From: an uncultured Kordiimonas sp.
Lineage (GTDB): Bacteria; Pseudomonadota; Alphaproteobacteria; Sphingomonadales; Kordiimonadaceae
Direction of reading: 5' to 3'
Length of the DNA: 64,000 bases
Assembly (NCBI GenBank): GCA_947500295.1
Contig: CANMRM010000001.1
Coordinates: 434,001 to 498,000 of the forward strand
Of the stretch, positions 1-64,000 are shown one piece after another. The notes below the pieces were generated by a model, which worked only from the letters and a program-made list of their open reading frames with translations, did no database searches and was not told the DNA's origin. The position numbers and the translations under genes were made by a program. Each line of letters starts with the position of its first letter. Within the stretch, counting starts at the first letter, position 1.

Positions 1-360
1 AGCTGCGACGTCCTCGGGCAGGTCACGTGCTTCTGCGCCCAGCTGGCAACACAGGCAAACACTGTCGCCGTCTTTTAGTGCGGCTGCATAGGTGTCGAAC
101 AGCAACTGCAGCTTGGAAGCCATTGAACGCTGGTCCTTTGGGTCGCCGAGTGCGTCCATGATTCGCTCCCGGTACCGGGCAACTACGGCCTGACCCAGGT
201 CAGCTTTGGCAGGAAAGTGGTAGTGGACGCTGGCGCTTTTTACGCCAACAGCTGTTGCAAGATCACGGAAGCTGATCGCGTCGAAACCACCCTTGCGCAT
301 ATGGTTTTCCGCCACATCCAGTATTTGTGATGCCTTTGGCGAATAGCTGTTTTTGTTCAT
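1..360 (-). CDS. TetR-family transcriptional regulator (3' part outside window)
   Basis: The reverse strand opens with ATG at 360 and reads MNKNSYSPKASQILDVAE, followed by a typical TetR helix-turn-helix around residues 28-50 (ISFRDLATAVGVKSASVHYHF). The reading frame stays open to the window edge, so about 120 N-terminal residues are seen and the ligand-binding domain is cut off. It is divergent from the GST gene at 495. Two near-identical palindromes lie between them, so autoregulation and control of the GST-cupin pair is the natural inference. The inducer is unknown. Confidence 0.9.
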   Translation of the reverse strand, partial: MNKNSYSPKASQILDVAENHMRKGGFDAISFRDLATAVGVKSASVHYHFPAKADLGQAVVARYRERIMDALGDPKDQRSMASKLQLLFDTYAAALKDGDSVCLCCQLGAEARDLPEDVAA

Positions 361-388
361 TTCCAAACCTTCTGCGACCTCGGGTCGA

Positions 389-457
389 CTATCTATCGAA
401 AGATAGGTGTTGACAAGAGGAAATCGTTCTGCCAGTTGTCTACCTATCGATAGATAG
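389..457. promoter_or_regulatory. Paired palindromic operators between tetR and the GST gene
   Basis: Two 18-bp near-palindromes share the consensus CTATCTATCGATAGATAG. One is at 389-406 (CTATCT...AGATAG arms) and the other at 440-457 (central CTATCGATAG). They are 51 bp apart start to start, about five helical turns. Their position in the divergent promoter region and their symmetry fit TetR-family dimer sites. Binding is inferred, not shown. Confidence 0.75.
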
Positions 458-494
458 TATTTAACAACAGTTATTCAAGAACAAGGACTCAGAG

Positions 495-1121
495 ATGAAA
501 ATTTATGACATGAAAGGCCTCCCCAACCCGACTCGCGTTCGCTTGGCCCTTGCTGAAAAAGGCTTGCAGGACAGGGTGGAGTTCGTCCCGGTGAATATTA
601 TGGTAGGCGAGCACCGCACGCCGGAGTTCCTGAAGATAAACCCGTCGGCCGCCGTTCCCGTGCTCGAGCTGGAAGATGGCACGATACTGTCAGAATGCAG
701 CGCAATCACCGAATATTTGGACCATGTGGCAGGTGAGCCTGAGTTGACGGGGAAGGACGCAAGGGAGCGCGGCATCATCCATATGACCCAACGCAAGGTG
801 GAAGACGGTTTGCTCGATGCAGTTGGCAACTATTTCCACTATGCAACCGAAGGGCTTGGTCCTGACCTCGAAGAGTATCAGAACAAAGACTTTGGTGATC
901 GCCGTAAGGCCATTGCTCTGAAGACCATGGCCTGGATGGACGCGAGGCTCGCTGACAAGCCGTTTCTCACTGGCGATCGGTTGACAGTTGCGGACATCAC
1001 AGCGTTTGCTGGATTTGCATTTGCTGACTTTGCTGGCATTGAAACGCCGACGCATCTAAAAAATGTCGCAGCCTGGAAGACCCGGATGGGCGAACGCCCC
1101 AGTGTCGCTGCGCTCAACTGA
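495..1121 (+). CDS. Glutathione S-transferase family protein
   Basis: The 208-residue protein has an N-terminal thioredoxin-like GST domain (MKIYDMKGLPNPTRVRLALA) with the cis-Pro region PSAAVPVLEL and the glutathione-contacting ES-like segment (LSECSAITEYL). A helical C-terminal domain ends in FLTGDRLTVADITAFA, the usual N-capping box. It likely conjugates glutathione to electrophiles in the cytoplasm. It follows the TetR operator region and precedes a cupin gene by 65 nt, suggesting a small TetR-controlled detoxification unit. The substrate cannot be told from sequence. Confidence 0.9.
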   Translation: MKIYDMKGLPNPTRVRLALAEKGLQDRVEFVPVNIMVGEHRTPEFLKINPSAAVPVLELEDGTILSECSAITEYLDHVAGEPELTGKDARERGIIHMTQRKVEDGLLDAVGNYFHYATEGLGPDLEEYQNKDFGDRRKAIALKTMAWMDARLADKPFLTGDRLTVADITAFAGFAFADFAGIETPTHLKNVAAWKTRMGERPSVAALN

Positions 1122-1150
1122 GGAATTCGCAATGATTGCGCTAGGTTACT

Positions 1151-1170
1151 GGTGGGCCGTCGGGCCCACC
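1151..1170 (+). other. Strong intercistronic hairpin between GST and cupin genes
   Basis: GGTGGGCC (1151-1158) pairs perfectly with GGCCCACC (1163-1170) across a GTCG tetraloop. No U-tract follows; instead the cupin ribosome-binding site AAGGAGG comes 5 nt later. It is therefore more likely an mRNA processing or stability element, or a modulator of cupin translation, than a terminator. Confidence 0.6.
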
Positions 1171-1186
1171 CCCAAAGGAGGGTGAA

Positions 1187-1861
1187 ATGGAAATCAACGC
1201 TGACTTTGACGCTCGCGCTGTCGTACACAGCGAGCAATTGGAATGGGTCAACTCGCCAATGAAAGGCGTGAGCCGCCGCATGTTGGACCGCATCGGGGAT
1301 GAAGTCGCTCGGGCAACCACTATTGTTCGCTATGACCCCGGCAGTCATTTCTCGGCCCACACCCATACGGGCGGTGAGGAATTTGTTGTGCTTGAAGGTG
1401 TGTTCCAGGACGAGCACGGTGATTTTCCGGCAGGCAGTTATGTGCGCAACCCGCCGACATCCAGCCACACACCCCGTTCCGAACCCGGCGCGGAGATTTT
1501 TGTCAAGCTCTGGCAATTTGATATGGCTGATCGCACCCACGTCAACATCAGGATGGACGACGGTGAGTTTGTCGCCGCCGGTGACAGGAACGGCGTTGAG
1601 GTCAAGCCGCTGTATAGCGACAACCGCGAAAATGTCCGTCTCGAACGCTGGGCTGCCGGTGCCACAGTAACCATCGATACAGAAGGCGGTGCCGAGTTTC
1701 TTGTTCTTGACGGAAATTTTGTGGAATCGGGTGAAACCTTCTCAAAACATAGTTGGCTTCGAGTGCCCAAAGGCTACGACCTGTCAATTACCAGCGATGA
1801 CGGGGCCCTGGTCTGGATAAAAACCGGCCACCTCCGTTATGTGACCAAACCGACTGCATGA
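1187..1861 (+). CDS. Double-cupin protein of the ChrR anti-sigma type
   Basis: The 224-residue protein has a first cupin with the metal-binding pattern HFSAHTHTGGEEFVVLEG (His-x-His, Glu) and the second-motif region around residues 75-95. A second, degenerate cupin follows at residues 145-220 (GAEFLVLDGNF). It resembles the C-terminal cupin of ChrR-like proteins but lacks the N-terminal zinc anti-sigma domain, so a metal-dependent sensor or small-molecule enzyme is possible. A strong AAGGAGG lies just upstream. Co-transcription with the GST is likely. Confidence 0.8.
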   Translation: MEINADFDARAVVHSEQLEWVNSPMKGVSRRMLDRIGDEVARATTIVRYDPGSHFSAHTHTGGEEFVVLEGVFQDEHGDFPAGSYVRNPPTSSHTPRSEPGAEIFVKLWQFDMADRTHVNIRMDDGEFVAAGDRNGVEVKPLYSDNRENVRLERWAAGATVTIDTEGGAEFLVLDGNFVESGETFSKHSWLRVPKGYDLSITSDDGALVWIKTGHLRYVTKPTA

Positions 1862-1986
1862 AGTGTGGGCGGTGCGCGCACCTGCAGCTAACCGCTGGCT
1901 TCGCACCATTTGACGCACAAAGCCTTGTCCTTGAACGGGTGAACGGAAAAGCTGCAAATCAGGTACGGTGAGGTTGGTGTGTCGTC

Positions 1987-2883
1987 ATGATTGAATATAC
2001 CCAGTGGCAGCAAAAATCCCGAGAAATCCCTGACGAAGAACAAACGGGTTTTTATGATGCGCCTTTGCCGCATATCAACGTTTTCAGATATGAAACGGAT
2101 CAGTTTTCCCTGCCGGCACATCGCACCCACTTTTCCCTTAAATTCACATTGAAGGGTTGCGAGGACTATGTTTTTAACCGGCGGCGTGTCAGCTTGGAAT
2201 CGGGAGCAGCGTTATTTGCAAATGACGGTGAAGAACACGCCAGCAGCGTGCGTGAGCGGGCTCAATCGGTTTCGATCTTCATCCCGCAAGGCCAGGTCCA
2301 AAACGCGTTCGCCAGAGTGTCCGAGACCGTTCAATCTGCGCTGGAGGCGCCCGTTGAGGTTGCAGCAACGAGAGAGGTGCCACAGGTTGCTTTCCGTCCG
2401 TCCCTGACAACAACAAACTTTTTGCAACGCTATCTGGACGCATGCAGTTTAAACCCGGGTATAACAGACGATGAAATGCTAGCGGCATCGACTTTAACGT
2501 TGGTCGGGTATGCACTAAGCGACCTTTTCAAAGTTGCTCCGCCCTGGTCTCTAAAAAATATTGCTAAAGCAAGTGTGAGGGACGAGTTGATCTCTCGCGT
2601 TCACAGAGCGCGCAGTTTCATTGATGATAGTGCTGGCAAGGCTTACGACCTTGATGAACTGGCGACAGTTGCCTGCTTGTCTAAATATCACCTGATTCGC
2701 AATTTTTCGGAGATCGTCGGCGAAACACCCGGCGCTTATGCACGTCGATGCCGGCTGGAAAGAGCCCGACAGGCTATTGAACATGGTAGTGACTGGTCTT
2801 GTGTCGCCCGGGAAGCCGGTTATGCAAGTGTGCGCCGGTTCCGCGACGCCTATTACAAACAGTTTGGTGGCGTCGGGATTTAG
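1987..2883 (+). CDS. AraC-family transcriptional regulator
   Basis: The 298-residue protein has an N-terminal cupin-like sensing region and a C-terminal pair of helix-turn-helix motifs (DELATVACLSKYHLIRNFSE, then the second around REAGYASVRRFRDAYYKQFG). The DNA-binding domain is typical of AraC/XylS activators. It stands alone after the cupin gene. A 74-nt gap separates it from the exported protein gene at 2958, which could be its target. The ligand is unknown. Confidence 0.9.
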   Translation: MIEYTQWQQKSREIPDEEQTGFYDAPLPHINVFRYETDQFSLPAHRTHFSLKFTLKGCEDYVFNRRRVSLESGAALFANDGEEHASSVRERAQSVSIFIPQGQVQNAFARVSETVQSALEAPVEVAATREVPQVAFRPSLTTTNFLQRYLDACSLNPGITDDEMLAASTLTLVGYALSDLFKVAPPWSLKNIAKASVRDELISRVHRARSFIDDSAGKAYDLDELATVACLSKYHLIRNFSEIVGETPGAYARRCRLERARQAIEHGSDWSCVAREAGYASVRRFRDAYYKQFGGVGI

Positions 2884-2957
2884 ACAAAATTCGCAATTTT
2901 TGTCCGGTATATACCGCTAGCATTGATGCAGTGAAAACTGCTGAAGGACCAATTCCC

Positions 2958-3674
2958 ATGATGCTTCCGGGTCGCCGTACTGTTTCTGTATTTCTAATGC
3001 CAATGGCCGTTTTAGCTGCCCCTTATGCTGTTCAGGCAGACATGCAGGGCGATGAAGCTGCCATCGGGCTGGCACACAAGATGATTGAAGCGATGGGAGG
3101 CCACAAAGTTTGGTCAGACGCCGTCTGGATGCATGTGAAGGAACGCTCGTTTGCGCCCAACCAGCCGAAAGCTCTGGCGCATGAGGCCTGGAGGGGCTTG
3201 CAGGTAAAGCAGGCACGATACTCCACCAAAAACGACGATGTGTCTTATGAGCAAGCCTGGAACGAGGATGCAGGCTGGCGAGTTTTAAATGGGGACTATC
3301 TGCCGTTTGATGAGGAACGCCACGGTCAGGAAACGGATTTCTGGCACCGGGAGATTTACACCATGTATCACCGGTTTGCCGTCGGCGACGCGGACCTGCG
3401 TCTTACGTCAACAGGGGACCGGGCATTTCGTGTTGAGCACGCTGAAACCGGTGACCCGCTTGGCACTTTCAGTATAAGTGCAGAAGGGGGTGTGCTGGTT
3501 TGGAGTTCGGGCAGCACGGACGATGATGTCACCTATGTCTACGGTCCGCTCAAGTCCTTTGGGGAGATAAGTCTGCCGGCGTGGGGCGCGCAAACCAATG
3601 GTGGCTGGCGGTTTAATTATCTGGAGGCGACGCTGCACGATAGCCCGATGTCCGAGGAGACCGTGACGCCCTGA
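2958..3674 (+). CDS. Exported hypothetical protein
   Basis: I chose the ATG at 2958, with GAAGGA upstream, because it gives a clear Sec signal peptide (hydrophobic stretch VFLMPMAVLAAP, cleavage near VQA-DM). The mature part is about 210 residues and rich in Trp and Asp, with repeated beta-strand-like segments. This loosely recalls LolA-like periplasmic beta-sheet folds, but I do not recognise a family with confidence. It follows the AraC regulator on the same strand. Confidence 0.75.
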   Translation: MMLPGRRTVSVFLMPMAVLAAPYAVQADMQGDEAAIGLAHKMIEAMGGHKVWSDAVWMHVKERSFAPNQPKALAHEAWRGLQVKQARYSTKNDDVSYEQAWNEDAGWRVLNGDYLPFDEERHGQETDFWHREIYTMYHRFAVGDADLRLTSTGDRAFRVEHAETGDPLGTFSISAEGGVLVWSSGSTDDDVTYVYGPLKSFGEISLPAWGAQTNGGWRFNYLEATLHDSPMSEETVTP

Positions 3675-3751
3675 AAATCTACAGATTTAAGAGAGGTGGA
3701 GGGTCAGTTCTGGCATCATGCGGCCCGGAATGGACCTGACATGCGTTTCCA

Positions 3752-4150
3752 TTAGCGCAATTCTTTCCGGATCACGAGTTTGAGGCCGGACCACACGTCA
3801 TCGACGGCACATACTTTCACGTCCACGAGCCCCATGGGCAGCGCCACCTCACGCACCACATTCTCATTCATGGTCGTTGGTACCTTCGACGCCTTTTTGG
3901 GCCAGGAAATCCAGATCATGCCGTCGCGGTTCATGGCCTGCATCAAGGCTGGCAGCTCTGTTTCGAAGTCTGATCGCTCAACATAAAACGCATGGGTGAA
4001 ATTTGCGTCGTCTTCCACGGTGCAAACAGTATCGGGCAATTGCCCCAGCAGCGTTCCATAATGGTCGGGTGCGTGTTCCAGGCGAATATGCATGCCGTCC
4101 TTGATGCCCAGCTTTTTGATGAGCGGCGTGCCTGAATATCCTGCGGTCAA
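3752..4150 (-). CDS. DUF3052-family protein
   Basis: The 132-residue protein begins TAGYSGTPLIKKLGIKDG, a signature of the DUF3052 family, and has a conserved centre MIWISWPKKAS. The biochemical role of this family is not established. Its start codon overlaps the stop of the upstream LysR gene by 4 nt (ATGA), so the two are translationally coupled. Confidence 0.85.
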   Translation of the reverse strand: MTAGYSGTPLIKKLGIKDGMHIRLEHAPDHYGTLLGQLPDTVCTVEDDANFTHAFYVERSDFETELPALMQAMNRDGMIWISWPKKASKVPTTMNENVVREVALPMGLVDVKVCAVDDVWSGLKLVIRKELR

Positions 4151-5043
4151 TGCATTTCCTCCGATAAATAGTCCGCCAGAAAGTCATAGACGAGGCGAAT
4201 CCGGCGGCTGGTATGAAGTTCCCTGTGCGCTGTCAGCCATATGGGGAAAAGCATGGGGTCCCTGTTCGGCAGGAGGCGCTCCATCCCCGCAGCATTTTCT
4301 CCCACTTTGTTTGACATAATGATGATGCCAAGACCCGCTCGCGCCATTTCCCATGCAACCAGACCACTTTCTGATGAAACGCGAAAGTTGTCCGCGCTGA
4401 GCGACAGCCCCATCTGGTTCAGCGTTTCGACGAGCCGGACATTGTCACCAAATCCAATAAAACTGTGGCGGGTTAGGTCGCTCTCGCATTCTGGTCTTCC
4501 GTGCTTTTCCAGATAATCGTGCGACGCATAAAAAGTGCCGGCTCCGTTGCCGATAAGCCTGGCAATCAAGTCAGGTTCTTCAGGACGAATGTGCCGAATG
4601 GCGATGTCTGCTTCCCGCAGTTGCAGGTTGCGAATGTCATTTGCGGCGACGATATCGATTTCGAGCAAAGGCGCTTGCTCGCGCAGGCGCTTTATGGCGT
4701 CAGGAAGAACGTAGGCCGACATGACATCTGACGCCGTTATGCACACACGGCCTTCGACTGTCTGAGACTGCCCGGAAGCGGCCAGTGATATTCGTCCGGC
4801 CGCGTCGCACATGGCGCGCACATGGTCAAGGAGCTCAAGTCCGGATTGCGTGAGCACAAGAGACTTTCCAACACGCTCGAACAGCAGTACCCCCAATTTT
4901 TCTTCCAGCGCTGCAACCTGTCTGCCAAGGGTCGGCTGGGTGAGGCCCAGTTCTCTTGCGGCAGCTGAAAGCGACCCTTCCTCAACAGTTGCAAGAAAGG
5001 CCCGCGCCTGATTCCAGTCAAAAGATACCAAAGCCCAATTCAT
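4147..5043 (-). CDS. LysR-family transcriptional regulator
   Basis: The 298-residue protein has an N-terminal winged helix-turn-helix (residues 8-65, ending in LFERVGKSLVLTQSG) followed by a periplasmic-binding-protein-like effector domain. It is divergent from the methyltransferase gene at 5128, with only 84 nt between the start codons. This is the classic LysR arrangement for controlling the neighbouring gene. The DUF3052 gene is coupled downstream. Confidence 0.92.
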   Translation of the reverse strand: MNWALVSFDWNQARAFLATVEEGSLSAAARELGLTQPTLGRQVAALEEKLGVLLFERVGKSLVLTQSGLELLDHVRAMCDAAGRISLAASGQSQTVEGRVCITASDVMSAYVLPDAIKRLREQAPLLEIDIVAANDIRNLQLREADIAIRHIRPEEPDLIARLIGNGAGTFYASHDYLEKHGRPECESDLTRHSFIGFGDNVRLVETLNQMGLSLSADNFRVSSESGLVAWEMARAGLGIIIMSNKVGENAAGMERLLPNRDPMLFPIWLTAHRELHTSRRIRLVYDFLADYLSEEMH

Positions 5044-5127
5044 GCATTTTTGTATATCACATGATGATATTTAGACAATTTATATTGAGTATATGTTTAT
5101 ATATCTGAACAACAAAGGAGAATAACA
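5044..5127. promoter_or_regulatory. AT-rich divergent promoter between lysR and the methyltransferase gene
   Basis: The 84-bp spacer is far more AT-rich than its surroundings (for example TATATTGAGTATATGTTTAT near 5083-5102). It ends with AAAGGAG upstream of the ATG at 5128. LysR boxes (T-N11-A) and two opposing promoters would fit here, but I cannot assign exact boxes. Confidence 0.5.
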
Positions 5128-5766
5128 ATGCAAAACGCGGCAGCTTTCTGGGATAAAATATCCGAAAAATATGCGAAAACCCCCATTTCCAATGAAGAGG
5201 CATACCAGCTCACTCTCAACAAAACCCGAGGATATCTCAAGCAAGATGATTTAGTGCTCGAAGTGGGCTGCGGCACGGGGTCAACGGCTCTATTGCTGGC
5301 CGGCAATGTCAGGCAAATTGTGGCGAGCGACTATTCGGACATGATGCTCGATGTCGGTAGGCGCAATGCTCAGGCACAAAACATTACAAACGTGAAGTTT
5401 GTACAGGCTGACGTATGCGACGCTGTTTTGGGCGAAGAACCCTATGATGCTGTGCTGGCGCACAATATGTTGCATCTTCTGGAAGATATACCGGCGGCCA
5501 TCCACGCGATCCACGACCGTTTGAAACCCGGTGGTTTTTTTATCTCGAAGACTGTGTGTCAGTTCGGCGCAGGCGCACCGCTTAAATGGCGCCTGATGAA
5601 ACTCATTCTGCCGCTGATGCAGATGATTGGCAAAGCACCCTATGTGAATTTCATGACTGTGCAGGAGTTGGAGGCCCTGATAACAGGAGGTGGTTTCAAG
5701 ATCATCGAAAGCGGCAACTATCCCAAAACGCATATCAGCAGGTACGTCGTCGCGCAAAAGCTCTAG
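5128..5766 (+). CDS. Class I SAM-dependent methyltransferase
   Basis: The 212-residue protein has SAM motif I VLEVGCGTGSTAL at residues 42-54, an acidic motif II region, motif post-I LDVGRRNAQ, and motif IV YDAVLAHNMLHLLED. It is a UbiE/Methyltransf_11-type fold. The substrate is unknown. The AAAGGAG ribosome-binding site supports the ATG. The divergent LysR is the likely regulator. Confidence 0.9.
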   Translation: MQNAAAFWDKISEKYAKTPISNEEAYQLTLNKTRGYLKQDDLVLEVGCGTGSTALLLAGNVRQIVASDYSDMMLDVGRRNAQAQNITNVKFVQADVCDAVLGEEPYDAVLAHNMLHLLEDIPAAIHAIHDRLKPGGFFISKTVCQFGAGAPLKWRLMKLILPLMQMIGKAPYVNFMTVQELEALITGGGFKIIESGNYPKTHISRYVVAQKL

Positions 5767-5891
5767 GACAGCTTTCCCTATAGTGAAGCGATTTGCCCTG
5801 CCTGGATGTCGGGTCATTGTCGCTCGAATTTTGACATGCCGGTTGTCACGGGCAGGCGAATCGCCTTTACTGCCTGCAGGGGAGAACTGTC

Positions 5892-7460
5892 ATGTCTTTT
5901 TCAAGCTTCAAACATCTGGTGAGGATCACCTTTTTGGTCGCGTTGTTGGTGCCAGTGCGTGCAGCAATTGCCGAGGACAAGAAGGTAACATTGCTGTTTA
6001 CCAATGATGTGGAAAGTGCCTATGACCCAATCCCGGCGTTCTGGCTAGACGGTCTGAACCGAATTGGCGGCCTTGCCGAGATGACGACCTTGATCAATGA
6101 GATCAGGGCGTCCAATCCGCGCACGTTTTTGTTTGATTCCGGCGATATCTTCACGGGCGCGCTGGCCAAGGAAACACAGGGTGCGCTGGCCTTCGATCTG
6201 ATGGCCCTGATGGGTTACGACGCGCTCGCGATCGGTAACCATGAATTTGAATATGGTGTAGAGGTGTTCGGGTGGCAGAAAAATCGCGCGCCTTTCCCGG
6301 TTTTGGGTGCGAATTTCTTTTACAAGGACACGGACCATCCCTTTGCACAGGCCCACACGATCATCGAACGTGACGGTGTGCGCATCGGTGTTGTCGGCAT
6401 CATGGGCCGAGATGCGGTATCGGCGATCATTCCTGCTTTCATTGCTCCCCTTGATGTGACCGAGGAAGCCGCGGCGGTTCAGAAGTCGGTGGACGCGATC
6501 CGGGATGAGGTCGACCTTGTAGTCTTGCTCACGCACATGGGCAAAACCGCGCCGATGCAGACCGACGCGGAAACCGACCCAATGACGCAGCGCGACATTG
6601 ACGCGGATATTGCGCTCGCGGGCGCGGTCACCGGGGTTGATGTGCTTTTTGGTGGTCATGCAGATGCAGGCACGCCAGAGCCGGTTGTCCACCCCGAGAC
6701 CGGCACGCTGATCATGCAAACGTACGGGCAGGCCACTCACCTAGGCTTCCTGGAGCTGATCCTTGACGACGAGACCGGACGCATCATGGGGTACGACGGC
6801 AAGCTCATTCCCGTGGATGCTGACCGCTATGTCCCTGATCCTGTTGTCCGTGCGCGAATCGAAGCGGCGCGCGCTGCAGCGCCCCAGCTTTTCGAGGTCA
6901 TCGGCGCGTCCGACAGCTACATGAACCGCAAATATGTGCGCGAATCCACACTCGGTAACCTGTTTGCAGACATCTTTCGGGAAGCCGGCGGCACCGACAT
7001 CGCCTTCATTCACCCGGGTAGTCTCAGGAAGGACCTGCCAGCTGGCGACATCCGGCGGGTGGATGTTCTGGATGTGTATCCCTTCATTGATCATGTGCTG
7101 ACCATGACGTTGAATGGGCGGCAGATCAGGGACCTGATCGAACAGTCGCTGACGTTTGAGCGCGGCTTGCTGGAAATTTCGGGCTTCGAGGTCACCTATG
7201 ACCTCTCGAGGCCAGAGTACCAGCGGGTTCTTACACTGACACGGGGTGGCGTGCCGATTGAGCCGACCGACACCTTCACGGCAGGCGCACCCACCATTAT
7301 TGCGAACGGCGCGGATCTTTTCACCACGTTTACCGAGGTGGAAAAAACCGGAAATGCCGGCCTGATTTCGGAAATCCTTCTGGGCTATTTCTCAGGCCGC
7401 GATCTGGTGACGGCACCACCTCTTGGTCGGCAGCGGGATTTGACGCCAGAGGCGCACTAA
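5892..7460 (+). CDS. Secreted 5'-nucleotidase/metallophosphoesterase
   Basis: The 522-residue protein has an N-terminal signal peptide (VRITFLVALLVPVRAAIA) and a calcineurin-like domain with the metal-binding segments FTNDVESAYD, DSGDIFTG, GNHEFEYG, LLTHMGK and GGHAD. A 5'-nucleotidase C-terminal domain follows (ESTLGNLFADIFRE...DVYPFIDHVLTMTLNG). It is likely a periplasmic enzyme releasing phosphate from nucleotides or related esters. The segment FTNDVES replaces the usual FTxDxHG/Q, so the first metal site is slightly atypical. Confidence 0.9.
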   Translation: MSFSSFKHLVRITFLVALLVPVRAAIAEDKKVTLLFTNDVESAYDPIPAFWLDGLNRIGGLAEMTTLINEIRASNPRTFLFDSGDIFTGALAKETQGALAFDLMALMGYDALAIGNHEFEYGVEVFGWQKNRAPFPVLGANFFYKDTDHPFAQAHTIIERDGVRIGVVGIMGRDAVSAIIPAFIAPLDVTEEAAAVQKSVDAIRDEVDLVVLLTHMGKTAPMQTDAETDPMTQRDIDADIALAGAVTGVDVLFGGHADAGTPEPVVHPETGTLIMQTYGQATHLGFLELILDDETGRIMGYDGKLIPVDADRYVPDPVVRARIEAARAAAPQLFEVIGASDSYMNRKYVRESTLGNLFADIFREAGGTDIAFIHPGSLRKDLPAGDIRRVDVLDVYPFIDHVLTMTLNGRQIRDLIEQSLTFERGLLEISGFEVTYDLSRPEYQRVLTLTRGGVPIEPTDTFTAGAPTIIANGADLFTTFTEVEKTGNAGLISEILLGYFSGRDLVTAPPLGRQRDLTPEAH

Positions 7461-7592
7461 AAAACCCGCTGAATCTGCTTGCAAAGCGCAGAAAACGGCA
7501 CTATACACCCCCATTCGTCGAATGATCCGGCTCACATAGGGCTGCCGAGGTTGTTCAAACTGATCACTCTTTACGCAATGTGAGGACAGAAA

Positions 7593-7790
7593 ATGCCCAA
7601 GATGAAGACTAAGTCGAGCGTCAAAAAACGCTTCAAGCTCACGGCCTCTGGTAAGGTCCGTTCTGCTCAAGCCGGCAAACAGCACGGCATGATCAAGCGC
7701 ACCAACAAGCAAATCCGCAACCAGCGTGGCACAACCATCCTTTGTGATGCAGATGCTACCATCATCAAGAAGTTCATGCCCTACGGCTAA
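7593..7790 (+). CDS. rpmI: 50S ribosomal protein L35
   Basis: The 65-residue basic protein [20 protein letters not shown] has the full length and sequence of bacterial L35. GAGGACAGAAA precedes the ATG. It lies 32 nt upstream of rplT in the conserved rpmI-rplT-pheST order. infC is not next to it in this window. A 132-nt leader separates it from the nucleotidase gene and may carry the promoter and autoregulatory mRNA structure. Confidence 0.98.
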
Positions 7791-7822
7791 CGCCCGGGCC
7801 CTTCAGGTTTAGGAGAAATACC

Positions 7823-8182
7823 ATGGCACGTGTAAAACGCGGTGTAACATCGCACGCTCGTCACAAGAAGGTCCTTGAGGAAGCCAAAGGCTACCGGGGC
7901 CGTCGCAAGAATACAATCAAGGTTGCTCGTCAGGCTGTCGAGAAAGCCGGTCAGTACGCATACCGCGACCGTAAGGCGCGCAAGCGTAACTTCCGCGCTT
8001 TGTGGATCCAGCGTATCAACGCTGGTAGCCGTCAGTTCGGTTTGCCATATGGCCAGTTTATGCACGGTCTGAAACTCGCAGGCGTCGAGCTGGACCGCAA
8101 AGTACTGAGCGACCTCGCAGTACGCGAACCAGCTGCTTTTGAAGCGCTTGTGGATCAGGCTAAGGCTGCCCTTGCTAACTAA
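7823..8182 (+). CDS. rplT: 50S ribosomal protein L20
   Basis: The 119-residue protein has the canonical L20 start [18 protein letters not shown] and the conserved [14 protein letters not shown] motif. In many bacteria L20 binds 23S rRNA early in assembly and represses its own operon. It has an AGGAGAAA ribosome-binding site. It is followed by a hairpin with a U-rich tail before pheS. Confidence 0.98.
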
Positions 8183-8218
8183 AGCTGGTGCGCGCAAGCG
8201 ACCAAGTGAATACTGAAA

Positions 8219-8256
8219 GGGGGCCTGGCCTGGCGGCTGGGCTCCCTTATTTTATT
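8219..8256 (+). terminator. Hairpin with U-rich tail between rplT and pheS
   Basis: GGGGGCC (8219-8225) pairs with GGCTCCC (8240-8246), with one G-U pair, and is followed by TTATTTTATT. It looks like an intrinsic terminator or partial attenuator that separates ribosomal-protein expression from pheST. No Phe-rich leader peptide was identified with confidence. Confidence 0.65.
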
Positions 8257-8299
8257 GTTCTTCAGAATAATTGAGTGTGAACAGGGTTCGGATACGGGA

Positions 8300-9379
8300 A
8301 TGCAGGAACAGATTGCATCATTGAAGGCAGAGATCAGCGCGCAAATTGCCGCTGCTGACAGCATCAACGCGCTTGAAGATGTGCGCGTGGCGGCGCTCGG
8401 TAAAAAAGGCAGCGTCTCGACGCTGATGAAAGGCCTAGGCGGCATGAGCCCGGATGAGCGCAAGGTCATGGGCCCCGCGCTTAATGGTCTGAAGACCGAA
8501 GTTGCAGACGAGCTTGCAGCCCGCAAAGGTGTGCTCGAGGCTGCCGAGCTTGAAGCGCGGCTCGAGGAAGAGCGCGTGGACGTGACCCTGCCGGTATACG
8601 AGCATGCGTCTGGCAGCATTCACCCAAACAGCCAGGTGATGGATGAAATCGCCGAGATTTTTGCAAACCTGGGCTTTGACGTGGCGGAAGGCCCCGACAT
8701 TGAGAGCGACTTCAATAATTTCACAGCGCTCAATATCCCTGAAGAGCATCCTGCCCGGCAGGACCATGACACATTTTACCTGAAGCCTGACGCAGAGGGG
8801 AATCGCAAGGTCCTGCGCACGCACACCAGCCCTGTACAAATCAGGACAATGCTCTCCAAGGAGCCACCCATTCGCATCATTGCGCCCGGGCGCACCTATC
8901 GTTCCGATTCGGATGCGACGCACACGCCGATGTTCCATCAGGTCGAAGGTCTGGTGATAGACAAGGATACGCACTTGGGGCACCTGAAGGGTACGCTTGA
9001 AGCTTTCCTCAAGGCATTCTTTGAAGTTGATGCCGTTACGCTCCGGCTGCGCCCGAGCTACTTCCCGTTCACCGAACCTTCGATGGAAGTTGACGTGCAA
9101 TGCAGTTTCGAAGGCGGTGCCGTAAAAATCGGCGATGGCAATGACTGGCTGGAAATTCTCGGGTCCGGCATGGTTAACCCGCGGGTTCTGGAAAACTGCA
9201 ATCTGGACCCGACGGTTTATCAGGGATTTGCGTTTGGCTGCGGCATCGACCGTCTGGCCATGCTGAAATATGGCATGAACGACTTGCGCGCCTTCTTCGA
9301 TGGGGACCTTCGCTGGCTCCGACACTATGGATTCCGCGCACTTGATCTTCCGACACTGGCAGGAGGGCTCAGCCGATGA
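8300..9379 (+). CDS. pheS: Phenylalanine-tRNA ligase alpha subunit
   Basis: Starting at ATG 8300 gives 359 residues: an N-terminal coiled-coil arm for tRNA binding, then the class II synthetase core. Motif 2 lies around [20 protein letters not shown], and motif 3 at [17 protein letters not shown]. An upstream in-frame start at 8255 would overlap the hairpin tail and add residues not typical of PheS. The stop overlaps the pheT start by 4 nt. Confidence 0.97.
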
Positions 9380-11775
9380 AATTCTCCCTGAGCTGGCTTA
9401 AAACTCATCTGGACACAGACGCTTCAATTGATGAGATCGTCAAAACCCTCAACGCGATCGGCCTTGAGGTGGACACGGTTGAAAACCCGGCGGAGAGGCT
9501 TGCGCCTTTCACCGTGGCTGAGGTGCTGTCTGCGGAAAAACACCCCGATGCTGACAAGTTGAAAGTGTGCCGCGTGTCAGATGGCACCAACGAAATGCAG
9601 ATTGTCTGCGGCGCACCCAATGCCCGTACCGGCATCAAGGTGGTGTTGGGGCAGCCCGGTGACTATGTGCCGGGTATTGATGTGACACTCAAGAAAGCGA
9701 CGATCCGTGGTGTCGAATCAAACGGCATGATGTGTTCCTATCGCGAGCTGGAGCTCGGCGATGACCATGATGGCATCATCGAACTCGATGAGGGCGCCGT
9801 TGTTGGCCAGTCTTTTGTTGACCATGCGAAGCTTGATGATCCGGTTGTCGATATCGAGATCACCCCAAACCGGCAGGACTGCCTTGGTGTGTATGGGATT
9901 GCTCGTGACCTTGCGGCGGCTGGCCTCGGGACACTGAAGCCTTGCCCTGATGTCTCTGTTGAGGGCAGCTTTGACAGTGATGTGACGGTTTCTATCGATC
10001 AGGACCTTATCGACAACGGCGCGTGCCCGGTCTTTTTCGGGCGCAAGTTCACTGGTGTGAAAAACGGCCCAAGCCCTCAGTGGCTGCAGGACCGGCTGAC
10101 CTCCATTGGCCTCAGGCCCATTTCTGTGCTGGTGGACATCACCAATTTCATCACCCATGACCTTGGGCGTCCGCTGCATGTGTATGACGCGGCAAAACTG
10201 AACGGTAACATCCGCGTCCGGAAAGCGTCGGCGGGAGAGGAATTCCTCGCGCTAGATGACAAGGAATACACGACCGTGGGCGGTGAGACCATGATCGCCG
10301 ACGACAAGGGTGTGCTCGGCTTTGGTGGCATTATTGGCGGAACCGAATCAGGATGCACCTTTGAAACCACGGATGTGGTGCTCGAATGTGCGCTGTTTGA
10401 CCGGATCAAAACTGCGGAAACCGGGCGCAAGCATGGTATTAACTCGGACGCGCGCTACCGATTCGAGCGTGGAGTCGACTCGTTGTTCGCACAAGCAGGC
10501 TTCGAGATCGCAAGCCAGATGATTCTGGATTTGTGTGGCGGCAAGCCAAGCCATGGTTTCTCGGCGGGCGACGTGCCTGCATGGGATAAAACAGTCTCAT
10601 TCAGGCCCGAGCGCGTGCGCACATTGGGCGGTGTTGACTTGCCTGTGTCTGAAAGTACTTCGATCCTCGAAAAACTCGGTTTTCAGGTGTCGGGAGATGC
10701 TTCACTTGCTGTGAAGGTCCCGAGCTGGCGTGTCGATGTGGACGGCGAGGCTGACCTTGTGGAAGAAGTCCTGCGCATCCACGGGTATGACGATATTCCT
10801 TCTGTGCAGCTGCCTGTCCTGGATCATAAGGCGGGGACAACACTCAGTGCGCAGCAAAAGCGAGCGCGGGCGGTCAAACGACGCCTTGCGAGTGTCGGCC
10901 TGCATGAGGTGATGACATGGTCCTTCATGCGGCAGGATCATGCCACTTTGTTTGGTGGTGGAGACGCGAGTTTGGTGGTGGACAACCCGATCTCCAGCGA
11001 GCTTGACTGTATGCGCCCCAGCATTTTGCCGAACCTGATGCTTGCAGCCCAGCGCAACAAGGATCGCGGCCAGGCTGAAGTTTCTCTTTTTGAAGTAGGC
11101 CCTGCTTATGCAAGTGATTCGGAACAGGGGCAAAGTCTGGTGGCTGCCGGCCTGCGCGCAGGCGTGAATGGCCCGCGCCACTGGGCGCGCGCTCAGGCCG
11201 CCGTAGATGTCTTTGATGCCAAGCGCGATGCCTTGGCTGCGCTGGAAGCCGCTGGTGCGCCGGTAGCCAACCTGCAGGTTTTTGCCGAAGCACCGGGTTG
11301 GTATCACCCCGGGCGGTCGGGCACGCTCCGTCTTGGACCCAAAAATATTCTGGCAAGCTTTGGTGAATTGCACCCTGCAACCCTGAAGGCGATGGATGTG
11401 GATGGCCCGATGGCGGCTTTTGAAGTCAACCTGAATGCAATCCCTTCACGCGCGAAGAAGTCGGCTACCAAAGGGGCGGTTTCCTTATCGAACCTGCAAT
11501 CGGTGGAGCGTGACTTTGCGTTCCTGATTGATCGGGATGTGGCGGTTGCGGACCTTGTTAAGGCGACGAGAGGGGCTGACAAGGCACACATCGCTGATGT
11601 GTCGGTTTTTGATGTGTATGAAGGCAAAGGTGTGCCGGACGGTCAGCGTTCCGTTGCCATCTCGGCAGTGTTCGAGCCCAAGGAAACAACCTTTTCTGAT
11701 GAACAGATTGAAGCGCTGTCCCAGAAAATCTGCGCTGCTGTTGAGAAGGCCGTGGGTGCGATATTGCGGTCATAA
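9376..11775 (+). CDS. pheT: Phenylalanine-tRNA ligase beta subunit
   Basis: The 799-residue protein is the usual full length. It has an N-terminal EMAP/OB-type tRNA-binding domain ([16 protein letters not shown]), a B3/B4 editing region ([20 protein letters not shown]), a B5 domain, a catalytic-like fold, and a C-terminal ferredoxin-fold anticodon-binding domain ([13 protein letters not shown]). It forms the (alpha-beta)2 enzyme with PheS. It is translationally coupled by ATGA. Confidence 0.97.
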
Positions 11776-11903
11776 CACGAAGGCCTGTTAAGCAAATTAA
11801 AAGATTTGTGTCTTGTAATAGGGCCGCGAATCGGGTGAATTTGACCGAGACGTGAGAGGTCTGGCGCGGGGGGTCGTGCCAGTGAATAGTATGGGTTCAG
11901 GAT

Positions 11904-12896
11904 TTGCCTGCTAAGTCCAAAAAGAACGCGCAAGCGAAAATGCCGCTTGGTCTGCGCCTGAAGGCGTGGTGGGAAGGCTATGATCCGGATGACATCAAGA
12001 AGCGCATCCAGGAGCGGACATCTGTTGCCGAACCCGAACAGGAGCCATCGGAAGAGCCCAAGAAACAGATCATTTCTGCAGACACCATAGATCCGTGGGA
12101 TGAAGAGACGATCGATATCGCCCAATATATATGGGGCAAAGGCTTTTGCGGCCCGGGCGGCCCTGAATACATCGTTGCGCTTTCCAAGTTGCTGGCCCTG
12201 AGCCCCGAGATGTCCATGCTGCAGATTGGCGCGGGTCTTGGCGGTCCCGCCCGCGTGCTGGCGGATCGGTTTGGCGTCTGGATCACCGGCTATGAGGCCT
12301 CTGAAAGTCTCGTGGACAAAGGAAACAAGCTTTCCAAAATGTCCGGGATGGAGAAGAAAGCCGCTCTTGAATATTACGATCCGGAAAATGTCGAAAGCTT
12401 TGGACGAAAGTTTGACCGCGCTCTCTCGAAAGAAGCCTTGTTCGCAATTCAGGACAAAAACAACATCATCGCCAACATCGAAGACAAGCTGAAGCCAGGC
12501 GGTCTGTTTTTGATGACAGAATATGTCATTGGCTCGGATGCCGTGATCGGAAAAGACAGATACAAGGAATGGGTTGTCGGTGAACGTATGCACCCTTACC
12601 CGGTGCTTGCCGACGAGCTGGTTTCCATGGTCAAAGGCAACCGGCTGCAGGTTCGTGTGTCCGAAGATATTACGATGCAATATGTCGATATGATCAATCA
12701 GGCCTGGTCGGGTGCAGATGAAGTTGCGGCAAAGCTGGCGCGCCAGGACGATGGAACACAGAAGATCCAGACTTTGATGCGAGAAGCGGAATTTTGGACC
12801 AGACGCAAAAAGCTGCTGGAAACCGGTGACCTGAAAATGTGGCGCATCGTTGCAAACAAAAAGTCTTCCGGCCCTTCGATGATGTCGGATTGGTAA
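11904..12896 (+). CDS. SAM-dependent methyltransferase
   Basis: The 330-residue protein starts at TTG 11904 (TCAGGA upstream), with a lysine-rich N-terminus. The SAM-binding motif is MLQIGAGLGGPARVLADRFG (residues about 105-124), followed by a Methyltransf_11/25-like fold. The charged N-terminal 70 residues look disordered. It resembles phosphoethanolamine/sarcosine-type methyltransferases in fold only; the substrate is unknown. An earlier start is possible. Confidence 0.8.
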   Translation: MPAKSKKNAQAKMPLGLRLKAWWEGYDPDDIKKRIQERTSVAEPEQEPSEEPKKQIISADTIDPWDEETIDIAQYIWGKGFCGPGGPEYIVALSKLLALSPEMSMLQIGAGLGGPARVLADRFGVWITGYEASESLVDKGNKLSKMSGMEKKAALEYYDPENVESFGRKFDRALSKEALFAIQDKNNIIANIEDKLKPGGLFLMTEYVIGSDAVIGKDRYKEWVVGERMHPYPVLADELVSMVKGNRLQVRVSEDITMQYVDMINQAWSGADEVAAKLARQDDGTQKIQTLMREAEFWTRRKKLLETGDLKMWRIVANKKSSGPSMMSDW

Positions 12897-12899
12897 GCG

Positions 12900-13772
12900 T
12901 TAACGTCTTTGCGAAAGCCAGATACCAGCCAGTATCAGTACACCACCACCGAAATGCAGCGGCCCGAGCGCTTCCCCGAAAATCAACCAGGCTAGTATGG
13001 CGGCAACCACCGGTTGGATCAGCAGGCCAATTGCACCAACTGCTGCTGAAATATGGGCGAGCCCGTATATAATCAGACCCTGGCCCAACACATGTGTGAC
13101 AAGTGCAAGCCCCAGAAGCGGGAGCCAGCCCTGAACTGCGACAGGGACAAAAGCACCTGCGCTCCCGACAGCAATGGGCGCCAGCAATAAAGCCGACACA
13201 ATCGCTGAGCCGAACATCAAAACAGCCGTTGGAATTTTGGCGCGTGCCCTTGCCGCTGTGATCACATAGCCGGTGAGCGCAAAGGATGTCAGCAGCCCGA
13301 GCAAGTCGCCGACCAGATAATCGGGGTTAAACGCGGCGTTCTGGCCAACCAGCGCAGCCGCGCCCGCAAGAGCCAGAGACAATCCGATCAGGAACTTTCG
13401 ACCAAAGCGTTCTCCGAAGAGAAAAAAGCCTGCCACAACCGTAAATACAGAAGCGAGGTTGGCGAGAAGCGTTGCATTTGCAACCGTTGTCCGGTCAACA
13501 GCCCAGTGCCAGAAGAAGAGATCCAGCGCAAACCAGAAGCCAACAAGAAAAATGAGCCACCAGTCTTTGCCCGAAAGCTCTCTGAGTTGGCCTCGCAGGC
13601 TTGGAAAAGCAAGAATAATGGCGAGAAAAACAGGCGCGCTCAGGGCCATGCGCCAAAAAGCGGCTGCAGTTGGGTTTACTGGTGACAATCGCATGAAAAT
13701 CGCTGCTGAGCCGATTGCGATGCCGCCAAGCAGGATTGACGAAATGCCAAGGCTGGTGCCGCTGGTCCGCAT
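12900..13772 (-). CDS. EamA/DMT-family inner-membrane transporter
   Basis: The 290-residue protein has about ten hydrophobic helices arranged as two EamA repeats. The first contains NPTAAAFWRMALSAPVFLA, and the second ends in EALGPLHFGGGVLILAGIWLS. Family members export amino acids or metabolites; the substrate here is unknown. It is convergent with the methyltransferase gene (3 nt between stops) and divergent from acs. Confidence 0.9.
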   Translation of the reverse strand: MRTSGTSLGISSILLGGIAIGSAAIFMRLSPVNPTAAAFWRMALSAPVFLAIILAFPSLRGQLRELSGKDWWLIFLVGFWFALDLFFWHWAVDRTTVANATLLANLASVFTVVAGFFLFGERFGRKFLIGLSLALAGAAALVGQNAAFNPDYLVGDLLGLLTSFALTGYVITAARARAKIPTAVLMFGSAIVSALLLAPIAVGSAGAFVPVAVQGWLPLLGLALVTHVLGQGLIIYGLAHISAAVGAIGLLIQPVVAAILAWLIFGEALGPLHFGGGVLILAGIWLSQRR

Positions 13773-13899
13773 AAAAACACTTTCTGAAAAAATACGTTCG
13801 AAAGTTTGAACCCAGAAGGATTGACCTCAGGCGATATCATGTCTGATACTCGCGCACAAACCAGAATAACAATCCGCCAGAACCATAAGGATGGGCTCC

Positions 13900-15837
13900 A
13901 TGACCGAAAGTCAGATGTTTCCGGTGCCGGAAAGTGCCGTGGCAAACACGGTGTGTACCGAGGAAAAGTACAAAGAACTCTATGCGCAGTCTGTCAGTGA
14001 CCCTGAAGGCTTTTGGCGCGAACATGGCCAGCGGATCGATTGGATCAAACCTTTCACACGGGTAAAAAACACCAGTTTCGAAGGCGATGTGAACATCAGA
14101 TGGTTCGAGGATGGCACCCTGAACGCCTGCGTTAACTGTGTCGACCGCCACCTGCCGGAAAAGGAGCACGATGTTGCGCTCATCTGGGAAGGTGACGATC
14201 CGTCTGTTTCCGCCGACATAACCTACGGCCAGCTCCATGAAAAAGTTTGCCGGTTTGCCAACGGCCTGCGGGCCAGAGGTGTCAGTAAAGGTGACAGAGT
14301 CACGATTTACATGCCGATGGTGCCGGAGGCTGTGTATGCCATGCTGGCATGCGCCCGTATCGGCGCAGTTCATAGCGTTGTGTTTGGCGGGTTTTCACCT
14401 GACGCGCTGGCAGGCCGTATTCTGGACTGCGAGTCGACCATTGTTATCACAGCAGACGAAGGCGTGCGCGGTGCCAAGGCAATTCCGCTCAAAGCAAATG
14501 TGGATGAAGCCCTGAGCCAATGCCCGGATGTCGATACCGTTGTTGTGCTTAAGCACACCGGTGGGTCCATCGAATGGTTTGAAGATCGGGATGTCTGGTA
14601 CGACGTTTTGACCGCAGACCAGCCCCTTGAATGTGAGCCGGAGGAAATGGCGGCCGAAGACCCTCTCTTCATCCTTTATACCTCTGGATCCACGGGCAAG
14701 CCCAAAGGCGTATTGCACACCACAGGCGGCTATATGGTCTGGACCTCCATGACCCATGAATATGTCTTCGATTACAAACCTGGAGAAGTCTACTGGTGCA
14801 CGGCGGATGTTGGCTGGGTCACAGGTCACAGCTACATTGTGTATGGTCCGCTCGCTAACGGTGCAACCAGCCTGGTGTTTGAAGGTGTTCCAACCTACCC
14901 GGACGCAGGCCGCTTCTGGCAGGTGTGTGAAAAGCACAAGGTGAATATTTTTTATACGGCGCCGACTGCTATTCGGGCGTTAATGCGCCTCGGTGACGAA
15001 CCGGTGAAAAAATATGACCGGTCTTCCATTCGTTTGTTGGGCTCGGTCGGCGAACCCATCAACCCCGAAGCGTGGCTCTGGTACCACCGTGTCGTCGGTG
15101 ATGAGCGCTGCCCCATCGTGGATACCTGGTGGCAGACAGAAACCGGCGGTGCCATGATCACGCCGCTGCCGGGTGCAACCGCACTCAAACCAGGCTCAGC
15201 GACCCGTCCCTTTTTCGGCGTTCAGCCTGCCCTTGTCGACAGCGAAGGAGCATTCCTTGAAGGCGCTGCCTCGGGCAATCTGGTGATCAAGGACAGCTGG
15301 CCCGGCCAGATGCGTACGGTGTATGGTGATCACCAGCGTTTCAAGGAAACCTATTTCAGCGCCTACAAGGGCATGTATTTTACCGGGGACGGGTGTCGCC
15401 GTGATGAAGATGGTTATTACTGGATAACGGGGCGCGTTGATGACGTTATCAATGTTTCAGGTCACCGCATCGGTACAGCCGAAATCGAGTCGGCGCTGGT
15501 TGCCCACGACGGTGTATCGGAAGCGGCGGTGGTCGGATACCCGCATGACATCAAGGGACAGGGCATATATGCTTATGTCACGCCGCCTGCAGGCGTTGAG
15601 CCGACCGAAGATTTGCGCGCAGCACTTGTGAAGTGGGTACGCAAGGAAATCGGTCCGGTTGCGACACCGGACCTTATCCAGTTTGCGCCCGGTCTGCCGA
15701 AAACCCGTTCAGGCAAGATCATGCGCCGCATATTGCGCAAGATTGCGGAAAATGAATTCGGCAATCTGGGCGACACGTCTACACTTGCCGAGCCGGCTGT
15801 CGTTGATGACCTGATCGAGAACAGGCTCAACCGCTAG
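13900..15837 (+). CDS. acs: Acetate-CoA ligase (acetyl-CoA synthetase)
   Basis: The 645-residue protein has the acyl-adenylate-forming enzyme core: P-loop [11 protein letters not shown], motif [14 protein letters not shown] and the hinge [20 protein letters not shown]. The C-terminal acetylatable lysine motif [14 protein letters not shown] is present. It activates acetate to acetyl-CoA through acetyl-AMP and is probably controlled by lysine acetylation. ATAAGG ends 9 nt before ATG 13900, favouring this start over ATG 13891. Confidence 0.97.
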
Positions 15838-15976
15838 ACCTGCCAGTAGCGCTGTATCCAATGCGTTCGGGAAAAAAGTTGGCGGTTGCTGACGAGAGTC
15901 GTCATATTTGTTTCATGGCATACAGCCATTGTGTGCGGACCGTGCCAACCCCGTGGTGGATAAGTGAAAGGCTTCG

Positions 15977-16501
15977 ATGAAAACACTCTATTTTCTGCGG
16001 CATGCCAAATCGGACTGGAGTGACTATTCACTCCCGGATCACGATCGTCCACTGAATGCGCGTGGTCGTCGCGCTTGCATGAAAATTGGACGAGCCATGC
16101 AACGGTTCGATATTCAGCCGCACCTGGTGCTGTGCTCCACCGCCGTTCGCGCCCAAGAAACGCTTGAGCGCGTGATGACTGCAGGCGCGCTGGATTGGCA
16201 GGTTAAGAGTGAGGGTGACCTCTATGGTGCCGGCGCAGACCGCATACTCAGCCTCGTACGGCAGCAGTCAGATGCGCACGACAGCCTGTTTTTCGTGGGG
16301 CACAACCCCGGTTTTCAAGACCTTGTTGTCGGACTTTCTGGCACGGAAGCGGAAGAGGGGCTTATTGCGCACGCCATGCGCAAGCTGCCAACCGGGGCAT
16401 TTGCGGAAATCAGGTTCGACGAGCCCAGTTTTCAGAAAATTGGTCTTGGAGGTGGACATCTTCAAAGGTTCGTGAAGCCTAAAGACAAAACCATGGTTTA
16501 G
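15977..16501 (+). CDS. SixA-like histidine phosphatase
   Basis: The 174-residue protein has the histidine-phosphatase start LYFLRHAKSDW (catalytic RHA) and the second active-site histidine in FFVGHNPGFQDL. Size and motifs match SixA-type phosphohistidine phosphatases. It is likely cytoplasmic, and the target is unknown. It is a monocistronic-looking gene downstream of acs. Confidence 0.88.
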   Translation: MKTLYFLRHAKSDWSDYSLPDHDRPLNARGRRACMKIGRAMQRFDIQPHLVLCSTAVRAQETLERVMTAGALDWQVKSEGDLYGAGADRILSLVRQQSDAHDSLFFVGHNPGFQDLVVGLSGTEAEEGLIAHAMRKLPTGAFAEIRFDEPSFQKIGLGGGHLQRFVKPKDKTMV

Positions 16502-16638
16502 TTTCACCTTGTTCCGGATCGTTATAGGATAACAGCTGCTGCTTTCTCCAACAGAGGCAGCGCTTTTGCCAAGCATGCGCCCTTTCGCTATACTGGAATA
16601 TGACTCGACAGAGAAAGGACACTTGCCGGGGATTAACC

Positions 16639-17127
16639 ATGAAACTCTTAAATCGCATACTTTTGATATCAGTTTTCCTCTCCTGGGCCTCCGGCCCAAC
16701 CTATGCAAGTACGGTAGAGATAGTGCTGCAGTCTTCCCAGCTCCTTCGACAGGGGAATGCCTATCTGCAAGATGGCGACATCCAAAAGGCAAAAAAAATT
16801 CTGGCGCGGGCGCTCGACAGCAATCTGACAAACAGCCAGCTTGCCAACGTGCACAACAGCATGTGTGTGGCGCATATAAAGGAAGAGGACTGGAATACTG
16901 CGATTGAGCATTGTGATGCAGCCATCAGCAAGGTGCCGACCAACTGGCGGTTTCACAATAACCTCGGAAACATCTATTTTGGCCTTGGAGACTATGGTCT
17001 GGCTATGAAGAGTTACCGCAAGGGTTTAAGCATCGCGCCAAGGTCAATCACCATCGCGGCAAACATTGAAATGCTGGAGGCTTATGTTCAGCGACGCCCC
17101 CACCAAGTATCGTTCGACCCGACGTGA
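16639..17127 (+). CDS. Exported TPR-repeat protein
   Basis: Starting at ATG 16639 gives a signal peptide (LLNRILLISVFLSWASG, cleavage near YAS) and a 162-residue protein with about three tetratricopeptide repeats (residues 35-140, for example NLGNIYFGLGDYGLAMKSYR). It is a probable periplasmic protein-interaction scaffold. A longer in-frame start at 16600 would bury the signal peptide, so it is less likely. Confidence 0.75.
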   Translation: MKLLNRILLISVFLSWASGPTYASTVEIVLQSSQLLRQGNAYLQDGDIQKAKKILARALDSNLTNSQLANVHNSMCVAHIKEEDWNTAIEHCDAAISKVPTNWRFHNNLGNIYFGLGDYGLAMKSYRKGLSIAPRSITIAANIEMLEAYVQRRPHQVSFDPT

Positions 17128-17250
17128 CCGTTGATATTATACGGCAGCCTGCTTACTTATTGAATCAACAAACAAAGAACTGTCGTCCAAAGCAAAAATA
17201 ATGATAGCGAGCCCCAAACAATCAAACACGCGGTTATAAAATATGTATCG

Positions 17251-17892
17251 GTGATCCTGCTGATGTTTCTGGCTGCTTGCGATGGCGTGGACCGTGTGCC
17301 GGCCCAGCCGGGCGTGCTTGTGGGTACGCGCGCCAATATTAAAATGCATGGTCGCGACGTCGTGGCTGAGGTGACACGGGTCATCGACAAGCTGGTGACC
17401 ATGGAGTTTCGGGACTGGCGCGGTGGCGTGATCCGCGAAGTCAATCTGTACCGTGGGCTTTTCCCCGTCAGTGGCACTGATCAGGGCTTGCGATACGAAT
17501 CCAATTTCGATGAGAGCTCGCTTGAGGGATTGTTTCCTCTGCAAGTGGGCAAAACCATCGGTGTCTCGGGCACCATGTATTATGTCGATGGCGGTGAGTC
17601 GGCGGATTTTTACACACATGTCGAGGTCGTCGGGGAAAAAACCGTCGACCTGAAAACCGGACCGCGCCGCACTTTTGTCGTTCAGCTTGAATGGGAGTTT
17701 AGCTGGAACGGAATCACGCGGCGGAAAACAGATACCGTACATTTCGACCCTGAACGTTCCATGGTGCTCAAATCCGTGGTGCGGGGTCAGAATTTCCAGA
17801 ATTACTGGGTGGTGGTGTCAGTTGATGAACCCGAGAACCCCAACAGTCCCTCTGACCCGCCCGCCCGTCGCTCCGGCACGGTTATGATCTAG
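17251..17892 (+). CDS. Probable lipoprotein of unknown function (N-terminus uncertain)
   Basis: From GTG 17251 the product begins MILLMFLAACDG, a lipobox (LAAC) with only nine residues before the cysteine. That is too short for a normal lipoprotein signal. The frame is open upstream to a stop at 17161 but has no ATG, GTG or TTG. The upstream residues IKHAVIKYVS would make an ideal charged n-region. The mature 200-residue part is beta-rich with no family I recognise. See the finding on a possible frameshift. Confidence 0.65.
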   Translation: MILLMFLAACDGVDRVPAQPGVLVGTRANIKMHGRDVVAEVTRVIDKLVTMEFRDWRGGVIREVNLYRGLFPVSGTDQGLRYESNFDESSLEGLFPLQVGKTIGVSGTMYYVDGGESADFYTHVEVVGEKTVDLKTGPRRTFVVQLEWEFSWNGITRRKTDTVHFDPERSMVLKSVVRGQNFQNYWVVVSVDEPENPNSPSDPPARRSGTVMI

Positions 17893-17900
17893 AAAAGCGC

Positions 17901-18281
17901 TCACACGCTGTATATTGCGCCGTCTTTGACAGCATGGGCAATGGAGCGCAAATATTTACCCTTACAAGGTCCCCGGACACATTTTCCGGACTTCGGCTCG
18001 AACAGGGCACCGTGTGTTCTACAGAGCAGATGCTTGCCTTTCAGGTCTGTGAACTTGTCCCCAAACATATTGAGGGGGGTGCCCGCGTGAGGGCAAAAAT
18101 TCAGAAATACGGCAATTGTATCGCCTGTTCTTTGAATGAATATGCTGGTCCGAAACCGACCTTCTGTGAATATCAGTTCTTTGCCACCATGCTCAGGCAG
18201 GTCATCAATCCTCGCAAGCAAAGTGCCCGCTGCCGGCGTGGCTTCAAGGTCAGACAGTTCCAGGGGCGATGGTGGTGGCAC
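17901..18281 (-). CDS. Rieske [2Fe-2S] protein
   Basis: The 126-residue protein from GTG 18281 has the two Rieske boxes CPHAG and CRTHGALF, separated by 17 residues after the first histidine. It is a small stand-alone Rieske ferredoxin type without transmembrane segments. The GTG shares its first base with the TAG stop of the EVE gene, so translation is coupled. It is the last gene of the tsaD-gpsA-YciI-EVE-Rieske operon. Its redox partner is unknown. Confidence 0.85.
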   Translation of the reverse strand: MPPPSPLELSDLEATPAAGTLLARIDDLPEHGGKELIFTEGRFRTSIFIQRTGDTIAVFLNFCPHAGTPLNMFGDKFTDLKGKHLLCRTHGALFEPKSGKCVRGPCKGKYLRSIAHAVKDGAIYSV

Positions 18282-18688
18282 TATAACCCCGACATAGAGC
18301 AGATTTTCTGGAAAGCGCCGGCGTCCAGAGGCATCACGGATAGTCGCGCTTGGCGCACGAGGGCGATGTCGCCAAGGGACGGATCGGCTTTGATGTCGGA
18401 GAGTGTTGCAGGGTGATCTGCGCTTTTGACCGCCGCAAGGTCCACCAGGCAAAACCGGCCCGTGTCGTCATCCGGGTCTGAATAGGGACCAACCGCTACG
18501 CGGCACAAGCCCACGACAGCCCGTTCCTTGCCGGAATGGTAGAAGAGCACTTCATCACCAACCGCCATGGCTCGCATGTTTTTTTGCGCCTGGAAGTTTC
18601 TGACGCCGTCCCAGGGTTCCTTGTCGACAGAAAGCTGGTCCTGCCAGGACCAGTCTCCGGGTTCTGATTTTACCAGCCAATATGCCAT
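18281..18688 (-). CDS. EVE-domain protein
   Basis: The 135-residue protein begins MAYWLVKSEPGDWSW and continues with WDGVRNFQAQKNMRAMAVGD, the signature of EVE (PUA-like) domains that bind modified bases. The ATG at 18688 is the family-typical start. It lies 11 nt after the YciI gene and overlaps the Rieske gene by one base. The cellular role in bacteria is not settled; RNA or modified-DNA recognition is likely. Confidence 0.92.
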   Translation of the reverse strand: MAYWLVKSEPGDWSWQDQLSVDKEPWDGVRNFQAQKNMRAMAVGDEVLFYHSGKERAVVGLCRVAVGPYSDPDDDTGRFCLVDLAAVKSADHPATLSDIKADPSLGDIALVRQARLSVMPLDAGAFQKICSMSGL

Positions 18689-18699
18689 CGTTTGCGCTC

Positions 18700-18999
18700 C
18701 TAAGCGTCCGCGCCCCAACTGCCTGTCACGCGCCGCCATGGGTGAATTTCCACCCGCTCAAACAGCCCGGCCGTGGCATAGGGATCATTCTCGGCAAACA
18801 GCTGCACCGCCGCTTCGCTTGCGGCGTCAATCACCAGCATACTGCCGATGGGTGCGCCGTCTTCGCCCGCGCCCAAAAGGGGGCCCCCGAGTTTGACCCG
18901 GTCCCCGGCATCTGCAAGATACTCCAGATGAGCGGGTCGGGTCGCCTGACGGACACCGGCGCTTTCAGGCTTGTCGTAACAAAAAATAGCGAACAACAT
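18700..18999 (-). CDS. YciI-like protein
   Basis: The 99-residue protein MLFAIFCYDKPES has the dimeric ferredoxin-like YciI fold: conserved RPAHLEYL with the active-site-like His, and the DPYATAGLFERVEIHPW segment. It follows gpsA by 9 nt in the operon. The biochemical role of most members is unknown. Confidence 0.9.
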   Translation of the reverse strand: MLFAIFCYDKPESAGVRQATRPAHLEYLADAGDRVKLGGPLLGAGEDGAPIGSMLVIDAASEAAVQLFAENDPYATAGLFERVEIHPWRRVTGSWGADA

Positions 19000-19008
19000 T
19001 CGGCTCTC

Positions 19009-20001
19009 CTACTGGGTTTCATCTGTGAAGGGCCGAGCGAGCAGGTCATCCATTACGTCGCGCGCGTTCTTGCCTTCCTTGAGGATACGATACACCGCTT
19101 TGGTGATGGGCATATCCAGATTTTTCTCCAGCGCAATCTGGTAAACGATGTCGACCGTGTGCGCTCCTTCTGCGACCGAGTTACGCTCGGCCATAATGTC
19201 TGCAAATGATTTGCCCTCGCCAACAGCTTTGCCGAGCGACATATTACGTGACTGCGTGCTTGAGCAGGTCAGGATCAGGTCACCAAGTCCAGACAGCCCC
19301 ATCAGGGTTTCCCGGCGCGCGCCGTAAATGGCACCAAACCGAACCATCTCGGCAAGGCCGCGTGTAATAACCGCAGCTCTGGCATTTTCGCCTGTACCAA
19401 GCCCGGCAGCGACCCCTGTGGCGATCGCCAGCACGTTTTTTATCGCACCACCAATTTGGGCTCCAACGATGTCGCTGCTGAGATAGGGGCGAAATGTGGG
19501 CAGTCCGAGTGCATCAACAAGCTTGGCGCCCAGTCCTTCATCCTCAACGGCGAGCGTAACAGCGCACGGCAGGCCACGCGCGACTTCAGCAGCAAAAGTG
19601 GGGCCTGACAGAACGCTTACCGGGTGCCCGGGGGCTGCTTCTGTAATCGCTGTGCTGAGGAGTTCGCCAGTTGATACTTCAATACCCTTGGAGCAAATGA
19701 CAAGCGGCACATCAGCGCGTAAATGTTCCGCAAGTTGAGCAGCCATCGTCCGTGTATATTGCGCTGGCGCCACCATGAGAACTGCGTCCCTGTCAGCCAG
19801 GTCCGAGAGCTGGTTCGTGGCGCGGAGTCCTGTATCCAGGGGCACACCTGGCAGAAAAACGGTGTTTTCATGGGACTGGTTTATCGCGGCCACAACGTCC
19901 GGTTCGCGCGCCCACAGAAGTGTGTCCCGTCCGGCCTGTGTTGCCGCAGCGGCAAGCGCGGTGCCCCATGCGCCTCCACCCAGTATGCCGATTTTGTCCA
20001 A
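19009..20001 (-). CDS. gpsA: Glycerol-3-phosphate dehydrogenase [NAD(P)+]
   Basis: From TTG 20001, preceded by AAGGAG, the 330-residue product begins with the Rossmann motif KIGILGGGAWGTALA. It retains the catalytic-lysine region AIKNVLAIATGVAAGL and the signature LSGLGDLILTCSS. It makes sn-glycerol 3-phosphate for phospholipid synthesis. The longer frame upstream of 20001 does not resemble the family. The gene lies 58 nt after tsaD. Confidence 0.96.
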   Translation of the reverse strand: MDKIGILGGGAWGTALAAAATQAGRDTLLWAREPDVVAAINQSHENTVFLPGVPLDTGLRATNQLSDLADRDAVLMVAPAQYTRTMAAQLAEHLRADVPLVICSKGIEVSTGELLSTAITEAAPGHPVSVLSGPTFAAEVARGLPCAVTLAVEDEGLGAKLVDALGLPTFRPYLSSDIVGAQIGGAIKNVLAIATGVAAGLGTGENARAAVITRGLAEMVRFGAIYGARRETLMGLSGLGDLILTCSSTQSRNMSLGKAVGEGKSFADIMAERNSVAEGAHTVDIVYQIALEKNLDMPITKAVYRILKEGKNARDVMDDLLARPFTDETQ

Positions 20002-20059
20002 GAGTTTGTCTCCTTTGTCGGGCCAACACTGCCTTTCACGTCGGGCAACTTCAAGCCTC

Positions 20060-21160
20060 TTATGCTTTTGGCCCTTTTCGGCCGGAGCCGACCTTTGGCA
20101 CGGCGTCACCGTCAAGCGGCCACCGTGGTCGTGGCGCTACGTCCCGATCATCGATCAAGGGGTCAAGAGCCAGGCGTTCCAGCCCCGCCCAGGCAATCAT
20201 GGCGCCGTTGTCCGTACACAGCGAAAGAGGGGGCGCGTGAAAAGTCAGGTCGTTTTTTGCTGCGATGCCTTTGATGCGGGACCGCAAATACTGGTTTGCC
20301 GCGACACCGCCAGCAACCACAAGCGGTAAAGTGCCGTCACCCACCTTTGCCCTAAACGCATCAACTGCATTTTCCAGGCGGTCTGCAATACAGTCGCCCA
20401 TGGCCTGCTGGAACCCGGCGCATATGTCGGCTCTGTCATCCGGATACAGTGCGCCGCGCTCGGCCACGCAGGCTTCGGCAGTTCTGCGCACCGCTGTCTT
20501 AAGACCGGAAAACGAAAAATCACAACCCGGGCGCCCCAGAAGTGGTTTTGGAAGGTTGAACCGGTTTGGGTCACCGTCCGTTGCCGCCGTTTCCACCGCG
20601 GGCCCGCCCGGGTATGGCAGCCCGAGTAATTTGGCGGTTTTGTCGAAAGCTTCACCTGCTGCGTCGTCGATGGTGCTGCCCAGTCGTTCATAGTTGCCAA
20701 CGCCATATGCCGCCAGAAGCTGGCAGTGCCCGCCGGACATCAGGAGCAACAGGTAAGGAAATGCGATTTCCTCGACAAGCCGTGCCGTCAAAGCGTGTCC
20801 TTCGAGGTGATTAACCGCAACAAACGGTTTGCCCGCGCTTGCGGCGATGGCTTTTGCCGTCATGACACCCACCATCAGCCCGCCGACCAGGCCGGGTCCG
20901 GTGGTTGCGGCAATTGCGTCCATGTCGTCGATCGACTTGTCTGCTTCGACAAGTGTCTTGCGGATCAAATGGTCGAGCCCCGAAATATGCTGACGTGCAG
21001 CGATTTCCGGCACAACGCCGCCATACTCTGCGTGATCGTCTATCTGGGACAGGACATTGTGTGCCAAAATCGTGCGCGCACCGTTCACGATGGCAACTGC
21101 GGTTTCGTCACAGCTTGTCTCTATTCCCAGGACCAGCAGATTTGTCGCATTTTTGGGCAT
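20060..21160 (-). CDS. tsaD: tRNA N6-adenosine threonylcarbamoyltransferase
   Basis: The 366-residue protein has the Kae1/TsaD metal-binding HMEGH-type segment NHLEGHALTARL, the start LGIETSCDETAVAIV, the phosphate loop MSGGHCQL and DDAAGEAFDKTAKLLG. Together with TsaB and TsaE it makes t6A37 in ANN-decoding tRNAs. It is the first gene of a five-gene operon, divergent from hemC across 165 bp. It ends in a short basic tail. Confidence 0.97.
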   Translation of the reverse strand: MPKNATNLLVLGIETSCDETAVAIVNGARTILAHNVLSQIDDHAEYGGVVPEIAARQHISGLDHLIRKTLVEADKSIDDMDAIAATTGPGLVGGLMVGVMTAKAIAASAGKPFVAVNHLEGHALTARLVEEIAFPYLLLLMSGGHCQLLAAYGVGNYERLGSTIDDAAGEAFDKTAKLLGLPYPGGPAVETAATDGDPNRFNLPKPLLGRPGCDFSFSGLKTAVRRTAEACVAERGALYPDDRADICAGFQQAMGDCIADRLENAVDAFRAKVGDGTLPLVVAGGVAANQYLRSRIKGIAAKNDLTFHAPPLSLCTDNGAMIAWAGLERLALDPLIDDRDVAPRPRWPLDGDAVPKVGSGRKGPKA

Positions 21161-21325
21161 GCCGGATTTCTTCGTTTGCAGGCTGCTATCATCTTTTTAA
21201 CCGGTAGGCGCCGGGCGATACCGCCGCAGGTTTCTACTTCGGTCTTTACAGTCCCGCTTCTATACGCCAAGTAACGAAAAGAGAAGAAGTTATTCAGCGC
21301 GCTAAGCTGGCTTGAAGGGGCGTAT

Positions 21326-22285
21326 GTGACAGCAAAACTGAGAATTGGAACTCGGGGAAGCCCGCTCGCACTGGCGCAGGCCCATATGGTGCGGGACAAC
21401 CTCGTCAGCGCTCATGAAGGCCTGTCTGTTGCAGATACCGAAATTGTTGTGATCAAGACAAGCGGTGACCGTATTCTTGACCGGCACCTGATGACAGCTG
21501 GCGGCAAAGGTCTGTTTACCAAAGAAATCGAGGATGCCCTGCTAGCGGAAGAGATTGACTGTGCGGTCCACTCAAGCAAGGACATGCCAACCAGATTGCC
21601 GGGTGGGCTTGAATTATCGGTTTTTCTGAGCCGTGAAGATCCGCGCGACGCCTTCGTCAGTCACAAGTTTTCCCATTTTCTCGACCTGCCCCACGGGGCC
21701 GTGGTCGGTACAGCTTCGCTTCGCCGGCGGGCCCAGGCACTCAGGTTGCGGCCGGATCTCAAGATCGTAACCTTCCGCGGCAACGTGCAGACAAGACTGA
21801 GGAAACTTGAGGAGGGTGAGGCCGATGCCACTTTCCTGGCACAGGCGGGGCTGAACCGGCTTGATATGGAGACAGTGGCGGCAGAAAAACTCACACTCGA
21901 GGATTTTTTGCCTGCGCCTGCGCAAGGTGCTGTGACCGTAGAAATTCGCAGTAATGACCAGCATATGAAGGATATGCTTGCTCCGCTTCATGATCCTGAC
22001 ACCGAGCTTGCCGTCGTGGCGGAGCGCGCATTTCTGGCGGCGCTTGATGGCTCCTGCCGCACACCAATAGCTGCGCACGCGACACGCCAGGGAAACTCGG
22101 TTATGATGCAAGCCATGTTATTGTCTATGGATGGCGCTATTGTTTTTGATGCGGACGGATCGGCACCTGCAACACTGACAGATGCACACGAGCTCGGCTC
22201 GACGTTGGGGGAAAAAATAAGAAAGCAGGCCGGCCCGCAGTTTTTTGCAGATCTGGCGGCGCTGGTGGAAGCGGAGTTTCAATGA
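21326..22285 (+). CDS. hemC: Hydroxymethylbilane synthase
   Basis: The 319-residue protein from GTG 21326 begins LRIGTRGSPLALAQA. It retains the acidic catalytic segment HSSKDMPT and the dipyrromethane cofactor cysteine in DGSCRTPIAAHA. It polymerises porphobilinogen in haem synthesis. The stop overlaps hemD by 4 nt. This divergent arrangement with tsaD is common in alphaproteobacteria. Confidence 0.97.
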   Translation: MTAKLRIGTRGSPLALAQAHMVRDNLVSAHEGLSVADTEIVVIKTSGDRILDRHLMTAGGKGLFTKEIEDALLAEEIDCAVHSSKDMPTRLPGGLELSVFLSREDPRDAFVSHKFSHFLDLPHGAVVGTASLRRRAQALRLRPDLKIVTFRGNVQTRLRKLEEGEADATFLAQAGLNRLDMETVAAEKLTLEDFLPAPAQGAVTVEIRSNDQHMKDMLAPLHDPDTELAVVAERAFLAALDGSCRTPIAAHATRQGNSVMMQAMLLSMDGAIVFDADGSAPATLTDAHELGSTLGEKIRKQAGPQFFADLAALVEAEFQ

Positions 22286-22995
22286 GCACAATTCTTGTTA
22301 CACGCCCGGTTGATGAGGCGACCCCAACAGCTGAAAAACTGGAAGCAGCAGGACATCGTGTTGTTATCGCTCCGATGCTGAGGGTGGAACCCATCTCATT
22401 CGAAATTCCGGATGACAGCCGCAGCATCATTGTGACGAGCAAAAACGGTGCGCGCATGGGACTTACCAATATCGGCAACAAGGAAAGGCCGATTTTTGCG
22501 GTGGGTGACAAAACTGCCGAAGAAGCGCGCAAGCTTGGCTTTACCAATGTAACGGTGGGGCCCGGTACGGCGCGCCAGATGGTCCCGCTGCTGCTGGAAT
22601 GCGGTATTTCTGAAACCCGTAAATATACCCATCTTGCGGGTAATGCCCTCGCCTACAACATATGTGATGTGCTGAAAAGTGAAGGAATCGACGCGGAAAT
22701 AACCGTGACTTACCAGACAAGGGCGAACCGAAACCTCAGTGTCGGGGTTCAGGAAGTCCTCGATTCCGGAGAAATTGACACCGCGCTCTTTTATTCGCCG
22801 CGGACCGCAACCATCTTTGAAGAAGTGGTAGCCGACTATGGTCGGTCGGATTGGCTCAATAGTATGGACGCCCTGTGTTTGTCGACGCGGGTTGCAGACA
22901 ATTTGCTGGGGCCCTGGCGCAACAAGGCATATGCTGTCATCCCGACCGAAAAAGCCATGTTCAGCATGATTGGCGATATTGACCAACCTCGATAA
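22282..22995 (+). CDS. hemD: Uroporphyrinogen-III synthase
   Basis: The 237-residue protein has the two-domain HemD fold: start ILVTRPVDEATPTAEKLEAAG, IIVTSKNGARMG and later ALFYSPRTATIFEEV. Sequence conservation is low in this family, so context (coupled to hemC by ATGA) is important support. It closes and flips ring D of hydroxymethylbilane. Confidence 0.93.
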   Translation: MSTILVTRPVDEATPTAEKLEAAGHRVVIAPMLRVEPISFEIPDDSRSIIVTSKNGARMGLTNIGNKERPIFAVGDKTAEEARKLGFTNVTVGPGTARQMVPLLLECGISETRKYTHLAGNALAYNICDVLKSEGIDAEITVTYQTRANRNLSVGVQEVLDSGEIDTALFYSPRTATIFEEVVADYGRSDWLNSMDALCLSTRVADNLLGPWRNKAYAVIPTEKAMFSMIGDIDQPR

Positions 22996-23020
22996 TCGTC
23001 GTCGCCGGAGAAAGTAAGCC

Positions 23021-24229
23021 GTGGCAGAAGATAAAAACGAGTCCCTCGACATTCCTGAAGTTGATGTGGTTGACGCAGAGATTGTTGAAGACAACGAAAC
23101 CTCTGAGCCGTCCTCAGCAGAACCCAAAACAGTACACGTCAGCTCGCCTGAAAAAGCAAAGGGTGGCAAAACCGGCTGGATTTTGGCCGGGTTGCTTGCA
23201 GCATTTTCCGGAGGTCTTTTTGCGGCGCCGTATGCCGAATACGGGTTGCGCACAATTGGCTTGCTGCCGGCGTTGCCTGCATCCCAGGCCTCAGGATCGC
23301 CGACATTGCCGCCTGAACTGACAGCCCTTGAAATCCAGGTTGGTGATTTGGCGCTGGCGGTGGACCGGCATCAGGAAATTCTGGCTCAGCATGAGCAAAA
23401 CCTCGGTGATGCAGCTGCGGCGCGGACGCAGCTGGGCAACGACATTGCGCTGATTGCAGGACAACAAGGCACTGCAAAAGCAGACAGTTCCCCTGCTGAT
23501 ATCGGCCCTCTTCGGGACCGGGTTGCGGCGCTCACGGATGAAGTTGCGCGGTTGGCCGCTCTGTCCGGTGGGCCGACGCCAGAAGTCGCGGGCCTCACTG
23601 GGTCGGTTGCGCTGGCTCGCGCCGAAGCAGCCCAACTGAAAACCAAACTCGAAGCCCTTGAGGCTGTCGTTGCGGAGTTGCAGGCTGGCTCGCTGGATGT
23701 TTCGCCGCGCGGGCGTATGCTGGTCGCCATCGGCCGGCTGAAGGACCAGGCTTCTCGCGGGATGCCGCTTGGCGGTGAGCTGACGGCCCTGCGTGCCGAC
23801 ATTGCGCTGATGCCTGCACTTGATCAGCAAATGATTGGTGCGGATGTAGCCGTTCTGGCCCAACACCCCGACGGCGTGCGTCCCTACGAAGCCTTGGTGC
23901 GTGATTTTGGTGGTGCTGCCAGCTCTGCCAAGCGCGCACAGGAAAAAGCGGACGGCAGCCTGCTGGCTAACCTGTTTACGGTCCGGCGAACCGATGAAGG
24001 AGCAACGGGCATTGATGCCATGCTTCTGGAGGCGGAACGCCGTCTGCTCGCACGGGACGTTGCCGGAGCAATTGACGCGCTTCAGTCTCTCACGGGGCCG
24101 GCAGCTGAGGCACTTGCCATGTGGCGTGCGCCGGCTCAAGCCTATGTTGACGTCATGGGCGCCCTTGATCGCCTGCAACGTGCTGTTGCGGCTTCATCCG
24201 CCTCGACCGTTGTTGGAGGTCGCCGTTGA
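23021..24229 (+). CDS. Mitofilin/Mic60-like inner-membrane protein
   Basis: The 402-residue protein from GTG 23021 has an acidic N-terminal tail, one transmembrane segment (residues about 50-72, GWILAGLLAAFSGGLFAAPY), an Ala-rich coiled coil (residues 105-235) and a conserved C-terminal mitofilin signature region (residues 240-395). Alphaproteobacterial Mic60 homologues lie in exactly this hemC-hemD-x-hemY position and shape intracytoplasmic membranes in some species. The start of hemY overlaps its stop by 4 nt. Confidence 0.88.
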   Translation: MAEDKNESLDIPEVDVVDAEIVEDNETSEPSSAEPKTVHVSSPEKAKGGKTGWILAGLLAAFSGGLFAAPYAEYGLRTIGLLPALPASQASGSPTLPPELTALEIQVGDLALAVDRHQEILAQHEQNLGDAAAARTQLGNDIALIAGQQGTAKADSSPADIGPLRDRVAALTDEVARLAALSGGPTPEVAGLTGSVALARAEAAQLKTKLEALEAVVAELQAGSLDVSPRGRMLVAIGRLKDQASRGMPLGGELTALRADIALMPALDQQMIGADVAVLAQHPDGVRPYEALVRDFGGAASSAKRAQEKADGSLLANLFTVRRTDEGATGIDAMLLEAERRLLARDVAGAIDALQSLTGPAAEALAMWRAPAQAYVDVMGALDRLQRAVAASSASTVVGGRR

Positions 24230-25575
24230 TTCGTCTGGTTAGCTGGTTTCTCGGTGTTCTTGCGGTTGCCGCTGTTTCTGCGTGGCTTGCCGATCATCCC
24301 GGTGCCGTGTCAATTGAGTTTCAGTCCTACGAGATCGATACCAGTTTTGCGGCACTGGCGCTTCTGTTGGTGTTGCTTGCAGGCCTTGCGGGCTTGAGTG
24401 TCTGGTTTGTCGGCTGGCTCAGGCGCGACATGCCGCTCTTTGGCAGCAATCAGGTCATCAAACGTCAAAGCCGGGGGTTTAAACTGCTCAACCAATCGCT
24501 TGTGGCATTGTCGTCGGGCGACCATGCCCGCGCCCGCATACTGGTTGAACAGGCCGAGGTGCTGTTGCCGCCTCAGCCCATGGTGCACCTGATTGCCGCC
24601 GAGGCAGCAACGCGCGCCGGGGATCATACCGCGGCTTCCAAGCGTTATGCCGCACTTGAAGAAACGGATGATGCCCGCCTTTTGGGGTTACGCGGCTTGC
24701 TGGTTGAAGCCCGTCGCACGGGCCATGACAGCGAGGCATTGCGGATTGCCCGGGTTGCCTTTGAGGAAAACCGCAGGAGCCCGTGGGTCTTGAAAACCCT
24801 GTTTGCGCTGGAGGTTGCTGCCGGCAACTGGCGTGAGGCAGAGGCGGCACTCGACAAGGTTATGCGTGAAAAACTGTTGGCCCCGGATGTGGTGGCGCGA
24901 CACCGCGGTGCCCTTCTCTATGCCGAAGCAACTGAACAGAGGTTGAAGGGTGAAAAAGCCGCAGCCCGCAAAGGCCTGAAGAAGGCTATTTCAACGCGGC
25001 CTGATTTTATGCCCGCCGTTGTTTCCCTGGCGCGGCTTGAGCTTGCGGATGGCAGCAAGGCAAAGGCGAGCAAAATCATCAGCGACGCCTGGGCGAAGGG
25101 CCCGCATCCGGCGCTGGCCGGTGCGTTCAAGGAACTGGATACAGCCGAGTCTGCTGCAGACTGGCTAAAACGCGTGCGCGGGCTCATCAAGCCTATTGCC
25201 GCCCACCCTCAGTCAAAGCTTATCCTCGTTGATGCCATGATGGACGCAGGCGACTATGACGCCGTGAAGCCGGTTCTGGACGGGTTGCTGGACGAGGCAC
25301 CCTCACGTGCAGCCTGGCAGTATCGCCTGGCGCTTGCACATGTTTTGAAGGAAGACCCGGATCCGATCGAGACCGCGCTCAAGCACGCGGTTGATGATGC
25401 GCGCTGGGCCTGTGGAACCTGCGCCCATATGCCCAGTGGCTGGTCACCCCTGTGCCCGGCATGTGGGTCTTTCGATACGCTTGTATGGCAGTCAAAAGAC
25501 ACCGTCATCACGCCGCAGGAGGCGTTTCAGGCAGACAGTACAATTGCCCTTTTGTCTGATGTTTCAGAGCAATAA
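24226..25575 (+). CDS. HemY-family TPR membrane protein with C-terminal zinc ribbon
   Basis: The 449-residue protein from TTG 24226 has two N-terminal transmembrane segments (HemY_N), TPR-like repeats (residues 85-370) and, at residues about 388-415, two CxxC knuckles (CGTC and CPACG) in the pattern W-C-x2-C...LCPACGSFDTLVW. That closely recalls the rubredoxin-like tail of LapB. A role as an envelope scaffold for haem or lipid enzymes is inferred. It is the last gene of the hem cluster, 85 nt before tRNA-Thr. Confidence 0.88.
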   Translation: MIRLVSWFLGVLAVAAVSAWLADHPGAVSIEFQSYEIDTSFAALALLLVLLAGLAGLSVWFVGWLRRDMPLFGSNQVIKRQSRGFKLLNQSLVALSSGDHARARILVEQAEVLLPPQPMVHLIAAEAATRAGDHTAASKRYAALEETDDARLLGLRGLLVEARRTGHDSEALRIARVAFEENRRSPWVLKTLFALEVAAGNWREAEAALDKVMREKLLAPDVVARHRGALLYAEATEQRLKGEKAAARKGLKKAISTRPDFMPAVVSLARLELADGSKAKASKIISDAWAKGPHPALAGAFKELDTAESAADWLKRVRGLIKPIAAHPQSKLILVDAMMDAGDYDAVKPVLDGLLDEAPSRAAWQYRLALAHVLKEDPDPIETALKHAVDDARWACGTCAHMPSGWSPLCPACGSFDTLVWQSKDTVITPQEAFQADSTIALLSDVSEQ

Positions 25576-25660
25576 AACTATTGTACGGTTATTTCTTTTT
25601 GGGTATACACCGCGCCGGTAGCAGCCAGCTGCCGGCCATTGGCGCCTGCTGGTTTGGCAT

Positions 25661-25736
25661 GCCGCTTTAGCTCAGTTGGTAGAGCACATCATTCGTAATG
25701 ATGGGGTCACGTGTTCGAGTCACGTAAGCGGCACCA
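25661..25736 (+). tRNA. tRNA-Thr (anticodon CGT)
   Basis: The acceptor stem GCCGCTT (25661-25667) pairs with AAGCGGC (25726-25732), followed by discriminator A and an encoded CCA (734-736 of that line). The D-loop has the usual CTCAGTTGGTAGAGC. The anticodon stem CATCA/TGATG holds loop TTCGTAA with anticodon CGT, reading ACG codons. The T arm is GTTCGAGTC. The gene is intact. Its last bases form the left attachment site of the mobile element. Confidence 0.97.
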
Positions 25737-27310
25737 TCTAACAAAACTGGTGAAAATTCAGCGAAATTCCCGCCTAAGACATTGAAAGGTAAGGAAGTCG
25801 TAGGAGTTCTATATCCTTCATTTCGCGTGAAGAGCAAAGGCTCCGAAAACACCAGTTTTAACACCAGTCTACGCAAGGTGAACTTGCCGGAAGCCCATAT
25901 TTCATAGGGGTTTGCGAGGAATCGGAGCGAGAGTTCTAGCGTTTCATCAAAGGAGGGCTGCGGGGCCGCTGTATTTGCGGCTTTTTCTTCCAATACTAGC
26001 TTCTTTTGTTCCAATGCACCCACCCGGTTTTCAAGGGCAGTAATCACTCTTTCATTGGTTGTTTCAACAATACGGTCAATGAGTTTTTGAATCTGCGACT
26101 CCGCATCCTTAATGTCTTTGTCGATGGTTTTTATACTGGCGGCCGCGCGCTCAATCTTTGCGTTCCAGTATTTGCGGAACATGGCAACCGTAACCTTGAA
26201 CAAGCTTTCCTTGGGCTGCAAAGAGGCAAGCAAGGTTTCAAACTTCCCTTCAATTTCAGCGCGGGGAATTGATTTGCCGTACACCTCACAGCCTTTGGTC
26301 TGGCACAGATAGTAAGCGAACCTTTTGGTCTTGCCTTTACTCCAACTACTTCGCAAAGGTTTGCCGCAGCAACCACAGGCGACAGCGCCGCGCAGGATGA
26401 AGTCTTTATTCAGGTCTTTGCGGGCCGGGGCATATGAGCCGCCGTTTAGCCGTTCCTGTATCTTCTCAAAGGTTGACTTGCTGATCAGTGTTTCATGCTT
26501 ACCCTCTCGGTAGGGAACGCCCCAGATCGGAGCGCCGACATATCCGGCATACATTTCCTGTTTGAGAAAGCGTATAACTTTTTGCTGCCTGATCCTGCCA
26601 TCCGGTAAGTCCTTTGGAAATTCGGGCTGTGCTTCAAGAAACCGTTTCGCTTCCGCTTGCGTGGCAAATCTGCCCGAAGCGTATCCTTCCAGCATTTCCT
26701 GCAAGATAGAAGCGAGAGGTTCATCCCGGACCACTATATGACTATTGCTGCCTTTGGCTTTCACATACTTATAGCCATGGGGAAGTTGGGAGAATACGGC
26801 ATAACCCTGCTCAAGCCGGGCAATGCTTTTTTGCCTGTTTTGGCGGGCCATTGTTTGGCGGTCATATTCACCAAACGCGGCGTTAATTGTCTCGTTCAAC
26901 TTACCTTCGGGTGTGTATTCAAAATTGAAGTTTAGACATTCCCGGATTGCGCCGCGTTCCATCATGATTCGGCGAAGGTGCAAATGGAACTCGGTGTCGC
27001 GGGCGTAGCGTTTAAGATCATCAAATACGACTCTGAAATTCAGTTGGGGATATTTGTCCATGAACTTGAGCAAGGAAACCATGCCCTTACGCTTCAAAAA
27101 GTCTCCGCCGCCTGTCACATCATCATAGAAGATCGCAACGATTGTATAACCCTTGGCTTCTGCATATTGGCGGCATCGGTGTTCCTGACTACCAAGGCCC
27201 GTCTGTCCGGGGCTGGAAACGCGGGTGTAAATTATTGAGAGTTCCGCATCTGCTGGCAGGGATAATATTTCGTCTTCAGATAAAATTTCAGGCACCAAAT
27301 CCCTTGGCAT
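25667..27310 (-). CDS. Large serine recombinase (integrase) whose C-terminus is antisense tRNA-Thr
   Basis: In the integrated form the product has 547 residues. It has a resolvase catalytic domain with nucleophile Ser32 in YTRVSSPGQ, a recombinase domain, a zinc ribbon (C312, C314/C315, C336, C341) and a coiled coil (residues 385-445). Codons 1-527 lie in the element. Residues 528-547 (AYVTRTRDPIITNDVLYQLS) are the complement of tRNA-Thr, so they are not native. AAGGAG precedes ATG 27310. In the excised circle the frame would continue into 49856-49758 instead, giving 559 residues. Confidence 0.93.
   Translation of the reverse strand: MPRDLVPEILSEDEILSLPADAELSIIYTRVSSPGQTGLGSQEHRCRQYAEAKGYTIVAIFYDDVTGGGDFLKRKGMVSLLKFMDKYPQLNFRVVFDDLKRYARDTEFHLHLRRIMMERGAIRECLNFNFEYTPEGKLNETINAAFGEYDRQTMARQNRQKSIARLEQGYAVFSQLPHGYKYVKAKGSNSHIVVRDEPLASILQEMLEGYASGRFATQAEAKRFLEAQPEFPKDLPDGRIRQQKVIRFLKQEMYAGYVGAPIWGVPYREGKHETLISKSTFEKIQERLNGGSYAPARKDLNKDFILRGAVACGCCGKPLRSSWSKGKTKRFAYYLCQTKGCEVYGKSIPRAEIEGKFETLLASLQPKESLFKVTVAMFRKYWNAKIERAAASIKTIDKDIKDAESQIQKLIDRIVETTNERVITALENRVGALEQKKLVLEEKAANTAAPQPSFDETLELSLRFLANPYEIWASGKFTLRRLVLKLVFSEPLLFTRNEGYRTPTTSLPFNVLGGNFAEFSPVLLDGAAYVTRTRDPIITNDVLYQLS
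25730..25737. repeat. attL core (GGCACCAT) at the tRNA-Thr 3' end
   Basis: The 8-bp sequence GGCACCAT covers the last two acceptor-stem bases, the discriminator, CCA and one further T. It recurs in direct orientation at 49857-49864. The bases just inside the element (25738-25760) match those just outside attR (49865-49887) at 14 of 23 positions, including CAAAAC. That would be expected if one recombinase binds both P' and B' arms. It lies inside the recombinase reading frame. Confidence 0.75.
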
Positions 27311-27330
27311 ATCGTGACTCCTTAACTCCG

Positions 27331-27705
27331 CTATTCAGCGGCTTTGTTGTATTTATCAGTTAATTTTCTATCCTTTGATTGTACCATATTATCGCTTGGA
27401 AAGTCGCTCTCAGAGTCGATTTCCGCGAGTTTTCCACACTCTTGTAGGGCGTGCTGGATAGGGTGATCTTTCCACGCCAAATCTACAAAAGCACGGACGA
27501 TAAGTCGTATCGCTTGCAGAAATTCGAGACGTTGTTCTTCTGTCAAATCCGGGTCGTCTTCAAGCAACTCGTCGAACTCCGCCAATTCCTCTGCACTCGA
27601 TGGATTGTTGGGATCAAGGAGCGCGGCAACGATCTCGCATACGTCCAGATCAGTTGCATTGCCATCATCCTTACGAGCTATCTCGTCAGGTGTTTCCGCT
27701 AACAT
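27331..27705 (-). CDS. Acidic hypothetical protein co-transcribed with the recombinase
   Basis: The 124-residue protein starts at ATG 27705, preceded by AGGAG. The central part is strongly acidic (EELAEFDELLEDDPDLTEEQ). No family is recognised. It lies 20 nt upstream of the recombinase on the same strand, so a role in recombination, such as a directionality factor, or in regulation is conceivable. There is no direct sequence evidence for either, and it lacks an obvious DNA-binding motif. Confidence 0.65.
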   Translation of the reverse strand: MLAETPDEIARKDDGNATDLDVCEIVAALLDPNNPSSAEELAEFDELLEDDPDLTEEQRLEFLQAIRLIVRAFVDLAWKDHPIQHALQECGKLAEIDSESDFPSDNMVQSKDRKLTDKYNKAAE

Positions 27706-27778
27706 TTTCGTTCTCCTGCTCCGATCCTCTAGGTGCCGCTTGTTTTCCGTTTGCTCCAACCGTTAAAAAAGTGTGGTT

Positions 27779-27807
27779 TTTGTACAGTAGGGATTACTTT
27801 TTTTCAA
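27779..27807 (-). promoter_or_regulatory. Candidate sigma70-type promoter of the recombinase operon
   Basis: On the reverse strand TTGAAA (27807-27802) and TACAAA (27784-27779) are separated by exactly 17 bp. They lie about 75-100 bp upstream of the ATG at 27705. It is the best match to a housekeeping promoter ahead of the recombinase operon. Its significance is that in the circular form it would also drive mobC-mobA. Confidence 0.5.
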
Positions 27808-27831
27808 AGAAACCGTAGGAAAACTGCGGGT

Positions 27832-27872
27832 TTCCACACGATTGTATAACAATGTCATTCAACCGTGTGGAA
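27832..27872. promoter_or_regulatory. Inverted repeat TTCCACACG/CGTGTGGAA upstream of the recombinase operon
   Basis: Perfect 9-bp arms at 27832-27840 and 27864-27872 flank a 23-bp centre that itself contains the symmetric ATTGTATAACAAT. It sits about 25 bp upstream of the candidate -35 element. It is a plausible operator for control of excision, or alternatively a terminator-like structure at the end of the upstream gene, although no U-run follows. Confidence 0.5.
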
Positions 27873-27879
27873 TGGCTCT

Positions 27880-28383
27880 TTAGTGCGACGGTCCCGGATT
27901 GCTCTGCACATGTTCCGGGCCGGGCTGCGCTTGCTCCTGCTGCGGCGCGGCCTGTGCCATTGCTGCTTCCTGCTGCTGGCGCAAGTCCTGCTGCGGTTGC
28001 GCGGGCGATTGCTGGCTCTGCTCAAGCGGTGCCTGTTGTTGCGCTTGCTCAGGCTGGCCCTGTTCCTGTTGTTGCACCTTTGCCCTGTCCCGGTTCTGCT
28101 GCTGAAAATACCGGACAGAGTCTTGCGCCTTTTCAGCAAGTTCAGGAATTTTGTACATATCATCGCTTTTGAAGTTTCGAGTTTCCCGCCTCTCACCTGT
28201 TTTGCGATCCGTGTAGGTCTTCTGGAAGGTGACGCTGTAATAGGCGTTATTCTCTTTATCGTGGTTCTCCCATATTTTCACGGACACATCACCCAAGCGA
28301 TGCGTAGAGACAGGCGGGTTGCCCTTCTGCGCTTGTGGCTGAGGTGCTGTATTTTGGGCTGATGTTTGTGTCTGTTCTGACAT
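27880..28383 (-). CDS. Glutamine-rich hypothetical protein
   Basis: The 167-residue protein starts at ATG 28383 behind AAGGAGAAG. Residues 35-95 form a folded beta-rich part (VSVKIWENHDKENNAYYSV). The C-terminal 70 residues are almost entirely Gln, Ala, Pro and Glu. The tail shares the motif EAAMAQAAP with the next protein, encoded by an identical 27-nt DNA stretch. I do not recognise a family. Its place in the coupling-protein gene block suggests a transfer-related role. Confidence 0.75.
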   Translation of the reverse strand: MSEQTQTSAQNTAPQPQAQKGNPPVSTHRLGDVSVKIWENHDKENNAYYSVTFQKTYTDRKTGERRETRNFKSDDMYKIPELAEKAQDSVRYFQQQNRDRAKVQQQEQGQPEQAQQQAPLEQSQQSPAQPQQDLRQQQEAAMAQAAPQQEQAQPGPEHVQSNPGPSH

Positions 28384-28538
28384 TGGTCTTCTCCTTTGGT
28401 GGTTAAGGGCTGTCACCGTGACGGCCCGGATCGTGTAGGGGTGTGTGTCTGCTCATGCGTCATGGTTGGTTGGGATTGCGCGCGTAGCCGGGCATGGGCG
28501 CGCTCTTGATCCGGCGCGGCCTGTGCCATTGCTGCTTC
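27943..28538. repeat. 27-nt direct repeat shared by two adjacent genes
   Basis: An identical 27-nt sequence occurs at 27943-27969 and 28512-28538, in the same orientation and the same reading frame of both genes (encoding EAAMAQAA in each). It is likely a duplicated or recombined low-complexity coding segment. Confidence 0.8.
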
Positions 28539-28850
28539 GCGTTGTTCTCGCATCCACTCATGCGCAAATTTCAGCCTGTCGGACTCTTTCGAGAGATCAC
28601 GGGGCGGCCTGAGGTCATGGCGGGGCTTATCCTTGGCGACCATGGTTGAGCCACGCCGATAATCCTTGACCTGATCTTCCCAGCGTTCGCTTTCACTCCG
28701 GCGCTGGCTTTCCGTCTTCTTGAGATCGTCCAGTTCGGCGCGCTTGAACGGATCACGGTTGCGGTCAAATTCGCGGCGCATACCCGGCACCTTGCCTTGC
28801 AATGGTGATGTGTCATTGGCCGCATTAAAGCGGTTTCGTCTTCCGGCCAT
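28413..28850 (-). CDS. Basic hypothetical protein with Arg-rich centre
   Basis: The 145-residue protein MAGRRNRFNAANDTSP is rich in Arg, Asp and Lys and is predicted to be largely helical or disordered. Its C-terminal segment carries EAAMAQAAPDQERA, the motif also seen in the neighbouring Gln-rich protein. Its start overlaps the stop of the upstream membrane protein gene (shared base at 28850). The function is unknown; membership of the transfer-gene operon is clear. Confidence 0.7.
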   Translation of the reverse strand: MAGRRNRFNAANDTSPLQGKVPGMRREFDRNRDPFKRAELDDLKKTESQRRSESERWEDQVKDYRRGSTMVAKDKPRHDLRPPRDLSKESDRLKFAHEWMREQREAAMAQAAPDQERAHARLRAQSQPTMTHEQTHTPTRSGPSR

Positions 28851-29137
28851 CAGTCTTTCCTTTCCTTGATAAACTGCCTGCTATCGACAAAGGCAAACCA
28901 CGGGCATTCGGGCATGAGTGGCACATCGACAAAGCCGCGTGAGCCGAGATAGGTACAGCGCGTGTGGATGCGGTATCCGTTTGAGCCAAACGACCTGTAC
29001 TCATACTCAAAACGCAAATGCGGCCCGATGGGGCTGACGAAAAAGGCAATCAGCAAGAGGGCCATCGGCTTGTGTTTGAAAAATCGGCCAATCCGCCGAA
29101 AAATGCGCGACAGCCAGTAGAGCAATTGCTTACGCAT
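28850..29137 (-). CDS. Small membrane protein of the coupling-protein operon
   Basis: The 95-residue protein starts at ATG 29137, with GGAGATC upstream. A basic N-terminus (RKQLLYWLSRIFRRIGRFFKHK) precedes one transmembrane segment (MALLLIAFFVSPIG), and a soluble tail with two cysteines follows. It overlaps the end of the VirD4-like gene by 8 nt. The topology suggests a membrane partner of the coupling protein; no family is recognised. Confidence 0.65.
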   Translation of the reverse strand: MRKQLLYWLSRIFRRIGRFFKHKPMALLLIAFFVSPIGPHLRFEYEYRSFGSNGYRIHTRCTYLGSRGFVDVPLMPECPWFAFVDSRQFIKERKD

Positions 29138-31130
29138 AGTGATCTCCATTGTTTTCGGGTTTTGGGGCAAATAGCTTTTTGAGCAATCGAATGAGCAGCG
29201 GGCCGTCAGGGTGCGGTAGGCGCAGCTTCACAGGTGCAATAAACGGCTTGCCGTGGAACGGGTTTATGTCGATCTGCTCCCGCAGCGGGTCCACCTCGGC
29301 AATGGTCGGCAGATCAACCTCTATCGGCTTGTTCTTGCGGATAATCAGAATGCCTTTTTCGGTGCGCCGGGCTTCATCGGCAGTTTTGAGCGCGCGGCCA
29401 TCTTCCTTGAAATCCGCGCCTTCGGTGGAAAACAGCCCGGACTTGTCCTTGCTGCTGTGCCCTTGCACCATCACGGACTCGGTGCCGACAGTCTTTTCAA
29501 TCAGGTCTAGTGTTTCCGGCTCGCGTGTGCCGGGCAGGATCAGCTTGATTTCTGTCTCGGACAGAAGTGTGTTGAAGCACTCTCTGGTGTAGCGGGAAAT
29601 GAAGGCGCTGAAGGATTGGAATATGGTTAGGATTACCAGCCCGTATCCGCCGCACCAAGTCAGTAAAGACTGCAAGTCGGCTATGGTATAATTGGTCACT
29701 TCGTCAGCAATCCAATAGACACGGCGTTTCTTGTTTGGATGCGCCTTAATCTCGGTCTGGAAACACCATTGCAGCAGCGCGCCAATCTTGCCCTGTTCAA
29801 TCGGATTGGCGGCATCGAGAACAACACAGGCATTCACCGCTTGCGGTCTTGGCTTCAACCAAGAAAACAGCCCTGCAAACCACTTGCGGATTTTTGTAAC
29901 CAGCCGCGCAATCAGGCTGGCATCTGTATCTTCCGGCTCCGCTTCCTCTACCGGGCCTTTCATTTCGGAAAAATTGAAGGTGGACTTCGAGAGGCATTTG
30001 TAGGCGTGGGTGGATTTGTTGAAAGGCTTTAAGGCAGTCTTCGCGCCCTTGAGAAAGCTGGATGACTGCCTTTTATCCGGCTCCTTTAACTGATCGGACA
30101 TTTCAATTGCCAAGTCCCGGCAAAAGGTGATGAAATTATCCAAGTCTTCCGGCGTATGCCGTTCCACCCAGTACAACTGCTCAATCGGCATTGGGTCCAC
30201 ATATGGCCCCTCTTTTTTCTTTTTCTTCTTCGTTTCCTTTTCTTCGTCTTCCGGGTCTTCGTCTTTGATTAGGCGGCCCGCAATCCAGAGCGCATTGTCG
30301 AGCAGTTCCTTGCGGTTGCACAAAAGATGGTAGACATCCCCAAGATTGGCCCTGATGCCATCCAAGAGCACGCAAACCAGTATCGCAAACTGGATGTAGT
30401 CCCGTTGACCTTCGCGCCAGAAATTGCCGTTTTCCTCGCCGCCATCTTCCTTGGGTTCAGGGGATAACTGCATACTCATTTGCGAAAGCACTTGTGAGAT
30501 ATTCAGAGTGCCGCCCGGCGTAATCAGGCATTTGAAAATGATATTCTCAAGGGGGTTATAGAAGTCGGTCTTGCCCAGAATGTCGGGGTACATATTCCCG
30601 ATATTGAGGATGCGGATGATCTCGTCGCGCGCTTCCAAAGCACCCCTGACGACACAGACGATTTCTGCCTTGAAATCAATCCAGAACTTACTGGCAAAAA
30701 TCGTCAGTATCGTGATCAGCAAAACCCGCACGCCCTTGCCCGATCTTGCCGGACCCAAAATGAGCGCGTTACTCTCGAAATCCGAAAAAATGGGCTTGCC
30801 CTTGAAGGCTCCCCAATACGGCCCCCAGCCTTTCAGGAGTTCGTGCTTGATCTCGCGCAGGCTCTTGATCCACCCGGCAGTGCCTTTATGCCCGGTGGCG
30901 GTGCGGGCATACTTCCAGTTGGTAAGCGCCGCCAGCAGGCTGAAAATGCCGCCGATAAGCCCCATCGCGCCCATAAACAGCGTGATGGCCGCAATCGTGG
31001 AAATCCAGTTGATATGCGGCCCTATGATTGGCGGGCCGTAGCTGTCCAGCACATAGAGGGAGCCGAAGATGAAGACCAGGGGGAAGATAACCGCCCCTTG
31101 GTCTTCATCATCTTGTTGCTGCTGTGCCAT
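29130..31130 (-). CDS. VirD4/TraG-like conjugative coupling ATPase
   Basis: The 666-residue protein has two N-terminal transmembrane segments (residues about 13-32 and 42-70), Walker A GPARSGKG at residues 126-133 and Walker B VYWIADE at 471-477. It ends in a long C-terminal region. This is the architecture of type IV coupling proteins that carry relaxase-DNA to the secretion channel. A poly-lysine/acidic insertion lies at residues 290-307. Its ATG overlaps the stop of the upstream gene. No VirB4 or pore genes accompany it here. Confidence 0.88.
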   Translation of the reverse strand: MAQQQQDDEDQGAVIFPLVFIFGSLYVLDSYGPPIIGPHINWISTIAAITLFMGAMGLIGGIFSLLAALTNWKYARTATGHKGTAGWIKSLREIKHELLKGWGPYWGAFKGKPIFSDFESNALILGPARSGKGVRVLLITILTIFASKFWIDFKAEIVCVVRGALEARDEIIRILNIGNMYPDILGKTDFYNPLENIIFKCLITPGGTLNISQVLSQMSMQLSPEPKEDGGEENGNFWREGQRDYIQFAILVCVLLDGIRANLGDVYHLLCNRKELLDNALWIAGRLIKDEDPEDEEKETKKKKKKEGPYVDPMPIEQLYWVERHTPEDLDNFITFCRDLAIEMSDQLKEPDKRQSSSFLKGAKTALKPFNKSTHAYKCLSKSTFNFSEMKGPVEEAEPEDTDASLIARLVTKIRKWFAGLFSWLKPRPQAVNACVVLDAANPIEQGKIGALLQWCFQTEIKAHPNKKRRVYWIADEVTNYTIADLQSLLTWCGGYGLVILTIFQSFSAFISRYTRECFNTLLSETEIKLILPGTREPETLDLIEKTVGTESVMVQGHSSKDKSGLFSTEGADFKEDGRALKTADEARRTEKGILIIRKNKPIEVDLPTIAEVDPLREQIDINPFHGKPFIAPVKLRLPHPDGPLLIRLLKKLFAPKPENNGDHYA

Positions 31131-32020
31131 TAGTCTGCACCACGGCGCACATGGTGCATGACAACAGAGTCAGCGCCGCTACCGTAAAGGAGGTCTTCCC
31201 AGAATATCGCCAATTCGTCATTGGAGCAGTGGGGATAGTGCTTGTTGGGAAGACGGAAAGATTCCACCATCAGATAGGTAACATCGGTTCCCGCAAGATC
31301 GTCAGGCTTGACACGCCGATAGGTACGGCCCTGCTTGAAGACTTCCCACGGTGGAAGGTGGCCTTTTGTCCGGCAGAATTGGGCATATTCTGTGTTCTGC
31401 AACCCATCAGATATAATCACTAGTTGACGGGATGGCCCCTGAAACCCGGCATAGCGCGATATGCTTTGTAGCTGTTCCAGCAGGGGGCTGTCAGAAGCCA
31501 TTTCCTCTTTAACGGCCACCGCGCCCAGCATTTCATCAAGTTTTTCATCGAGTGCGGCCTTGGCTTCCGCCGCAATGTTTTTAAGGCGCGCGCCGGAAAG
31601 GGAAGGGCCACCAATCGCTTCTTGCTCGGCTTCGGTTTCCGGTGGCTTGCACAGCGTAAACAGGATGGGGGCAATGGTGCCGTTCTTGTCCTTGGACGTA
31701 CTCTGTCCAATGATCTTGGTGTTGGGGGTTGCGTTGCGGACTGCTTCGCCAATGCCCGCCCGGTAATCGCGTTTTTGCTGGTCGGAAGGATCAGTGACCG
31801 AGTTATCCAGCAGGATCGCAAGCGTGTTCTGCTCCGCGCCCCGATCATAGCAAAAATTCTCGTCTATTTTCTCGATACCCATATACCAAGCAAGCCCGGC
31901 CCCGGCTGCGCTCATAACTGCGACCGGAACGCCGATCAGTGCGGCGAGTTTGCCCCATTGGGGTCCGCCACGGCCCCTGCGGGGCCGGCGGCGGGATGCT
32001 CTATTATTTCTGCGTACCAT
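31130..32020 (-). CDS. Single-pass membrane protein with a VWA-like domain
   Basis: The 296-residue protein has a very basic N-terminus, one transmembrane segment (residues 24-46), then a domain starting NTLAILLDNSVTDPSD and continuing to SRQLVIISDGLQNTEY. The alternation of hydrophobic strands with DxS-like and D-G segments is reminiscent of von Willebrand A folds. It is coupled to the VirD4-like gene by TAATG and overlaps the upstream gene by 85 nt. It is probably a transfer accessory factor; family assignment is tentative. Confidence 0.7.
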   Translation of the reverse strand: MVRRNNRASRRRPRRGRGGPQWGKLAALIGVPVAVMSAAGAGLAWYMGIEKIDENFCYDRGAEQNTLAILLDNSVTDPSDQQKRDYRAGIGEAVRNATPNTKIIGQSTSKDKNGTIAPILFTLCKPPETEAEQEAIGGPSLSGARLKNIAAEAKAALDEKLDEMLGAVAVKEEMASDSPLLEQLQSISRYAGFQGPSRQLVIISDGLQNTEYAQFCRTKGHLPPWEVFKQGRTYRRVKPDDLAGTDVTYLMVESFRLPNKHYPHCSNDELAIFWEDLLYGSGADSVVMHHVRRGAD

Positions 32021-33285
32021 TTCTCATTCTCCTGTTCGTCAAGGGGTGAAACAATTTCCGCGAGGAACGCGGCGTAGTCGTTCTCGATCTCCGCCACAGC
32101 CTGTAGGTGGGCTTGACCGAGCGCGGCCAGTGCAGCGGCAACCTGATCATCGTCATTAGTGGTGCTTGAATCGGGGTTCTGGGCTTCTTCGGGCGGCGCG
32201 ATCATCAGGCGGTCAAAGGCTGACCAGTCTATATCCATTGGCTGCGCGGGTTTGAGCGTCACGCATTCGCGCTGTTGGCGTTCTTCCTCAATCAGCCTTT
32301 CAATCAGTTCGCGCCCGGCCTCAACCTCATGGTTATGCGCGGTAATACGCTCATGATCTTCTGCAAGCGCCTCTAGGCGGTCTTCGGCGTAGTCTTCGAT
32401 CTCGGCAAGGCTGTCCTCGATCTCCGCCACGGCATTTTCATAGAGATCGTCCACATGATCGAGCGCCCGGTAATAGGCATCTTCGGCGGCTTTGCGGATA
32501 TCATCGGTGGCGGCGCGCAAAGCTTCCGTAAAGCCGGGTTTGATATCCTTAATCCCGGTCATGCCCTTCATGATTGCGGCCATGCCCGCCACGCCCGCAA
32601 CGATGGCTACGGCAATCGCCAGATAGTCGTTGAACGTGTCGTACAGGGACACTTCGGCAAAATCGAAGATGCCCTTATGCGTGCCGAGCGCGCGCACCCT
32701 TGCGGAGCTAAACAGCAGCAAAAGAAAACTGGCAATCCCGATCAGGAACCCGGCCCACGCCGTGAGGCGGATGGCGATATCCCGGTTGGTATAGAGGCGT
32801 GCGCCGATTTTGTGGGCCAGAAATCGCCCCGGCAAATACCCGGTAAACATGCCCAGCAGGATCGTCACCGCCGACATGGTGGCGGCATAGGTCAGTCCTA
32901 AAACCACGTCAAACTTGCCGTCAGAAATAAAGATGCCAGCAACCAGCAGCGTTTCGCCGCACAGGAAGCCCATCAACACAAAATAGGTGTTGAGCAGGTC
33001 CGGGGTACGAGCATCCCTTGGGAGGCCGTTATCGGCTTTAAATTGGCGGTAATCTTCCTTCTTTTTGTTCTGGGCATCCAAAAGCTTTTTCGTACTCTTG
33101 GTGAATTGCCCGCCAAGCGCTTTAATGGATTTCACCACCGACTTCGCGCGGGAAACAAAGCTTGCCTTGGTAACAAGCGGTTTGCGCCGTGAAGCCGCAT
33201 TTTGCGCCTTTGAAATCTTTTCGTTGCTGGCCCGAAGCTTCATAAGGAGTTTGGCCAGCTTGTCTTCAATGTATCGCCTGTTCAT
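31936..33285 (-). CDS. Multi-pass membrane protein with long helical tail
   Basis: The 449-residue protein has a basic helical N-terminus (residues 1-80), about four transmembrane helices (residues 100-255), then an acidic coiled-coil tail (residues 275-345) and a disordered end. The last 28 codons overlap the next gene in another frame, an unusually long overlap. It is the first gene of the run down to 27880 and is inferred to be a membrane component of the transfer machinery. No family is recognised. Confidence 0.7.
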   Translation of the reverse strand: MNRRYIEDKLAKLLMKLRASNEKISKAQNAASRRKPLVTKASFVSRAKSVVKSIKALGGQFTKSTKKLLDAQNKKKEDYRQFKADNGLPRDARTPDLLNTYFVLMGFLCGETLLVAGIFISDGKFDVVLGLTYAATMSAVTILLGMFTGYLPGRFLAHKIGARLYTNRDIAIRLTAWAGFLIGIASFLLLLFSSARVRALGTHKGIFDFAEVSLYDTFNDYLAIAVAIVAGVAGMAAIMKGMTGIKDIKPGFTEALRAATDDIRKAAEDAYYRALDHVDDLYENAVAEIEDSLAEIEDYAEDRLEALAEDHERITAHNHEVEAGRELIERLIEEERQQRECVTLKPAQPMDIDWSAFDRLMIAPPEEAQNPDSSTTNDDDQVAAALAALGQAHLQAVAEIENDYAAFLAEIVSPLDEQENEKWYAEIIEHPAAGPAGAVADPNGANSPH

Positions 33286-33388
33286 GGGCTTTTCTCCGTC
33301 TTGGTTGCCCGGCGCGGGGCAAAGTTCGAGTGTTCGCGGAATCGTGACTCCGGCGTGTTTTGACTTGCTGTTTTGGTGAGGTGGTGGG

Positions 33389-34198
33389 TTAGATCGCTGT
33401 CATACGCGGCCCCCCGCATTTGTATTCACCGCAGACCAGTCTTGCGGTGTGTCTTGCCCATGCATTGCTTTTGCAGACGGGGCACGTGAACCGGACTTTT
33501 GACAAGTCAGGTGTTTTGTTAGCTCTGCCTTTGCCTCGTCTGCGAAGCTCGCTCAGATTTTCTTGCCAAGTAATTTGAAAGCCTGTTTCCAGCAGCTTCT
33601 TGCACGCTTTATCAAAAGCACCGTTGCTAATGATGTAGTGCGTCATTTGCCGCCCGGTTTTCTTGCCGCCCGGCTCGCCAGTGTTGGAGGGCATCAATCC
33701 GATGCTTTCCATTTTGTCGCCCCACTCAAGGTCATGATAGGCGCGCATCACACCACGGCGGCTATCGTAGGCGCTGAAATGAAACTGCCAAATGTGCGCC
33801 TGCTCATGCACCATCGTAGAGAGCGTTTTATCAATGACACGGCTCGCTATCATGGTAGGATGGAGAGCCAATTCGTCTGTCACCCTGCCACGGGCCTTAT
33901 CAACAAACCTTTTGCCAGAAAAGTATCCGTATGCACGGCTATAGCGCTGCAATGTGATGAGGCAGGGCGGCAAGTCGCCATCGAACAACTCGGCATTAAA
34001 GAAATCATATGCGTGTGTCAGTTCACGGCACACATCATCGGTTGGGCCTCTAAGGGCGAACTTAGCGCCGTTCTGTATTACATCGTACGATGCAATTCTG
34101 TGATTAATTGTGTTGGTAGGATTGGCGCGTTCTTTAAGCCTTTGCGGAGTGTGGGCACCGCGTTTTCCGGCTTTGAAATTGTGTGGCCGCTTAACCAC
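33389..34198 (-). CDS. SprT-like zinc metallopeptidase-fold protein
   Basis: The 269-residue protein has a SprT-type domain with active-site STMVHEQAHIWQFHF (HExxH) near residue 130. A C-terminal zinc ribbon (CPVC near residue 238, CGEYKCGG near 258) completes the SprT architecture. Such proteins in mobile elements may act in DNA-protein crosslink repair or antirestriction. Its promoter region contains the 13-bp-period operator repeats at 34264-34301. Confidence 0.85.
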   Translation of the reverse strand: MVKRPHNFKAGKRGAHTPQRLKERANPTNTINHRIASYDVIQNGAKFALRGPTDDVCRELTHAYDFFNAELFDGDLPPCLITLQRYSRAYGYFSGKRFVDKARGRVTDELALHPTMIASRVIDKTLSTMVHEQAHIWQFHFSAYDSRRGVMRAYHDLEWGDKMESIGLMPSNTGEPGGKKTGRQMTHYIISNGAFDKACKKLLETGFQITWQENLSELRRRGKGRANKTPDLSKVRFTCPVCKSNAWARHTARLVCGEYKCGGPRMTAI

Positions 34199-34263
34199 CA
34201 GTCAATCCAATCACATAATATCGGCAAATAGGAATTATCCGCCATTATGGATTGACAGTACTA

Positions 34264-34301
34264 TATCTAGGAAAAAATGTCTAGAACAAATGTCTAGAAC
34301 A
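34264..34301. promoter_or_regulatory. Iterated TGTCTAGAACA motifs upstream of the SprT-like gene
   Basis: TGTCTAGAACA occurs at 34278-34288 and again at 34291-34301 (13-bp period), preceded by a weaker copy TATCTAGGAAA at 34264-34274. A similar pair with the same 13-bp period lies upstream of the gene starting at 35616. A shared regulator of the element is inferred. Confidence 0.6.
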
Positions 34302-34314
34302 TACTTGTCGCGTG

Positions 34315-34938
34315 TTATGGTCCAGCAATTTCAAACCGATACCCGATTTCTTCAAGGTCTTTGCGGTAGCCCATCCAGTAGAGTTTTTCGACCAATGCAT
34401 CATCGACAAGAGCGTTCTTTGAGTGGGGTGATTCACTTGCGGCTTTATTCAGTAATTCCAGCAGTGATGGCCTGTGCTTTGTGCCGACAGACTTATCGGT
34501 TCTATTCACATAGTCGCTTGCGGGTTTTGTAGGGTCTTTGAATTGATCTGATTTGCGATTTGCGGTTTTCAGTCTGTAAATTTTCAGTTCCGGCTTAACA
34601 GTCCCTTGAGAAATATCTTTGTCCATAGTTTCGTTAGTTGGTTTATAGTGTGATGTTATCATATCACTTAAATCTATAGGTGTGCCAACTTTTTCGTTTT
34701 CAAGGATTTGCCTGTGCGGTAGAGCCGCTTCTATTTGATGCTCGGCATTTGATTGTGTTTTGGATGGTTCTTGCCCGTAACGCTTTAGCCTTTCATGGGA
34801 CGCAGCTTGCTCATCATTTGGTTCCTTGTCGCGGTCCACATCATGTACGGCTGCTTCATCAATGAGAATTTTCTCAGAACCAGAAAAAACGTTATCTGCA
34901 ATGCTATCTGATTGAAGTTTTTCGGTTGGTTGTTGCAT
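34315..34938 (-). CDS. Hypothetical protein, probably largely disordered
   Basis: The 207-residue hydrophilic protein has many Lys, Glu, Asp and Ser residues. Only the last 50 residues look folded (HRPSLLELLNKAASES...VEKLYWMGYRKDLEEIGYRFEI). It follows the phosphoribosyltransferase-like gene by 3 nt, so the two are probably co-expressed. The coding sequence is notably AT-rich. No family is recognised. Confidence 0.65.
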   Translation of the reverse strand: MQQPTEKLQSDSIADNVFSGSEKILIDEAAVHDVDRDKEPNDEQAASHERLKRYGQEPSKTQSNAEHQIEAALPHRQILENEKVGTPIDLSDMITSHYKPTNETMDKDISQGTVKPELKIYRLKTANRKSDQFKDPTKPASDYVNRTDKSVGTKHRPSLLELLNKAASESPHSKNALVDDALVEKLYWMGYRKDLEEIGYRFEIAGP

Positions 34939-34941
34939 TTT

Positions 34942-35616
34942 TTAAGCTTCCTCAGTTTCAAACATGCGTGCTGATGGGCGACCAATGCCCGGAACCACGT
35001 GCGTTATTTCGTCAAGTTCTTCATTGTCCACACTGGCCGTCACAATTTTTACCTCTGGATACTCTTTGAAAACTGCTCTTGCGCCTTTAGGCGAGCACAC
35101 CAGACAAATGAAAACTGTATCGTCCAAACTGCCACGCTCTTCCTTTAGATGTTTCAGCGCGGCTATGGCGGATATCCCGGTTGCAATCATTGTATCGAAA
35201 ACCAAGCAAACTTGGTTTTCTAGCTGACTTGGTTTTGGAAACTCTGCAATGTAGGGGTCGCCAACCTCAGTGAGGTTACGATCTCGCTTAAAGCCGATGT
35301 GGGCCATTGAAGCGCGCGGGAACAGCCGATGCGCTGCTGCCGCTGCTGGCAGGCCACCCCTTAACATTGTGACGAGAACCATTCGTCTTGTGTTAATGAG
35401 GGCACCAGTTGTCTCATGGCCAAGCGGTGTTTCAACCGTTACCGTTCTCACTGGTATTTTTAGTAGTTCAATGGCTTCATAGGATAGAAATTGCATAATC
35501 TGTGTCATGCAATGTCGGTATTCACCGTTAGGGCAAGACTTGTTGCGCATCAGCGTCAGCAAATGTTCTATAAGGGGATGATCGACTTCTATTAAGTTTA
35601 AATCGGAATCTGCCAT
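34942..35616 (-). CDS. Diverged uracil phosphoribosyltransferase homologue
   Basis: The 224-residue protein aligns by eye along its full length with Upp: start DHPLIEHLLTLMR, LRGGLPAA, and the PRPP-loop region LVFDTMIATGISA. Typical UPRTs have DPMLATGGS there and PGLGDAGD at the uracil-binding end. Here the end reads PGIGRPSARMF. The PRPP loop is altered and the uracil-binding Asp residues are missing, so a changed substrate or a regulatory role is possible. The promoter carries the TCTAGA-type repeats at 35733-35756. Confidence 0.8.
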   Translation of the reverse strand: MADSDLNLIEVDHPLIEHLLTLMRNKSCPNGEYRHCMTQIMQFLSYEAIELLKIPVRTVTVETPLGHETTGALINTRRMVLVTMLRGGLPAAAAAHRLFPRASMAHIGFKRDRNLTEVGDPYIAEFPKPSQLENQVCLVFDTMIATGISAIAALKHLKEERGSLDDTVFICLVCSPKGARAVFKEYPEVKIVTASVDNEELDEITHVVPGIGRPSARMFETEEA

Positions 35617-36101
35617 AAGCTGTTATTCCTTGTAAAAGAGATACTAAACACGCCGCACGCGTTGAAAATAAACGTTTTTCGGCCAGAATGGCTTTCGCTT
35701 CAAATGTGTTGATGAGCTTAATAGCATGAAAATGTCTGGACATTAAGTCTAGAAATAATTTTTTTCATCGTACGAAATATTTGCATGGTGAGTAGCCCGG
35801 CAGCAAAACCCCTTCCACCGCCGCTTTCCCTTGCCATAAATCACCAGATATGATTGCTTAGGCCCGCGTCCTGCCAATTCAGGGCGTGGGGACCGCAAAC
35901 CCCTTTGAATACAGGTCGGCCAATTCCGTGGCTTCGGCCAACAGTGGTTGTATGCTTTCGCGCTTCGGTTTATTGACCGGATGGTGTGAGAATGTCCAAG
36001 GCTGCTGGCCCAAATATCACGCACCCGCTACCTGTATCGGGTCTTTGCGGCGTCCGGTTCTAAACCCGGCTCCCCGATTTTAACATTGAGGGAGTACGGA
36101 C
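35617..36101. promoter_or_regulatory. 485-bp intergenic region with operator repeats
   Basis: TGTCTGGACA (35733-35742) and AGTCTAGAAA (35746-35755) repeat with the same 13-bp period as the motifs at 34278. They likely control the gene starting at 35616. The rest (35760-36080) has no convincing gene. A reverse-strand frame ending near 35886 reads AEATELADLYSKGFAVPTP, which looks protein-like but lacks a good start and could be a gene remnant. GAGGGAG near 36088 serves the gene at 36102. Confidence 0.5.
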
Positions 36102-36485
36102 ATGACGACCCAATTCACCCGCTTTTCATTACATCTTCACCGCCCCGTTTATGCCGCCATTGGTGCCGCGCTTTTCGCCTTTGGCACAGAAGCATCTTCG
36201 CAGGCGTTTAAAAGCAAAGACTTTTTGGAAATGCCAGAGATGCAGCAAAAGGGATACATAGATGGCGCTGTAAGTACTCTCTACCAAATGGCGGCACAGG
36301 AGAGCATACAAACAGGCCAGTGCGTGCATGACTGGTATTACGGGGACAAAACCTCGGAACGAAACTGGCTGATACTAGACACCATGCAGAAGAACCCCGA
36401 TTACAGGCCGAGTGTCATTATTGCAGCTTTGGCAGAAAGTGTTTGTGGCCGATTTGTCAGGAGGGAGAATAACCGTCAAGGCTGA
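36102..36485 (+). CDS. Small exported protein with two cysteines
   Basis: The 127-residue protein has a signal peptide (PVYAAIGAALFAFGTEASS) and a helical mature part with two cysteines (QCVHDWYYGD and ESVCGRF) likely forming a disulphide. This layout recalls small periplasmic Rap1a/HdeA-like helical proteins, but I cannot assign a family. It is the only forward gene between the left block and 37906. Its 3' end overlaps the convergent gene by 29 nt. Confidence 0.65.
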   Translation: MTTQFTRFSLHLHRPVYAAIGAALFAFGTEASSQAFKSKDFLEMPEMQQKGYIDGAVSTLYQMAAQESIQTGQCVHDWYYGDKTSERNWLILDTMQKNPDYRPSVIIAALAESVCGRFVRRENNRQG

Positions 36486-37098
36486 AATTGGCGTTGGGCG
36501 CTTTTTCGGTTTCAGGTTCGGAAGCATCTAGTGATTGCTTGGCAATTTTGCACTGCTTTGCTTCATTTTCAATCTCGCCTATCCGTTTCCGGTATCCGTC
36601 CATTTCATCTTTTGATGGTGGATTATCCGGGTCTTCCATGCGCCGCCTGATCTCGGCCAGTTCGCGCTCGCGCTCTAACATGCGTTCGTGGCGTTCCTTG
36701 GCTTCATCCAGTTTCTTTTGAAGCGCTTCAAGTTCCGCTTCGGAAGCGCCGTTTTCGCGGGCTGCGTCCAGCGCATCTTGCGCATCCTTCACCGCGTCCG
36801 ATGCATCAACGATTGCGTCATAAACTGCGCTTTCCGCATCGCCTAAGGCGGTCATCGTTTCATTGTACAGTGCTTGGTAGCCGGGATCAGAGAGAAACAG
36901 GGAAAGCCGGGTGGCTGTTTCTTCGCGTTCCCTGCGTGCCCGGCCCTGGGCGTTGCGTGGATCATCGTCCCGAAGGAAACGGTTATCTTTAACGTTCAGG
37001 CCCGAAAGCTCTTTTTGGAGATCGTCAAAATCCTCGCGGCTCTTGGCTTTTAGAGCAGCGTTTACAGCATCTTCGGAATGGTGATCTTGCTCACTCAT
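36457..37098 (-). CDS. Coiled-coil hypothetical protein
   Basis: The 213-residue protein is very charged, with a long coiled coil from about residue 90 to 175 (ALDAARENGASEAELEALQK and onwards). There is no transmembrane segment or signal. A single AGTCTAGGGAA motif upstream (37122) resembles the operator repeats of two other element genes. The function is unknown. Confidence 0.65.
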   Translation of the reverse strand: MSEQDHHSEDAVNAALKAKSREDFDDLQKELSGLNVKDNRFLRDDDPRNAQGRARREREETATRLSLFLSDPGYQALYNETMTALGDAESAVYDAIVDASDAVKDAQDALDAARENGASEAELEALQKKLDEAKERHERMLERERELAEIRRRMEDPDNPPSKDEMDGYRKRIGEIENEAKQCKIAKQSLDASEPETEKAPNANFSLDGYSPS

Positions 37099-37173
37099 TT
37101 TCCCCTCAAATCGTTAGCTATAGTCTAGGGAAAAACCCTTAAAATAAGGCTAAGATCAGGTATCCATATATTC

Positions 37174-37404
37174 CTAAAGTCCCTCGAAAAAGTAACCCAC
37201 ATTGACGTTGAGTTTTTGGGAGAGTGTATAGAGGCGCGGGGCGCTCAGGTGGTTTTTGCCGGACTCGTATTTCTGGAATTGGGCAAGACTGACACCCAGA
37301 ACCCCGGCGATATCCACTTGGTTCAAGCCGCGCTTGAGCCGCAATACTCTTAGCCGCCCGCCCACATGGACGCTTACCGGGTGATAAGGGCCGGGGCTGG
37401 GCAT
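37174..37404 (-). CDS. XRE-type helix-turn-helix regulator
   Basis: The 76-residue protein is a single HTH domain: VGGRLRVLRLKRGLNQVDIA, GVSLAQFQKYESGKNHLSAP, then the hydrophobic end NVNVGYFFEGL. It is typical of small phage or plasmid repressors. It is a candidate for the factor that reads the 13-bp-period motifs, but this is only inference. Confidence 0.88.
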   Translation of the reverse strand: MPSPGPYHPVSVHVGGRLRVLRLKRGLNQVDIAGVLGVSLAQFQKYESGKNHLSAPRLYTLSQKLNVNVGYFFEGL

Positions 37405-37478
37405 CTTGGGTGCTCCTGATTTGTATAGATAAGCTTATGCATATTCCGGGCTTTCGCGGGTTCAATAGAAGCCACCTT

Positions 37479-37534
37479 AAAAAAAAGTCCCGCCCCCCAG
37501 AGCGTATAGTGGGGATACATGAGAGGGGCGGGAC
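37479..37534 (-). terminator. Intrinsic terminator, reverse strand
   Basis: GTCCCGCCCC (37487-37496) pairs perfectly with GGGGCGGGAC (37525-37534). On the reverse strand it is followed by a run of eight T (37486-37479). It would end transcripts coming from the small gene at 37741-37622. Confidence 0.8.
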
Positions 37535-37539
37535 CGAGG

Positions 37540-37577
37540 TTTAGGATCATCTTACGTGTGGTGGGAGTGATCCTAAA
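37540..37577. repeat. Perfect 10-bp inverted repeat TTTAGGATCA/TGATCCTAAA
   Basis: The arms are at 37540-37549 and 37568-37577 with an 18-nt loop. They lie between a strong terminator and the small gene at 37622. It may be part of the 3' untranslated region or a small structured RNA. Confidence 0.7.
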
Positions 37578-37621
37578 AATTGGGGATTTTCTTCTAAATG
37601 GAAAAAGTGCCGCTGACCGTC

Positions 37622-37741
37622 TCAGCTAACGAGCTGGCGCGTATCGGGCACCGCCCCGTTAATCCGGTATACCGCTGCGGGCGGAAATTTAAGGGTTTGA
37701 CGGTACATTTCGCTGTACCCGGCGACATATTCAGTACTCAT
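37622..37741 (-). CDS. Putative 39-residue protein
   Basis: ATG 37741 is preceded by GGAG at a good distance and opens MSTEYVAGYSEMYRQTLKFP, ending at a TGA 39 codons later. A hairpin and a strong intrinsic terminator follow. It is divergent from the HTH gene at 37906 across a very AT-rich promoter region. Length and layout suggest a real small gene of the element, but there is no homology that I recognise. The overlapping forward frame has no ribosome-binding site. Confidence 0.45.
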   Translation of the reverse strand: MSTEYVAGYSEMYRQTLKFPPAAVYRINGAVPDTRQLVS

Positions 37742-37905
37742 AACAAAGTCTCCTCACACACGATTGATTATTCAATCTAAAATTGTTATTTTCTACGTGT
37801 TTTAGAGAAGGAATAATTTTCTGTCAAGAAATTATTGCTCTTTTTGAAAAGAATACTGCTATTTTTCAACAAGATACATAAACAATAGATAACAATACAT
37901 AAAAC

Positions 37906-38559
37906 ATGGCGAATATGAAGATTTCAGGAATACAACTTTTACTTGCTCGTACACTTCTTGGATGGAATCAGGAAGAAGCGGAACGAAAAGCGGGAGTGTC
38001 GAAGACGACCATCAAGAATATTGAAAAGGGTCATAGCGACCCACAAAGCGCTACGCTTGAGAAGCTAGTGACGACCTATTCACTGGCTGGCGTGGAGTTC
38101 ACGGATGGCAATGGCGTAAGACAGCGGGAGCGCGGTATCATCGAATTACATGGCCGGGAAGGATTCAACGCCTTTCTTGATGATCTCTATGAAACGCTTC
38201 TGCATAAGGGCGGCGAAGCCTGCATTTACAATATTGATGCGAGGCACTGGCCGAAATGGGCGGGTGCGGAAAAGTGGGCGGCGCATGTGGAGCGCATGAC
38301 AGCCATCAAAGACAAGATGAAGACGAAAATACTGATCCGCGAGGGTGACAACTTCCTGCCAGCATCCAGCTATGCGGAATATCGCTGGACACCTGCGGAC
38401 GAATTTAACGAGGAAACCATATACTCGTATGGCGAGAAGTTCGCAACTTTGACTTTTAACGAAGATATGGTAAATATCACCGTTCAAAATAATAAACAGG
38501 CCAGCAGCGCTTTCCGTACGCTTTATAATCTGTACTGGGAGACTGCAAAGAAGCCGTAG
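37906..38559 (+). CDS. Helix-turn-helix regulator with C-terminal domain
   Basis: The 217-residue protein has an N-terminal XRE HTH (LLARTLLGWNQEEAERKAGV, SKTTIKNIEKGHSDPQSATL), then a conserved-looking domain of about 140 residues (GEACIYNIDARHWPKWAG...) that may sense a signal. A second possible start is ATG 37915. The upstream 160 bp is very AT-rich and holds divergent promoters. A hairpin at its 3' end overlaps the next gene's start. Confidence 0.82.
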   Translation: MANMKISGIQLLLARTLLGWNQEEAERKAGVSKTTIKNIEKGHSDPQSATLEKLVTTYSLAGVEFTDGNGVRQRERGIIELHGREGFNAFLDDLYETLLHKGGEACIYNIDARHWPKWAGAEKWAAHVERMTAIKDKMKTKILIREGDNFLPASSYAEYRWTPADEFNEETIYSYGEKFATLTFNEDMVNITVQNNKQASSAFRTLYNLYWETAKKP

Positions 38560-38580
38560 AATTTTTTGTTTGCCGTGTGG

Positions 38581-38609
38581 GGACACTTGCGAAAAGAGGT
38601 TAAGTGTCC
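38581..38609 (+). promoter_or_regulatory. Hairpin enclosing the start codon of the formyltransferase-like gene
   Basis: GGACACTT (38581-38588) pairs with AAGTGTCC (38602-38609). The loop contains AGAGG, a potential ribosome-binding site, and the GTG start (38604) lies in the right arm. ACGTTTTTAGTTTTT follows. It could act as a terminator for the HTH gene or as a translation-blocking hairpin for the next gene. Confidence 0.55.
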
Positions 38610-39500
38610 ACGTTTTTAGTTTTTGTGGGAAGCGATATTTCCACACACATTTTGTTGAATCATCTTGTCCCGGCCCTGCAATCGCGCAGCGTAACGCCGG
38701 AAATTGTGCAGGTCAGGGAACCAGCACACGCACGGCCCCGCCAGCTTGAACGTCTGGAATTTTACGAGCGCACAATGCCCGCGCAAATCCTTTATCCGTT
38801 TCTTGCACACAATCCGGGGCCGCTTAAAAGCCCGCAGCAACTTGCCGAGATACACGGCTTCACGTATCGCGCGGTTGATAAGGTCAACAGTGACAGTTTC
38901 TATTTTAATGTAGCGACCCGGCCTGACGTTATGGGCGGGCTGTCTATCCGCAGTTATCAGAAATTCGGCAAGCGGATTATTGACCACTTCAAAGCCAACG
39001 GATTCCTGTGGAACCTGCACCCCGGCGATATCCCACGATATAGGGGCGTTTTTCCGCCGTTCAGGACGCTAGAGAACGGGGAAAAGCAAAACACACTTTC
39101 ATTGCATGAGGTGGACTACGACTATGATACCGGGCCGTATATCCTGAAAGACAGTCAGCCTATCGACCCTGCCAGATCAATGTTTGAGCATTACCTAATG
39201 CTGCGGCCTGTCATGCTGGACATGGTTACGGGGGCGCTGGACGAGTACTTACAATACGGCACTGTAAAGACAATCCAGCAGACGGGGGAGCCGCGTTATT
39301 ACACTTACCCCACGCAGCAGGAGCTTGATAAGGCGGAAGCACGGGCTATCCATCTTGCCCCGCACCCGAAAGCCATTATTGACTTCTATGTACGGACATT
39401 CGGAAATGGGCATGGTTCGACATTGCGCACAGCCTTGGAGCGAGCGAGCGCAGAGTTTGAAAACCAGCAAGCTATTACGCCGGGACCGGAGCCATCTTAA
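38604..39500 (+). CDS. Orphan formyltransferase-fold protein
   Basis: The 298-residue protein from GTG 38604 has a Rossmann-like start (STFLVFVGSDISTHILLNHL) and the formyltransferase catalytic pattern: Asn and His in LWNLHPGDIPRYRGVFPPFR, Asp in VDYDYDTGPYIL. It lacks the C-terminal tRNA-binding domain of Fmt. It probably transfers a one-carbon unit from a folate to an unknown acceptor, such as a sugar nucleotide, amine or peptide. Its presence in a mobile element is unusual. Confidence 0.8.
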   Translation: MSTFLVFVGSDISTHILLNHLVPALQSRSVTPEIVQVREPAHARPRQLERLEFYERTMPAQILYPFLAHNPGPLKSPQQLAEIHGFTYRAVDKVNSDSFYFNVATRPDVMGGLSIRSYQKFGKRIIDHFKANGFLWNLHPGDIPRYRGVFPPFRTLENGEKQNTLSLHEVDYDYDTGPYILKDSQPIDPARSMFEHYLMLRPVMLDMVTGALDEYLQYGTVKTIQQTGEPRYYTYPTQQELDKAEARAIHLAPHPKAIIDFYVRTFGNGHGSTLRTALERASAEFENQQAITPGPEPS

Positions 39501-39869
39501 TTCAAAGTCCCGTTCATAGACACACAAGACCGAATGGTCATTCAGCCCTTAAGGGTAGCATAGGCATGAGGGGTTTGATCTTGTTTCAAACGACAGATAC
39601 TTTCATTTGTTAAGAGATATTGGAGCGCGCGATATGGATGAGGAAACAGCAAGGAAAATCTTGGGTAAAAGGATTAAGAGCGACAACGGATTGTTTGATG
39701 GCGTGCAATATCTTGCGTGGAGCGTTGGGCACAAAGAGATTGTGTTGGATGATAGATTTACCGTTGACGAGCTAGAAGCAATTGTCTGGTGGGTTCGTAA
39801 CCACAACACCGAAAACCCTAGTTAAAACGCAGGCGTATATACTGCTCAACACTTGGAGCCATCTTAATT
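39488..39869. repeat. 15-bp direct repeat flanking a small gene
   Basis: GGAGCCATCTTAATT occurs at 39488-39502 (the last codons and stop of the formyltransferase-like gene) and again at 39855-39869. The 367-bp unit between them contains the complete small gene at 39634. This pattern fits a recombination or duplication event that brought in the small gene. Confidence 0.75.
39634..39825 (+). CDS. Small conserved-looking hypothetical protein
   Basis: The 63-residue protein from ATG 39634, preceded by GGAG, reads MDEETARKILGKRIKSDNGL and ends LEAIVWWVRNHNTENPS. This layout (helical start, YLAW centre, DELEAIVWW end) is familiar from many small uncharacterised proteobacterial proteins found near mobile DNA. 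The function is unknown. Confidence 0.7.
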   Translation: MDEETARKILGKRIKSDNGLFDGVQYLAWSVGHKEIVLDDRFTVDELEAIVWWVRNHNTENPS

Positions 39870-40160
39870 TAGATCACAGCGGGCAGGTATCGCTTTGAAG
39901 TTTCATGACCCGGTACGCGGTGGTGCAGAACTGCGTCAACGTATGCCGATGTGAGTGTGAAGTATGGATTTTCCGGCATACGCAAGCTGTGCGCGTATTA
40001 CATACGCGCGGCTTGTTCGTTCGCTGCGCTCTCTCTAGGGGGGATGCTGCGCTCCCCCCGTTTCACCCCCCAAGCGATTGACGCACCAGCCGGGATCGAC
40101 CCGGCCATGCGCCAGCAGAACGTAGCGCCGTTCAATCACTAGTTAGGCGCAGAGATGGCT
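39826..40160. other. Non-coding region with several inverted repeats
   Basis: About 330 bp lies between convergent genes without a convincing gene. It holds GTATGCCG/CGGCATAC (39941-39948 and 39974-39981), GCGCGTAT/ATACGCGC (39991-39998 and 40002-40009, extended by AAGC/GCTT) and GGGGGG/CCCCCC around 40035-40060. A cluster of nested repeats like this could be a transfer origin, a bidirectional terminator or a decayed insertion site. I could not identify a nick motif. Confidence 0.5.
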
Positions 40161-43100
40161 TCACCATTCAAATTTTTCGTCTCTGTCTCTGTCCCATTCG
40201 GCTTCACGTTCGCGTTCTTGTGCAACCACACCAACGTAGACTGGTAGTTTCGCCGAAGCCCACTCCACGACTTTTGTATTTTTCTTCTTCAATAGTTCTT
40301 CGAGTAGCGGTATGCGCTGCTGCATTATGTCAGCTTTTGATCCACTCCAGCCCATAGGAGCGAAACGATCCAAAAAGATATCAAGAACAGCTACAGGGTT
40401 TGGTGCTAATTGTATCAGCTTGCTCGCGGCTGTGGTCCATTGAGCAGGCGTGTCTTGGCCTGCCTGAATGAAATACCTAATTGCTTCTGCCAACTTTGGA
40501 AACCTAGCCTCTGGATCAACTTGAGCCCATTCCAGCAGTGTAATATCGGATATATTGTCAAGTGGATCATCTCTATCTTCTCTTAAGTCACTAAATATAC
40601 CGCGCAGGCCAAAATACCCATTATCAGACTGCCCCACAAAAACGTCCAACAACACTATTGGGTGGGTAAGGGAAATTGCACTCATAAATCTCTTGAACTT
40701 CCCCGCGTAAACGTGATGTTCTTTGATGGCCATCAGGAATTTTTCACATACGGATCTGGCAACTGGTTCACTGTTCGTTTCTTTCAAACAGGCTTTTGCG
40801 ATTTCTCCCAACTCGTAGTCTTCTTGTTCAGATCGATCCTCAAAGCTGAGTTTTGATAGCAGCATTCGGCCAATAGCTTTCTGCGCATCATTGGCTGGTT
40901 TTTGCTTTGAACTCAGCCCGTGAAGGAACATGCTGAAAATATCAAGCGCGGTTCCCAAGCCATCTTTTTTGTCAGATAACAATTTAAGAATTATTGCAAG
41001 GTCACCGTCTGGTATCTGTCCGGTTACGCCTCCAAACGCCAAATTTCGGAACGAATAAACAGGGATTGTTTCAATCTTAAGCGCACGCTTTAAACGCTCT
41101 ATTCCTCGCGCCGTGAGCCCAGCGTTGATTTGTAAATATACAAATGTATCGTGCAGCCTTTCGTCATCTAGCGCTGTGTCTAAGAAGTTTTCCGCCGCCT
41201 CAATATCGATAGTTGCTATGGAGCTTATAAAGCCTCCCAACAATCCGGTGTTGTTGCCTGAATGAAGGTCGTCATAAGTAGCTTCAACGATCACATCCCA
41301 CAGTTGGGCTGGAGATGTGCAGCCTTCCGCCAAACCCTTTCCTAAAGACCATACTTTGTTAGCTTTGGAAGCAAGAATTTCAGGAAGGAGAGCGTTTAAA
41401 TCATCAGGTGATTTTGCCAGTTTTTCACCAAGGTCGACGCAGATTTCCATTATCTTTTGCCGTGCCTCAACAGGCTTATTTTCTTCGTCTTCATCAAGGT
41501 CGGCAATGTCCAGAACTCCCCATTCCTTAGTCAGGGCATAACTCCGCACCATATCAGAGAGTTTCTTGGGAGCCAGTCTTTCTGCCAGCTTTTGAAGCTT
41601 CTGCAATTCTTCGGCAGGCATGTTTTCCCGCCGAGCTTTGATAGCTGATCGCACACCAACCCAACCAAGTGGCCAACCTTCATCAAGAGACAATGCGCCT
41701 GCTACTGCGATAGTTTTATCAAGCAAAAGGGGGTGACGACTTAACCACCTAATTTTGGCAGCAAAACGTTTTTGTACTTCTTGTGAATACGGACGGTTAC
41801 CTGCACCAAACTCTGTGACAATATCAAGCACAGCATTGAACCAATCTGAAATATCATCGCTGTTTTCTGGGTGCAGTCCGTAGTCCCTTGGTCTGGCTCC
41901 AAATTCGAAACCGTAATGTGAGGTAAAATGCTCTGTTTGCAACATAGCGCCTAGCGCCGACAGCCCTAGTTCATGATCCAACGGATCATTACTTTCCAGC
42001 AGTTTCCTGATGACGGCTACCCGTTGTGCTGGGCTTGCGTGTGTTCCTGAAAGGTAAATATAAAAAAGCGATTTCGTAACTTCACGTGCATTATGAGTAT
42101 TATTGCCAGCTACTTCTTCATGATGCCCAAAGCGGACTAACAAGCTGACACTTCTTTCGAACAAATCTGCTTCATATGCGAGTGACCGCAATATGCCGAT
42201 AATTACTGCGCGGTTGGTGTTCTCTGTAGTGAAAAAATCACTATCTGAATTCGCCGCTTTTTCCAAATAAGACAGAGTTAATTCAGGATCGATGGGCGCG
42301 ACATTGCCCAACAGAGCCTCGCCAAGCTTGTTGAGATTGCCGACCTTCCCCAAAAGGCCATCCACAGATAACCAGTTTTGTACCAGTTTCTTTGCGTGTT
42401 CGGTATCGTGCAAAAAGCCTATTCGCCGAGAAAATGACTTTAGAAGTCGGGGTGATCCGCCATTGATGATGTTTTCTTCAATGATTTGAAAAGGAACATC
42501 CTCAAGTGCAACCTTGGCAAGATGATGTGCTAACGCATGGGGCAATACTGCACGCCACTTGCTTCTTTTTTGTACTAGTTGTCGCCGAAAAAGCTCGGCT
42601 GAATGCCGATAGAGTTGATGCGCGGTTTGCCCAACAAGGTTTGCCAGCAGAGGAAGTTCTGCATCTTCTCCATTAAGAGTCTCACCATCGTAAGAATAGA
42701 CCAGAGAGCACGCTTTAGCTGCATCAAGCAGGTTAATGTCGATACTCTTGTTCTGATGGAATAGGCGGTCAAATAACTCAGAATCTCGCATGTTTGCCAA
42801 AGATTCGCCATTCTCCGCTGTATTGGCGAGGGCAAAGGCAATCCTTGCATTTCCATCTGAGAATTCAGCTATTTTACGCCGATCAGGGCCTGACAATGCA
42901 GGAAAGCGTACTTCAAGGATTTTTTGGATCAAATCTTCGGTAACGGCCTCCAACTTGAAAACATCTGTATATTCAGGCTCATCGTCCTGAATGTCATACT
43001 CAATAGTGAGTAAACTCACTAAACCACTGGATTGATTGATCCGAGCAACCAGTTTTTTATGAAGCTCGATACCACAGTTATCGATGATGAGAACCGCCCG

Positions 43101-43982
43101 TTGTCCTCTGATGATTAACCCCGACAGAAGGTCTTGTGGCACCGGATCGGGGCTATCCGATATGTCTGTGTATATTGCCGTTGTTGGCTCAAGCGCGCCT
43201 TCTCCCACCCTGTTATCAAAAAGCGCTTGAGCAAGCCTTGTTTTGCCAACCCCTGAGAGACCGACAAGCCTCACTATTCCCTTGGGTTCGGCGAGGATTG
43301 CTCTTATCGTATTGATACCATCTGTAGTACCAAGGCTATTATCTTCTGAAATCCGGGCGCGCAACAAGCGTACTTTGTCATCTGCAAAGTACTCAGCGTC
43401 AGTGGATGTTGGCGAACTTGACCAGTCATCAAAAGGGCGCCAGTGGGAAATCGTGTTTCCTGTTTTTTTTAAAACCCAAGTAACAAGACCGGGATGCTGA
43501 TTTGTCCAAGTTGCCAATCGTCTTTGATCGTAAAAATCAACATGTAGGCTCTCGGCTGATTCCACACCTACCAGCGCCTCCACCATTGCATTTTGCCTGT
43601 TGGTTAGTGCCGTGTCGCTTAGAGAGCTTTTGGAGCTTGCAATAATGTATGCGCCGTTTTTTTCACCCAGCTCTCTTATGCTTGCAAGTAATTTACCCTT
43701 TGGAGCCATTTCCTTCAAAATGGCAGCGCGGTTCATGTCTGTCGCTTTGACCTGAATTCCCGTAGATGGTCTTGGGACATAGCCGGAAATTACAGCAGTC
43801 TCATCAAGTTCAACTCTAACATCAATGCCGCCATCAGGAGCATTTTGGTGGCCGCCCCATGTTACCCCCGCCGTTGATTGACTAACATTATGCACTTCCA
43901 GTTCACAAAGATGCGCTAGCAGTGTTCGCAGGTCCGCATCATTAAGACGGGCTATGTGATCAGGACTGACTTCAAATATCAT
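40161..43982 (-). CDS. STAND-type NTPase with N-terminal PD-(D/E)XK nuclease (Avs-like defence protein)
   Basis: The 1273-residue protein starts at ATG 43982. Residues 15-165 hold a restriction-endonuclease-like fold (NAPDGGID at 47-54, IQVKAT at 76-81, the D...QxK pattern). Residues 205-500 hold a STAND NTPase with Walker A GLSGVGKT (241-248) and Walker B AVLIID (296-301). The remaining 750 residues are helical repeats suited to ligand sensing. This is the layout of antiviral STAND effectors. It lies 8 nt after brnA and is AT-rich. Confidence 0.8.
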   Translation of the reverse strand: MIFEVSPDHIARLNDADLRTLLAHLCELEVHNVSQSTAGVTWGGHQNAPDGGIDVRVELDETAVISGYVPRPSTGIQVKATDMNRAAILKEMAPKGKLLASIRELGEKNGAYIIASSKSSLSDTALTNRQNAMVEALVGVESAESLHVDFYDQRRLATWTNQHPGLVTWVLKKTGNTISHWRPFDDWSSSPTSTDAEYFADDKVRLLRARISEDNSLGTTDGINTIRAILAEPKGIVRLVGLSGVGKTRLAQALFDNRVGEGALEPTTAIYTDISDSPDPVPQDLLSGLIIRGQRAVLIIDNCGIELHKKLVARINQSSGLVSLLTIEYDIQDDEPEYTDVFKLEAVTEDLIQKILEVRFPALSGPDRRKIAEFSDGNARIAFALANTAENGESLANMRDSELFDRLFHQNKSIDINLLDAAKACSLVYSYDGETLNGEDAELPLLANLVGQTAHQLYRHSAELFRRQLVQKRSKWRAVLPHALAHHLAKVALEDVPFQIIEENIINGGSPRLLKSFSRRIGFLHDTEHAKKLVQNWLSVDGLLGKVGNLNKLGEALLGNVAPIDPELTLSYLEKAANSDSDFFTTENTNRAVIIGILRSLAYEADLFERSVSLLVRFGHHEEVAGNNTHNAREVTKSLFYIYLSGTHASPAQRVAVIRKLLESNDPLDHELGLSALGAMLQTEHFTSHYGFEFGARPRDYGLHPENSDDISDWFNAVLDIVTEFGAGNRPYSQEVQKRFAAKIRWLSRHPLLLDKTIAVAGALSLDEGWPLGWVGVRSAIKARRENMPAEELQKLQKLAERLAPKKLSDMVRSYALTKEWGVLDIADLDEDEENKPVEARQKIMEICVDLGEKLAKSPDDLNALLPEILASKANKVWSLGKGLAEGCTSPAQLWDVIVEATYDDLHSGNNTGLLGGFISSIATIDIEAAENFLDTALDDERLHDTFVYLQINAGLTARGIERLKRALKIETIPVYSFRNLAFGGVTGQIPDGDLAIILKLLSDKKDGLGTALDIFSMFLHGLSSKQKPANDAQKAIGRMLLSKLSFEDRSEQEDYELGEIAKACLKETNSEPVARSVCEKFLMAIKEHHVYAGKFKRFMSAISLTHPIVLLDVFVGQSDNGYFGLRGIFSDLREDRDDPLDNISDITLLEWAQVDPEARFPKLAEAIRYFIQAGQDTPAQWTTAASKLIQLAPNPVAVLDIFLDRFAPMGWSGSKADIMQQRIPLLEELLKKKNTKVVEWASAKLPVYVGVVAQEREREAEWDRDRDEKFEW

Positions 43983-43990
43983 TATCTGAC

Positions 43991-44254
43991 TTATTGATCG
44001 GGCGTTTTCGTGTGGACGTATGCCTTGAGAATAGCATTCATATGGCTTTGATAGCCTTTGCCTTGGTTCTTGAACCACTCGATAACATCTTCATCAAGCC
44101 GCAAGGTCAGCTTTTTCTTGGAGGAGGGCATGGCAAGCTTGGCATTCTCCCAAAACCTCTTATCCAGTTTTGGAATATCGCTGTAATCAATCTCGCTGTC
44201 CGGCATTGCTGCCAGTTCATCAAGGCTCATTTCTTTATCATAGCGCTTCTTCAT
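43991..44254 (-). CDS. brnA: BrnA-family antitoxin
   Basis: The 87-residue protein from ATG 44254 has the BrnA C-terminal ribbon-helix-helix KKKLTLRLDEDVIEWFKNQG followed by GYQSHMNAILKAYV. It neutralises BrnT and represses their shared promoter in known systems. It overlaps brnT by 17 nt and is followed 8 nt later by the STAND nuclease gene on the same strand. Confidence 0.93.
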   Translation of the reverse strand: MKKRYDKEMSLDELAAMPDSEIDYSDIPKLDKRFWENAKLAMPSSKKKLTLRLDEDVIEWFKNQGKGYQSHMNAILKAYVHTKTPDQ

Positions 44255-44507
44255 ATCGTTTCCTTTCTGCCCGGTTTGCACGCCGCGCTGAAATAATGCG
44301 GGTCTTGCCCTTGCGGTCAGTATGCACAACCGCCAGTACAACAATGCCATCTATTGCGCCTATACTGACTTTCCGCACTTCTCCGTAATCGGTGCGGTCA
44401 TCAAGAGCAGTCAGAACAGGGCCATCAAATATGCGGCAGGCTGTTTTGAAGCCGATACCGTGTTTTTCGATATTCAGCCTGTTCTTTTTCTTATCCCATT
44501 CATACAC
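44238..44507 (-). CDS. brnT: BrnT-family ribonuclease toxin
   Basis: The 89-residue protein from GTG 44507 reads YEWDKKKNRLNIEKHGIGF and later DRTDYGEVRKVSIGAIDG, IISARRANRAERKRYEE, the BrnT signature (RelE-like fold). The longer frame upstream does not match the family. The region just before the start contains the symmetric ACAATTGT, a possible operator for the BrnTA complex. Confidence 0.93.
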   Translation of the reverse strand: MYEWDKKKNRLNIEKHGIGFKTACRIFDGPVLTALDDRTDYGEVRKVSIGAIDGIVVLAVVHTDRKGKTRIISARRANRAERKRYEEAL

Positions 44508-44679
44508 TACAATTGTACCTACATTTGTCGGGCATTGCAAGAAATATGACCCGTCAAAACCGCCCGGAAGAATCAAGCCATACACCAGCTAATACTATTT
44601 TCCCTCGCGTGAAAAGTGTGTTGCTCGCTTTTATTTGTTCGCTGTATGTTCTTATTCGGGGGTGTGTGGAGAATTGGCG

Positions 44680-45315
44680 ATGTGTGGACGAATGAGCTTG
44701 ACGGAAAGCCCTAGCTGGAAACAACTTTTTGAATATTACGATGCCATCAATACGCGGGTCAGGCCAGAGCCGTTAAAGCCACGCGCCAACATTTCCCCCG
44801 GTACAGACGTACCCATTATAGCGGAGCGTTACGACCAGCGCCGCGCCACCAATGCAAAATGGGGATTAGTGCCGCGCTTTGCCAAATCCATCGGCACCTT
44901 CAAGACCTTCAATGCGCAGCTAGAGGGCTTGAGAGCATTAAGCCCACCCGCTTCCTACCGGGGGCCGCTGAAAGACTGTATGCGCTGCTTGATGCCGATG
45001 AATGCCTATTATGAATGGAAGGATGGAAAGCCCTATAGTTTTGCCCTCACAGATCATGAGTTATTCGCGGCGGCTGGTCTATGGGAATGGAACGCGGAAT
45101 TAAACGTACTGTCCTGCACCATGATTACCTGCGAGGCCAATGACACTGTAGCGCCGTATCATGACCGTATGCCTGCATTGCTTACGACCAATGAACAGCG
45201 GGCGCACTGGCTTTCAAGGGATGTGTCCAGCCAAGAGGCATTGGCGAAGATCGGACCCTATGAAGGGGATGGCATGCGTATCAATCTGGCGCAGCTTGTT
45301 GAACCGAACGCTTGA
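44680..45315 (+). CDS. SRAP/HMCES-family abasic-site DNA-protein crosslink enzyme
   Basis: The 211-residue protein from ATG 44680 starts MCGRMSL, placing the catalytic Cys at position 2 after Met removal. It retains the SRAP segments PRANISPG, AKWGLVPRF, NAQLEGLR, RCLMPMNAYYEWK and the active-site His in APYHDRMPALL. It shields abasic sites in single-stranded DNA by covalent crosslinking. This would be useful during transfer, when the element enters as single strand. It is divergent from brnT. Confidence 0.92.
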   Translation: MCGRMSLTESPSWKQLFEYYDAINTRVRPEPLKPRANISPGTDVPIIAERYDQRRATNAKWGLVPRFAKSIGTFKTFNAQLEGLRALSPPASYRGPLKDCMRCLMPMNAYYEWKDGKPYSFALTDHELFAAAGLWEWNAELNVLSCTMITCEANDTVAPYHDRMPALLTTNEQRAHWLSRDVSSQEALAKIGPYEGDGMRINLAQLVEPNA

Positions 45316-45368
45316 TTTTGTGCGTCTGTTTGTCCGAGAATACAGCGACAAACAAAACCGGATGGAAA

Positions 45369-46481
45369 ATGAAACTTTTGTATAGTGGTTCTTCTTTTTG
45401 CGATGAAGTGACCCTGAAAAGATTGCTGGTTGTTGCAGAAGAAATTCAGTTCATGGACAGGCCGTCCGTAACCTTCGGCAATTGGGGAACAATCGGCCAA
45501 GATTCATTTGCACGAAGGATTGACTCTACAGGATCGCCTGTCGGGATATCGGCAATATCGCCCCCGACTGATCCACTCAGGAACCTCTACAGCCCATTTT
45601 TAAAAGCGGATATCAACAATCCTCAATTTGCTGCCTGTATACTCAGGGGGTTGAAATCAAGCGACATCTTCGCCTCCAAATTCATCCAGCTTAATGCGAA
45701 TTACGGGAACGGTCTTACTGGCAGTGATATCGTTGAGACACTGCGCGCTTGCGGCAACGAATTGATTCAGGATTTAAACGATGAGCCACCAGCGGGGCCG
45801 CATACCTTTAACGTATCGATTGACGAAGGAAAAAGGGAAACGCTGAAAGCAATATTGTTTGACGCATCAATCCAAGTCACCAGCACCTTGATGGTGGCTG
45901 AGCAGGAAGGCACCATACCTGTCAGCGAAGATCCCTTTTTTGCGGAACTGATTGCCCTTAGAGCCACGGACTCAGGTTATGTAGGCCACACACCGAAAGC
46001 CGCACCTTATGTTGGATTGGATATCGCCAAGGCCGTAATACCCGATGAAATGTTAAGCCAAATGCAGGTTCCCGATATCCTGAAATACCGAGAAAAATCA
46101 AAGGATGCATACGAGGCGTGGACTACCGAAATTAACCGCGCAACCTCCAGTATTGGCGGCATGGGTACAGGTGTCTCTCCTGACGAAATTGCAAGGATAG
46201 TCACAGCGGACTTAATACCGCAGCTAACCGAATACAAAAATGAAATGAGCGCGATACGCGATGATCTGTTCGCAAGTCTGGTGAAAAAGGTTGTGAAATG
46301 GGAAATGCCTACGATCTCTTTTGCGTACTTGGCTGATCTTGGATTTGCTGGAGCAATCACGTTGTTTGTTTCTGCATTGGCCCCCGCCGTTCCTGACACA
46401 ATCGACTATTTCAAAGACAGGAGAAATGCAGAAAGGCGTAATGCCATGGCGTTTCTTATTGGGTTGTCAGACAAAGTATAA
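45369..46481 (+). CDS. Hypothetical protein of unknown family
   Basis: The 370-residue protein from ATG 45369 begins MKLLYSGSSFCDEVTLKRLL. It is mostly soluble and helical (residues 110-300), with one possible membrane segment near the C-terminus (LADLGFAGAITLFVSALAPA) and a basic end (DRRNAERRNAMAF). I do not recognise it. Its place between SRAP and ardA suggests an entry-protection or defence role, which is inference only. Confidence 0.6.
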   Translation: MKLLYSGSSFCDEVTLKRLLVVAEEIQFMDRPSVTFGNWGTIGQDSFARRIDSTGSPVGISAISPPTDPLRNLYSPFLKADINNPQFAACILRGLKSSDIFASKFIQLNANYGNGLTGSDIVETLRACGNELIQDLNDEPPAGPHTFNVSIDEGKRETLKAILFDASIQVTSTLMVAEQEGTIPVSEDPFFAELIALRATDSGYVGHTPKAAPYVGLDIAKAVIPDEMLSQMQVPDILKYREKSKDAYEAWTTEINRATSSIGGMGTGVSPDEIARIVTADLIPQLTEYKNEMSAIRDDLFASLVKKVVKWEMPTISFAYLADLGFAGAITLFVSALAPAVPDTIDYFKDRRNAERRNAMAFLIGLSDKV

Positions 46482-46501
46482 CTTTGACGTTTTCAGTTAA
46501 T

Positions 46502-46673
46502 CGGGGCACATCCCCGCCAAAAAGCGGGGTCAGGCTCTATGCCGCTAACCCTTCCGGCCAAAGAAACCGGAAAGGCCAAGCTGTATGAAGCCGCCGGAGT
46601 CGGCTTCACCCATACGGGTAACGATCCTTTGCGCAAAAGAAATGTAGTCCGCTTCCAAAGAAGCGGGCTTTTT
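46502..46673 (+). ncRNA. Structured ardA leader with alternative hairpins and an intrinsic terminator
   Basis: CGGGG (46502-46506) and GCGGGG (46524-46529) both can pair with the same CCCCG(C) (46512-46517), so the two hairpins exclude each other. Further stems are CCCTTCCGG/CCGGAAAGG (46549-46575, one mismatch), GAAGCCG/CGGCTTC (46587-46607), ACCC/GGGT (46608-46619) and the terminator CCGCTTC/GAAGCGG with five T (46649-46673). It lies 220 bp upstream of ardA. Confidence 0.55.
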
Positions 46674-46890
46674 GTTTGCTTAGGGCCAGCCCTCAGCGCA
46701 CTTCGTGAAAAACCAGACAGCAGAGATTATTTCGTAATCGGCTCCCCCTAAAGGTCGCCCCCAATTACGAAGACAATCTTTCGCGGCTTTTTCCCTCCGT
46801 TTGCACACCCGTTTCAAGGGGTCGGCATGGGTTTAAAGGCGAGGCGCAAGCTTTCGCTTCAAACCCAATTTCTAAGGAAGGAAAGAGCAG
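46674..46890 (+). promoter_or_regulatory. Distal ardA upstream region
   Basis: After the terminator the sequence holds AGGGC/GCCCT (around 46682-46693). A second structured element, GGGTTT...AAACCC (about 46829-46866), encloses smaller GCGA/TCGC pairing. It then has AAGGAAGG as the ribosome-binding site. No gene is supported here. Promoter elements probably lie in 46690-46830 but are not clear. Confidence 0.4.
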
Positions 46891-47397
46891 ATGACACAGT
46901 TTTATGCACAACCCTATGACTTCGCTGCAAGCGGTTTTTATTTTGAGGATGCGGAAACCTACAAAGGCAAAATTGGCAAGGTCCGCAACGATTACGGCGA
47001 GATTGTTGAAGAATTTGAAATCCAGTTCATTGACGGTGAAACCATCGACTGCGAAGTATGCGAGGCCATAGGGCTGTACCAGTCCAATATCCTGAGCATC
47101 ATGGAAAAGCTGGAAGAATGGGACGATGAAGAAAAGCGAGATATCGCCATTGCAGCCGGAGAATGCGGCTATAGCTTCGATGTTGAAAAAGACAGCCCTT
47201 ATGATTTTGATATCACGATTTACGAAGTCGATAGCCTCAAGGAATTGGCTTATCAGTTTGTTGATGAGGGTTTATTTGGTGAAATCCCGGCCAACATAGC
47301 TTGTTACATAAACTATGACGCAATGGCCCGCGATCTGGGCTGCGATTATACCGAAACTACGATTAACGGGCAGGGGGTTGTCTACCTAATGCACTAA
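46891..47397 (+). CDS. ardA: Antirestriction protein ArdA
   Basis: The 168-residue, very acidic protein is typical of ArdA DNA mimics: start YAQPYDFAASGFYFEDAETY, then repeated Asp/Glu, and YQFVDEGLFGEIPANIACYI, the conserved central region. It blocks type I restriction enzymes when the element enters a new cell. AAGGAAGG lies upstream, and a long structured leader precedes it. Confidence 0.94.
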   Translation: MTQFYAQPYDFAASGFYFEDAETYKGKIGKVRNDYGEIVEEFEIQFIDGETIDCEVCEAIGLYQSNILSIMEKLEEWDDEEKRDIAIAAGECGYSFDVEKDSPYDFDITIYEVDSLKELAYQFVDEGLFGEIPANIACYINYDAMARDLGCDYTETTINGQGVVYLMH

Positions 47398-47485
47398 TGG
47401 ACAGTATCAGGGTGCGACTAAAGTGCAATAATTCAGACCTGATCTGACAGTCGCCGACTACGTGTTGTTTGAAGTCAAGTTAGGT

Positions 47486-47929
47486 TTAGTTTTTTCTCAC
47501 CCAAGTTGATTTCCAAATTTGCACATGATCTCCATCAAACGATGTCATACCGCCCTCTAAGTTATCTCCCTTGTCTTGCACCCTCAAAAAGATAGACCCT
47601 CCATCTTCTTCTACAAAGTGGTCGTTTTTAGCAGCTCTGAAATCAATAGCTAAAAAAGGGTATCTGTAACTTCCCTTAAAATCGTATTTCTTATTCTTTT
47701 CTTCACCCACACGAACCAGAATTTCACCCCATACCATTGAACCAAATTGTTTCAAGATTACGCTGTCCTTGGTTCCATCGTCATGTGTTGCAATCCAATG
47801 ACCGTTCAGCTTTTTGGCTTCCCCTTTGAATAAATTGTGAAAGACGTCTCGAAGTAACCTATTCCATAAATACACGGCTGTTCCGACTAGAACGGCTCCG
47901 ATTATTTCAGTTTCTATACCGTCAAGCAT
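47486..47929 (-). CDS. Membrane-anchored beta-rich hypothetical protein
   Basis: The 147-residue protein from ATG 47929 has one N-terminal transmembrane helix (IGAVLVGTAVYLWNRLL), then about 115 residues that alternate beta strands (LNGHWIATHDDGTKDSVILK...GGSIFLRVQDKGDNLEGG). A single-helix plus small beta-barrel layout is found in some antiphage effectors, but I cannot assign a family. It is AT-rich and lies downstream of mobA on the same strand. Confidence 0.55.
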   Translation of the reverse strand: MLDGIETEIIGAVLVGTAVYLWNRLLRDVFHNLFKGEAKKLNGHWIATHDDGTKDSVILKQFGSMVWGEILVRVGEEKNKKYDFKGSYRYPFLAIDFRAAKNDHFVEEDGGSIFLRVQDKGDNLEGGMTSFDGDHVQIWKSTWVRKN

Positions 47930-48049
47930 AGCAATTAACCCCGATGATAGTTGCGGATAAATTATAGAATATCGGATTATTGAATTCCTGAATATGGCAA
48001 AAAATCGCCAATCGTCCCGATTATATTGAGGGTAAATCAATCCCATAAT

Positions 48050-49306
48050 TTACCGCCCGTAACCCCGGCCCGGCATGATCGGTTGCCTGTCATGGTAACG
48101 GCCAAGATCACGCTCTATGGCGCGGATTTGGTCATGGTGCTTGCTTGACATGGCCTTGGCGTGCTGCTGGTGCATCCTGCGCTCCGAAAGCTGCTCAGTG
48201 ATCAGGTTTTCCTGTTCTTTCCTGTCCCTGCGTTGCGCTTGTTTTGCTTCTTGCTCATTGAGCTTTCTGATGCGGGCATGTTCTCCGCGCATCCTGTCCC
48301 ATAAGCCTTTAACGCCCCTGCGAAAGCGTGATTGACGATCAACAGCTTCCTGTTGGCTGCGCTTTAGCTGCTGTTCCTTGAGGGTTTTGCGTTCTTCGCG
48401 CTGGCGCTTCACCAGTTGTTCACGCTCCCGGCTGATAGCGGCCTGTTGCTTGTTCACACTGGCCGAGACTTCCGCTTTCATACGCCGTATGGTCGGGGTC
48501 ATGTCCTTGGCGATTTGTCGCCTTGCCTGGTCAACACTAGGCAAGTCACTCTCATCGCCAAGGCGCGCGCGCAGCTTGGCAACCCGCATTTTTGTTCTTT
48601 GGGCTATGGGGTAAACCTCATTGAAGATATCAACCGCGACAAAGCGCCCGCGATCACCGCGCGCCAGCACATAGCCCCGTTCCTTGAGTGCATTCTTAAA
48701 CCCGGCCTTTGAATCCGATATTGCCCACGCATCGGTTATGGCCGTCTTGACGGCACGCGGGTCTTTGCCCGTGCGCTTGGCCTGTTCCCATTCAGCCCGT
48801 GAAAAGTTCCTGTAATCACGCTCGGATTTCTTGCCGAAACCGCGTGGCATTTTCCAGCCGCGTTCAATGAATATCTCGCGGGAGAGATCAAATAGCTTGC
48901 TATGGTCATGCGACATATGCACCGCTTTCATCTCCGCAATGTCGATGCGGCTCCAAACAACATGGGCATGTCTGCGCACCGTCCCGTCCAGCCCGGCCTT
49001 TTCGTGGAACACAATCGCCCGTGGTTGCCCCTCAAGGCCCAGCGTCTTTTCCGCGCGGTTTATGGTCTGTTCAAATTCCGCGATACTGACGTGTTTCTCA
49101 GGCGGGGGATTGACCGACAGGGAATAAAGAAACTGTTTGCACTTGGTGCCACGGCTGACCGCGTAAGCCTCATTCAGCGCCCCCATGAGATTATCAGACG
49201 CAAAGCCACGTATCTCATGGATTTCAACATGATCGTTTTCATCCTTCACAAGATGCTGCGCCAGATTCTTCGCTCCGCCGCGCTGGTTTCCCTCAAGCAT
49301 CGTCAT
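48050..49306 (-). CDS. mobA: Relaxase (MobA/VirD2-type mobilization nuclease)
   Basis: The 418-residue protein has an N-terminal relaxase domain: start LEGNQRGGAKNLAQHLVKDE, motif III RRHAHVVWSRID (metal-binding His pair). The active tyrosine candidates lie near residues 48-61. A basic, Gln/Arg-rich coiled-coil tail (residues 280-400) follows. It would nick oriT and pilot the strand through the coupling protein. Its ATG overlaps the mobC stop by 4 nt. Confidence 0.88.
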   Translation of the reverse strand: MTMLEGNQRGGAKNLAQHLVKDENDHVEIHEIRGFASDNLMGALNEAYAVSRGTKCKQFLYSLSVNPPPEKHVSIAEFEQTINRAEKTLGLEGQPRAIVFHEKAGLDGTVRRHAHVVWSRIDIAEMKAVHMSHDHSKLFDLSREIFIERGWKMPRGFGKKSERDYRNFSRAEWEQAKRTGKDPRAVKTAITDAWAISDSKAGFKNALKERGYVLARGDRGRFVAVDIFNEVYPIAQRTKMRVAKLRARLGDESDLPSVDQARRQIAKDMTPTIRRMKAEVSASVNKQQAAISREREQLVKRQREERKTLKEQQLKRSQQEAVDRQSRFRRGVKGLWDRMRGEHARIRKLNEQEAKQAQRRDRKEQENLITEQLSERRMHQQHAKAMSSKHHDQIRAIERDLGRYHDRQPIMPGRGYGR

Positions 49307-49761
49307 GGGCGATCACCCGATTGCGGTTTGATACCGAGCGCCACAATCAACACATTGCGCATTTCGCTGATATCGTCACAGGCACTATGCAGTTTGTCGG
49401 TGAGTTCATCATCAACAGGCAGCGCCCCGCACTGTGCGGCCATAGAGAGCGCTATCATGCTGCGGCCAAGTTCAGACTGGCCGAGCGTCCCTAACAACTG
49501 CGCAAGCGCCACATGGTCAATGGTGGGGTTGTGAGGCTTGGTGTGCGAGCGCTGCCTTGTGCCGCCCTTAGTCTCAGTTTTACCAAATAGCTTACGGCGG
49601 ATATGTTCACCCAAGGACAAACGCCCGGCTTCCCGTTCAAGCTGCGCGCGTTCATCCCATGACAGGCGCAGGGAAAAGGGTGGCGGGCTTTTACGCTTAG
49701 GTTTCTTGGTAGGTTGCCGCGCTACGGCGTTGAATTCCGATTTTGGAGAAGGTCGGTTCAT
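49303..49761 (-). CDS. mobC: MobC-like relaxosome accessory protein
   Basis: The 152-residue protein has a basic N-terminus and a ribbon-helix-helix-like region PPFSLRLSWDERAQLEREAG followed by LSLGEHIRRKLFG, typical of MobC proteins that open oriT for the relaxase. In the integrated state no clear promoter is visible upstream. In the excised circle its ATG overlaps the stop codon of the reconstituted recombinase gene. Confidence 0.85.
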   Translation of the reverse strand: MNRPSPKSEFNAVARQPTKKPKRKSPPPFSLRLSWDERAQLEREAGRLSLGEHIRRKLFGKTETKGGTRQRSHTKPHNPTIDHVALAQLLGTLGQSELGRSMIALSMAAQCGALPVDDELTDKLHSACDDISEMRNVLIVALGIKPQSGDRP

Positions 49762-49937
49762 AGGCCCGGCCCTTCCATATCAAAATCAACGTGTTTTAAC
49801 TGCGCTTCCCAGTCCTGCAATTCCTCGAACAAGAGTTCTAGGTTTTTCTCCTCCGGGGCACCATTTTCCAAAACAGATAAGATTTGATTCGCGCGGCCTG
49901 CTTGACGGATCACATGCAGCGAACCACAGTTTTGCAT
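49758..49937 (-). CDS. Displaced 3' end of the recombinase gene, read as a hybrid ORF across attR
   Basis: The 59-codon frame opens at ATG 49937 in chromosomal DNA and crosses the GGCACCAT core. It ends with the 32 element-encoded residues starting PEEKNLELLFEELQDW, with TGA overlapping the mobC ATG. The core codons AAT GGT GCC here match GAT GGT GCC in the recombinase at attL, in the same frame. I infer that 49758-49859 is the native recombinase 3' end and that the upstream part is chromosomal and fortuitous. Confidence 0.7.
   Translation of the reverse strand: MQNCGSLHVIRQAGRANQILSVLENGAPEEKNLELLFEELQDWEAQLKHVDFDMEGPGL
49857..49864. repeat. attR core (GGCACCAT)
   Basis: This is a direct repeat of the attL core at 25730. 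To the right, TTTTCCAAAAC would follow tRNA-Thr in the empty chromosome, giving a natural T-rich end. To the left, CTCCTCCG is element DNA. The location, 150 bp before the next chromosomal gene, fits an element end. Confidence 0.75.
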
Positions 49938-50007
49938 TCATCCAATGAAACCCTTGATTGGCTCCATTTGTTCTTGTTATGTTCTCTTTCTGCAAGAGGA
50001 ATGAAAC

Positions 50008-50826
50008 ATGACCCAAACTGAAAGAGCTGAGAATTTTCATAGCCTGCATCAGGCTGTCGCACCTTTCATTATTCCCAATCCGTGGGATGTTGGCAGTGCC
50101 CGGATGCTGGAAGAAAAGGGTTTCAAGGCATTGGCGACAACCAGCGCAGGCTATGTGTTCTCAACCGGCAGGCAGGAAGGCAGCCTGACCAGGGCGGAAG
50201 TGTTGGAGCACTGCACAGAACTGACCGGGGCTGTAAACATTCCAGTCAGTGCCGACCTGGAGGATGGGTATGCTGACGACCTGCCGGGTGTTGCTGAAAC
50301 CTACAAGCTGGCAGGCCGGGCGGGTCTTGTTGGGGGGTCGATAGAGGATGCGCGCATCGCGTCGGAAAAACCGCTTTATGAATTCTCGCAAGCCGTTGAA
50401 CGCGTGCAGGCGGCGGTCAAGGGCGCAAGGTCACTCCCCTTCAAGTTTACCCTGACGGCCCGGGCCGAAAATTTTTTGTACGGGGTTCCGGACATTGCTG
50501 ACACCATCAAACGGTTGCAGGCTTACCAGGACGCAGGTGCGGACGTACTGTATGCGCCTGGTCTTACCAGGCTTGAGGACATAGCTGCCGTTGTCACGTC
50601 AGTTGACCTGCCGGTGAATGTGGTTGTTGGATTGAAGGATACTCAGTTTACCGTCGAGGACCTTGCCAGAGTGGGTGTCAAACGCATCAGCATCGGGTCC
50701 GCTCTTTTTCGCCGCGCTTTTGGAATTGCCATGGATGCGGCTGATGAAATGCTGGATCAGGGCACGTTTTCTTTTGCAGCCGGGGCCAAGCCGTTTGCGG
50801 ATATCAATCGTATTTTTGAACGTTGA
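50008..50826 (+). CDS. Isocitrate lyase/PEP mutase family protein
   Basis: The 272-residue protein has a TIM-barrel PEP mutase fold: IIPNPWDVGSARMLEEKGFKALA, ADLEDGYAD (metal binding) and the GGSIEDA segment typical of this subgroup. ICL-type KKCGH is absent, so it is more likely a carboxyphosphonate- or oxaloacetate-type lyase than isocitrate lyase. It is the first gene of the right chromosomal flank. AAGAGG precedes the ATG. Confidence 0.88.
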   Translation: MTQTERAENFHSLHQAVAPFIIPNPWDVGSARMLEEKGFKALATTSAGYVFSTGRQEGSLTRAEVLEHCTELTGAVNIPVSADLEDGYADDLPGVAETYKLAGRAGLVGGSIEDARIASEKPLYEFSQAVERVQAAVKGARSLPFKFTLTARAENFLYGVPDIADTIKRLQAYQDAGADVLYAPGLTRLEDIAAVVTSVDLPVNVVVGLKDTQFTVEDLARVGVKRISIGSALFRRAFGIAMDAADEMLDQGTFSFAAGAKPFADINRIFER

Positions 50827-50832
50827 CAGTTT

Positions 50833-50895
50833 GGCGGGCTCGCCAATTAAAAACCCGCCGCCGGGAAGGAAGGCAGCAGGTTTTATTCTGTGTGC
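50833..50895. terminator. Probable bidirectional terminator between convergent genes
   Basis: GGCGGG (50833-50838) can pair with CCCGCC (50854-50859). CCCGCCGCC can pair with GGCAGCAGG (two mismatches), which is followed by TTTTATT. It lies between the stops at 50826 and 50903. The exact fold is uncertain. Confidence 0.5.
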
Positions 50896-50902
50896 AAACT
50901 GC

Positions 50903-51154
50903 TTAGTTGCAGACAGTCTTCTGGAATTCCACGCGTGCGGGCACCATACGTCCCGCAAAGAATTTTGGCACCGTGCGGTAGTCGGTTTTCACCACCGTTT
51001 CACCGCGATCACAGGCCGTATCCACAACTTCGCTGACGGTGCGCGCCTGCTTTGTGTTGATTTTGCCGGCCATGTTGCCTTCGCTGGGGCTGGTCGCAGA
51101 AGCGGTCGCTGCGAACACAACGCAAGCAGCCGCCGCAATAAGGGCGTTTTTCAT
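50903..51154 (-). CDS. Small exported hypothetical protein
   Basis: The 83-residue protein from ATG 51154, with GGAGAGAG upstream, has a signal peptide (KNALIAAAACVVFAATASA). Two cysteines lie in the mature part (DTACDRG and the C-terminal TVCN), probably forming a disulphide. It is small and periplasmic, and the family is unknown. The TTG at 51175 is a less likely start. Confidence 0.7.
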   Translation of the reverse strand: MKNALIAAAACVVFAATASATSPSEGNMAGKINTKQARTVSEVVDTACDRGETVVKTDYRTVPKFFAGRMVPARVEFQKTVCN

Positions 51155-51400
51155 CTTCTCTCTCCAGTCTTTCAACTCGCCGGAGGCGAGCTTACTTATT
51201 AGTTACGGATGATACCAATTATTGGATCGAAAAAAAGGGGGGCTTTGCCGATAAGCTGATAGTTTTTTCCTATCGTCAGTCGTCGATGTATATCTGTCAG
51301 ACTTTGGGGAAAGCATTGCGCGCCATCGGTGGTCAACCACTCATCTTGTGGTGCGCTTGAGGGCTGTCGGCCCGAGCCCGTCAGTGTGGCCCGTTTGGGG

Positions 51401-51805
51401 TCAGCGGCTCTGTGCCGCCATCAGGGCATCACATTCTTCAGAGACCGTATGGATCTGGGCGGCAAGGTTGGTCATGTCCGGGTGATTGGGTGTGTAACCG
51501 AGCACGGCCAGATTGTCGCGCCGTCCCCGCAGGTCGGCAAGCCGGTCCAGACAATAGATGGTTTCACTATCGCTCACGACTGCCTCTGCAGTTTCGGACT
51601 GTGTTGCCGCAGCATCAAGAATGCTTCGAATGCCTGCAAGCTGGGTTACCAGTGTTTCATTTTGGGCCCTGAGAGTGATGATCTGGGCTGTCAGGGCATC
51701 AATCTGTTTTTCCAGAAGCATGATGCGTTCGGTTTTGCCTTGATCCAGTGCATAGCTTGCCGACGTCAGGCAAAAAACCAGAATAAGCGCAAGTGAACGA
51801 AGCAT
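51401..51805 (-). CDS. Exported coiled-coil hypothetical protein
   Basis: The 134-residue protein from ATG 51805, with GGGAG 7 nt upstream, has a signal peptide (LRSLALILVFCLTSASYA). A heptad-repeat helix follows (IMLLEKQIDALTAQIITLRA...), then two cysteines in the C-terminal half. It is a likely periplasmic dimer. No family is recognised. Confidence 0.68.
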   Translation of the reverse strand: MLRSLALILVFCLTSASYALDQGKTERIMLLEKQIDALTAQIITLRAQNETLVTQLAGIRSILDAAATQSETAEAVVSDSETIYCLDRLADLRGRRDNLAVLGYTPNHPDMTNLAAQIHTVSEECDALMAAQSR

Positions 51806-51906
51806 GATCAAACTCCCAGTTGTGATGGTGAAAGGCTAACACAGTGTCCGGGATATTCAACTTTTCTGGATTTCGCGCCCGTGTGGCCGCCGGGTGAGTT
51901 ACGGCG

Positions 51907-52332
51907 TTATTTTATATTCACAGGCATGACGGTACCTGTCGCTGTTGCGATCAGTTTTTCTTGCCTGTCGACAATGGCCAGTACATCTGCGCGTGTCACG
52001 ATTTGCCGCCGCCCGGCCTTGATAACGTGACCACGTCCGACAAACCGCTCGCCGGTACCCGGGGCCAACAGGTGAACGCGGTATTCAGCTGTTAGCACAT
52101 CACCGGCAACCGAAGCGGCTGCCCAGCTCATGGCGGTGTCGGCGAGAAAACCGACAAGGCCGCCGTGCAGAAAACCGTGATGCTGTTGAAACCGTTTATC
52201 AAAGGGCATGGTGATTTCAGCGAAGCCGTCTTTGCAGACGGTAACGTCGCTTTTTGTCAGACCATTGAAGGGTGAGGCGGCGACAACCTGCTTCATGATT
52301 TTGAGAGTGGCAACTGGACTGTCAAATTTCAT
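51907..52332 (-). CDS. PaaI-type hotdog thioesterase
   Basis: The 141-residue protein has the hotdog-fold core HHGFLHGGLVGFLADTAMSWAA (HGG motif with catalytic Asp downstream) and ends in GTVMPVNIK. It probably hydrolyses an acyl-CoA. It is divergent from the LysR gene at 52442, a likely regulator, across about 110 AT-rich bases. Confidence 0.9.
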   Translation of the reverse strand: MKFDSPVATLKIMKQVVAASPFNGLTKSDVTVCKDGFAEITMPFDKRFQQHHGFLHGGLVGFLADTAMSWAAASVAGDVLTAEYRVHLLAPGTGERFVGRGHVIKAGRRQIVTRADVLAIVDRQEKLIATATGTVMPVNIK

Positions 52333-52441
52333 GTGAACTACTTACAGAATATGTGAAGAAACTTAACCATTAAAATAAAAGAATAAATTGACATTCAAAT
52401 TACCATTATTGCAAAATTGATTTCCATTAATGGAATATATA

Positions 52442-53311
52442 ATGAATCTGAATGACCTGAAGACCTTTGTTGCTGTCGCGGAAACCGGTACACTTTCGTC
52501 TGCGGCACAGATGCTTTCGACATCCGTATCAACAGTGGGCAGGCGGCTTGATGCGCTGGAGCAATCACTGGGTCTTCAACTTATCCTGCGCACAGTTGAC
52601 GGCGCTTTTCTGACCGATGATGGCGAGCGGCTTCTGCCGCGCGCGCTGGAGAGCGTGGAAGCTGCACAGGCGTTTGAGCGTTCTGCCGTGGCGATACGGG
52701 AAGGCACCGGTATCGAGCCCGTTCGTATCTCGGCAACCGAACCGATGATCAGCGAAATTCTGGCGCCTGCCCTTCCTGATTTGCGACTGGCAAGCCCTCA
52801 GACTATTTTGCAACTTTCATCTTCTAACGAACCTGCACGGCTGGCGCGGCGGGAAGCCGATATGGCGCTGAGGCTGGTGCGGCCAACAGGGGATAGCCTG
52901 ATAGCGCGGCGCCTGCCAGACATCCAGCTGGGCTGTTTCGGCAGCGAAGCCTTTATCGCTGGCCGAGACCCGGGGGAGATCGATCTGCACCAGGAGCCGT
53001 TGCTGGCATTTGACGACAGTTTTGGTGATATCGCCGAAGTGCGTTGGCTGAGAGACCACGACCTGGAGCCTCAGGTGATTTTAAAATCGCTCAGTTCGCG
53101 TGCGCTCATCGCGGCCGCTGTTTCGGGGGCGGGCATTGCCGTAGCACCAAGGTTTCTCGCCAGACGCGCCGGGCTTTTGGAAGTCGCGGCGCCAGCGCTG
53201 CCGCCCCGACAGGTGTGGCTGGTATTGCACCGGGACTTGCGCCACAACCGCGAGATGCAGGTGGTGAGAAACTGGGTGGCAACTGCCGTGAGAGCGGCGC
53301 TGGCACAATAA
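52442..53311 (+). CDS. LysR-family transcriptional regulator
   Basis: From ATG 52442 the protein has 289 residues: winged HTH (LNDLKTFVAVAETGTLSSAA, STSVSTVGRRLDALEQSLG) and an effector domain ending in QVWLVLHRDLRHNREMQVV. An in-frame ATG at 52430 is an alternative. Divergence from the thioesterase gene suggests that gene as a target. Confidence 0.9.
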   Translation: MNLNDLKTFVAVAETGTLSSAAQMLSTSVSTVGRRLDALEQSLGLQLILRTVDGAFLTDDGERLLPRALESVEAAQAFERSAVAIREGTGIEPVRISATEPMISEILAPALPDLRLASPQTILQLSSSNEPARLARREADMALRLVRPTGDSLIARRLPDIQLGCFGSEAFIAGRDPGEIDLHQEPLLAFDDSFGDIAEVRWLRDHDLEPQVILKSLSSRALIAAAVSGAGIAVAPRFLARRAGLLEVAAPALPPRQVWLVLHRDLRHNREMQVVRNWVATAVRAALAQ

Positions 53312-53515
53312 TCATCATTCCTCGAAAAACATCGGCGCGCCCATAGGGTTCGATGACGGTTGTTGTCATGCCGGGTGGTTGTGCACCTTCGCGGTGTTGC
53401 AGGGCGTCGATTGCCTCGCGCCAACGACCCAGATCAATAAAAAACTTGCGGTCAAACCTGCTTGTAGATCAGATGGCCCTATGCAATTTCTGTCGTGATA
53501 TCGGAAGGAAACCAT

Positions 53516-54904
53516 ATGAACGACTTTTCTGTTGGTTGGGAGGAATGGCTTGCTTTACCGGGCCTTGGGTTGCCTGCGTTAAAGGCGAAAACCGATACTG
53601 GTGCCCGGACGTCTGCCCTCCACGCGTTTAATATCCAGCCGTTTGGCTCTGAAGCGAATCCCAAGGTTCGATTTGGCATGCATCCCATTCCTGAGCGCCC
53701 TGATATCGCCGTTTACTGTTCCGCATCTGTGGTAGACCAACGGGAAGTAACCTCCTCGAACGGGGTAACGGAGTTGAGGTATGTGATCAAAACCCCGGTC
53801 ACCATGGGTGGAAGAACATGGGACATAGAAATTACGTTGACCAATCGCGAGAATATGGCCTATCGAATGCTCCTGGGTCGGACGGCCCTGGACGGCATAT
53901 CTGTCCATCCCGATGAGAGCTTTCGTCAGCCACAGCTATCATACGATTTATATGCAACCCTCGTGAAGCGGCGCCCCGTCAAACGGTCCCTGCGCATTGC
54001 CATACTTACACGAGAACCCAACAATTACTCTACACGGCGTCTGGTGCAGGCAGCGGAAGCTGCTGATCACGTTGTTGAGCTTATAGACACCAAGCGATGT
54101 TATCTGAATATCAAAAGCCATGCTCCTGAAGTCCATTATGATGGCAAGCCGCTCCCGATGTTTGACGCGGTAATTCCACGAGTTGGCGCGTCTCTGACAT
54201 TTTACGGCATGGCAGTGGTGCGGCAGTTCGAAGCCATGGGAACATATTGTCTGAACGGGGCCGAATCCATTGGCGCATCCCGGGACAAGCTCGCTGCTCA
54301 TCAGATTCTTGCACGTCACCGGATCTCCATGCCAACCACCGCCTTTGCGAATTCGCCAAAAGATACGGAAAGCCTGATTGACCTTGCAGGAGGTGCACCC
54401 ATCGTCCTTAAGTTGCTTCAGAGCACCCAAGGCAAGGGTGTTGTGCTTGCTGAAACCAAAAAAGCAGCCTCGGCGGTCGTCAGTGCTTTTCAGGGGCTGG
54501 ACGCAAATTTTATCGCTCAGGAATTTGTTAAAGAGGCTGCGGGTTCTGATCTGCGATGCTTTGTGGTCGGGCGCAGGGTTGTTGCTTCGATGATCCGGTC
54601 TTCCGCAGACGGCGACTTCAGATCAAACCTGCATGCTGGTGGTGTGGCAAAAAAGGTGCGGATTACCAAACAAGAGCGAGTAATGGCACAGGATGCGGCC
54701 AGAGCGCTTGGTTTGCGCGTGGCGGGTGTGGATATCATTCGTTCCGAAAACGGGCCCAAGGTATTGGAAGTCAATAGTTCGCCAGGCCTTGAGGGAATAG
54801 AAAAAACAACCGGAAAAAATGTGGCAGAAATCATCATCGAACATATTGAGGCCAATGTACGTCCACCCAAAATGGCCAGACAGCGGGCAGTTCGAATTGA
54901 ATGA
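53516..54904 (+). CDS. RimB-RimK fusion: retropepsin-like domain plus ATP-grasp ligase
   Basis: The 462-residue protein from ATG 53516, with GGAAGGAA upstream, begins with the retropepsin-like RimB domain (KAKTDTGARTSALHA at about residues 26-40, MLLGRTALDG at 120-129). A RimK ATP-grasp domain follows (LNGAESIGASRDKLAAHQIL, VLKLLQSTQGKGV, DLRCFVVGRRVVASMIR, VLEVNSSPGLEGIE). RimK adds glutamates to ribosomal protein S6 or other targets. In many bacteria rimB and rimK are separate genes. Confidence 0.9.
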   Translation: MNDFSVGWEEWLALPGLGLPALKAKTDTGARTSALHAFNIQPFGSEANPKVRFGMHPIPERPDIAVYCSASVVDQREVTSSNGVTELRYVIKTPVTMGGRTWDIEITLTNRENMAYRMLLGRTALDGISVHPDESFRQPQLSYDLYATLVKRRPVKRSLRIAILTREPNNYSTRRLVQAAEAADHVVELIDTKRCYLNIKSHAPEVHYDGKPLPMFDAVIPRVGASLTFYGMAVVRQFEAMGTYCLNGAESIGASRDKLAAHQILARHRISMPTTAFANSPKDTESLIDLAGGAPIVLKLLQSTQGKGVVLAETKKAASAVVSAFQGLDANFIAQEFVKEAAGSDLRCFVVGRRVVASMIRSSADGDFRSNLHAGGVAKKVRITKQERVMAQDAARALGLRVAGVDIIRSENGPKVLEVNSSPGLEGIEKTTGKNVAEIIIEHIEANVRPPKMARQRAVRIE

Positions 54905-55331
54905 TCAATTTGAGATACTCTCCGGGCAGTTTGGCATAAGGGCCGGGGATCTGCAGTTTAGTTTCATCCGGGCACCGGGCCCGGGTGGCCAGAATGTCAA
55001 CAAGGTCGCGAGCGCTGTGCAGCTCCGGTTTGATGCTAAATCGTCACCTTCGATAAGTGCCGATATGTTCAGCCGGCTGCGAGGCCTTGCAGGTAGCCGC
55101 ATGAGCAAAGACGGCGTAATCGTTATCACGGCACACCAGTTTCGCACGCAAGGCGCCAACAGAGAAGATGCGGTCAACCGTCTTATTGCGCTTTTGAGGC
55201 AGGCGGCGGTCCGTCCGCGCCGACGGGTTGCGACAAAGCCTTCGCGCGCGTCAAAGGAGCGCAGGCTTGCCAGCAAACAGGCAAAAGGCGACGTCAAGCG
55301 TATGCGCCGCAAGCCCGTTCGTGACACATAA
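54897..55331 (+). CDS. arfB: ArfB-like peptidyl-tRNA hydrolase (release-factor homologue)
   Basis: From TTG 54897 the product has 144 residues. The GGQ catalytic motif lies in FIRAPGPGGQNVNKVASAV, and a basic C-terminal tail (VRPRRRVATKPSRASKERR...) matches the tail that reads the empty mRNA channel in ArfB. It rescues stalled ribosomes. The start overlaps the end of the RimB-RimK gene by 8 nt, so translation is probably coupled. Confidence 0.88.
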   Translation: MNDQFEILSGQFGIRAGDLQFSFIRAPGPGGQNVNKVASAVQLRFDAKSSPSISADMFSRLRGLAGSRMSKDGVIVITAHQFRTQGANREDAVNRLIALLRQAAVRPRRRVATKPSRASKERRLASKQAKGDVKRMRRKPVRDT

Positions 55332-55410
55332 CACTCGGCCTGCCCCAGAATTGTTGTGCGCACCCTGATGATACGATACTGGCACGGTATTGTTGTGAGG
55401 GAGAACGAGC

Positions 55411-56202
55411 ATGCGAAATCCCGGCATCCGCCCTGTAGTTATGATGCTTTTGTCCCTTTTATGTGCGGCGAAGGCATGGGCAACAGAACCCCTGTCCTGG
55501 CTTGAGCTGCGCAACATGCCACCGGTACGTTCGATTGCAGAGGCAGTTGCTGATCCTCAGAAAACCCTGTCGCTCCATATTTCAGACAGATCGCTGAGCG
55601 ACGCAGATTATGCCGCAATCGCACAGCTCGAAAACCTGCAGATGCTGCTGTTGAACCACACCGGCATTCAGGAGATAGACCCTCGGATTTTCAGTCTGTC
55701 AAACCTGCGCGTGCTCGACCTGTCCTACAATCGTATCGAGGTGATCCCGGACGGCATTGACCGTCTCGCCAGACTGGAGTCGGTTGCGCTGTTTCAAAAC
55801 AGCCTGACGGAGCTGCCGCAGTCCATTGGCAGGTTAAGAAAACTGAACGGGCTTTATATGGGCCAGAATATGCAGTTGAATGTCGCGCAGACCATTGATG
55901 TGCTCTCCCAACTGCCCAACCTGCAATATCTGGGGTACGGGGGCCTGCAAATGGGCCAGATACCGCCGACTATCAGCAACCTTCGTCACCTGCAGGATTT
56001 GTTTCTTGCCAACAATGCACTGGCCGAATTTCCCGAGAGCCTTTTGCACCTGACCGAGCTCCGGTATCTCACTCTTTCAGGCAATCAGATTGAGCATATC
56101 CCACGCGATATCGGACGCCTTGGAAACCTGAAAGCCCTCGTCATGAAGAAGAACCCATTGCGGGACACCGCTGAGAGCTATCCGTTTCAGCTGATCAGGT
56201 AG
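55411..56202 (+). CDS. Exported leucine-rich-repeat protein
   Basis: The 263-residue protein has a signal peptide (IRPVVMMLLSLLCAAKAWA) and about seven leucine-rich repeats from residue 70 onwards (LSNLRVLDLSYNRIEVIPDG and similar). It is likely periplasmic or surface-associated and involved in protein binding. The ligand is unknown. Confidence 0.85.
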   Translation: MRNPGIRPVVMMLLSLLCAAKAWATEPLSWLELRNMPPVRSIAEAVADPQKTLSLHISDRSLSDADYAAIAQLENLQMLLLNHTGIQEIDPRIFSLSNLRVLDLSYNRIEVIPDGIDRLARLESVALFQNSLTELPQSIGRLRKLNGLYMGQNMQLNVAQTIDVLSQLPNLQYLGYGGLQMGQIPPTISNLRHLQDLFLANNALAEFPESLLHLTELRYLTLSGNQIEHIPRDIGRLGNLKALVMKKNPLRDTAESYPFQLIR

Positions 56203-56408
56203 CCCGCTAAATGTGAAAGCGTCCGCACGCTGAAGGAACGTGGGCTTGAGGCAAAGCGGCGCTCCTCGCCTAAAAAAACAAAGTCACGGATAAGATGTGT
56301 CTGGAAGACCGAGACACAGGCCGGATGGTTTCACACCTTTGTGTATCGGCTTTTCTTTTCCGGATTCCCCCCTAGGTGACAGGCAAGCCTATCCCGGAAA
56401 GGATCATC

Positions 56409-57179
56409 ATGACCGCTGACATCACGCTCTATGGCTATGCCACCAGCCCGTTTGTACGGAAAGTTGCCTGTTATCTTTACTATAAAGACCTGCCGTTCGA
56501 ATTTGTCGGTGTCAGCCCTGTCGAGCCCGCCGAGACCATCGGGTTTACCGGTGGCACCCAGGTACCGGTTCTCAAAATCGACGATGAATGGCGCACGGAC
56601 AGCACGCCGATCGGCCGTTGGCTTGAGGAGCTCTACCCGGGGAAATCATTGCTGGGCGCGAGCGGGACAGAACGCGAAACCATCACTAAAATAGATGATT
56701 GGGCGAGCAACCAGTTTATCCCGGGTATGATTTTCCGGAGCGCGGTAGAAGCCGAGATGTCAGATGGTTTCAGGAAGCGCGCCTGGCGCCTTGCTGAAAT
56801 TGTCTCCAGCGGCGCCGAGATGCCCGAATATGTGCGAAAAGCCTGGCCCGACATTCTGAAATCGGCACCATTCATCCAGAACATGGTGCGGCAGCTTGAC
56901 CTTTCGGAGCCTTTCCTTGCGATGCAACAGCGGCTTGTTATGGAACTGGCAGAACACCTGGGTGGTGGACCGTTTCTCGGTGAAATTGATCTGCCATCGC
57001 TGGCTGATTTCGCCATCTATCCTCAGATCATGTTCCCCTATCAGGTAGGCCTGATCAATGATCTGATCCTATTGCAGCATCCAACCCTTGGCCCCTGGCT
57101 CCAGCGCGTCGGGGAAAGTTTGCCGCGCAATCCCTGGTGCGTGGATGACAGCTTTATCGTAAACGACTGGCCGTTCTAA
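56409..57179 (+). CDS. Glutathione S-transferase family protein (second)
   Basis: The 256-residue protein starts at ATG 56409 (AAAGG upstream). The thioredoxin-like half begins ITLYGYATSPFVRKVACYL and contains GGTQVPVLKI and the RTDSTPIGRWLEEL segment. The C-terminal helical domain ends in LPSLADFAIYPQI. It is not closely related to the GST at 495. It is convergent with the suf operon. Confidence 0.85.
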   Translation: MTADITLYGYATSPFVRKVACYLYYKDLPFEFVGVSPVEPAETIGFTGGTQVPVLKIDDEWRTDSTPIGRWLEELYPGKSLLGASGTERETITKIDDWASNQFIPGMIFRSAVEAEMSDGFRKRAWRLAEIVSSGAEMPEYVRKAWPDILKSAPFIQNMVRQLDLSEPFLAMQQRLVMELAEHLGGGPFLGEIDLPSLADFAIYPQIMFPYQVGLINDLILLQHPTLGPWLQRVGESLPRNPWCVDDSFIVNDWPF

Positions 57180-57194
57180 TAGGGCCAAGATGGA

Positions 57195-57524
57195 TTATAC
57201 GTTGAAGCTTTCGCCGCAACCGCAGCGGCCCTTCTCGTTCGGGTTCGAAAACTTGAAACCGGTGGAGAACATGCTGTCTTCCCAGTCCATCTGCGTGCCG
57301 AGCAAGAACAGAAGCGACTTGCGGTCCACAAATACCTTCACGCCCTTGTCTTCCACCAGCTCGCAGTCGGGGTCTTCGCCCGTGACATAATCAACCGTAT
57401 AGCCAAGGCCGGAACAGCCGTAGGTTTCTGTGCCCAGCTTGATGCCGATGGCGTCCGCATTTTTGGCCAGCAGCGCCTTGATGTGGTCGGCGGCAGTATC
57501 GGTGATTTCTATCGCAGATTTCAT
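57195..57524 (-). CDS. sufA: A-type iron-sulphur carrier protein
   Basis: The 109-residue protein has the A-type cysteines: GCSGLGY and the C-terminal CGCGESF. It carries Fe-S clusters from SufBCD to target apoproteins. It is the last gene of the suf operon, 12 nt after sufT. Confidence 0.93.
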   Translation of the reverse strand: MKSAIEITDTAADHIKALLAKNADAIGIKLGTETYGCSGLGYTVDYVTGEDPDCELVEDKGVKVFVDRKSLLFLLGTQMDWEDSMFSTGFKFSNPNEKGRCGCGESFNV

Positions 57525-57536
57525 GTCTAATACTCC

Positions 57537-58037
57537 TTACAAGAGGCCAAGCTCGAGCCGGGCTTCGTCAGACATTTTGCTCATGTCCCAGGGTGGGTCC
57601 CAAACAAGATCAACGGTCACGCCGTTCACGCCGTCAACCGAAGCCACCTTTAGCTCCACTTCACCAGGCATGCTTTCAGCAACCGGGCAATGGGGTGTGG
57701 TCAGTGTCATGGTGACATGGGTTGAAAAATCGGCAGCAACGTCGACGCCGTAAATCAGACCCAGTTCATAGATATTGACCGGAATTTCCGGGTCATAGAT
57801 CTCCTGCAGGGCGGCAACGATGTTTGCCTGCAACTCTTCCGGCGTACTGGCTGCGGGCGCCTTTTTGGCGGGCGTTGCGTCTTCTGCAGATTCTGCTTTC
57901 TGCTCAAGGAACTTGTCGAGGAAGTAAGCACCTTCCTGCGGGCTCACGGTTGGCCGCTCCGCCGTCACCGGTTTGTTGGCGTCCGGCACATCAGCTGTCC
58001 CCACGTCCATCACGTCTCTTTTGGTCTCACTTGTCAT
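57537..58037 (-). CDS. sufT: SufT/MIP18-family Fe-S assembly factor
   Basis: The 166-residue protein has a disordered acidic N-terminus (60 residues) and a DUF59/MIP18 domain (EIYDPEIPVNIYELGLIYGV...TTPHCPVAE...VWDPPWDMSKMSDEARLELG). It helps Fe-S maturation under high demand. Its start overlaps the sufS stop by 4 nt. Confidence 0.92.
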   Translation of the reverse strand: MTSETKRDVMDVGTADVPDANKPVTAERPTVSPQEGAYFLDKFLEQKAESAEDATPAKKAPAASTPEELQANIVAALQEIYDPEIPVNIYELGLIYGVDVAADFSTHVTMTLTTPHCPVAESMPGEVELKVASVDGVNGVTVDLVWDPPWDMSKMSDEARLELGLL

Positions 58038-59287
58038 CCGAAGATATCCACTACTTTCTTCAGGCCTGCTATCAGCCGGTCCACGTCGGTGCGGTCATTA
58101 TATATGCCAAAGCTTGCCCGCACTGTACCCGGAATATTGAACCGGTCCATCACCGGCTGCGCGCAATGATGGCCGGCGCGCACAGCAATACCCTGTCGGT
58201 CCAGGATAGTGCCGATGTCGTGCGGGTGCGCGCTCTCCATCACAAAACTGATGATTGCCCCTTTGCCTTCGGCTGTACCGATCAGGCGAACGCTGTTGGA
58301 GCCAACAAGCTGCTCGGTCGCATAATCACGCAGGTCCGCCTCGTGGGCTGCAATGCGGTCGAAGCCAATCGCACTGACATATTCAAGCGCGTGCCGCATG
58401 GCAATGCCGCCCGAGATATTCGGCGTACCGGCTTCAAACTTGTGCGGCAGGTCATTGTAGGTGGTCTTTTCGAACGTCACTGTCGAAATCATGTCGCCGC
58501 CACCCTGCCAGGGTGGCATGGCATCAAGAAGCTCTTCTTTGCCGTAGATCACGCCAATGCCGGTCGGACCATACACCTTGTGGGCCGAAAAAGCATAAAA
58601 GTCGGCGTCCAGTGCCTGTACATCGATTTTTTCATGGGGTGCCGCCTGACAGCCGTCGATCAACACCTTCGCGCCGGCGGCGTGTGCTATCCGGATGATT
58701 TCTGCTACCGGCAGATGCGTGCCGATCGAGTTGGAGATATGGGCCACAGCCACCATCTTGGTGCGGTCGGAAAGAAGTGAGGCGTAGGTCTCCATGTCAA
58801 CCGAGCCATCATCCAGCAGGGGGATGACCTTGATTTTTGCGCCTTTTTCCTCCGCCACCATCTGCCAGGGCACGATGTTGGAATGATGTTCAAGCTCCGA
58901 AAGGATGATTTCGTCGCCTTCCTGCAAGTTTGCCCGGCCCCAGGTCTGGGCCACAAGATTGATGCCCTCCGTTGCGCCGCGTACAAAAATGCACTCGCGT
59001 GAGCGACGGGCATTGATGAAGGCCTTTACCGTTTCACGGGTTTGCTCGTAGGCTTCAGTCGCATCCTGGCTGAACTTGTACACACCGCGGTGGATGTTGG
59101 CATAATAGTGCTCGAACAGGTCACGCTCGGCGTCGATCACGGCGGCTGGCTTTTGAGCACTTGCCGCCGAGTCGAGAAAAGTCAGCGGCTTGCCATATAC
59201 CGTTTCGCCCAGAATTGGAAAGTCTGCCTTGATGGCCGCCACATCAAGTGGGGCGGGCGCGATGATATTTTCCGCAGTATTAGTCAT
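58034..59287 (-). CDS. sufS: Cysteine desulfurase SufS
   Basis: The 417-residue protein has the pyridoxal-phosphate lysine in YAFSAHKVYGPTGIGV and the group II desulfurase active-site Cys in RAGHHCAQPVMDRF. It supplies sulphur to SufB. It overlaps sufD by 8 nt. No sufE is visible next to it, so the sulphur acceptor lies elsewhere. Confidence 0.95.
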   Translation of the reverse strand: MTNTAENIIAPAPLDVAAIKADFPILGETVYGKPLTFLDSAASAQKPAAVIDAERDLFEHYYANIHRGVYKFSQDATEAYEQTRETVKAFINARRSRECIFVRGATEGINLVAQTWGRANLQEGDEIILSELEHHSNIVPWQMVAEEKGAKIKVIPLLDDGSVDMETYASLLSDRTKMVAVAHISNSIGTHLPVAEIIRIAHAAGAKVLIDGCQAAPHEKIDVQALDADFYAFSAHKVYGPTGIGVIYGKEELLDAMPPWQGGGDMISTVTFEKTTYNDLPHKFEAGTPNISGGIAMRHALEYVSAIGFDRIAAHEADLRDYATEQLVGSNSVRLIGTAEGKGAIISFVMESAHPHDIGTILDRQGIAVRAGHHCAQPVMDRFNIPGTVRASFGIYNDRTDVDRLIAGLKKVVDIFG

Positions 59288-60572
59288 CAGCCACTTTCTC
59301 TTTAACGGTATGACCCAGCATCCAGTTTGCGACTCGACTGCGAATCGCTTCTGCTAGTGATTCGCTCCCGGTGCGGTCGAACGCGTCATCGGTGAAAGCC
59401 TCCACCAGCATCTGACGGGCGGTCGTTGGGTCGATGCCGCGTGACGTCAGGTAAAAGAGAGCCTTGTCGTCCAGCTCGCCAACTGTTGCCCCGTGGCTGC
59501 ATTTGACATCATCCGCGAAAATTTCAAGTTCAGGCTTTGCGTTTGCTTCGGCCGTGCGGTCCAGCAGGAGCGCTTTGAAGGATTGGTCAGCATTGACCTG
59601 CTGTGCGCCAACAGCGACGGTTACCTTGCCTTGAAACGATGATTTGCCCCGCGCATCGGCAACAGTGCGGAAGATCTGGTCACTGGTTGTGTTGGGCATC
59701 CGGTGGTCAACATGCACCAGCATGTCATGGCTTTCGCCCGTGCCTGCAAGTGCCACACCGTCAACGGTTGCATTTGCTTCGTCCACCAGAAGGCGGACGC
59801 GGGCTTCGAAGCGGGACAGCAAGCCACCAAGCGAGATATTGGTTGCATGATAGTTACCGCCAGCACCGACGCTTACAACAGCCGTTGCCGTATGCGTTGC
59901 ATTCGGGCCTTCTTCCTGAAGGCGTATATGATTGAGGGTTGCGCCTTCCGTGACGCGGGCCTGCAAAAAGCTGTTGACCCAGTAGCTGCTGTCATCGCCG
60001 ACAAACCGCTCCAGCACGGTAGCGCTTGCGCCTTCACCCATTTCCACCAGATGGCGAATGTGGGCTGCTGCATTGTTGGCGCCAGAAGAAATGTGGAGAA
60101 TTTCAACAGGGTCATCGATCTCCACACCAGCGGGGATCGACAAAACAAAGCCATCGCGCATCAGGGCAGTGTTCAGCAGATTGACGCCGTCGCCGCCCTG
60201 GTTGAGTTCAGTTACCCGGTCTGTGTTTGCCATCAGATGATTGGCGAGGGGTCGCACCGACGCCGCCTGCCACAAATCACCCAGATCGCTCAGGTCTTCC
60301 TGGTACTGGCCGTTGATGAACACCAGCCGTGCCGCAACATCCGACAGCGCTGCCGGCACATCCGGAGTTGCCTCAGGCGCCTGCATCGGATCGAAGGCAA
60401 CTTTTCTCAGCGACTTGATGTCGCTATAGCGCCAGTCCTCGCTTCTTGTTGTTGGCAGGCCAACGTTTTTCAGTCGATCAAAGGCGTGAGCACGTGCACT
60501 ATCCCAGCCCGGCAAAGAGCCCGCGAGGCGTTCCATTTGATCCTTGTAACTGTCGATCACAGTGTCCGGCAT
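59280..60572 (-). CDS. sufD: Fe-S assembly scaffold SufD
   Basis: From ATG 60572 (GAGGAGG upstream) the protein has 430 residues. The beta-helical core contains FKALLLDRTAEANAKPELEIFADDVKCSHGATVGELD, ending with YLTSRGIDPTTARQML, conserved in SufB/SufD. It forms the SufBC2D complex. Confidence 0.94.
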   Translation of the reverse strand: MPDTVIDSYKDQMERLAGSLPGWDSARAHAFDRLKNVGLPTTRSEDWRYSDIKSLRKVAFDPMQAPEATPDVPAALSDVAARLVFINGQYQEDLSDLGDLWQAASVRPLANHLMANTDRVTELNQGGDGVNLLNTALMRDGFVLSIPAGVEIDDPVEILHISSGANNAAAHIRHLVEMGEGASATVLERFVGDDSSYWVNSFLQARVTEGATLNHIRLQEEGPNATHTATAVVSVGAGGNYHATNISLGGLLSRFEARVRLLVDEANATVDGVALAGTGESHDMLVHVDHRMPNTTSDQIFRTVADARGKSSFQGKVTVAVGAQQVNADQSFKALLLDRTAEANAKPELEIFADDVKCSHGATVGELDDKALFYLTSRGIDPTTARQMLVEAFTDDAFDRTGSESLAEAIRSRVANWMLGHTVKEKVADD

Positions 60573-60595
60573 GTGCCGCACCTCCTCAAACTCAC

Positions 60596-61333
60596 TTACG
60601 CGACCTCGGCGTAGCCTTTTTCTTCCAACTCGGCCGCCAGCTCGGGACCGCCGGTTTTGACAATTTTGCCATCAATCATCACATGCACCACGTCGGGCTG
60701 AACGTAATTCAGCAGACGTTGATAATGCGTAATCAAAAGAACAGCAGTGTCCTCCCGGCGCTGGGCATTGATACCGTCAGCGACGACCTTGAGGGCGTCG
60801 ATATCAAGACCTGAATCGGTCTCGTCCAAAACCGCAAGCCGTGGGTTGAGCACAGCCATCTGAACCATTTCGTTGCGTTTCTTCTCGCCGCCCGAAAAGC
60901 CGACGTTCACGAACCGCTTCAGCATTTCCGTGTCCATTTTCAGCTCCGCAGCCTTGGCGCGAACCAGCTTCATGAATTCTGCAGCCGACATTTCGTCTTC
61001 GCCCCTGTATTTGCGCACACCGTTGACGGCAGTTCGCATGAAATTCAGGTTCGACACACCGGGAATTTCAACCGGATACTGGAATCCGAGAAACAGGCCT
61101 TCGCCCACACGCTCGTGTGGTTCCAGGTCTTGCAGATCCTTGCCGTCAAACTCGATCGAGCCTGCCGTTACTTCATAATCGTCACGGCCTGCGATGGTGT
61201 TGGCCAATGTTGATTTGCCGGCACCGTTCAGGCCCATGATGGCATGGACCTCACCGGCTTTGATCTCGAGGCTGAGCCCCTTGATGATTTCCTTGTCGTC
61301 TACGCTGATGTGTAAGTCTTTGACTGATAACAT
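60596..61333 (-). CDS. sufC: Fe-S assembly ATPase SufC
   Basis: From ATG 61333 the product has 245 residues with ABC ATPase motifs: Walker A GLNGAGKST, signature FSGGEKKRNE, Walker B LAVLDETDSGLDID. It powers the SufBCD scaffold. The longer upstream frame overlaps sufB and is not typical. Confidence 0.96.
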   Translation of the reverse strand: MLSVKDLHISVDDKEIIKGLSLEIKAGEVHAIMGLNGAGKSTLANTIAGRDDYEVTAGSIEFDGKDLQDLEPHERVGEGLFLGFQYPVEIPGVSNLNFMRTAVNGVRKYRGEDEMSAAEFMKLVRAKAAELKMDTEMLKRFVNVGFSGGEKKRNEMVQMAVLNPRLAVLDETDSGLDIDALKVVADGINAQRREDTAVLLITHYQRLLNYVQPDVVHVMIDGKIVKTGGPELAAELEEKGYAEVA

Positions 61334-61346
61334 GATATTGGCCCGT

Positions 61347-62816
61347 TTATCCGACGCTACCTTCGAGGGAGATGCCAAGAAGCTTTTGGGCTTCCACAGC
61401 AAATTCCATCGGCAGGTGTTGCATCACTTCTTTGCAAAATCCATTGACGATCATGGCGACCGCCTCTTCTTCATCGAGCCCGCGGGCCCGGCAGTAAAAC
61501 ATCTGGTCCTCGGAAATTTTCGAGGTGGTGGCTTCGTGCTCGATCTGGGCGGTCGGGTTTTTGACCTCGATGTAAGGCACGGTGTGCGCGCCGGATTCGG
61601 ACGACACCAGAAGCGAATCGCACTGGGTGTAGTTGCGCACGTTTTCGGCACCAGACAGGACCTTTACAAGACCGCGGTAGCTGTTTTGACTGCGGCCAGC
61701 AGAGATGCCTTTGGAGATGATCGTTGAGCGCGTGCCCGGTGCCATATGGATCATCTTTGTGCCTGTATCGGCCTGCTGCAGGTTGTTGGTAACAGCGACA
61801 GAGTAGAACTCACCGACGCTGCCTTCACCCGCGAGCACGCAAGACGGGTATTTCCAGGTAACAGCAGAGCCGGTTTCGACCTGGGTCCAGGATACTTTTG
61901 AGTTTTTGCCTTTGCAGAGCGCGCGCTTGGTCACGAAATTATAGATGCCGCCTTTGCCGTCTTTGTCTCCGGGGTACCAGTTCTGGACGGTTGAGTATTT
62001 GATCTCGGCGTCATCGAGGGCCACCAGCTCAACCACGGCCGCATGAAGCTGGTTTTCGTCGCGCATAGGCGCTGTGCAACCTTCGAGGTAGGACACATAG
62101 GAGCCTTCGTCGGCGACGATCAGCGTGCGCTCGAACTGGCCTGTGTTTTCGGCATTGATGCGGAAATAGGTGGAGAGCTCCATCGGGCAGCGCACACCCT
62201 TGGGGATATAGACAAAGGTGCCGTCCGAAAACACGGCGCAGTTTAGTGCGGCGAAATAATTGTCCCGCTGGGGCACGACGGTGCCAAGATATTTCTGAAC
62301 AAGCTCGGGGTGCTCGTGCACGGCTTCCGAGATTGACATGAAGACGACGCCGGCTTTTTTCAGCTCTTCCCGGAATGTGGTCGCGACCGACACACTGTCG
62401 AACACAGCATCAACAGCAATTTTGCGCGCGCCTTCAACGCCCGCCAGCACTTCCTGCTCAGCGAGCGGGATGCCGAGTTTTTCGTAGGTGCGCAGGAGCT
62501 CCGGGTCTACCTCGTCGAGGCTCTTCGGTTTGTCCTGGCTTTTGGGTGCGGCGTAATAATAGATGTCGTTATAATCGATCTTGGGATAACTGACCTTGGC
62601 CCAGTCGGGCTCTTCCATCTTCAGCCAGGCGCGGTAGGCCTTAAGCCGCCAGTCGAGCAGCCACTCGGGCTCTTCTTTCTTGGCCGAGATAAAGCGCACG
62701 ATGTCTTCAGACAGACCTTTCGGTGCCATGTCCATGTCAACATCTGTGACGAAGCCATATTTATAGTCGCCGGTAATTTCTGCGACTTGATCGTGGGTTT
62801 CCTGGGTACCCGCCAT
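61347..62816 (-). CDS. sufB: Fe-S assembly scaffold SufB
   Basis: The 489-residue protein from ATG 62816 contains the SufB signature [22 protein letters not shown] and [18 protein letters not shown]. Cysteine and glutamate residues for cluster assembly lie in this beta-helix. It is the first structural gene of the operon, 64 nt after the Rrf2 gene. Confidence 0.96.
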
Positions 62817-62880
62817 GGGGTTCGGCTCCTTGTTCGTAATCGGTCCGGCCTGGGGTCGACCGGGGGTTCGTTTATGACAA

Positions 62881-63336
62881 TCAGTTTCTCGCGGCCGCCT
62901 GTGCCTCAAACTGGGCAGCAAGCTCCTCACCGCTCATCGGGGTAATGAGAGCGGCCAGCGTGACACTTTCGAGTGCGCCCCTGACGGCACCATTGATCAC
63001 TTGCCATTTGGGTCGCATGAAACAGATTTCGGTATAGCCGCAGTTGCTGTCTTCGGGTTCGGTACAGTGGGTCAGGGCAATCGGGCCATCGATCGCTTCA
63101 ATGATATCGGCAACCGTGATGTCCTCGACATCGCGCGCCAGAGCAAAACCGCCCTTGAGGCCCCGGTGCGATACCAGCAGCTCGCCGCGACCAAGTGCAT
63201 TCAGTATCTTGGATACTGTCGGTACTGGAATATTTGTGCTCGCAGACAGGTCCTGCGCACTCACGCGCTCCGGCGTGTTTGCGATCTCGCACATCAGGAC
63301 GACGGCATAGTCGGCGAGGTTGGTCAGCCGTATCAT
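62881..63336 (-). CDS. Rrf2-family Fe-S regulator (IscR/SufR type)
   Basis: The 151-residue protein has an N-terminal winged HTH ([46 protein letters not shown]) and three cysteines in [16 protein letters not shown], which likely bind a [2Fe-2S] cluster. It heads the suf operon and probably represses it when Fe-S supply is adequate. Confidence 0.92.
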
Positions 63337-63373
63337 CGGATTGGCCCTTTCCCGGATGATCGATGAACATGGT

Positions 63374-63399
63374 CAAAATACATGACCAAAAAAGTCATG
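63374..63399 (-). promoter_or_regulatory. Candidate Rrf2 operator and promoter of the suf operon
   Basis: CATGAC (63381-63386) and GTCATG (63394-63399) are a perfect inverted repeat around CAAAAAA, 45 bp upstream of the regulator start. On the reverse strand TATTTT (63379-63374) follows it and could be a -10 element. This fits autoregulation by the Rrf2 protein. The remaining region to 63621 is T-rich, with no gene seen. Confidence 0.55.
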
Positions 63400-63621
63400 A
63401 TTACATATGGGAAGTCTGGGGGTAGAGTCAACCAACTTCGCATGCGGCAATTTGAACGACTCGAATGAGCGCGGAATGACGGAAGCTGCGCTGGCGCGGT
63501 TATGTCGCCTTTTGGTGCCATTTGCACGCCTTTTTTTGCCCGTTTGGCGACTTTTTTGCTGATTTTTTGTCCCTTTTTTTCGCGCTGGCATGGCCCATCT
63601 GCTTCGTGTAGGGGTAAGGGC

Positions 63622-64000
63622 ATGAACCGCAACGAACTCAAAATATACCGGCAGTGCTGGTTTATCCGCGCGTTTGAAGGCGCTATTGCTGCTGAAGCGG
63701 CGGCAGGCAATGTGCCTGGTTTGGTCCACCTGAGCACTGGTTCTGAAGTGGCTGACGCGCTGATCGGGCATCATATTGATCCGAACCGGGACAAGGTTAC
63801 GGGCTCTCACCGCAGTCATGGTCTTGCGCTGGCCTGCGGCGTGGAACCGCTTGATGTTGCAAAAGAAATTCTGGGAAAGGCAGGCGGGCTTTCCGACGGC
63901 CTTGGTGGTACCCAACACTTGATTGCACCAGAATCCGGCTTCCTGACTTCAAACGGTATCGTCGGGGCGCAGGTACCAATCGCCGCTGGTGCGGCCCTGA
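63622..64000 (+). CDS. Thiamine-diphosphate dehydrogenase E1 alpha subunit (5' part)
   Basis: From ATG 63622, with TAAGGG upstream, 126 residues are seen before the window ends. MNRNELKIYRQCWFIRAFEG, GLVHLSTGSEVADALIG, VTGSHRSHGLALACG and the DGLGGTQHL segment match E1-alpha of 2-oxoacid or acetoin dehydrogenases. Which complex it belongs to cannot be decided without the downstream genes. Confidence 0.88.
   Translation, partial: MNRNELKIYRQCWFIRAFEGAIAAEAAAGNVPGLVHLSTGSEVADALIGHHIDPNRDKVTGSHRSHGLALACGVEPLDVAKEILGKAGGLSDGLGGTQHLIAPESGFLTSNGIVGAQVPIAAGAAL

Follow-up and report, generated by a model that had tools for sequence, protein, structure and literature searches.

The element and its recombinase gene

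The stretch of DNA analyzed here (the window; 64,000 nucleotides of contig CANMRM010000001.1 from an uncultured Kordiimonas sp.) contains a large serine recombinase gene that runs into a tRNA-Thr gene at one end of a putative integrated element, and a displaced piece of the same gene, a mobC-like gene, and a relaxase gene at the other end (Table 1). In the recombinase, PF00239, PF07508, and PF13408 all score above the Pfam cut-off, and the protein gives profile matches to the TP901-1 and YokA structures. Residues S32, R30, C312, C315, C336, and C341 are invariant in 17 aligned recombinase sequences, that of the window included, and S32 is presumably the catalytic serine. By its domains, the enzyme is a large serine recombinase, for which attP x attB catalysis can only be inferred. 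With a recombinase, a relaxase, and a coupling protein, the predicted element is an integrative and mobilizable element (IME), its excision and transfer again being inferred. A Pfam scan of 20 element proteins, which does not cover every open reading frame (ORF), showed no mating-pore protein and no second resolvase gene. Two closer identities were rejected: that of the SCC cassette recombinase CcrB, for which NCBIfam NF047343 gives 45.9 bits against a curated cut-off of 900 bits, and that of the Dehalococcoides recombinase DsiB, since the target in the window is tRNA-Thr rather than tmRNA and no DsiA-like partner was found among the 20 proteins scanned.

Table 1. Coordinates of the recombinase gene, attachment sites, and associated features in the window
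Feature	Position	Strand	Remarks
Integrated element	25736..49863		~24.1 kb; bounded by core positions
tRNA-Thr (CGT)	25661..25736	+	Integration target; ARAGORN; complete beside the element
Large serine recombinase ORF	25667..27310	-	547 aa when integrated; Pfam Resolvase, Recombinase, Zn_ribbon_recom
Recombinase residue origin			Residues 1-525 element, 526-527 shared core, 528-547 antisense tRNA
Host-derived 3' end of recombinase frame	25667..25729	-	20 codons antisense to tRNA-Thr plus stop
attL core GGCACCAT	25730..25737		Minus strand reads ATGGTGCC
Family-level core TGG[T/C]G[C/G] at attL	25736..25731	-
VirD4/TraG-like coupling protein	29130..31130	-
Relaxase (PF03432)	48050..49306	-	Overlaps mobC
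mobC-like gene	49303..49761	-	Named by position and homologues; no Pfam hit
Displaced native 3' end of recombinase gene	49758..49856	-	32 codons plus TGA; tail conserved family-wide
TAGAAC at +23 in tail DNA	49835..49840	-	Position of TYGAAC in relatives; presumed zinc-domain site, attP right arm
attR core GGCACCAT	49857..49864

A sequence-only reading of this DNA had described the recombinase frame as crossing an 8-bp repeat into the complement of the tRNA-Thr gene, with its last 20 residues being host sequence, and both the ORF coordinates and the ARAGORN call bear this out. At attL, the frame reads ...LLD and then GGT GCC GCT, the codon of the final D being GAT and the first base of GCC being 25732. 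The same 8 bp had been placed at 49857 in the same codon phase, followed by 32 codons and a stop, which is also what we find: the attR frame reads GGT GCC CCG GAG, the first base of GCC being 49859, and the 32 codons (PEEKNLELLFEELQDWEAQLKHVDFDMEGPGL) end in a TGA at 49760-49758. This stop shares bases with the mobC-like start codon (ATGA), an overlap absent from the sequence-only reading. Joined at the core, the two ends would encode 559 residues as had been calculated (525 + 2 + 32, from the coordinates). The 8-bp repeat occurs seven times on the plus strand and three times on the minus strand of the window; a match this common is weak alone, and the case for an att pair therefore rests on comparison with relatives.

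The order hemY followed by tRNA-Thr(CGT) also occurs in several congeners. In one of them (G013, locus L099), hemY, tRNA-Thr(CGT), and a homologue of the window ORF at 51401 adjoin with no element between them; this uninterrupted arrangement indicates that the element in the window is an insertion. Between attR and ORF 51401, another ~1.5 kb is present in the window, with a PEP mutase-like gene (ORF 50903), and the exact bases of the right flank had no match in the congeners fetched. Because of this additional DNA beyond attR, the exact attB or empty site was not recovered.

Most recombinases of relatives end in antisense tRNA

One genome scan yielded 37 recombinase relatives. The fused C-terminal query matched 27 of 385 sampled alphaproteobacterial genomes and a longer query matched 28 of 385 (E <= 0.001; a few only weakly), and among 398 genomes sampled from the phylum there were 19 with a match, 18 of these in the class of the window. 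As judged from these samples, the putative element family is widespread and mainly alphaproteobacterial. We examined 100 distinct recombinase C-termini, 75 of which terminate at an antisense tRNA (Thr, 21; Arg, 18; Leu, 12; Ser, 7; Ala, 5; Val, 5; Met, 5; Tyr, 1; Pro, 1). The other 25 comprise contigs ending at the junction, uncalled tRNAs, weak or distant matches, and one fused copy. Of these 75 recombinase frames, 72 extend beyond the core, the excess being 8 to 275 nt. In the three exceptions (L269, L169, and L207), a stop lies 10, 38, and 83 nt before the core, and these copies look decayed, having either stops within the matched region or only a short open frame. In another locus, L066, a stop interrupts the frame, and only the C-terminal piece was used. 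Given this read-through into the tRNA, the C-terminus of integrated copies is host sequence and differs between genomes.

A conserved tail precedes mobC at the opposite end

Homologues of the window relaxase were found in 26 of the 28 recombinase-carrying genomes searched, the input being 28 of the 37 recombinase loci. We fetched 40 of the 49 relaxase matches with their upstream DNA, the remaining nine being weaker or partial. A mobC homologue is present in 39 of these 40 far ends (the mobC of L144 was found by eye), and a tail homologous to the 32 codons of the window, also read by eye, lies before mobC in all 40. The tail extends about 35 to 75 codons from the core, ends at or near the start of mobC, and has the consensus ESSNxLFETLADWEHQLK; the majority sequence, taken over 36 relatives plus the window (37 rows), is MVHLEGESSNSLFETLADWEHQLKHLDIDF-DDFEGP-P. 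Four far ends that carry the tail (L116, L125, L127, and L144) were omitted from the 37-row counts of core and motif because the core was absent or at the contig start or because mobC was unmatched. The core in each of the 37 rows was hand-picked by the tail peptide and not by the recombinase frame.

Selection on the tail was gauged from pN/pS, as uncorrected proportions over 39 columns, in 50 pairs with at least 45% identity. The ratio is 0.24 for the window and L106, 0.17 for L133/L137, and 0.20 for L111/L118; in the closest group (L132/L134/L135/L139, one pair undefined), it ranges from 0 to 0.09. Constraint is weak in other pairs, such as L128/L129 (0.59), L126/L130 (0.74), and L126/L138 (1.0), and the median over the 50 pairs is 0.45. 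Beyond a TYGAAC motif near the start of the tail DNA, third codon positions are the most variable (diversity 0.49/0.39/0.63 for the three positions). These comparisons demonstrate that the predicted tail is conserved as protein, with signs of purifying selection in many, not all, of the close pairs.

A conserved peptide at this place could still be a real C-terminus without any role in recombination, kept for ribosome re-initiation on mobC in the circle. The start of mobC does overlap the tail stop, as ATGA or GTGA, in 29 of 37 rows, as such coupling would have it, but the remaining 8 keep the tail without any overlap, and the amino acid conservation exceeds what coupling needs. We regard this explanation as unlikely while leaving it some room.

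Natural junctions between recombinase and tail

With attP inside the recombinase gene, the complete string of recombinase, tail, mobC, and relaxase exists only at joined ends, either in a circle or in a tandem array. One contig (G020:C4, loci L211 and L216) carries, on one strand, a recombinase C-terminus, ATGGCG, a tail, ATGA, mobC, and a relaxase; the next recombinase, at tRNA-Arg, is 28 kb away from this junction. From this gene order, the contig holds what is a tandem array, in which the recombinase of one element reads in frame into the tail of the other, as tandem insertion must give. The near-complete fused copy (L211), the only such copy, has two in-frame TAG codons upstream, from which we infer that this fused recombinase has decayed. 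A second, shorter remnant of a recombinase fused to a tail was found at L108. Two other candidate fusions were rejected: L219, on the same contig as the array (alignment query 12-220), has an unconvincing tail that is not followed by mobC, and G176:C61 has a stop between the pieces.

No circular or joined copy was found in the plasmid or phage records or the viral collections searched. Three viral contigs were found, none of which reads into a tail: L183 and L185 read past the core into other sequence, and L184 does so for a few codons.

The sequence-only reading had inferred that integration swaps a native tail for antisense tRNA. This inference gains support from the tail conserved, in matching frame, at the opposite end of relatives, and the view of the tail as native is further strengthened by the natural fusions, that is, the array (decayed upstream) and the remnant. 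Related recombinases normally ending before the core would have refuted it, and most instead read through, as counted above.

Frame agreement between the two ends

In most lineages, the codons across the core are ATG GTG or nearly so (the MV frame). In the window and a few other lineages, the reading is shifted by one base, to (G/A)AT GGT (the DG frame), at both ends. We compared the recombinase frame with the tail frame in 15 element pairs on the same contig, the window included, and the two agree in 15/15; a 16th pair (L080/L144), scored later, agrees as well. After adding four pairs, which are linked only as the sole relaxase match of their genome, the frames agree in 19/19, and the rarer frame is found on both sides in 3/3 (Fisher p = 0.001); since the elements are related, this value is only a guide. 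One locus, L098, had seemed out of frame with its far end, and this was rejected because the tblastn range had joined pieces of different frames, the last of which is in frame.

Such co-variation is not predicted if only DNA is conserved, nor if the tail is an independent small ORF, a leader or regulator belonging to the mob operon, that starts at or close to an ATG in the core and is continuous with the recombinase only incidentally. A leader ORF would suit the position of the tail directly before mobC and the ATG or GTG that the core offers in many MV-frame tails. However, the core codons offer no start in the tail frame of the DG-frame lineages (the window, L106, L113, and L141-L143), the base preceding TGG at attR belongs to the host flank and differs from A in 12/37 rows, and natural fusions of recombinase and tail exist. 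Taken with the agreement of the frames, these points leave a leader ORF highly improbable.

Anatomy of the attachment sites

At the family level, positions 0, 1, 2, 4, and 5 of the core TGG[T/C]G[C/G] are common to both ends in 15/15 pairs and position 3 in 14/15, so that the crossover is bounded. On the tRNA side, TYGAAC (antisense T-arm) lies at +18 from the core in 53/53 rows, where the window is counted twice and the position is constant in tRNAs by structure. On the element side, it lies at +23 in 27 of 37 rows and within one mismatch in 34; no exact copy was found at other offsets from 6 to 49 in these 37 rows. In frame-shifted lineages, the position of the motif in the DNA is kept while its amino acids change. 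The left half-site has no clear matching motif, and an inverted copy of the motif was sought in the left arm and not found. For LI integrase, the zinc-domain (ZD) motif is 5 bp nearer the center in attB than in attP, as reported (PMC3783163). By analogy, the difference between +23 and +18 matches this attP/attB shift for the right half-site only, the zinc-domain assignment itself being inferred. We infer that the family may recognize tRNA 3' ends via a T-arm half-site and that the first tail codons would be both protein-coding and attP DNA. The clear motif at +23, with its position kept in both frames, is what would be seen if only DNA were conserved, the tail being an attP arm and the varying C-terminus a harmless by-product, yet that explanation is scarcely tenable beside the LFxxLxDWExQLK block, which lies beyond the motif where third codon positions are the most variable and is kept in two different frames, and beside the pN/pS of 0-0.24 in several close pairs (others are higher).

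A probable exchange of the recombinase tail on integration

The explanation that we favor, and hold with high though not full confidence, is that the window element belongs to a family of IMEs that insert at the 3' ends of tRNA genes and have attP in the 3' part of their own recombinase gene, in which integration swaps the conserved tail; that the tailed form does the integrating is inferred. In the window, the putative attP core is inside the recombinase coding sequence, the 3' end of which is replaced on integration, as in integrases of the Mx8 kind. The comparison with relatives establishes, at the level of predicted sites, that the attP half-sites are the recombinase 3' region and the DNA encoding the conserved C-terminal tail, and that integration, as reconstructed, replaces the tail by antisense-tRNA residues differing from host to host. 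The tailed recombinase, made from the circle, would be the form that performs integration, and the form without it, expressed by the integrated copy, may be less able to integrate or differently specific; loss of the tail would then help hold the element in. Circularization would also put mobC and the relaxase gene behind the recombinase, and the transfer genes may thus be best expressed after excision, although a promoter of their own is not excluded.

An attP inside an integrase gene is already known, having been tested by others for Mx8 and suggested for DsiB. The target of Mx8 is a tRNA-Asp gene, and we know of no mob operon joined at the Mx8 junction; Mx8 is a phage, whereas the window holds a mobilizable element. 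In this Myxococcus phage, the int gene acquires a new 3' end on integration, and the specificity of the integrase is altered with activity retained, according to a review (PMC6070905). The integrated-state integrase being, on that account, active with altered specificity, such a C-terminal swap can matter. A tail swap that biases integration against excision in the window family is plausible only by analogy with Mx8, in the absence of activity data.

In the ssrA islands of Dehalococcoides, DsiB is described as a serine recombinase resembling CcrB, with a 3' end that in every case overlaps attL, and the authors suggest that it may be fully functional only in the circular form or where a neighboring island upstream of it contributes the 3' fragment (PMC3146451). 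DsiB differs from the window family in its tmRNA target (T-loop) and in having a second recombinase, DsiA, alongside, and no conserved tail is demonstrated in the passages on it (PMC3146451). The relatives of the window recombinase have a tRNA at 75 of the 100 C-termini, tmRNA not having been sought at the other 25.

The integrases of LI/A118, TP901-1, and SPbeta (YokA/SprA) have in common with the family the Resolvase, Recombinase, and zinc-ribbon domains and the 5-bp shift of the motif between attP and attB. In the large serine integrase examples that we know of, attP does not fall within the coding sequence, and the targets are other than tRNA genes. In Tn916, a full conjugative element with a tyrosine recombinase, transcription reaches the transfer genes through the junction of the two ends, in the circle alone; this resembles what is proposed for the window element, and we know of no change at the integrase C-terminus there. 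The SSV-type integrases of archaea are tyrosine recombinases whose gene is split by integration, not given a replaced tail. Their gene extends across attP, as in the window family, and the Islander paper names Mx8 and SSV for this feature and states, as of 2014, that serine recombinases were not known to target tRNA genes (PMC4383910). In a review of IMEs, tRNA targets are described for tyrosine-recombinase elements (PMC5704250). The open-license literature gave no description of this family among the matches listed, which is weak evidence of absence, since most subscription journals were outside its scope. What is new, on present comparisons, is the broad putative family of tRNA-targeting serine-recombinase IMEs with a conserved, mob-coupled tail.

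A bolder possibility, which we offer tentatively and as short of probable, is that the tail swap is a built-in, DNA-encoded switch, by which one recombination would set both the directionality of the recombinase and the readiness for transfer throughout a large family of serine integrases that read the T-arm of tRNA genes. The circle would give rise to a recombinase that has the tail and can carry out attP x attB, together with an operon of int, mobC, and relaxase. Integration would remove the tail, so that the element is locked in with no need for a dedicated directionality protein, and would sever the relaxase operon from its promoter.

Implications

For annotation, the C-terminus that integrated copies seem to have is antisense tRNA, whereas the conserved C-terminus has to be sought at the far side of the element, 24 kb away in the window. 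The many tRNA isoacceptors targeted, seemingly via a T-arm-like half-site, mark the family as a possible source of tools for inserting DNA at tRNA genes. How serine integrases are prevented from running in reverse is a central question, and many lineages here supply natural tailed and tail-less pairs of one enzyme; with such C-terminal variants at hand, the role of the tail is directly testable.

Cargo of the element

The integrated element carries several accessory genes besides its mobility functions. One 1,305-aa cargo protein is spanned over nearly its full length by a PADLOC PD-Lambda-4_A match (E = 0), and on the strength of this sequence match it is a candidate anti-phage defence gene.

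Cargo features of the element, in window coordinates
Feature	Position	Strand	Match
PD-Lambda-4_A-like protein, 1305 aa	40161-44078	-	PADLOC
BrnT/BrnA toxin-antitoxin pair	43991-44585	-	PF04365, PF14384
SRAP-family protein	44635-45315	+	
ArdA antirestriction protein	46891-47397	+	

Flanking DNA and related recombinases

Between attR and ORF 51401 (window 49865-51400) lie a PEP-mutase-like gene and ORF 50903, whereas in the congener G013 tRNA-Thr is directly followed by the ORF 51401 homologue. One more GGCACCAT occurs at 50940. This interval is possibly an older or second insertion.

A single genome of the host's own family, G020, contains eight recombinase-profile matches (C1, C3, C4, C6, and C8); among them are decayed copies and a tandem array. 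At one of its loci, L219 (C4:410000-419000), the recombinase C-terminus reads DGAPGRHSNTLLF... past the core, with neither a tRNA nor mobC at that end; whether it represents a third joined end or a decayed one is ambiguous.

Distant recombinase relatives (31-42% identity) were found on contigs of Paceibacterota, Yonathbacteria, Nomurabacteria, Roizmanbacteria, and Gottesmanbacteria (L092-L097). No tRNA was called at the ends of these recombinases. Their C-terminal peptides, such as LVEMPGIEPGCK, are antisense-tRNA-like, and the layout seen in the window's element may extend to these phyla.
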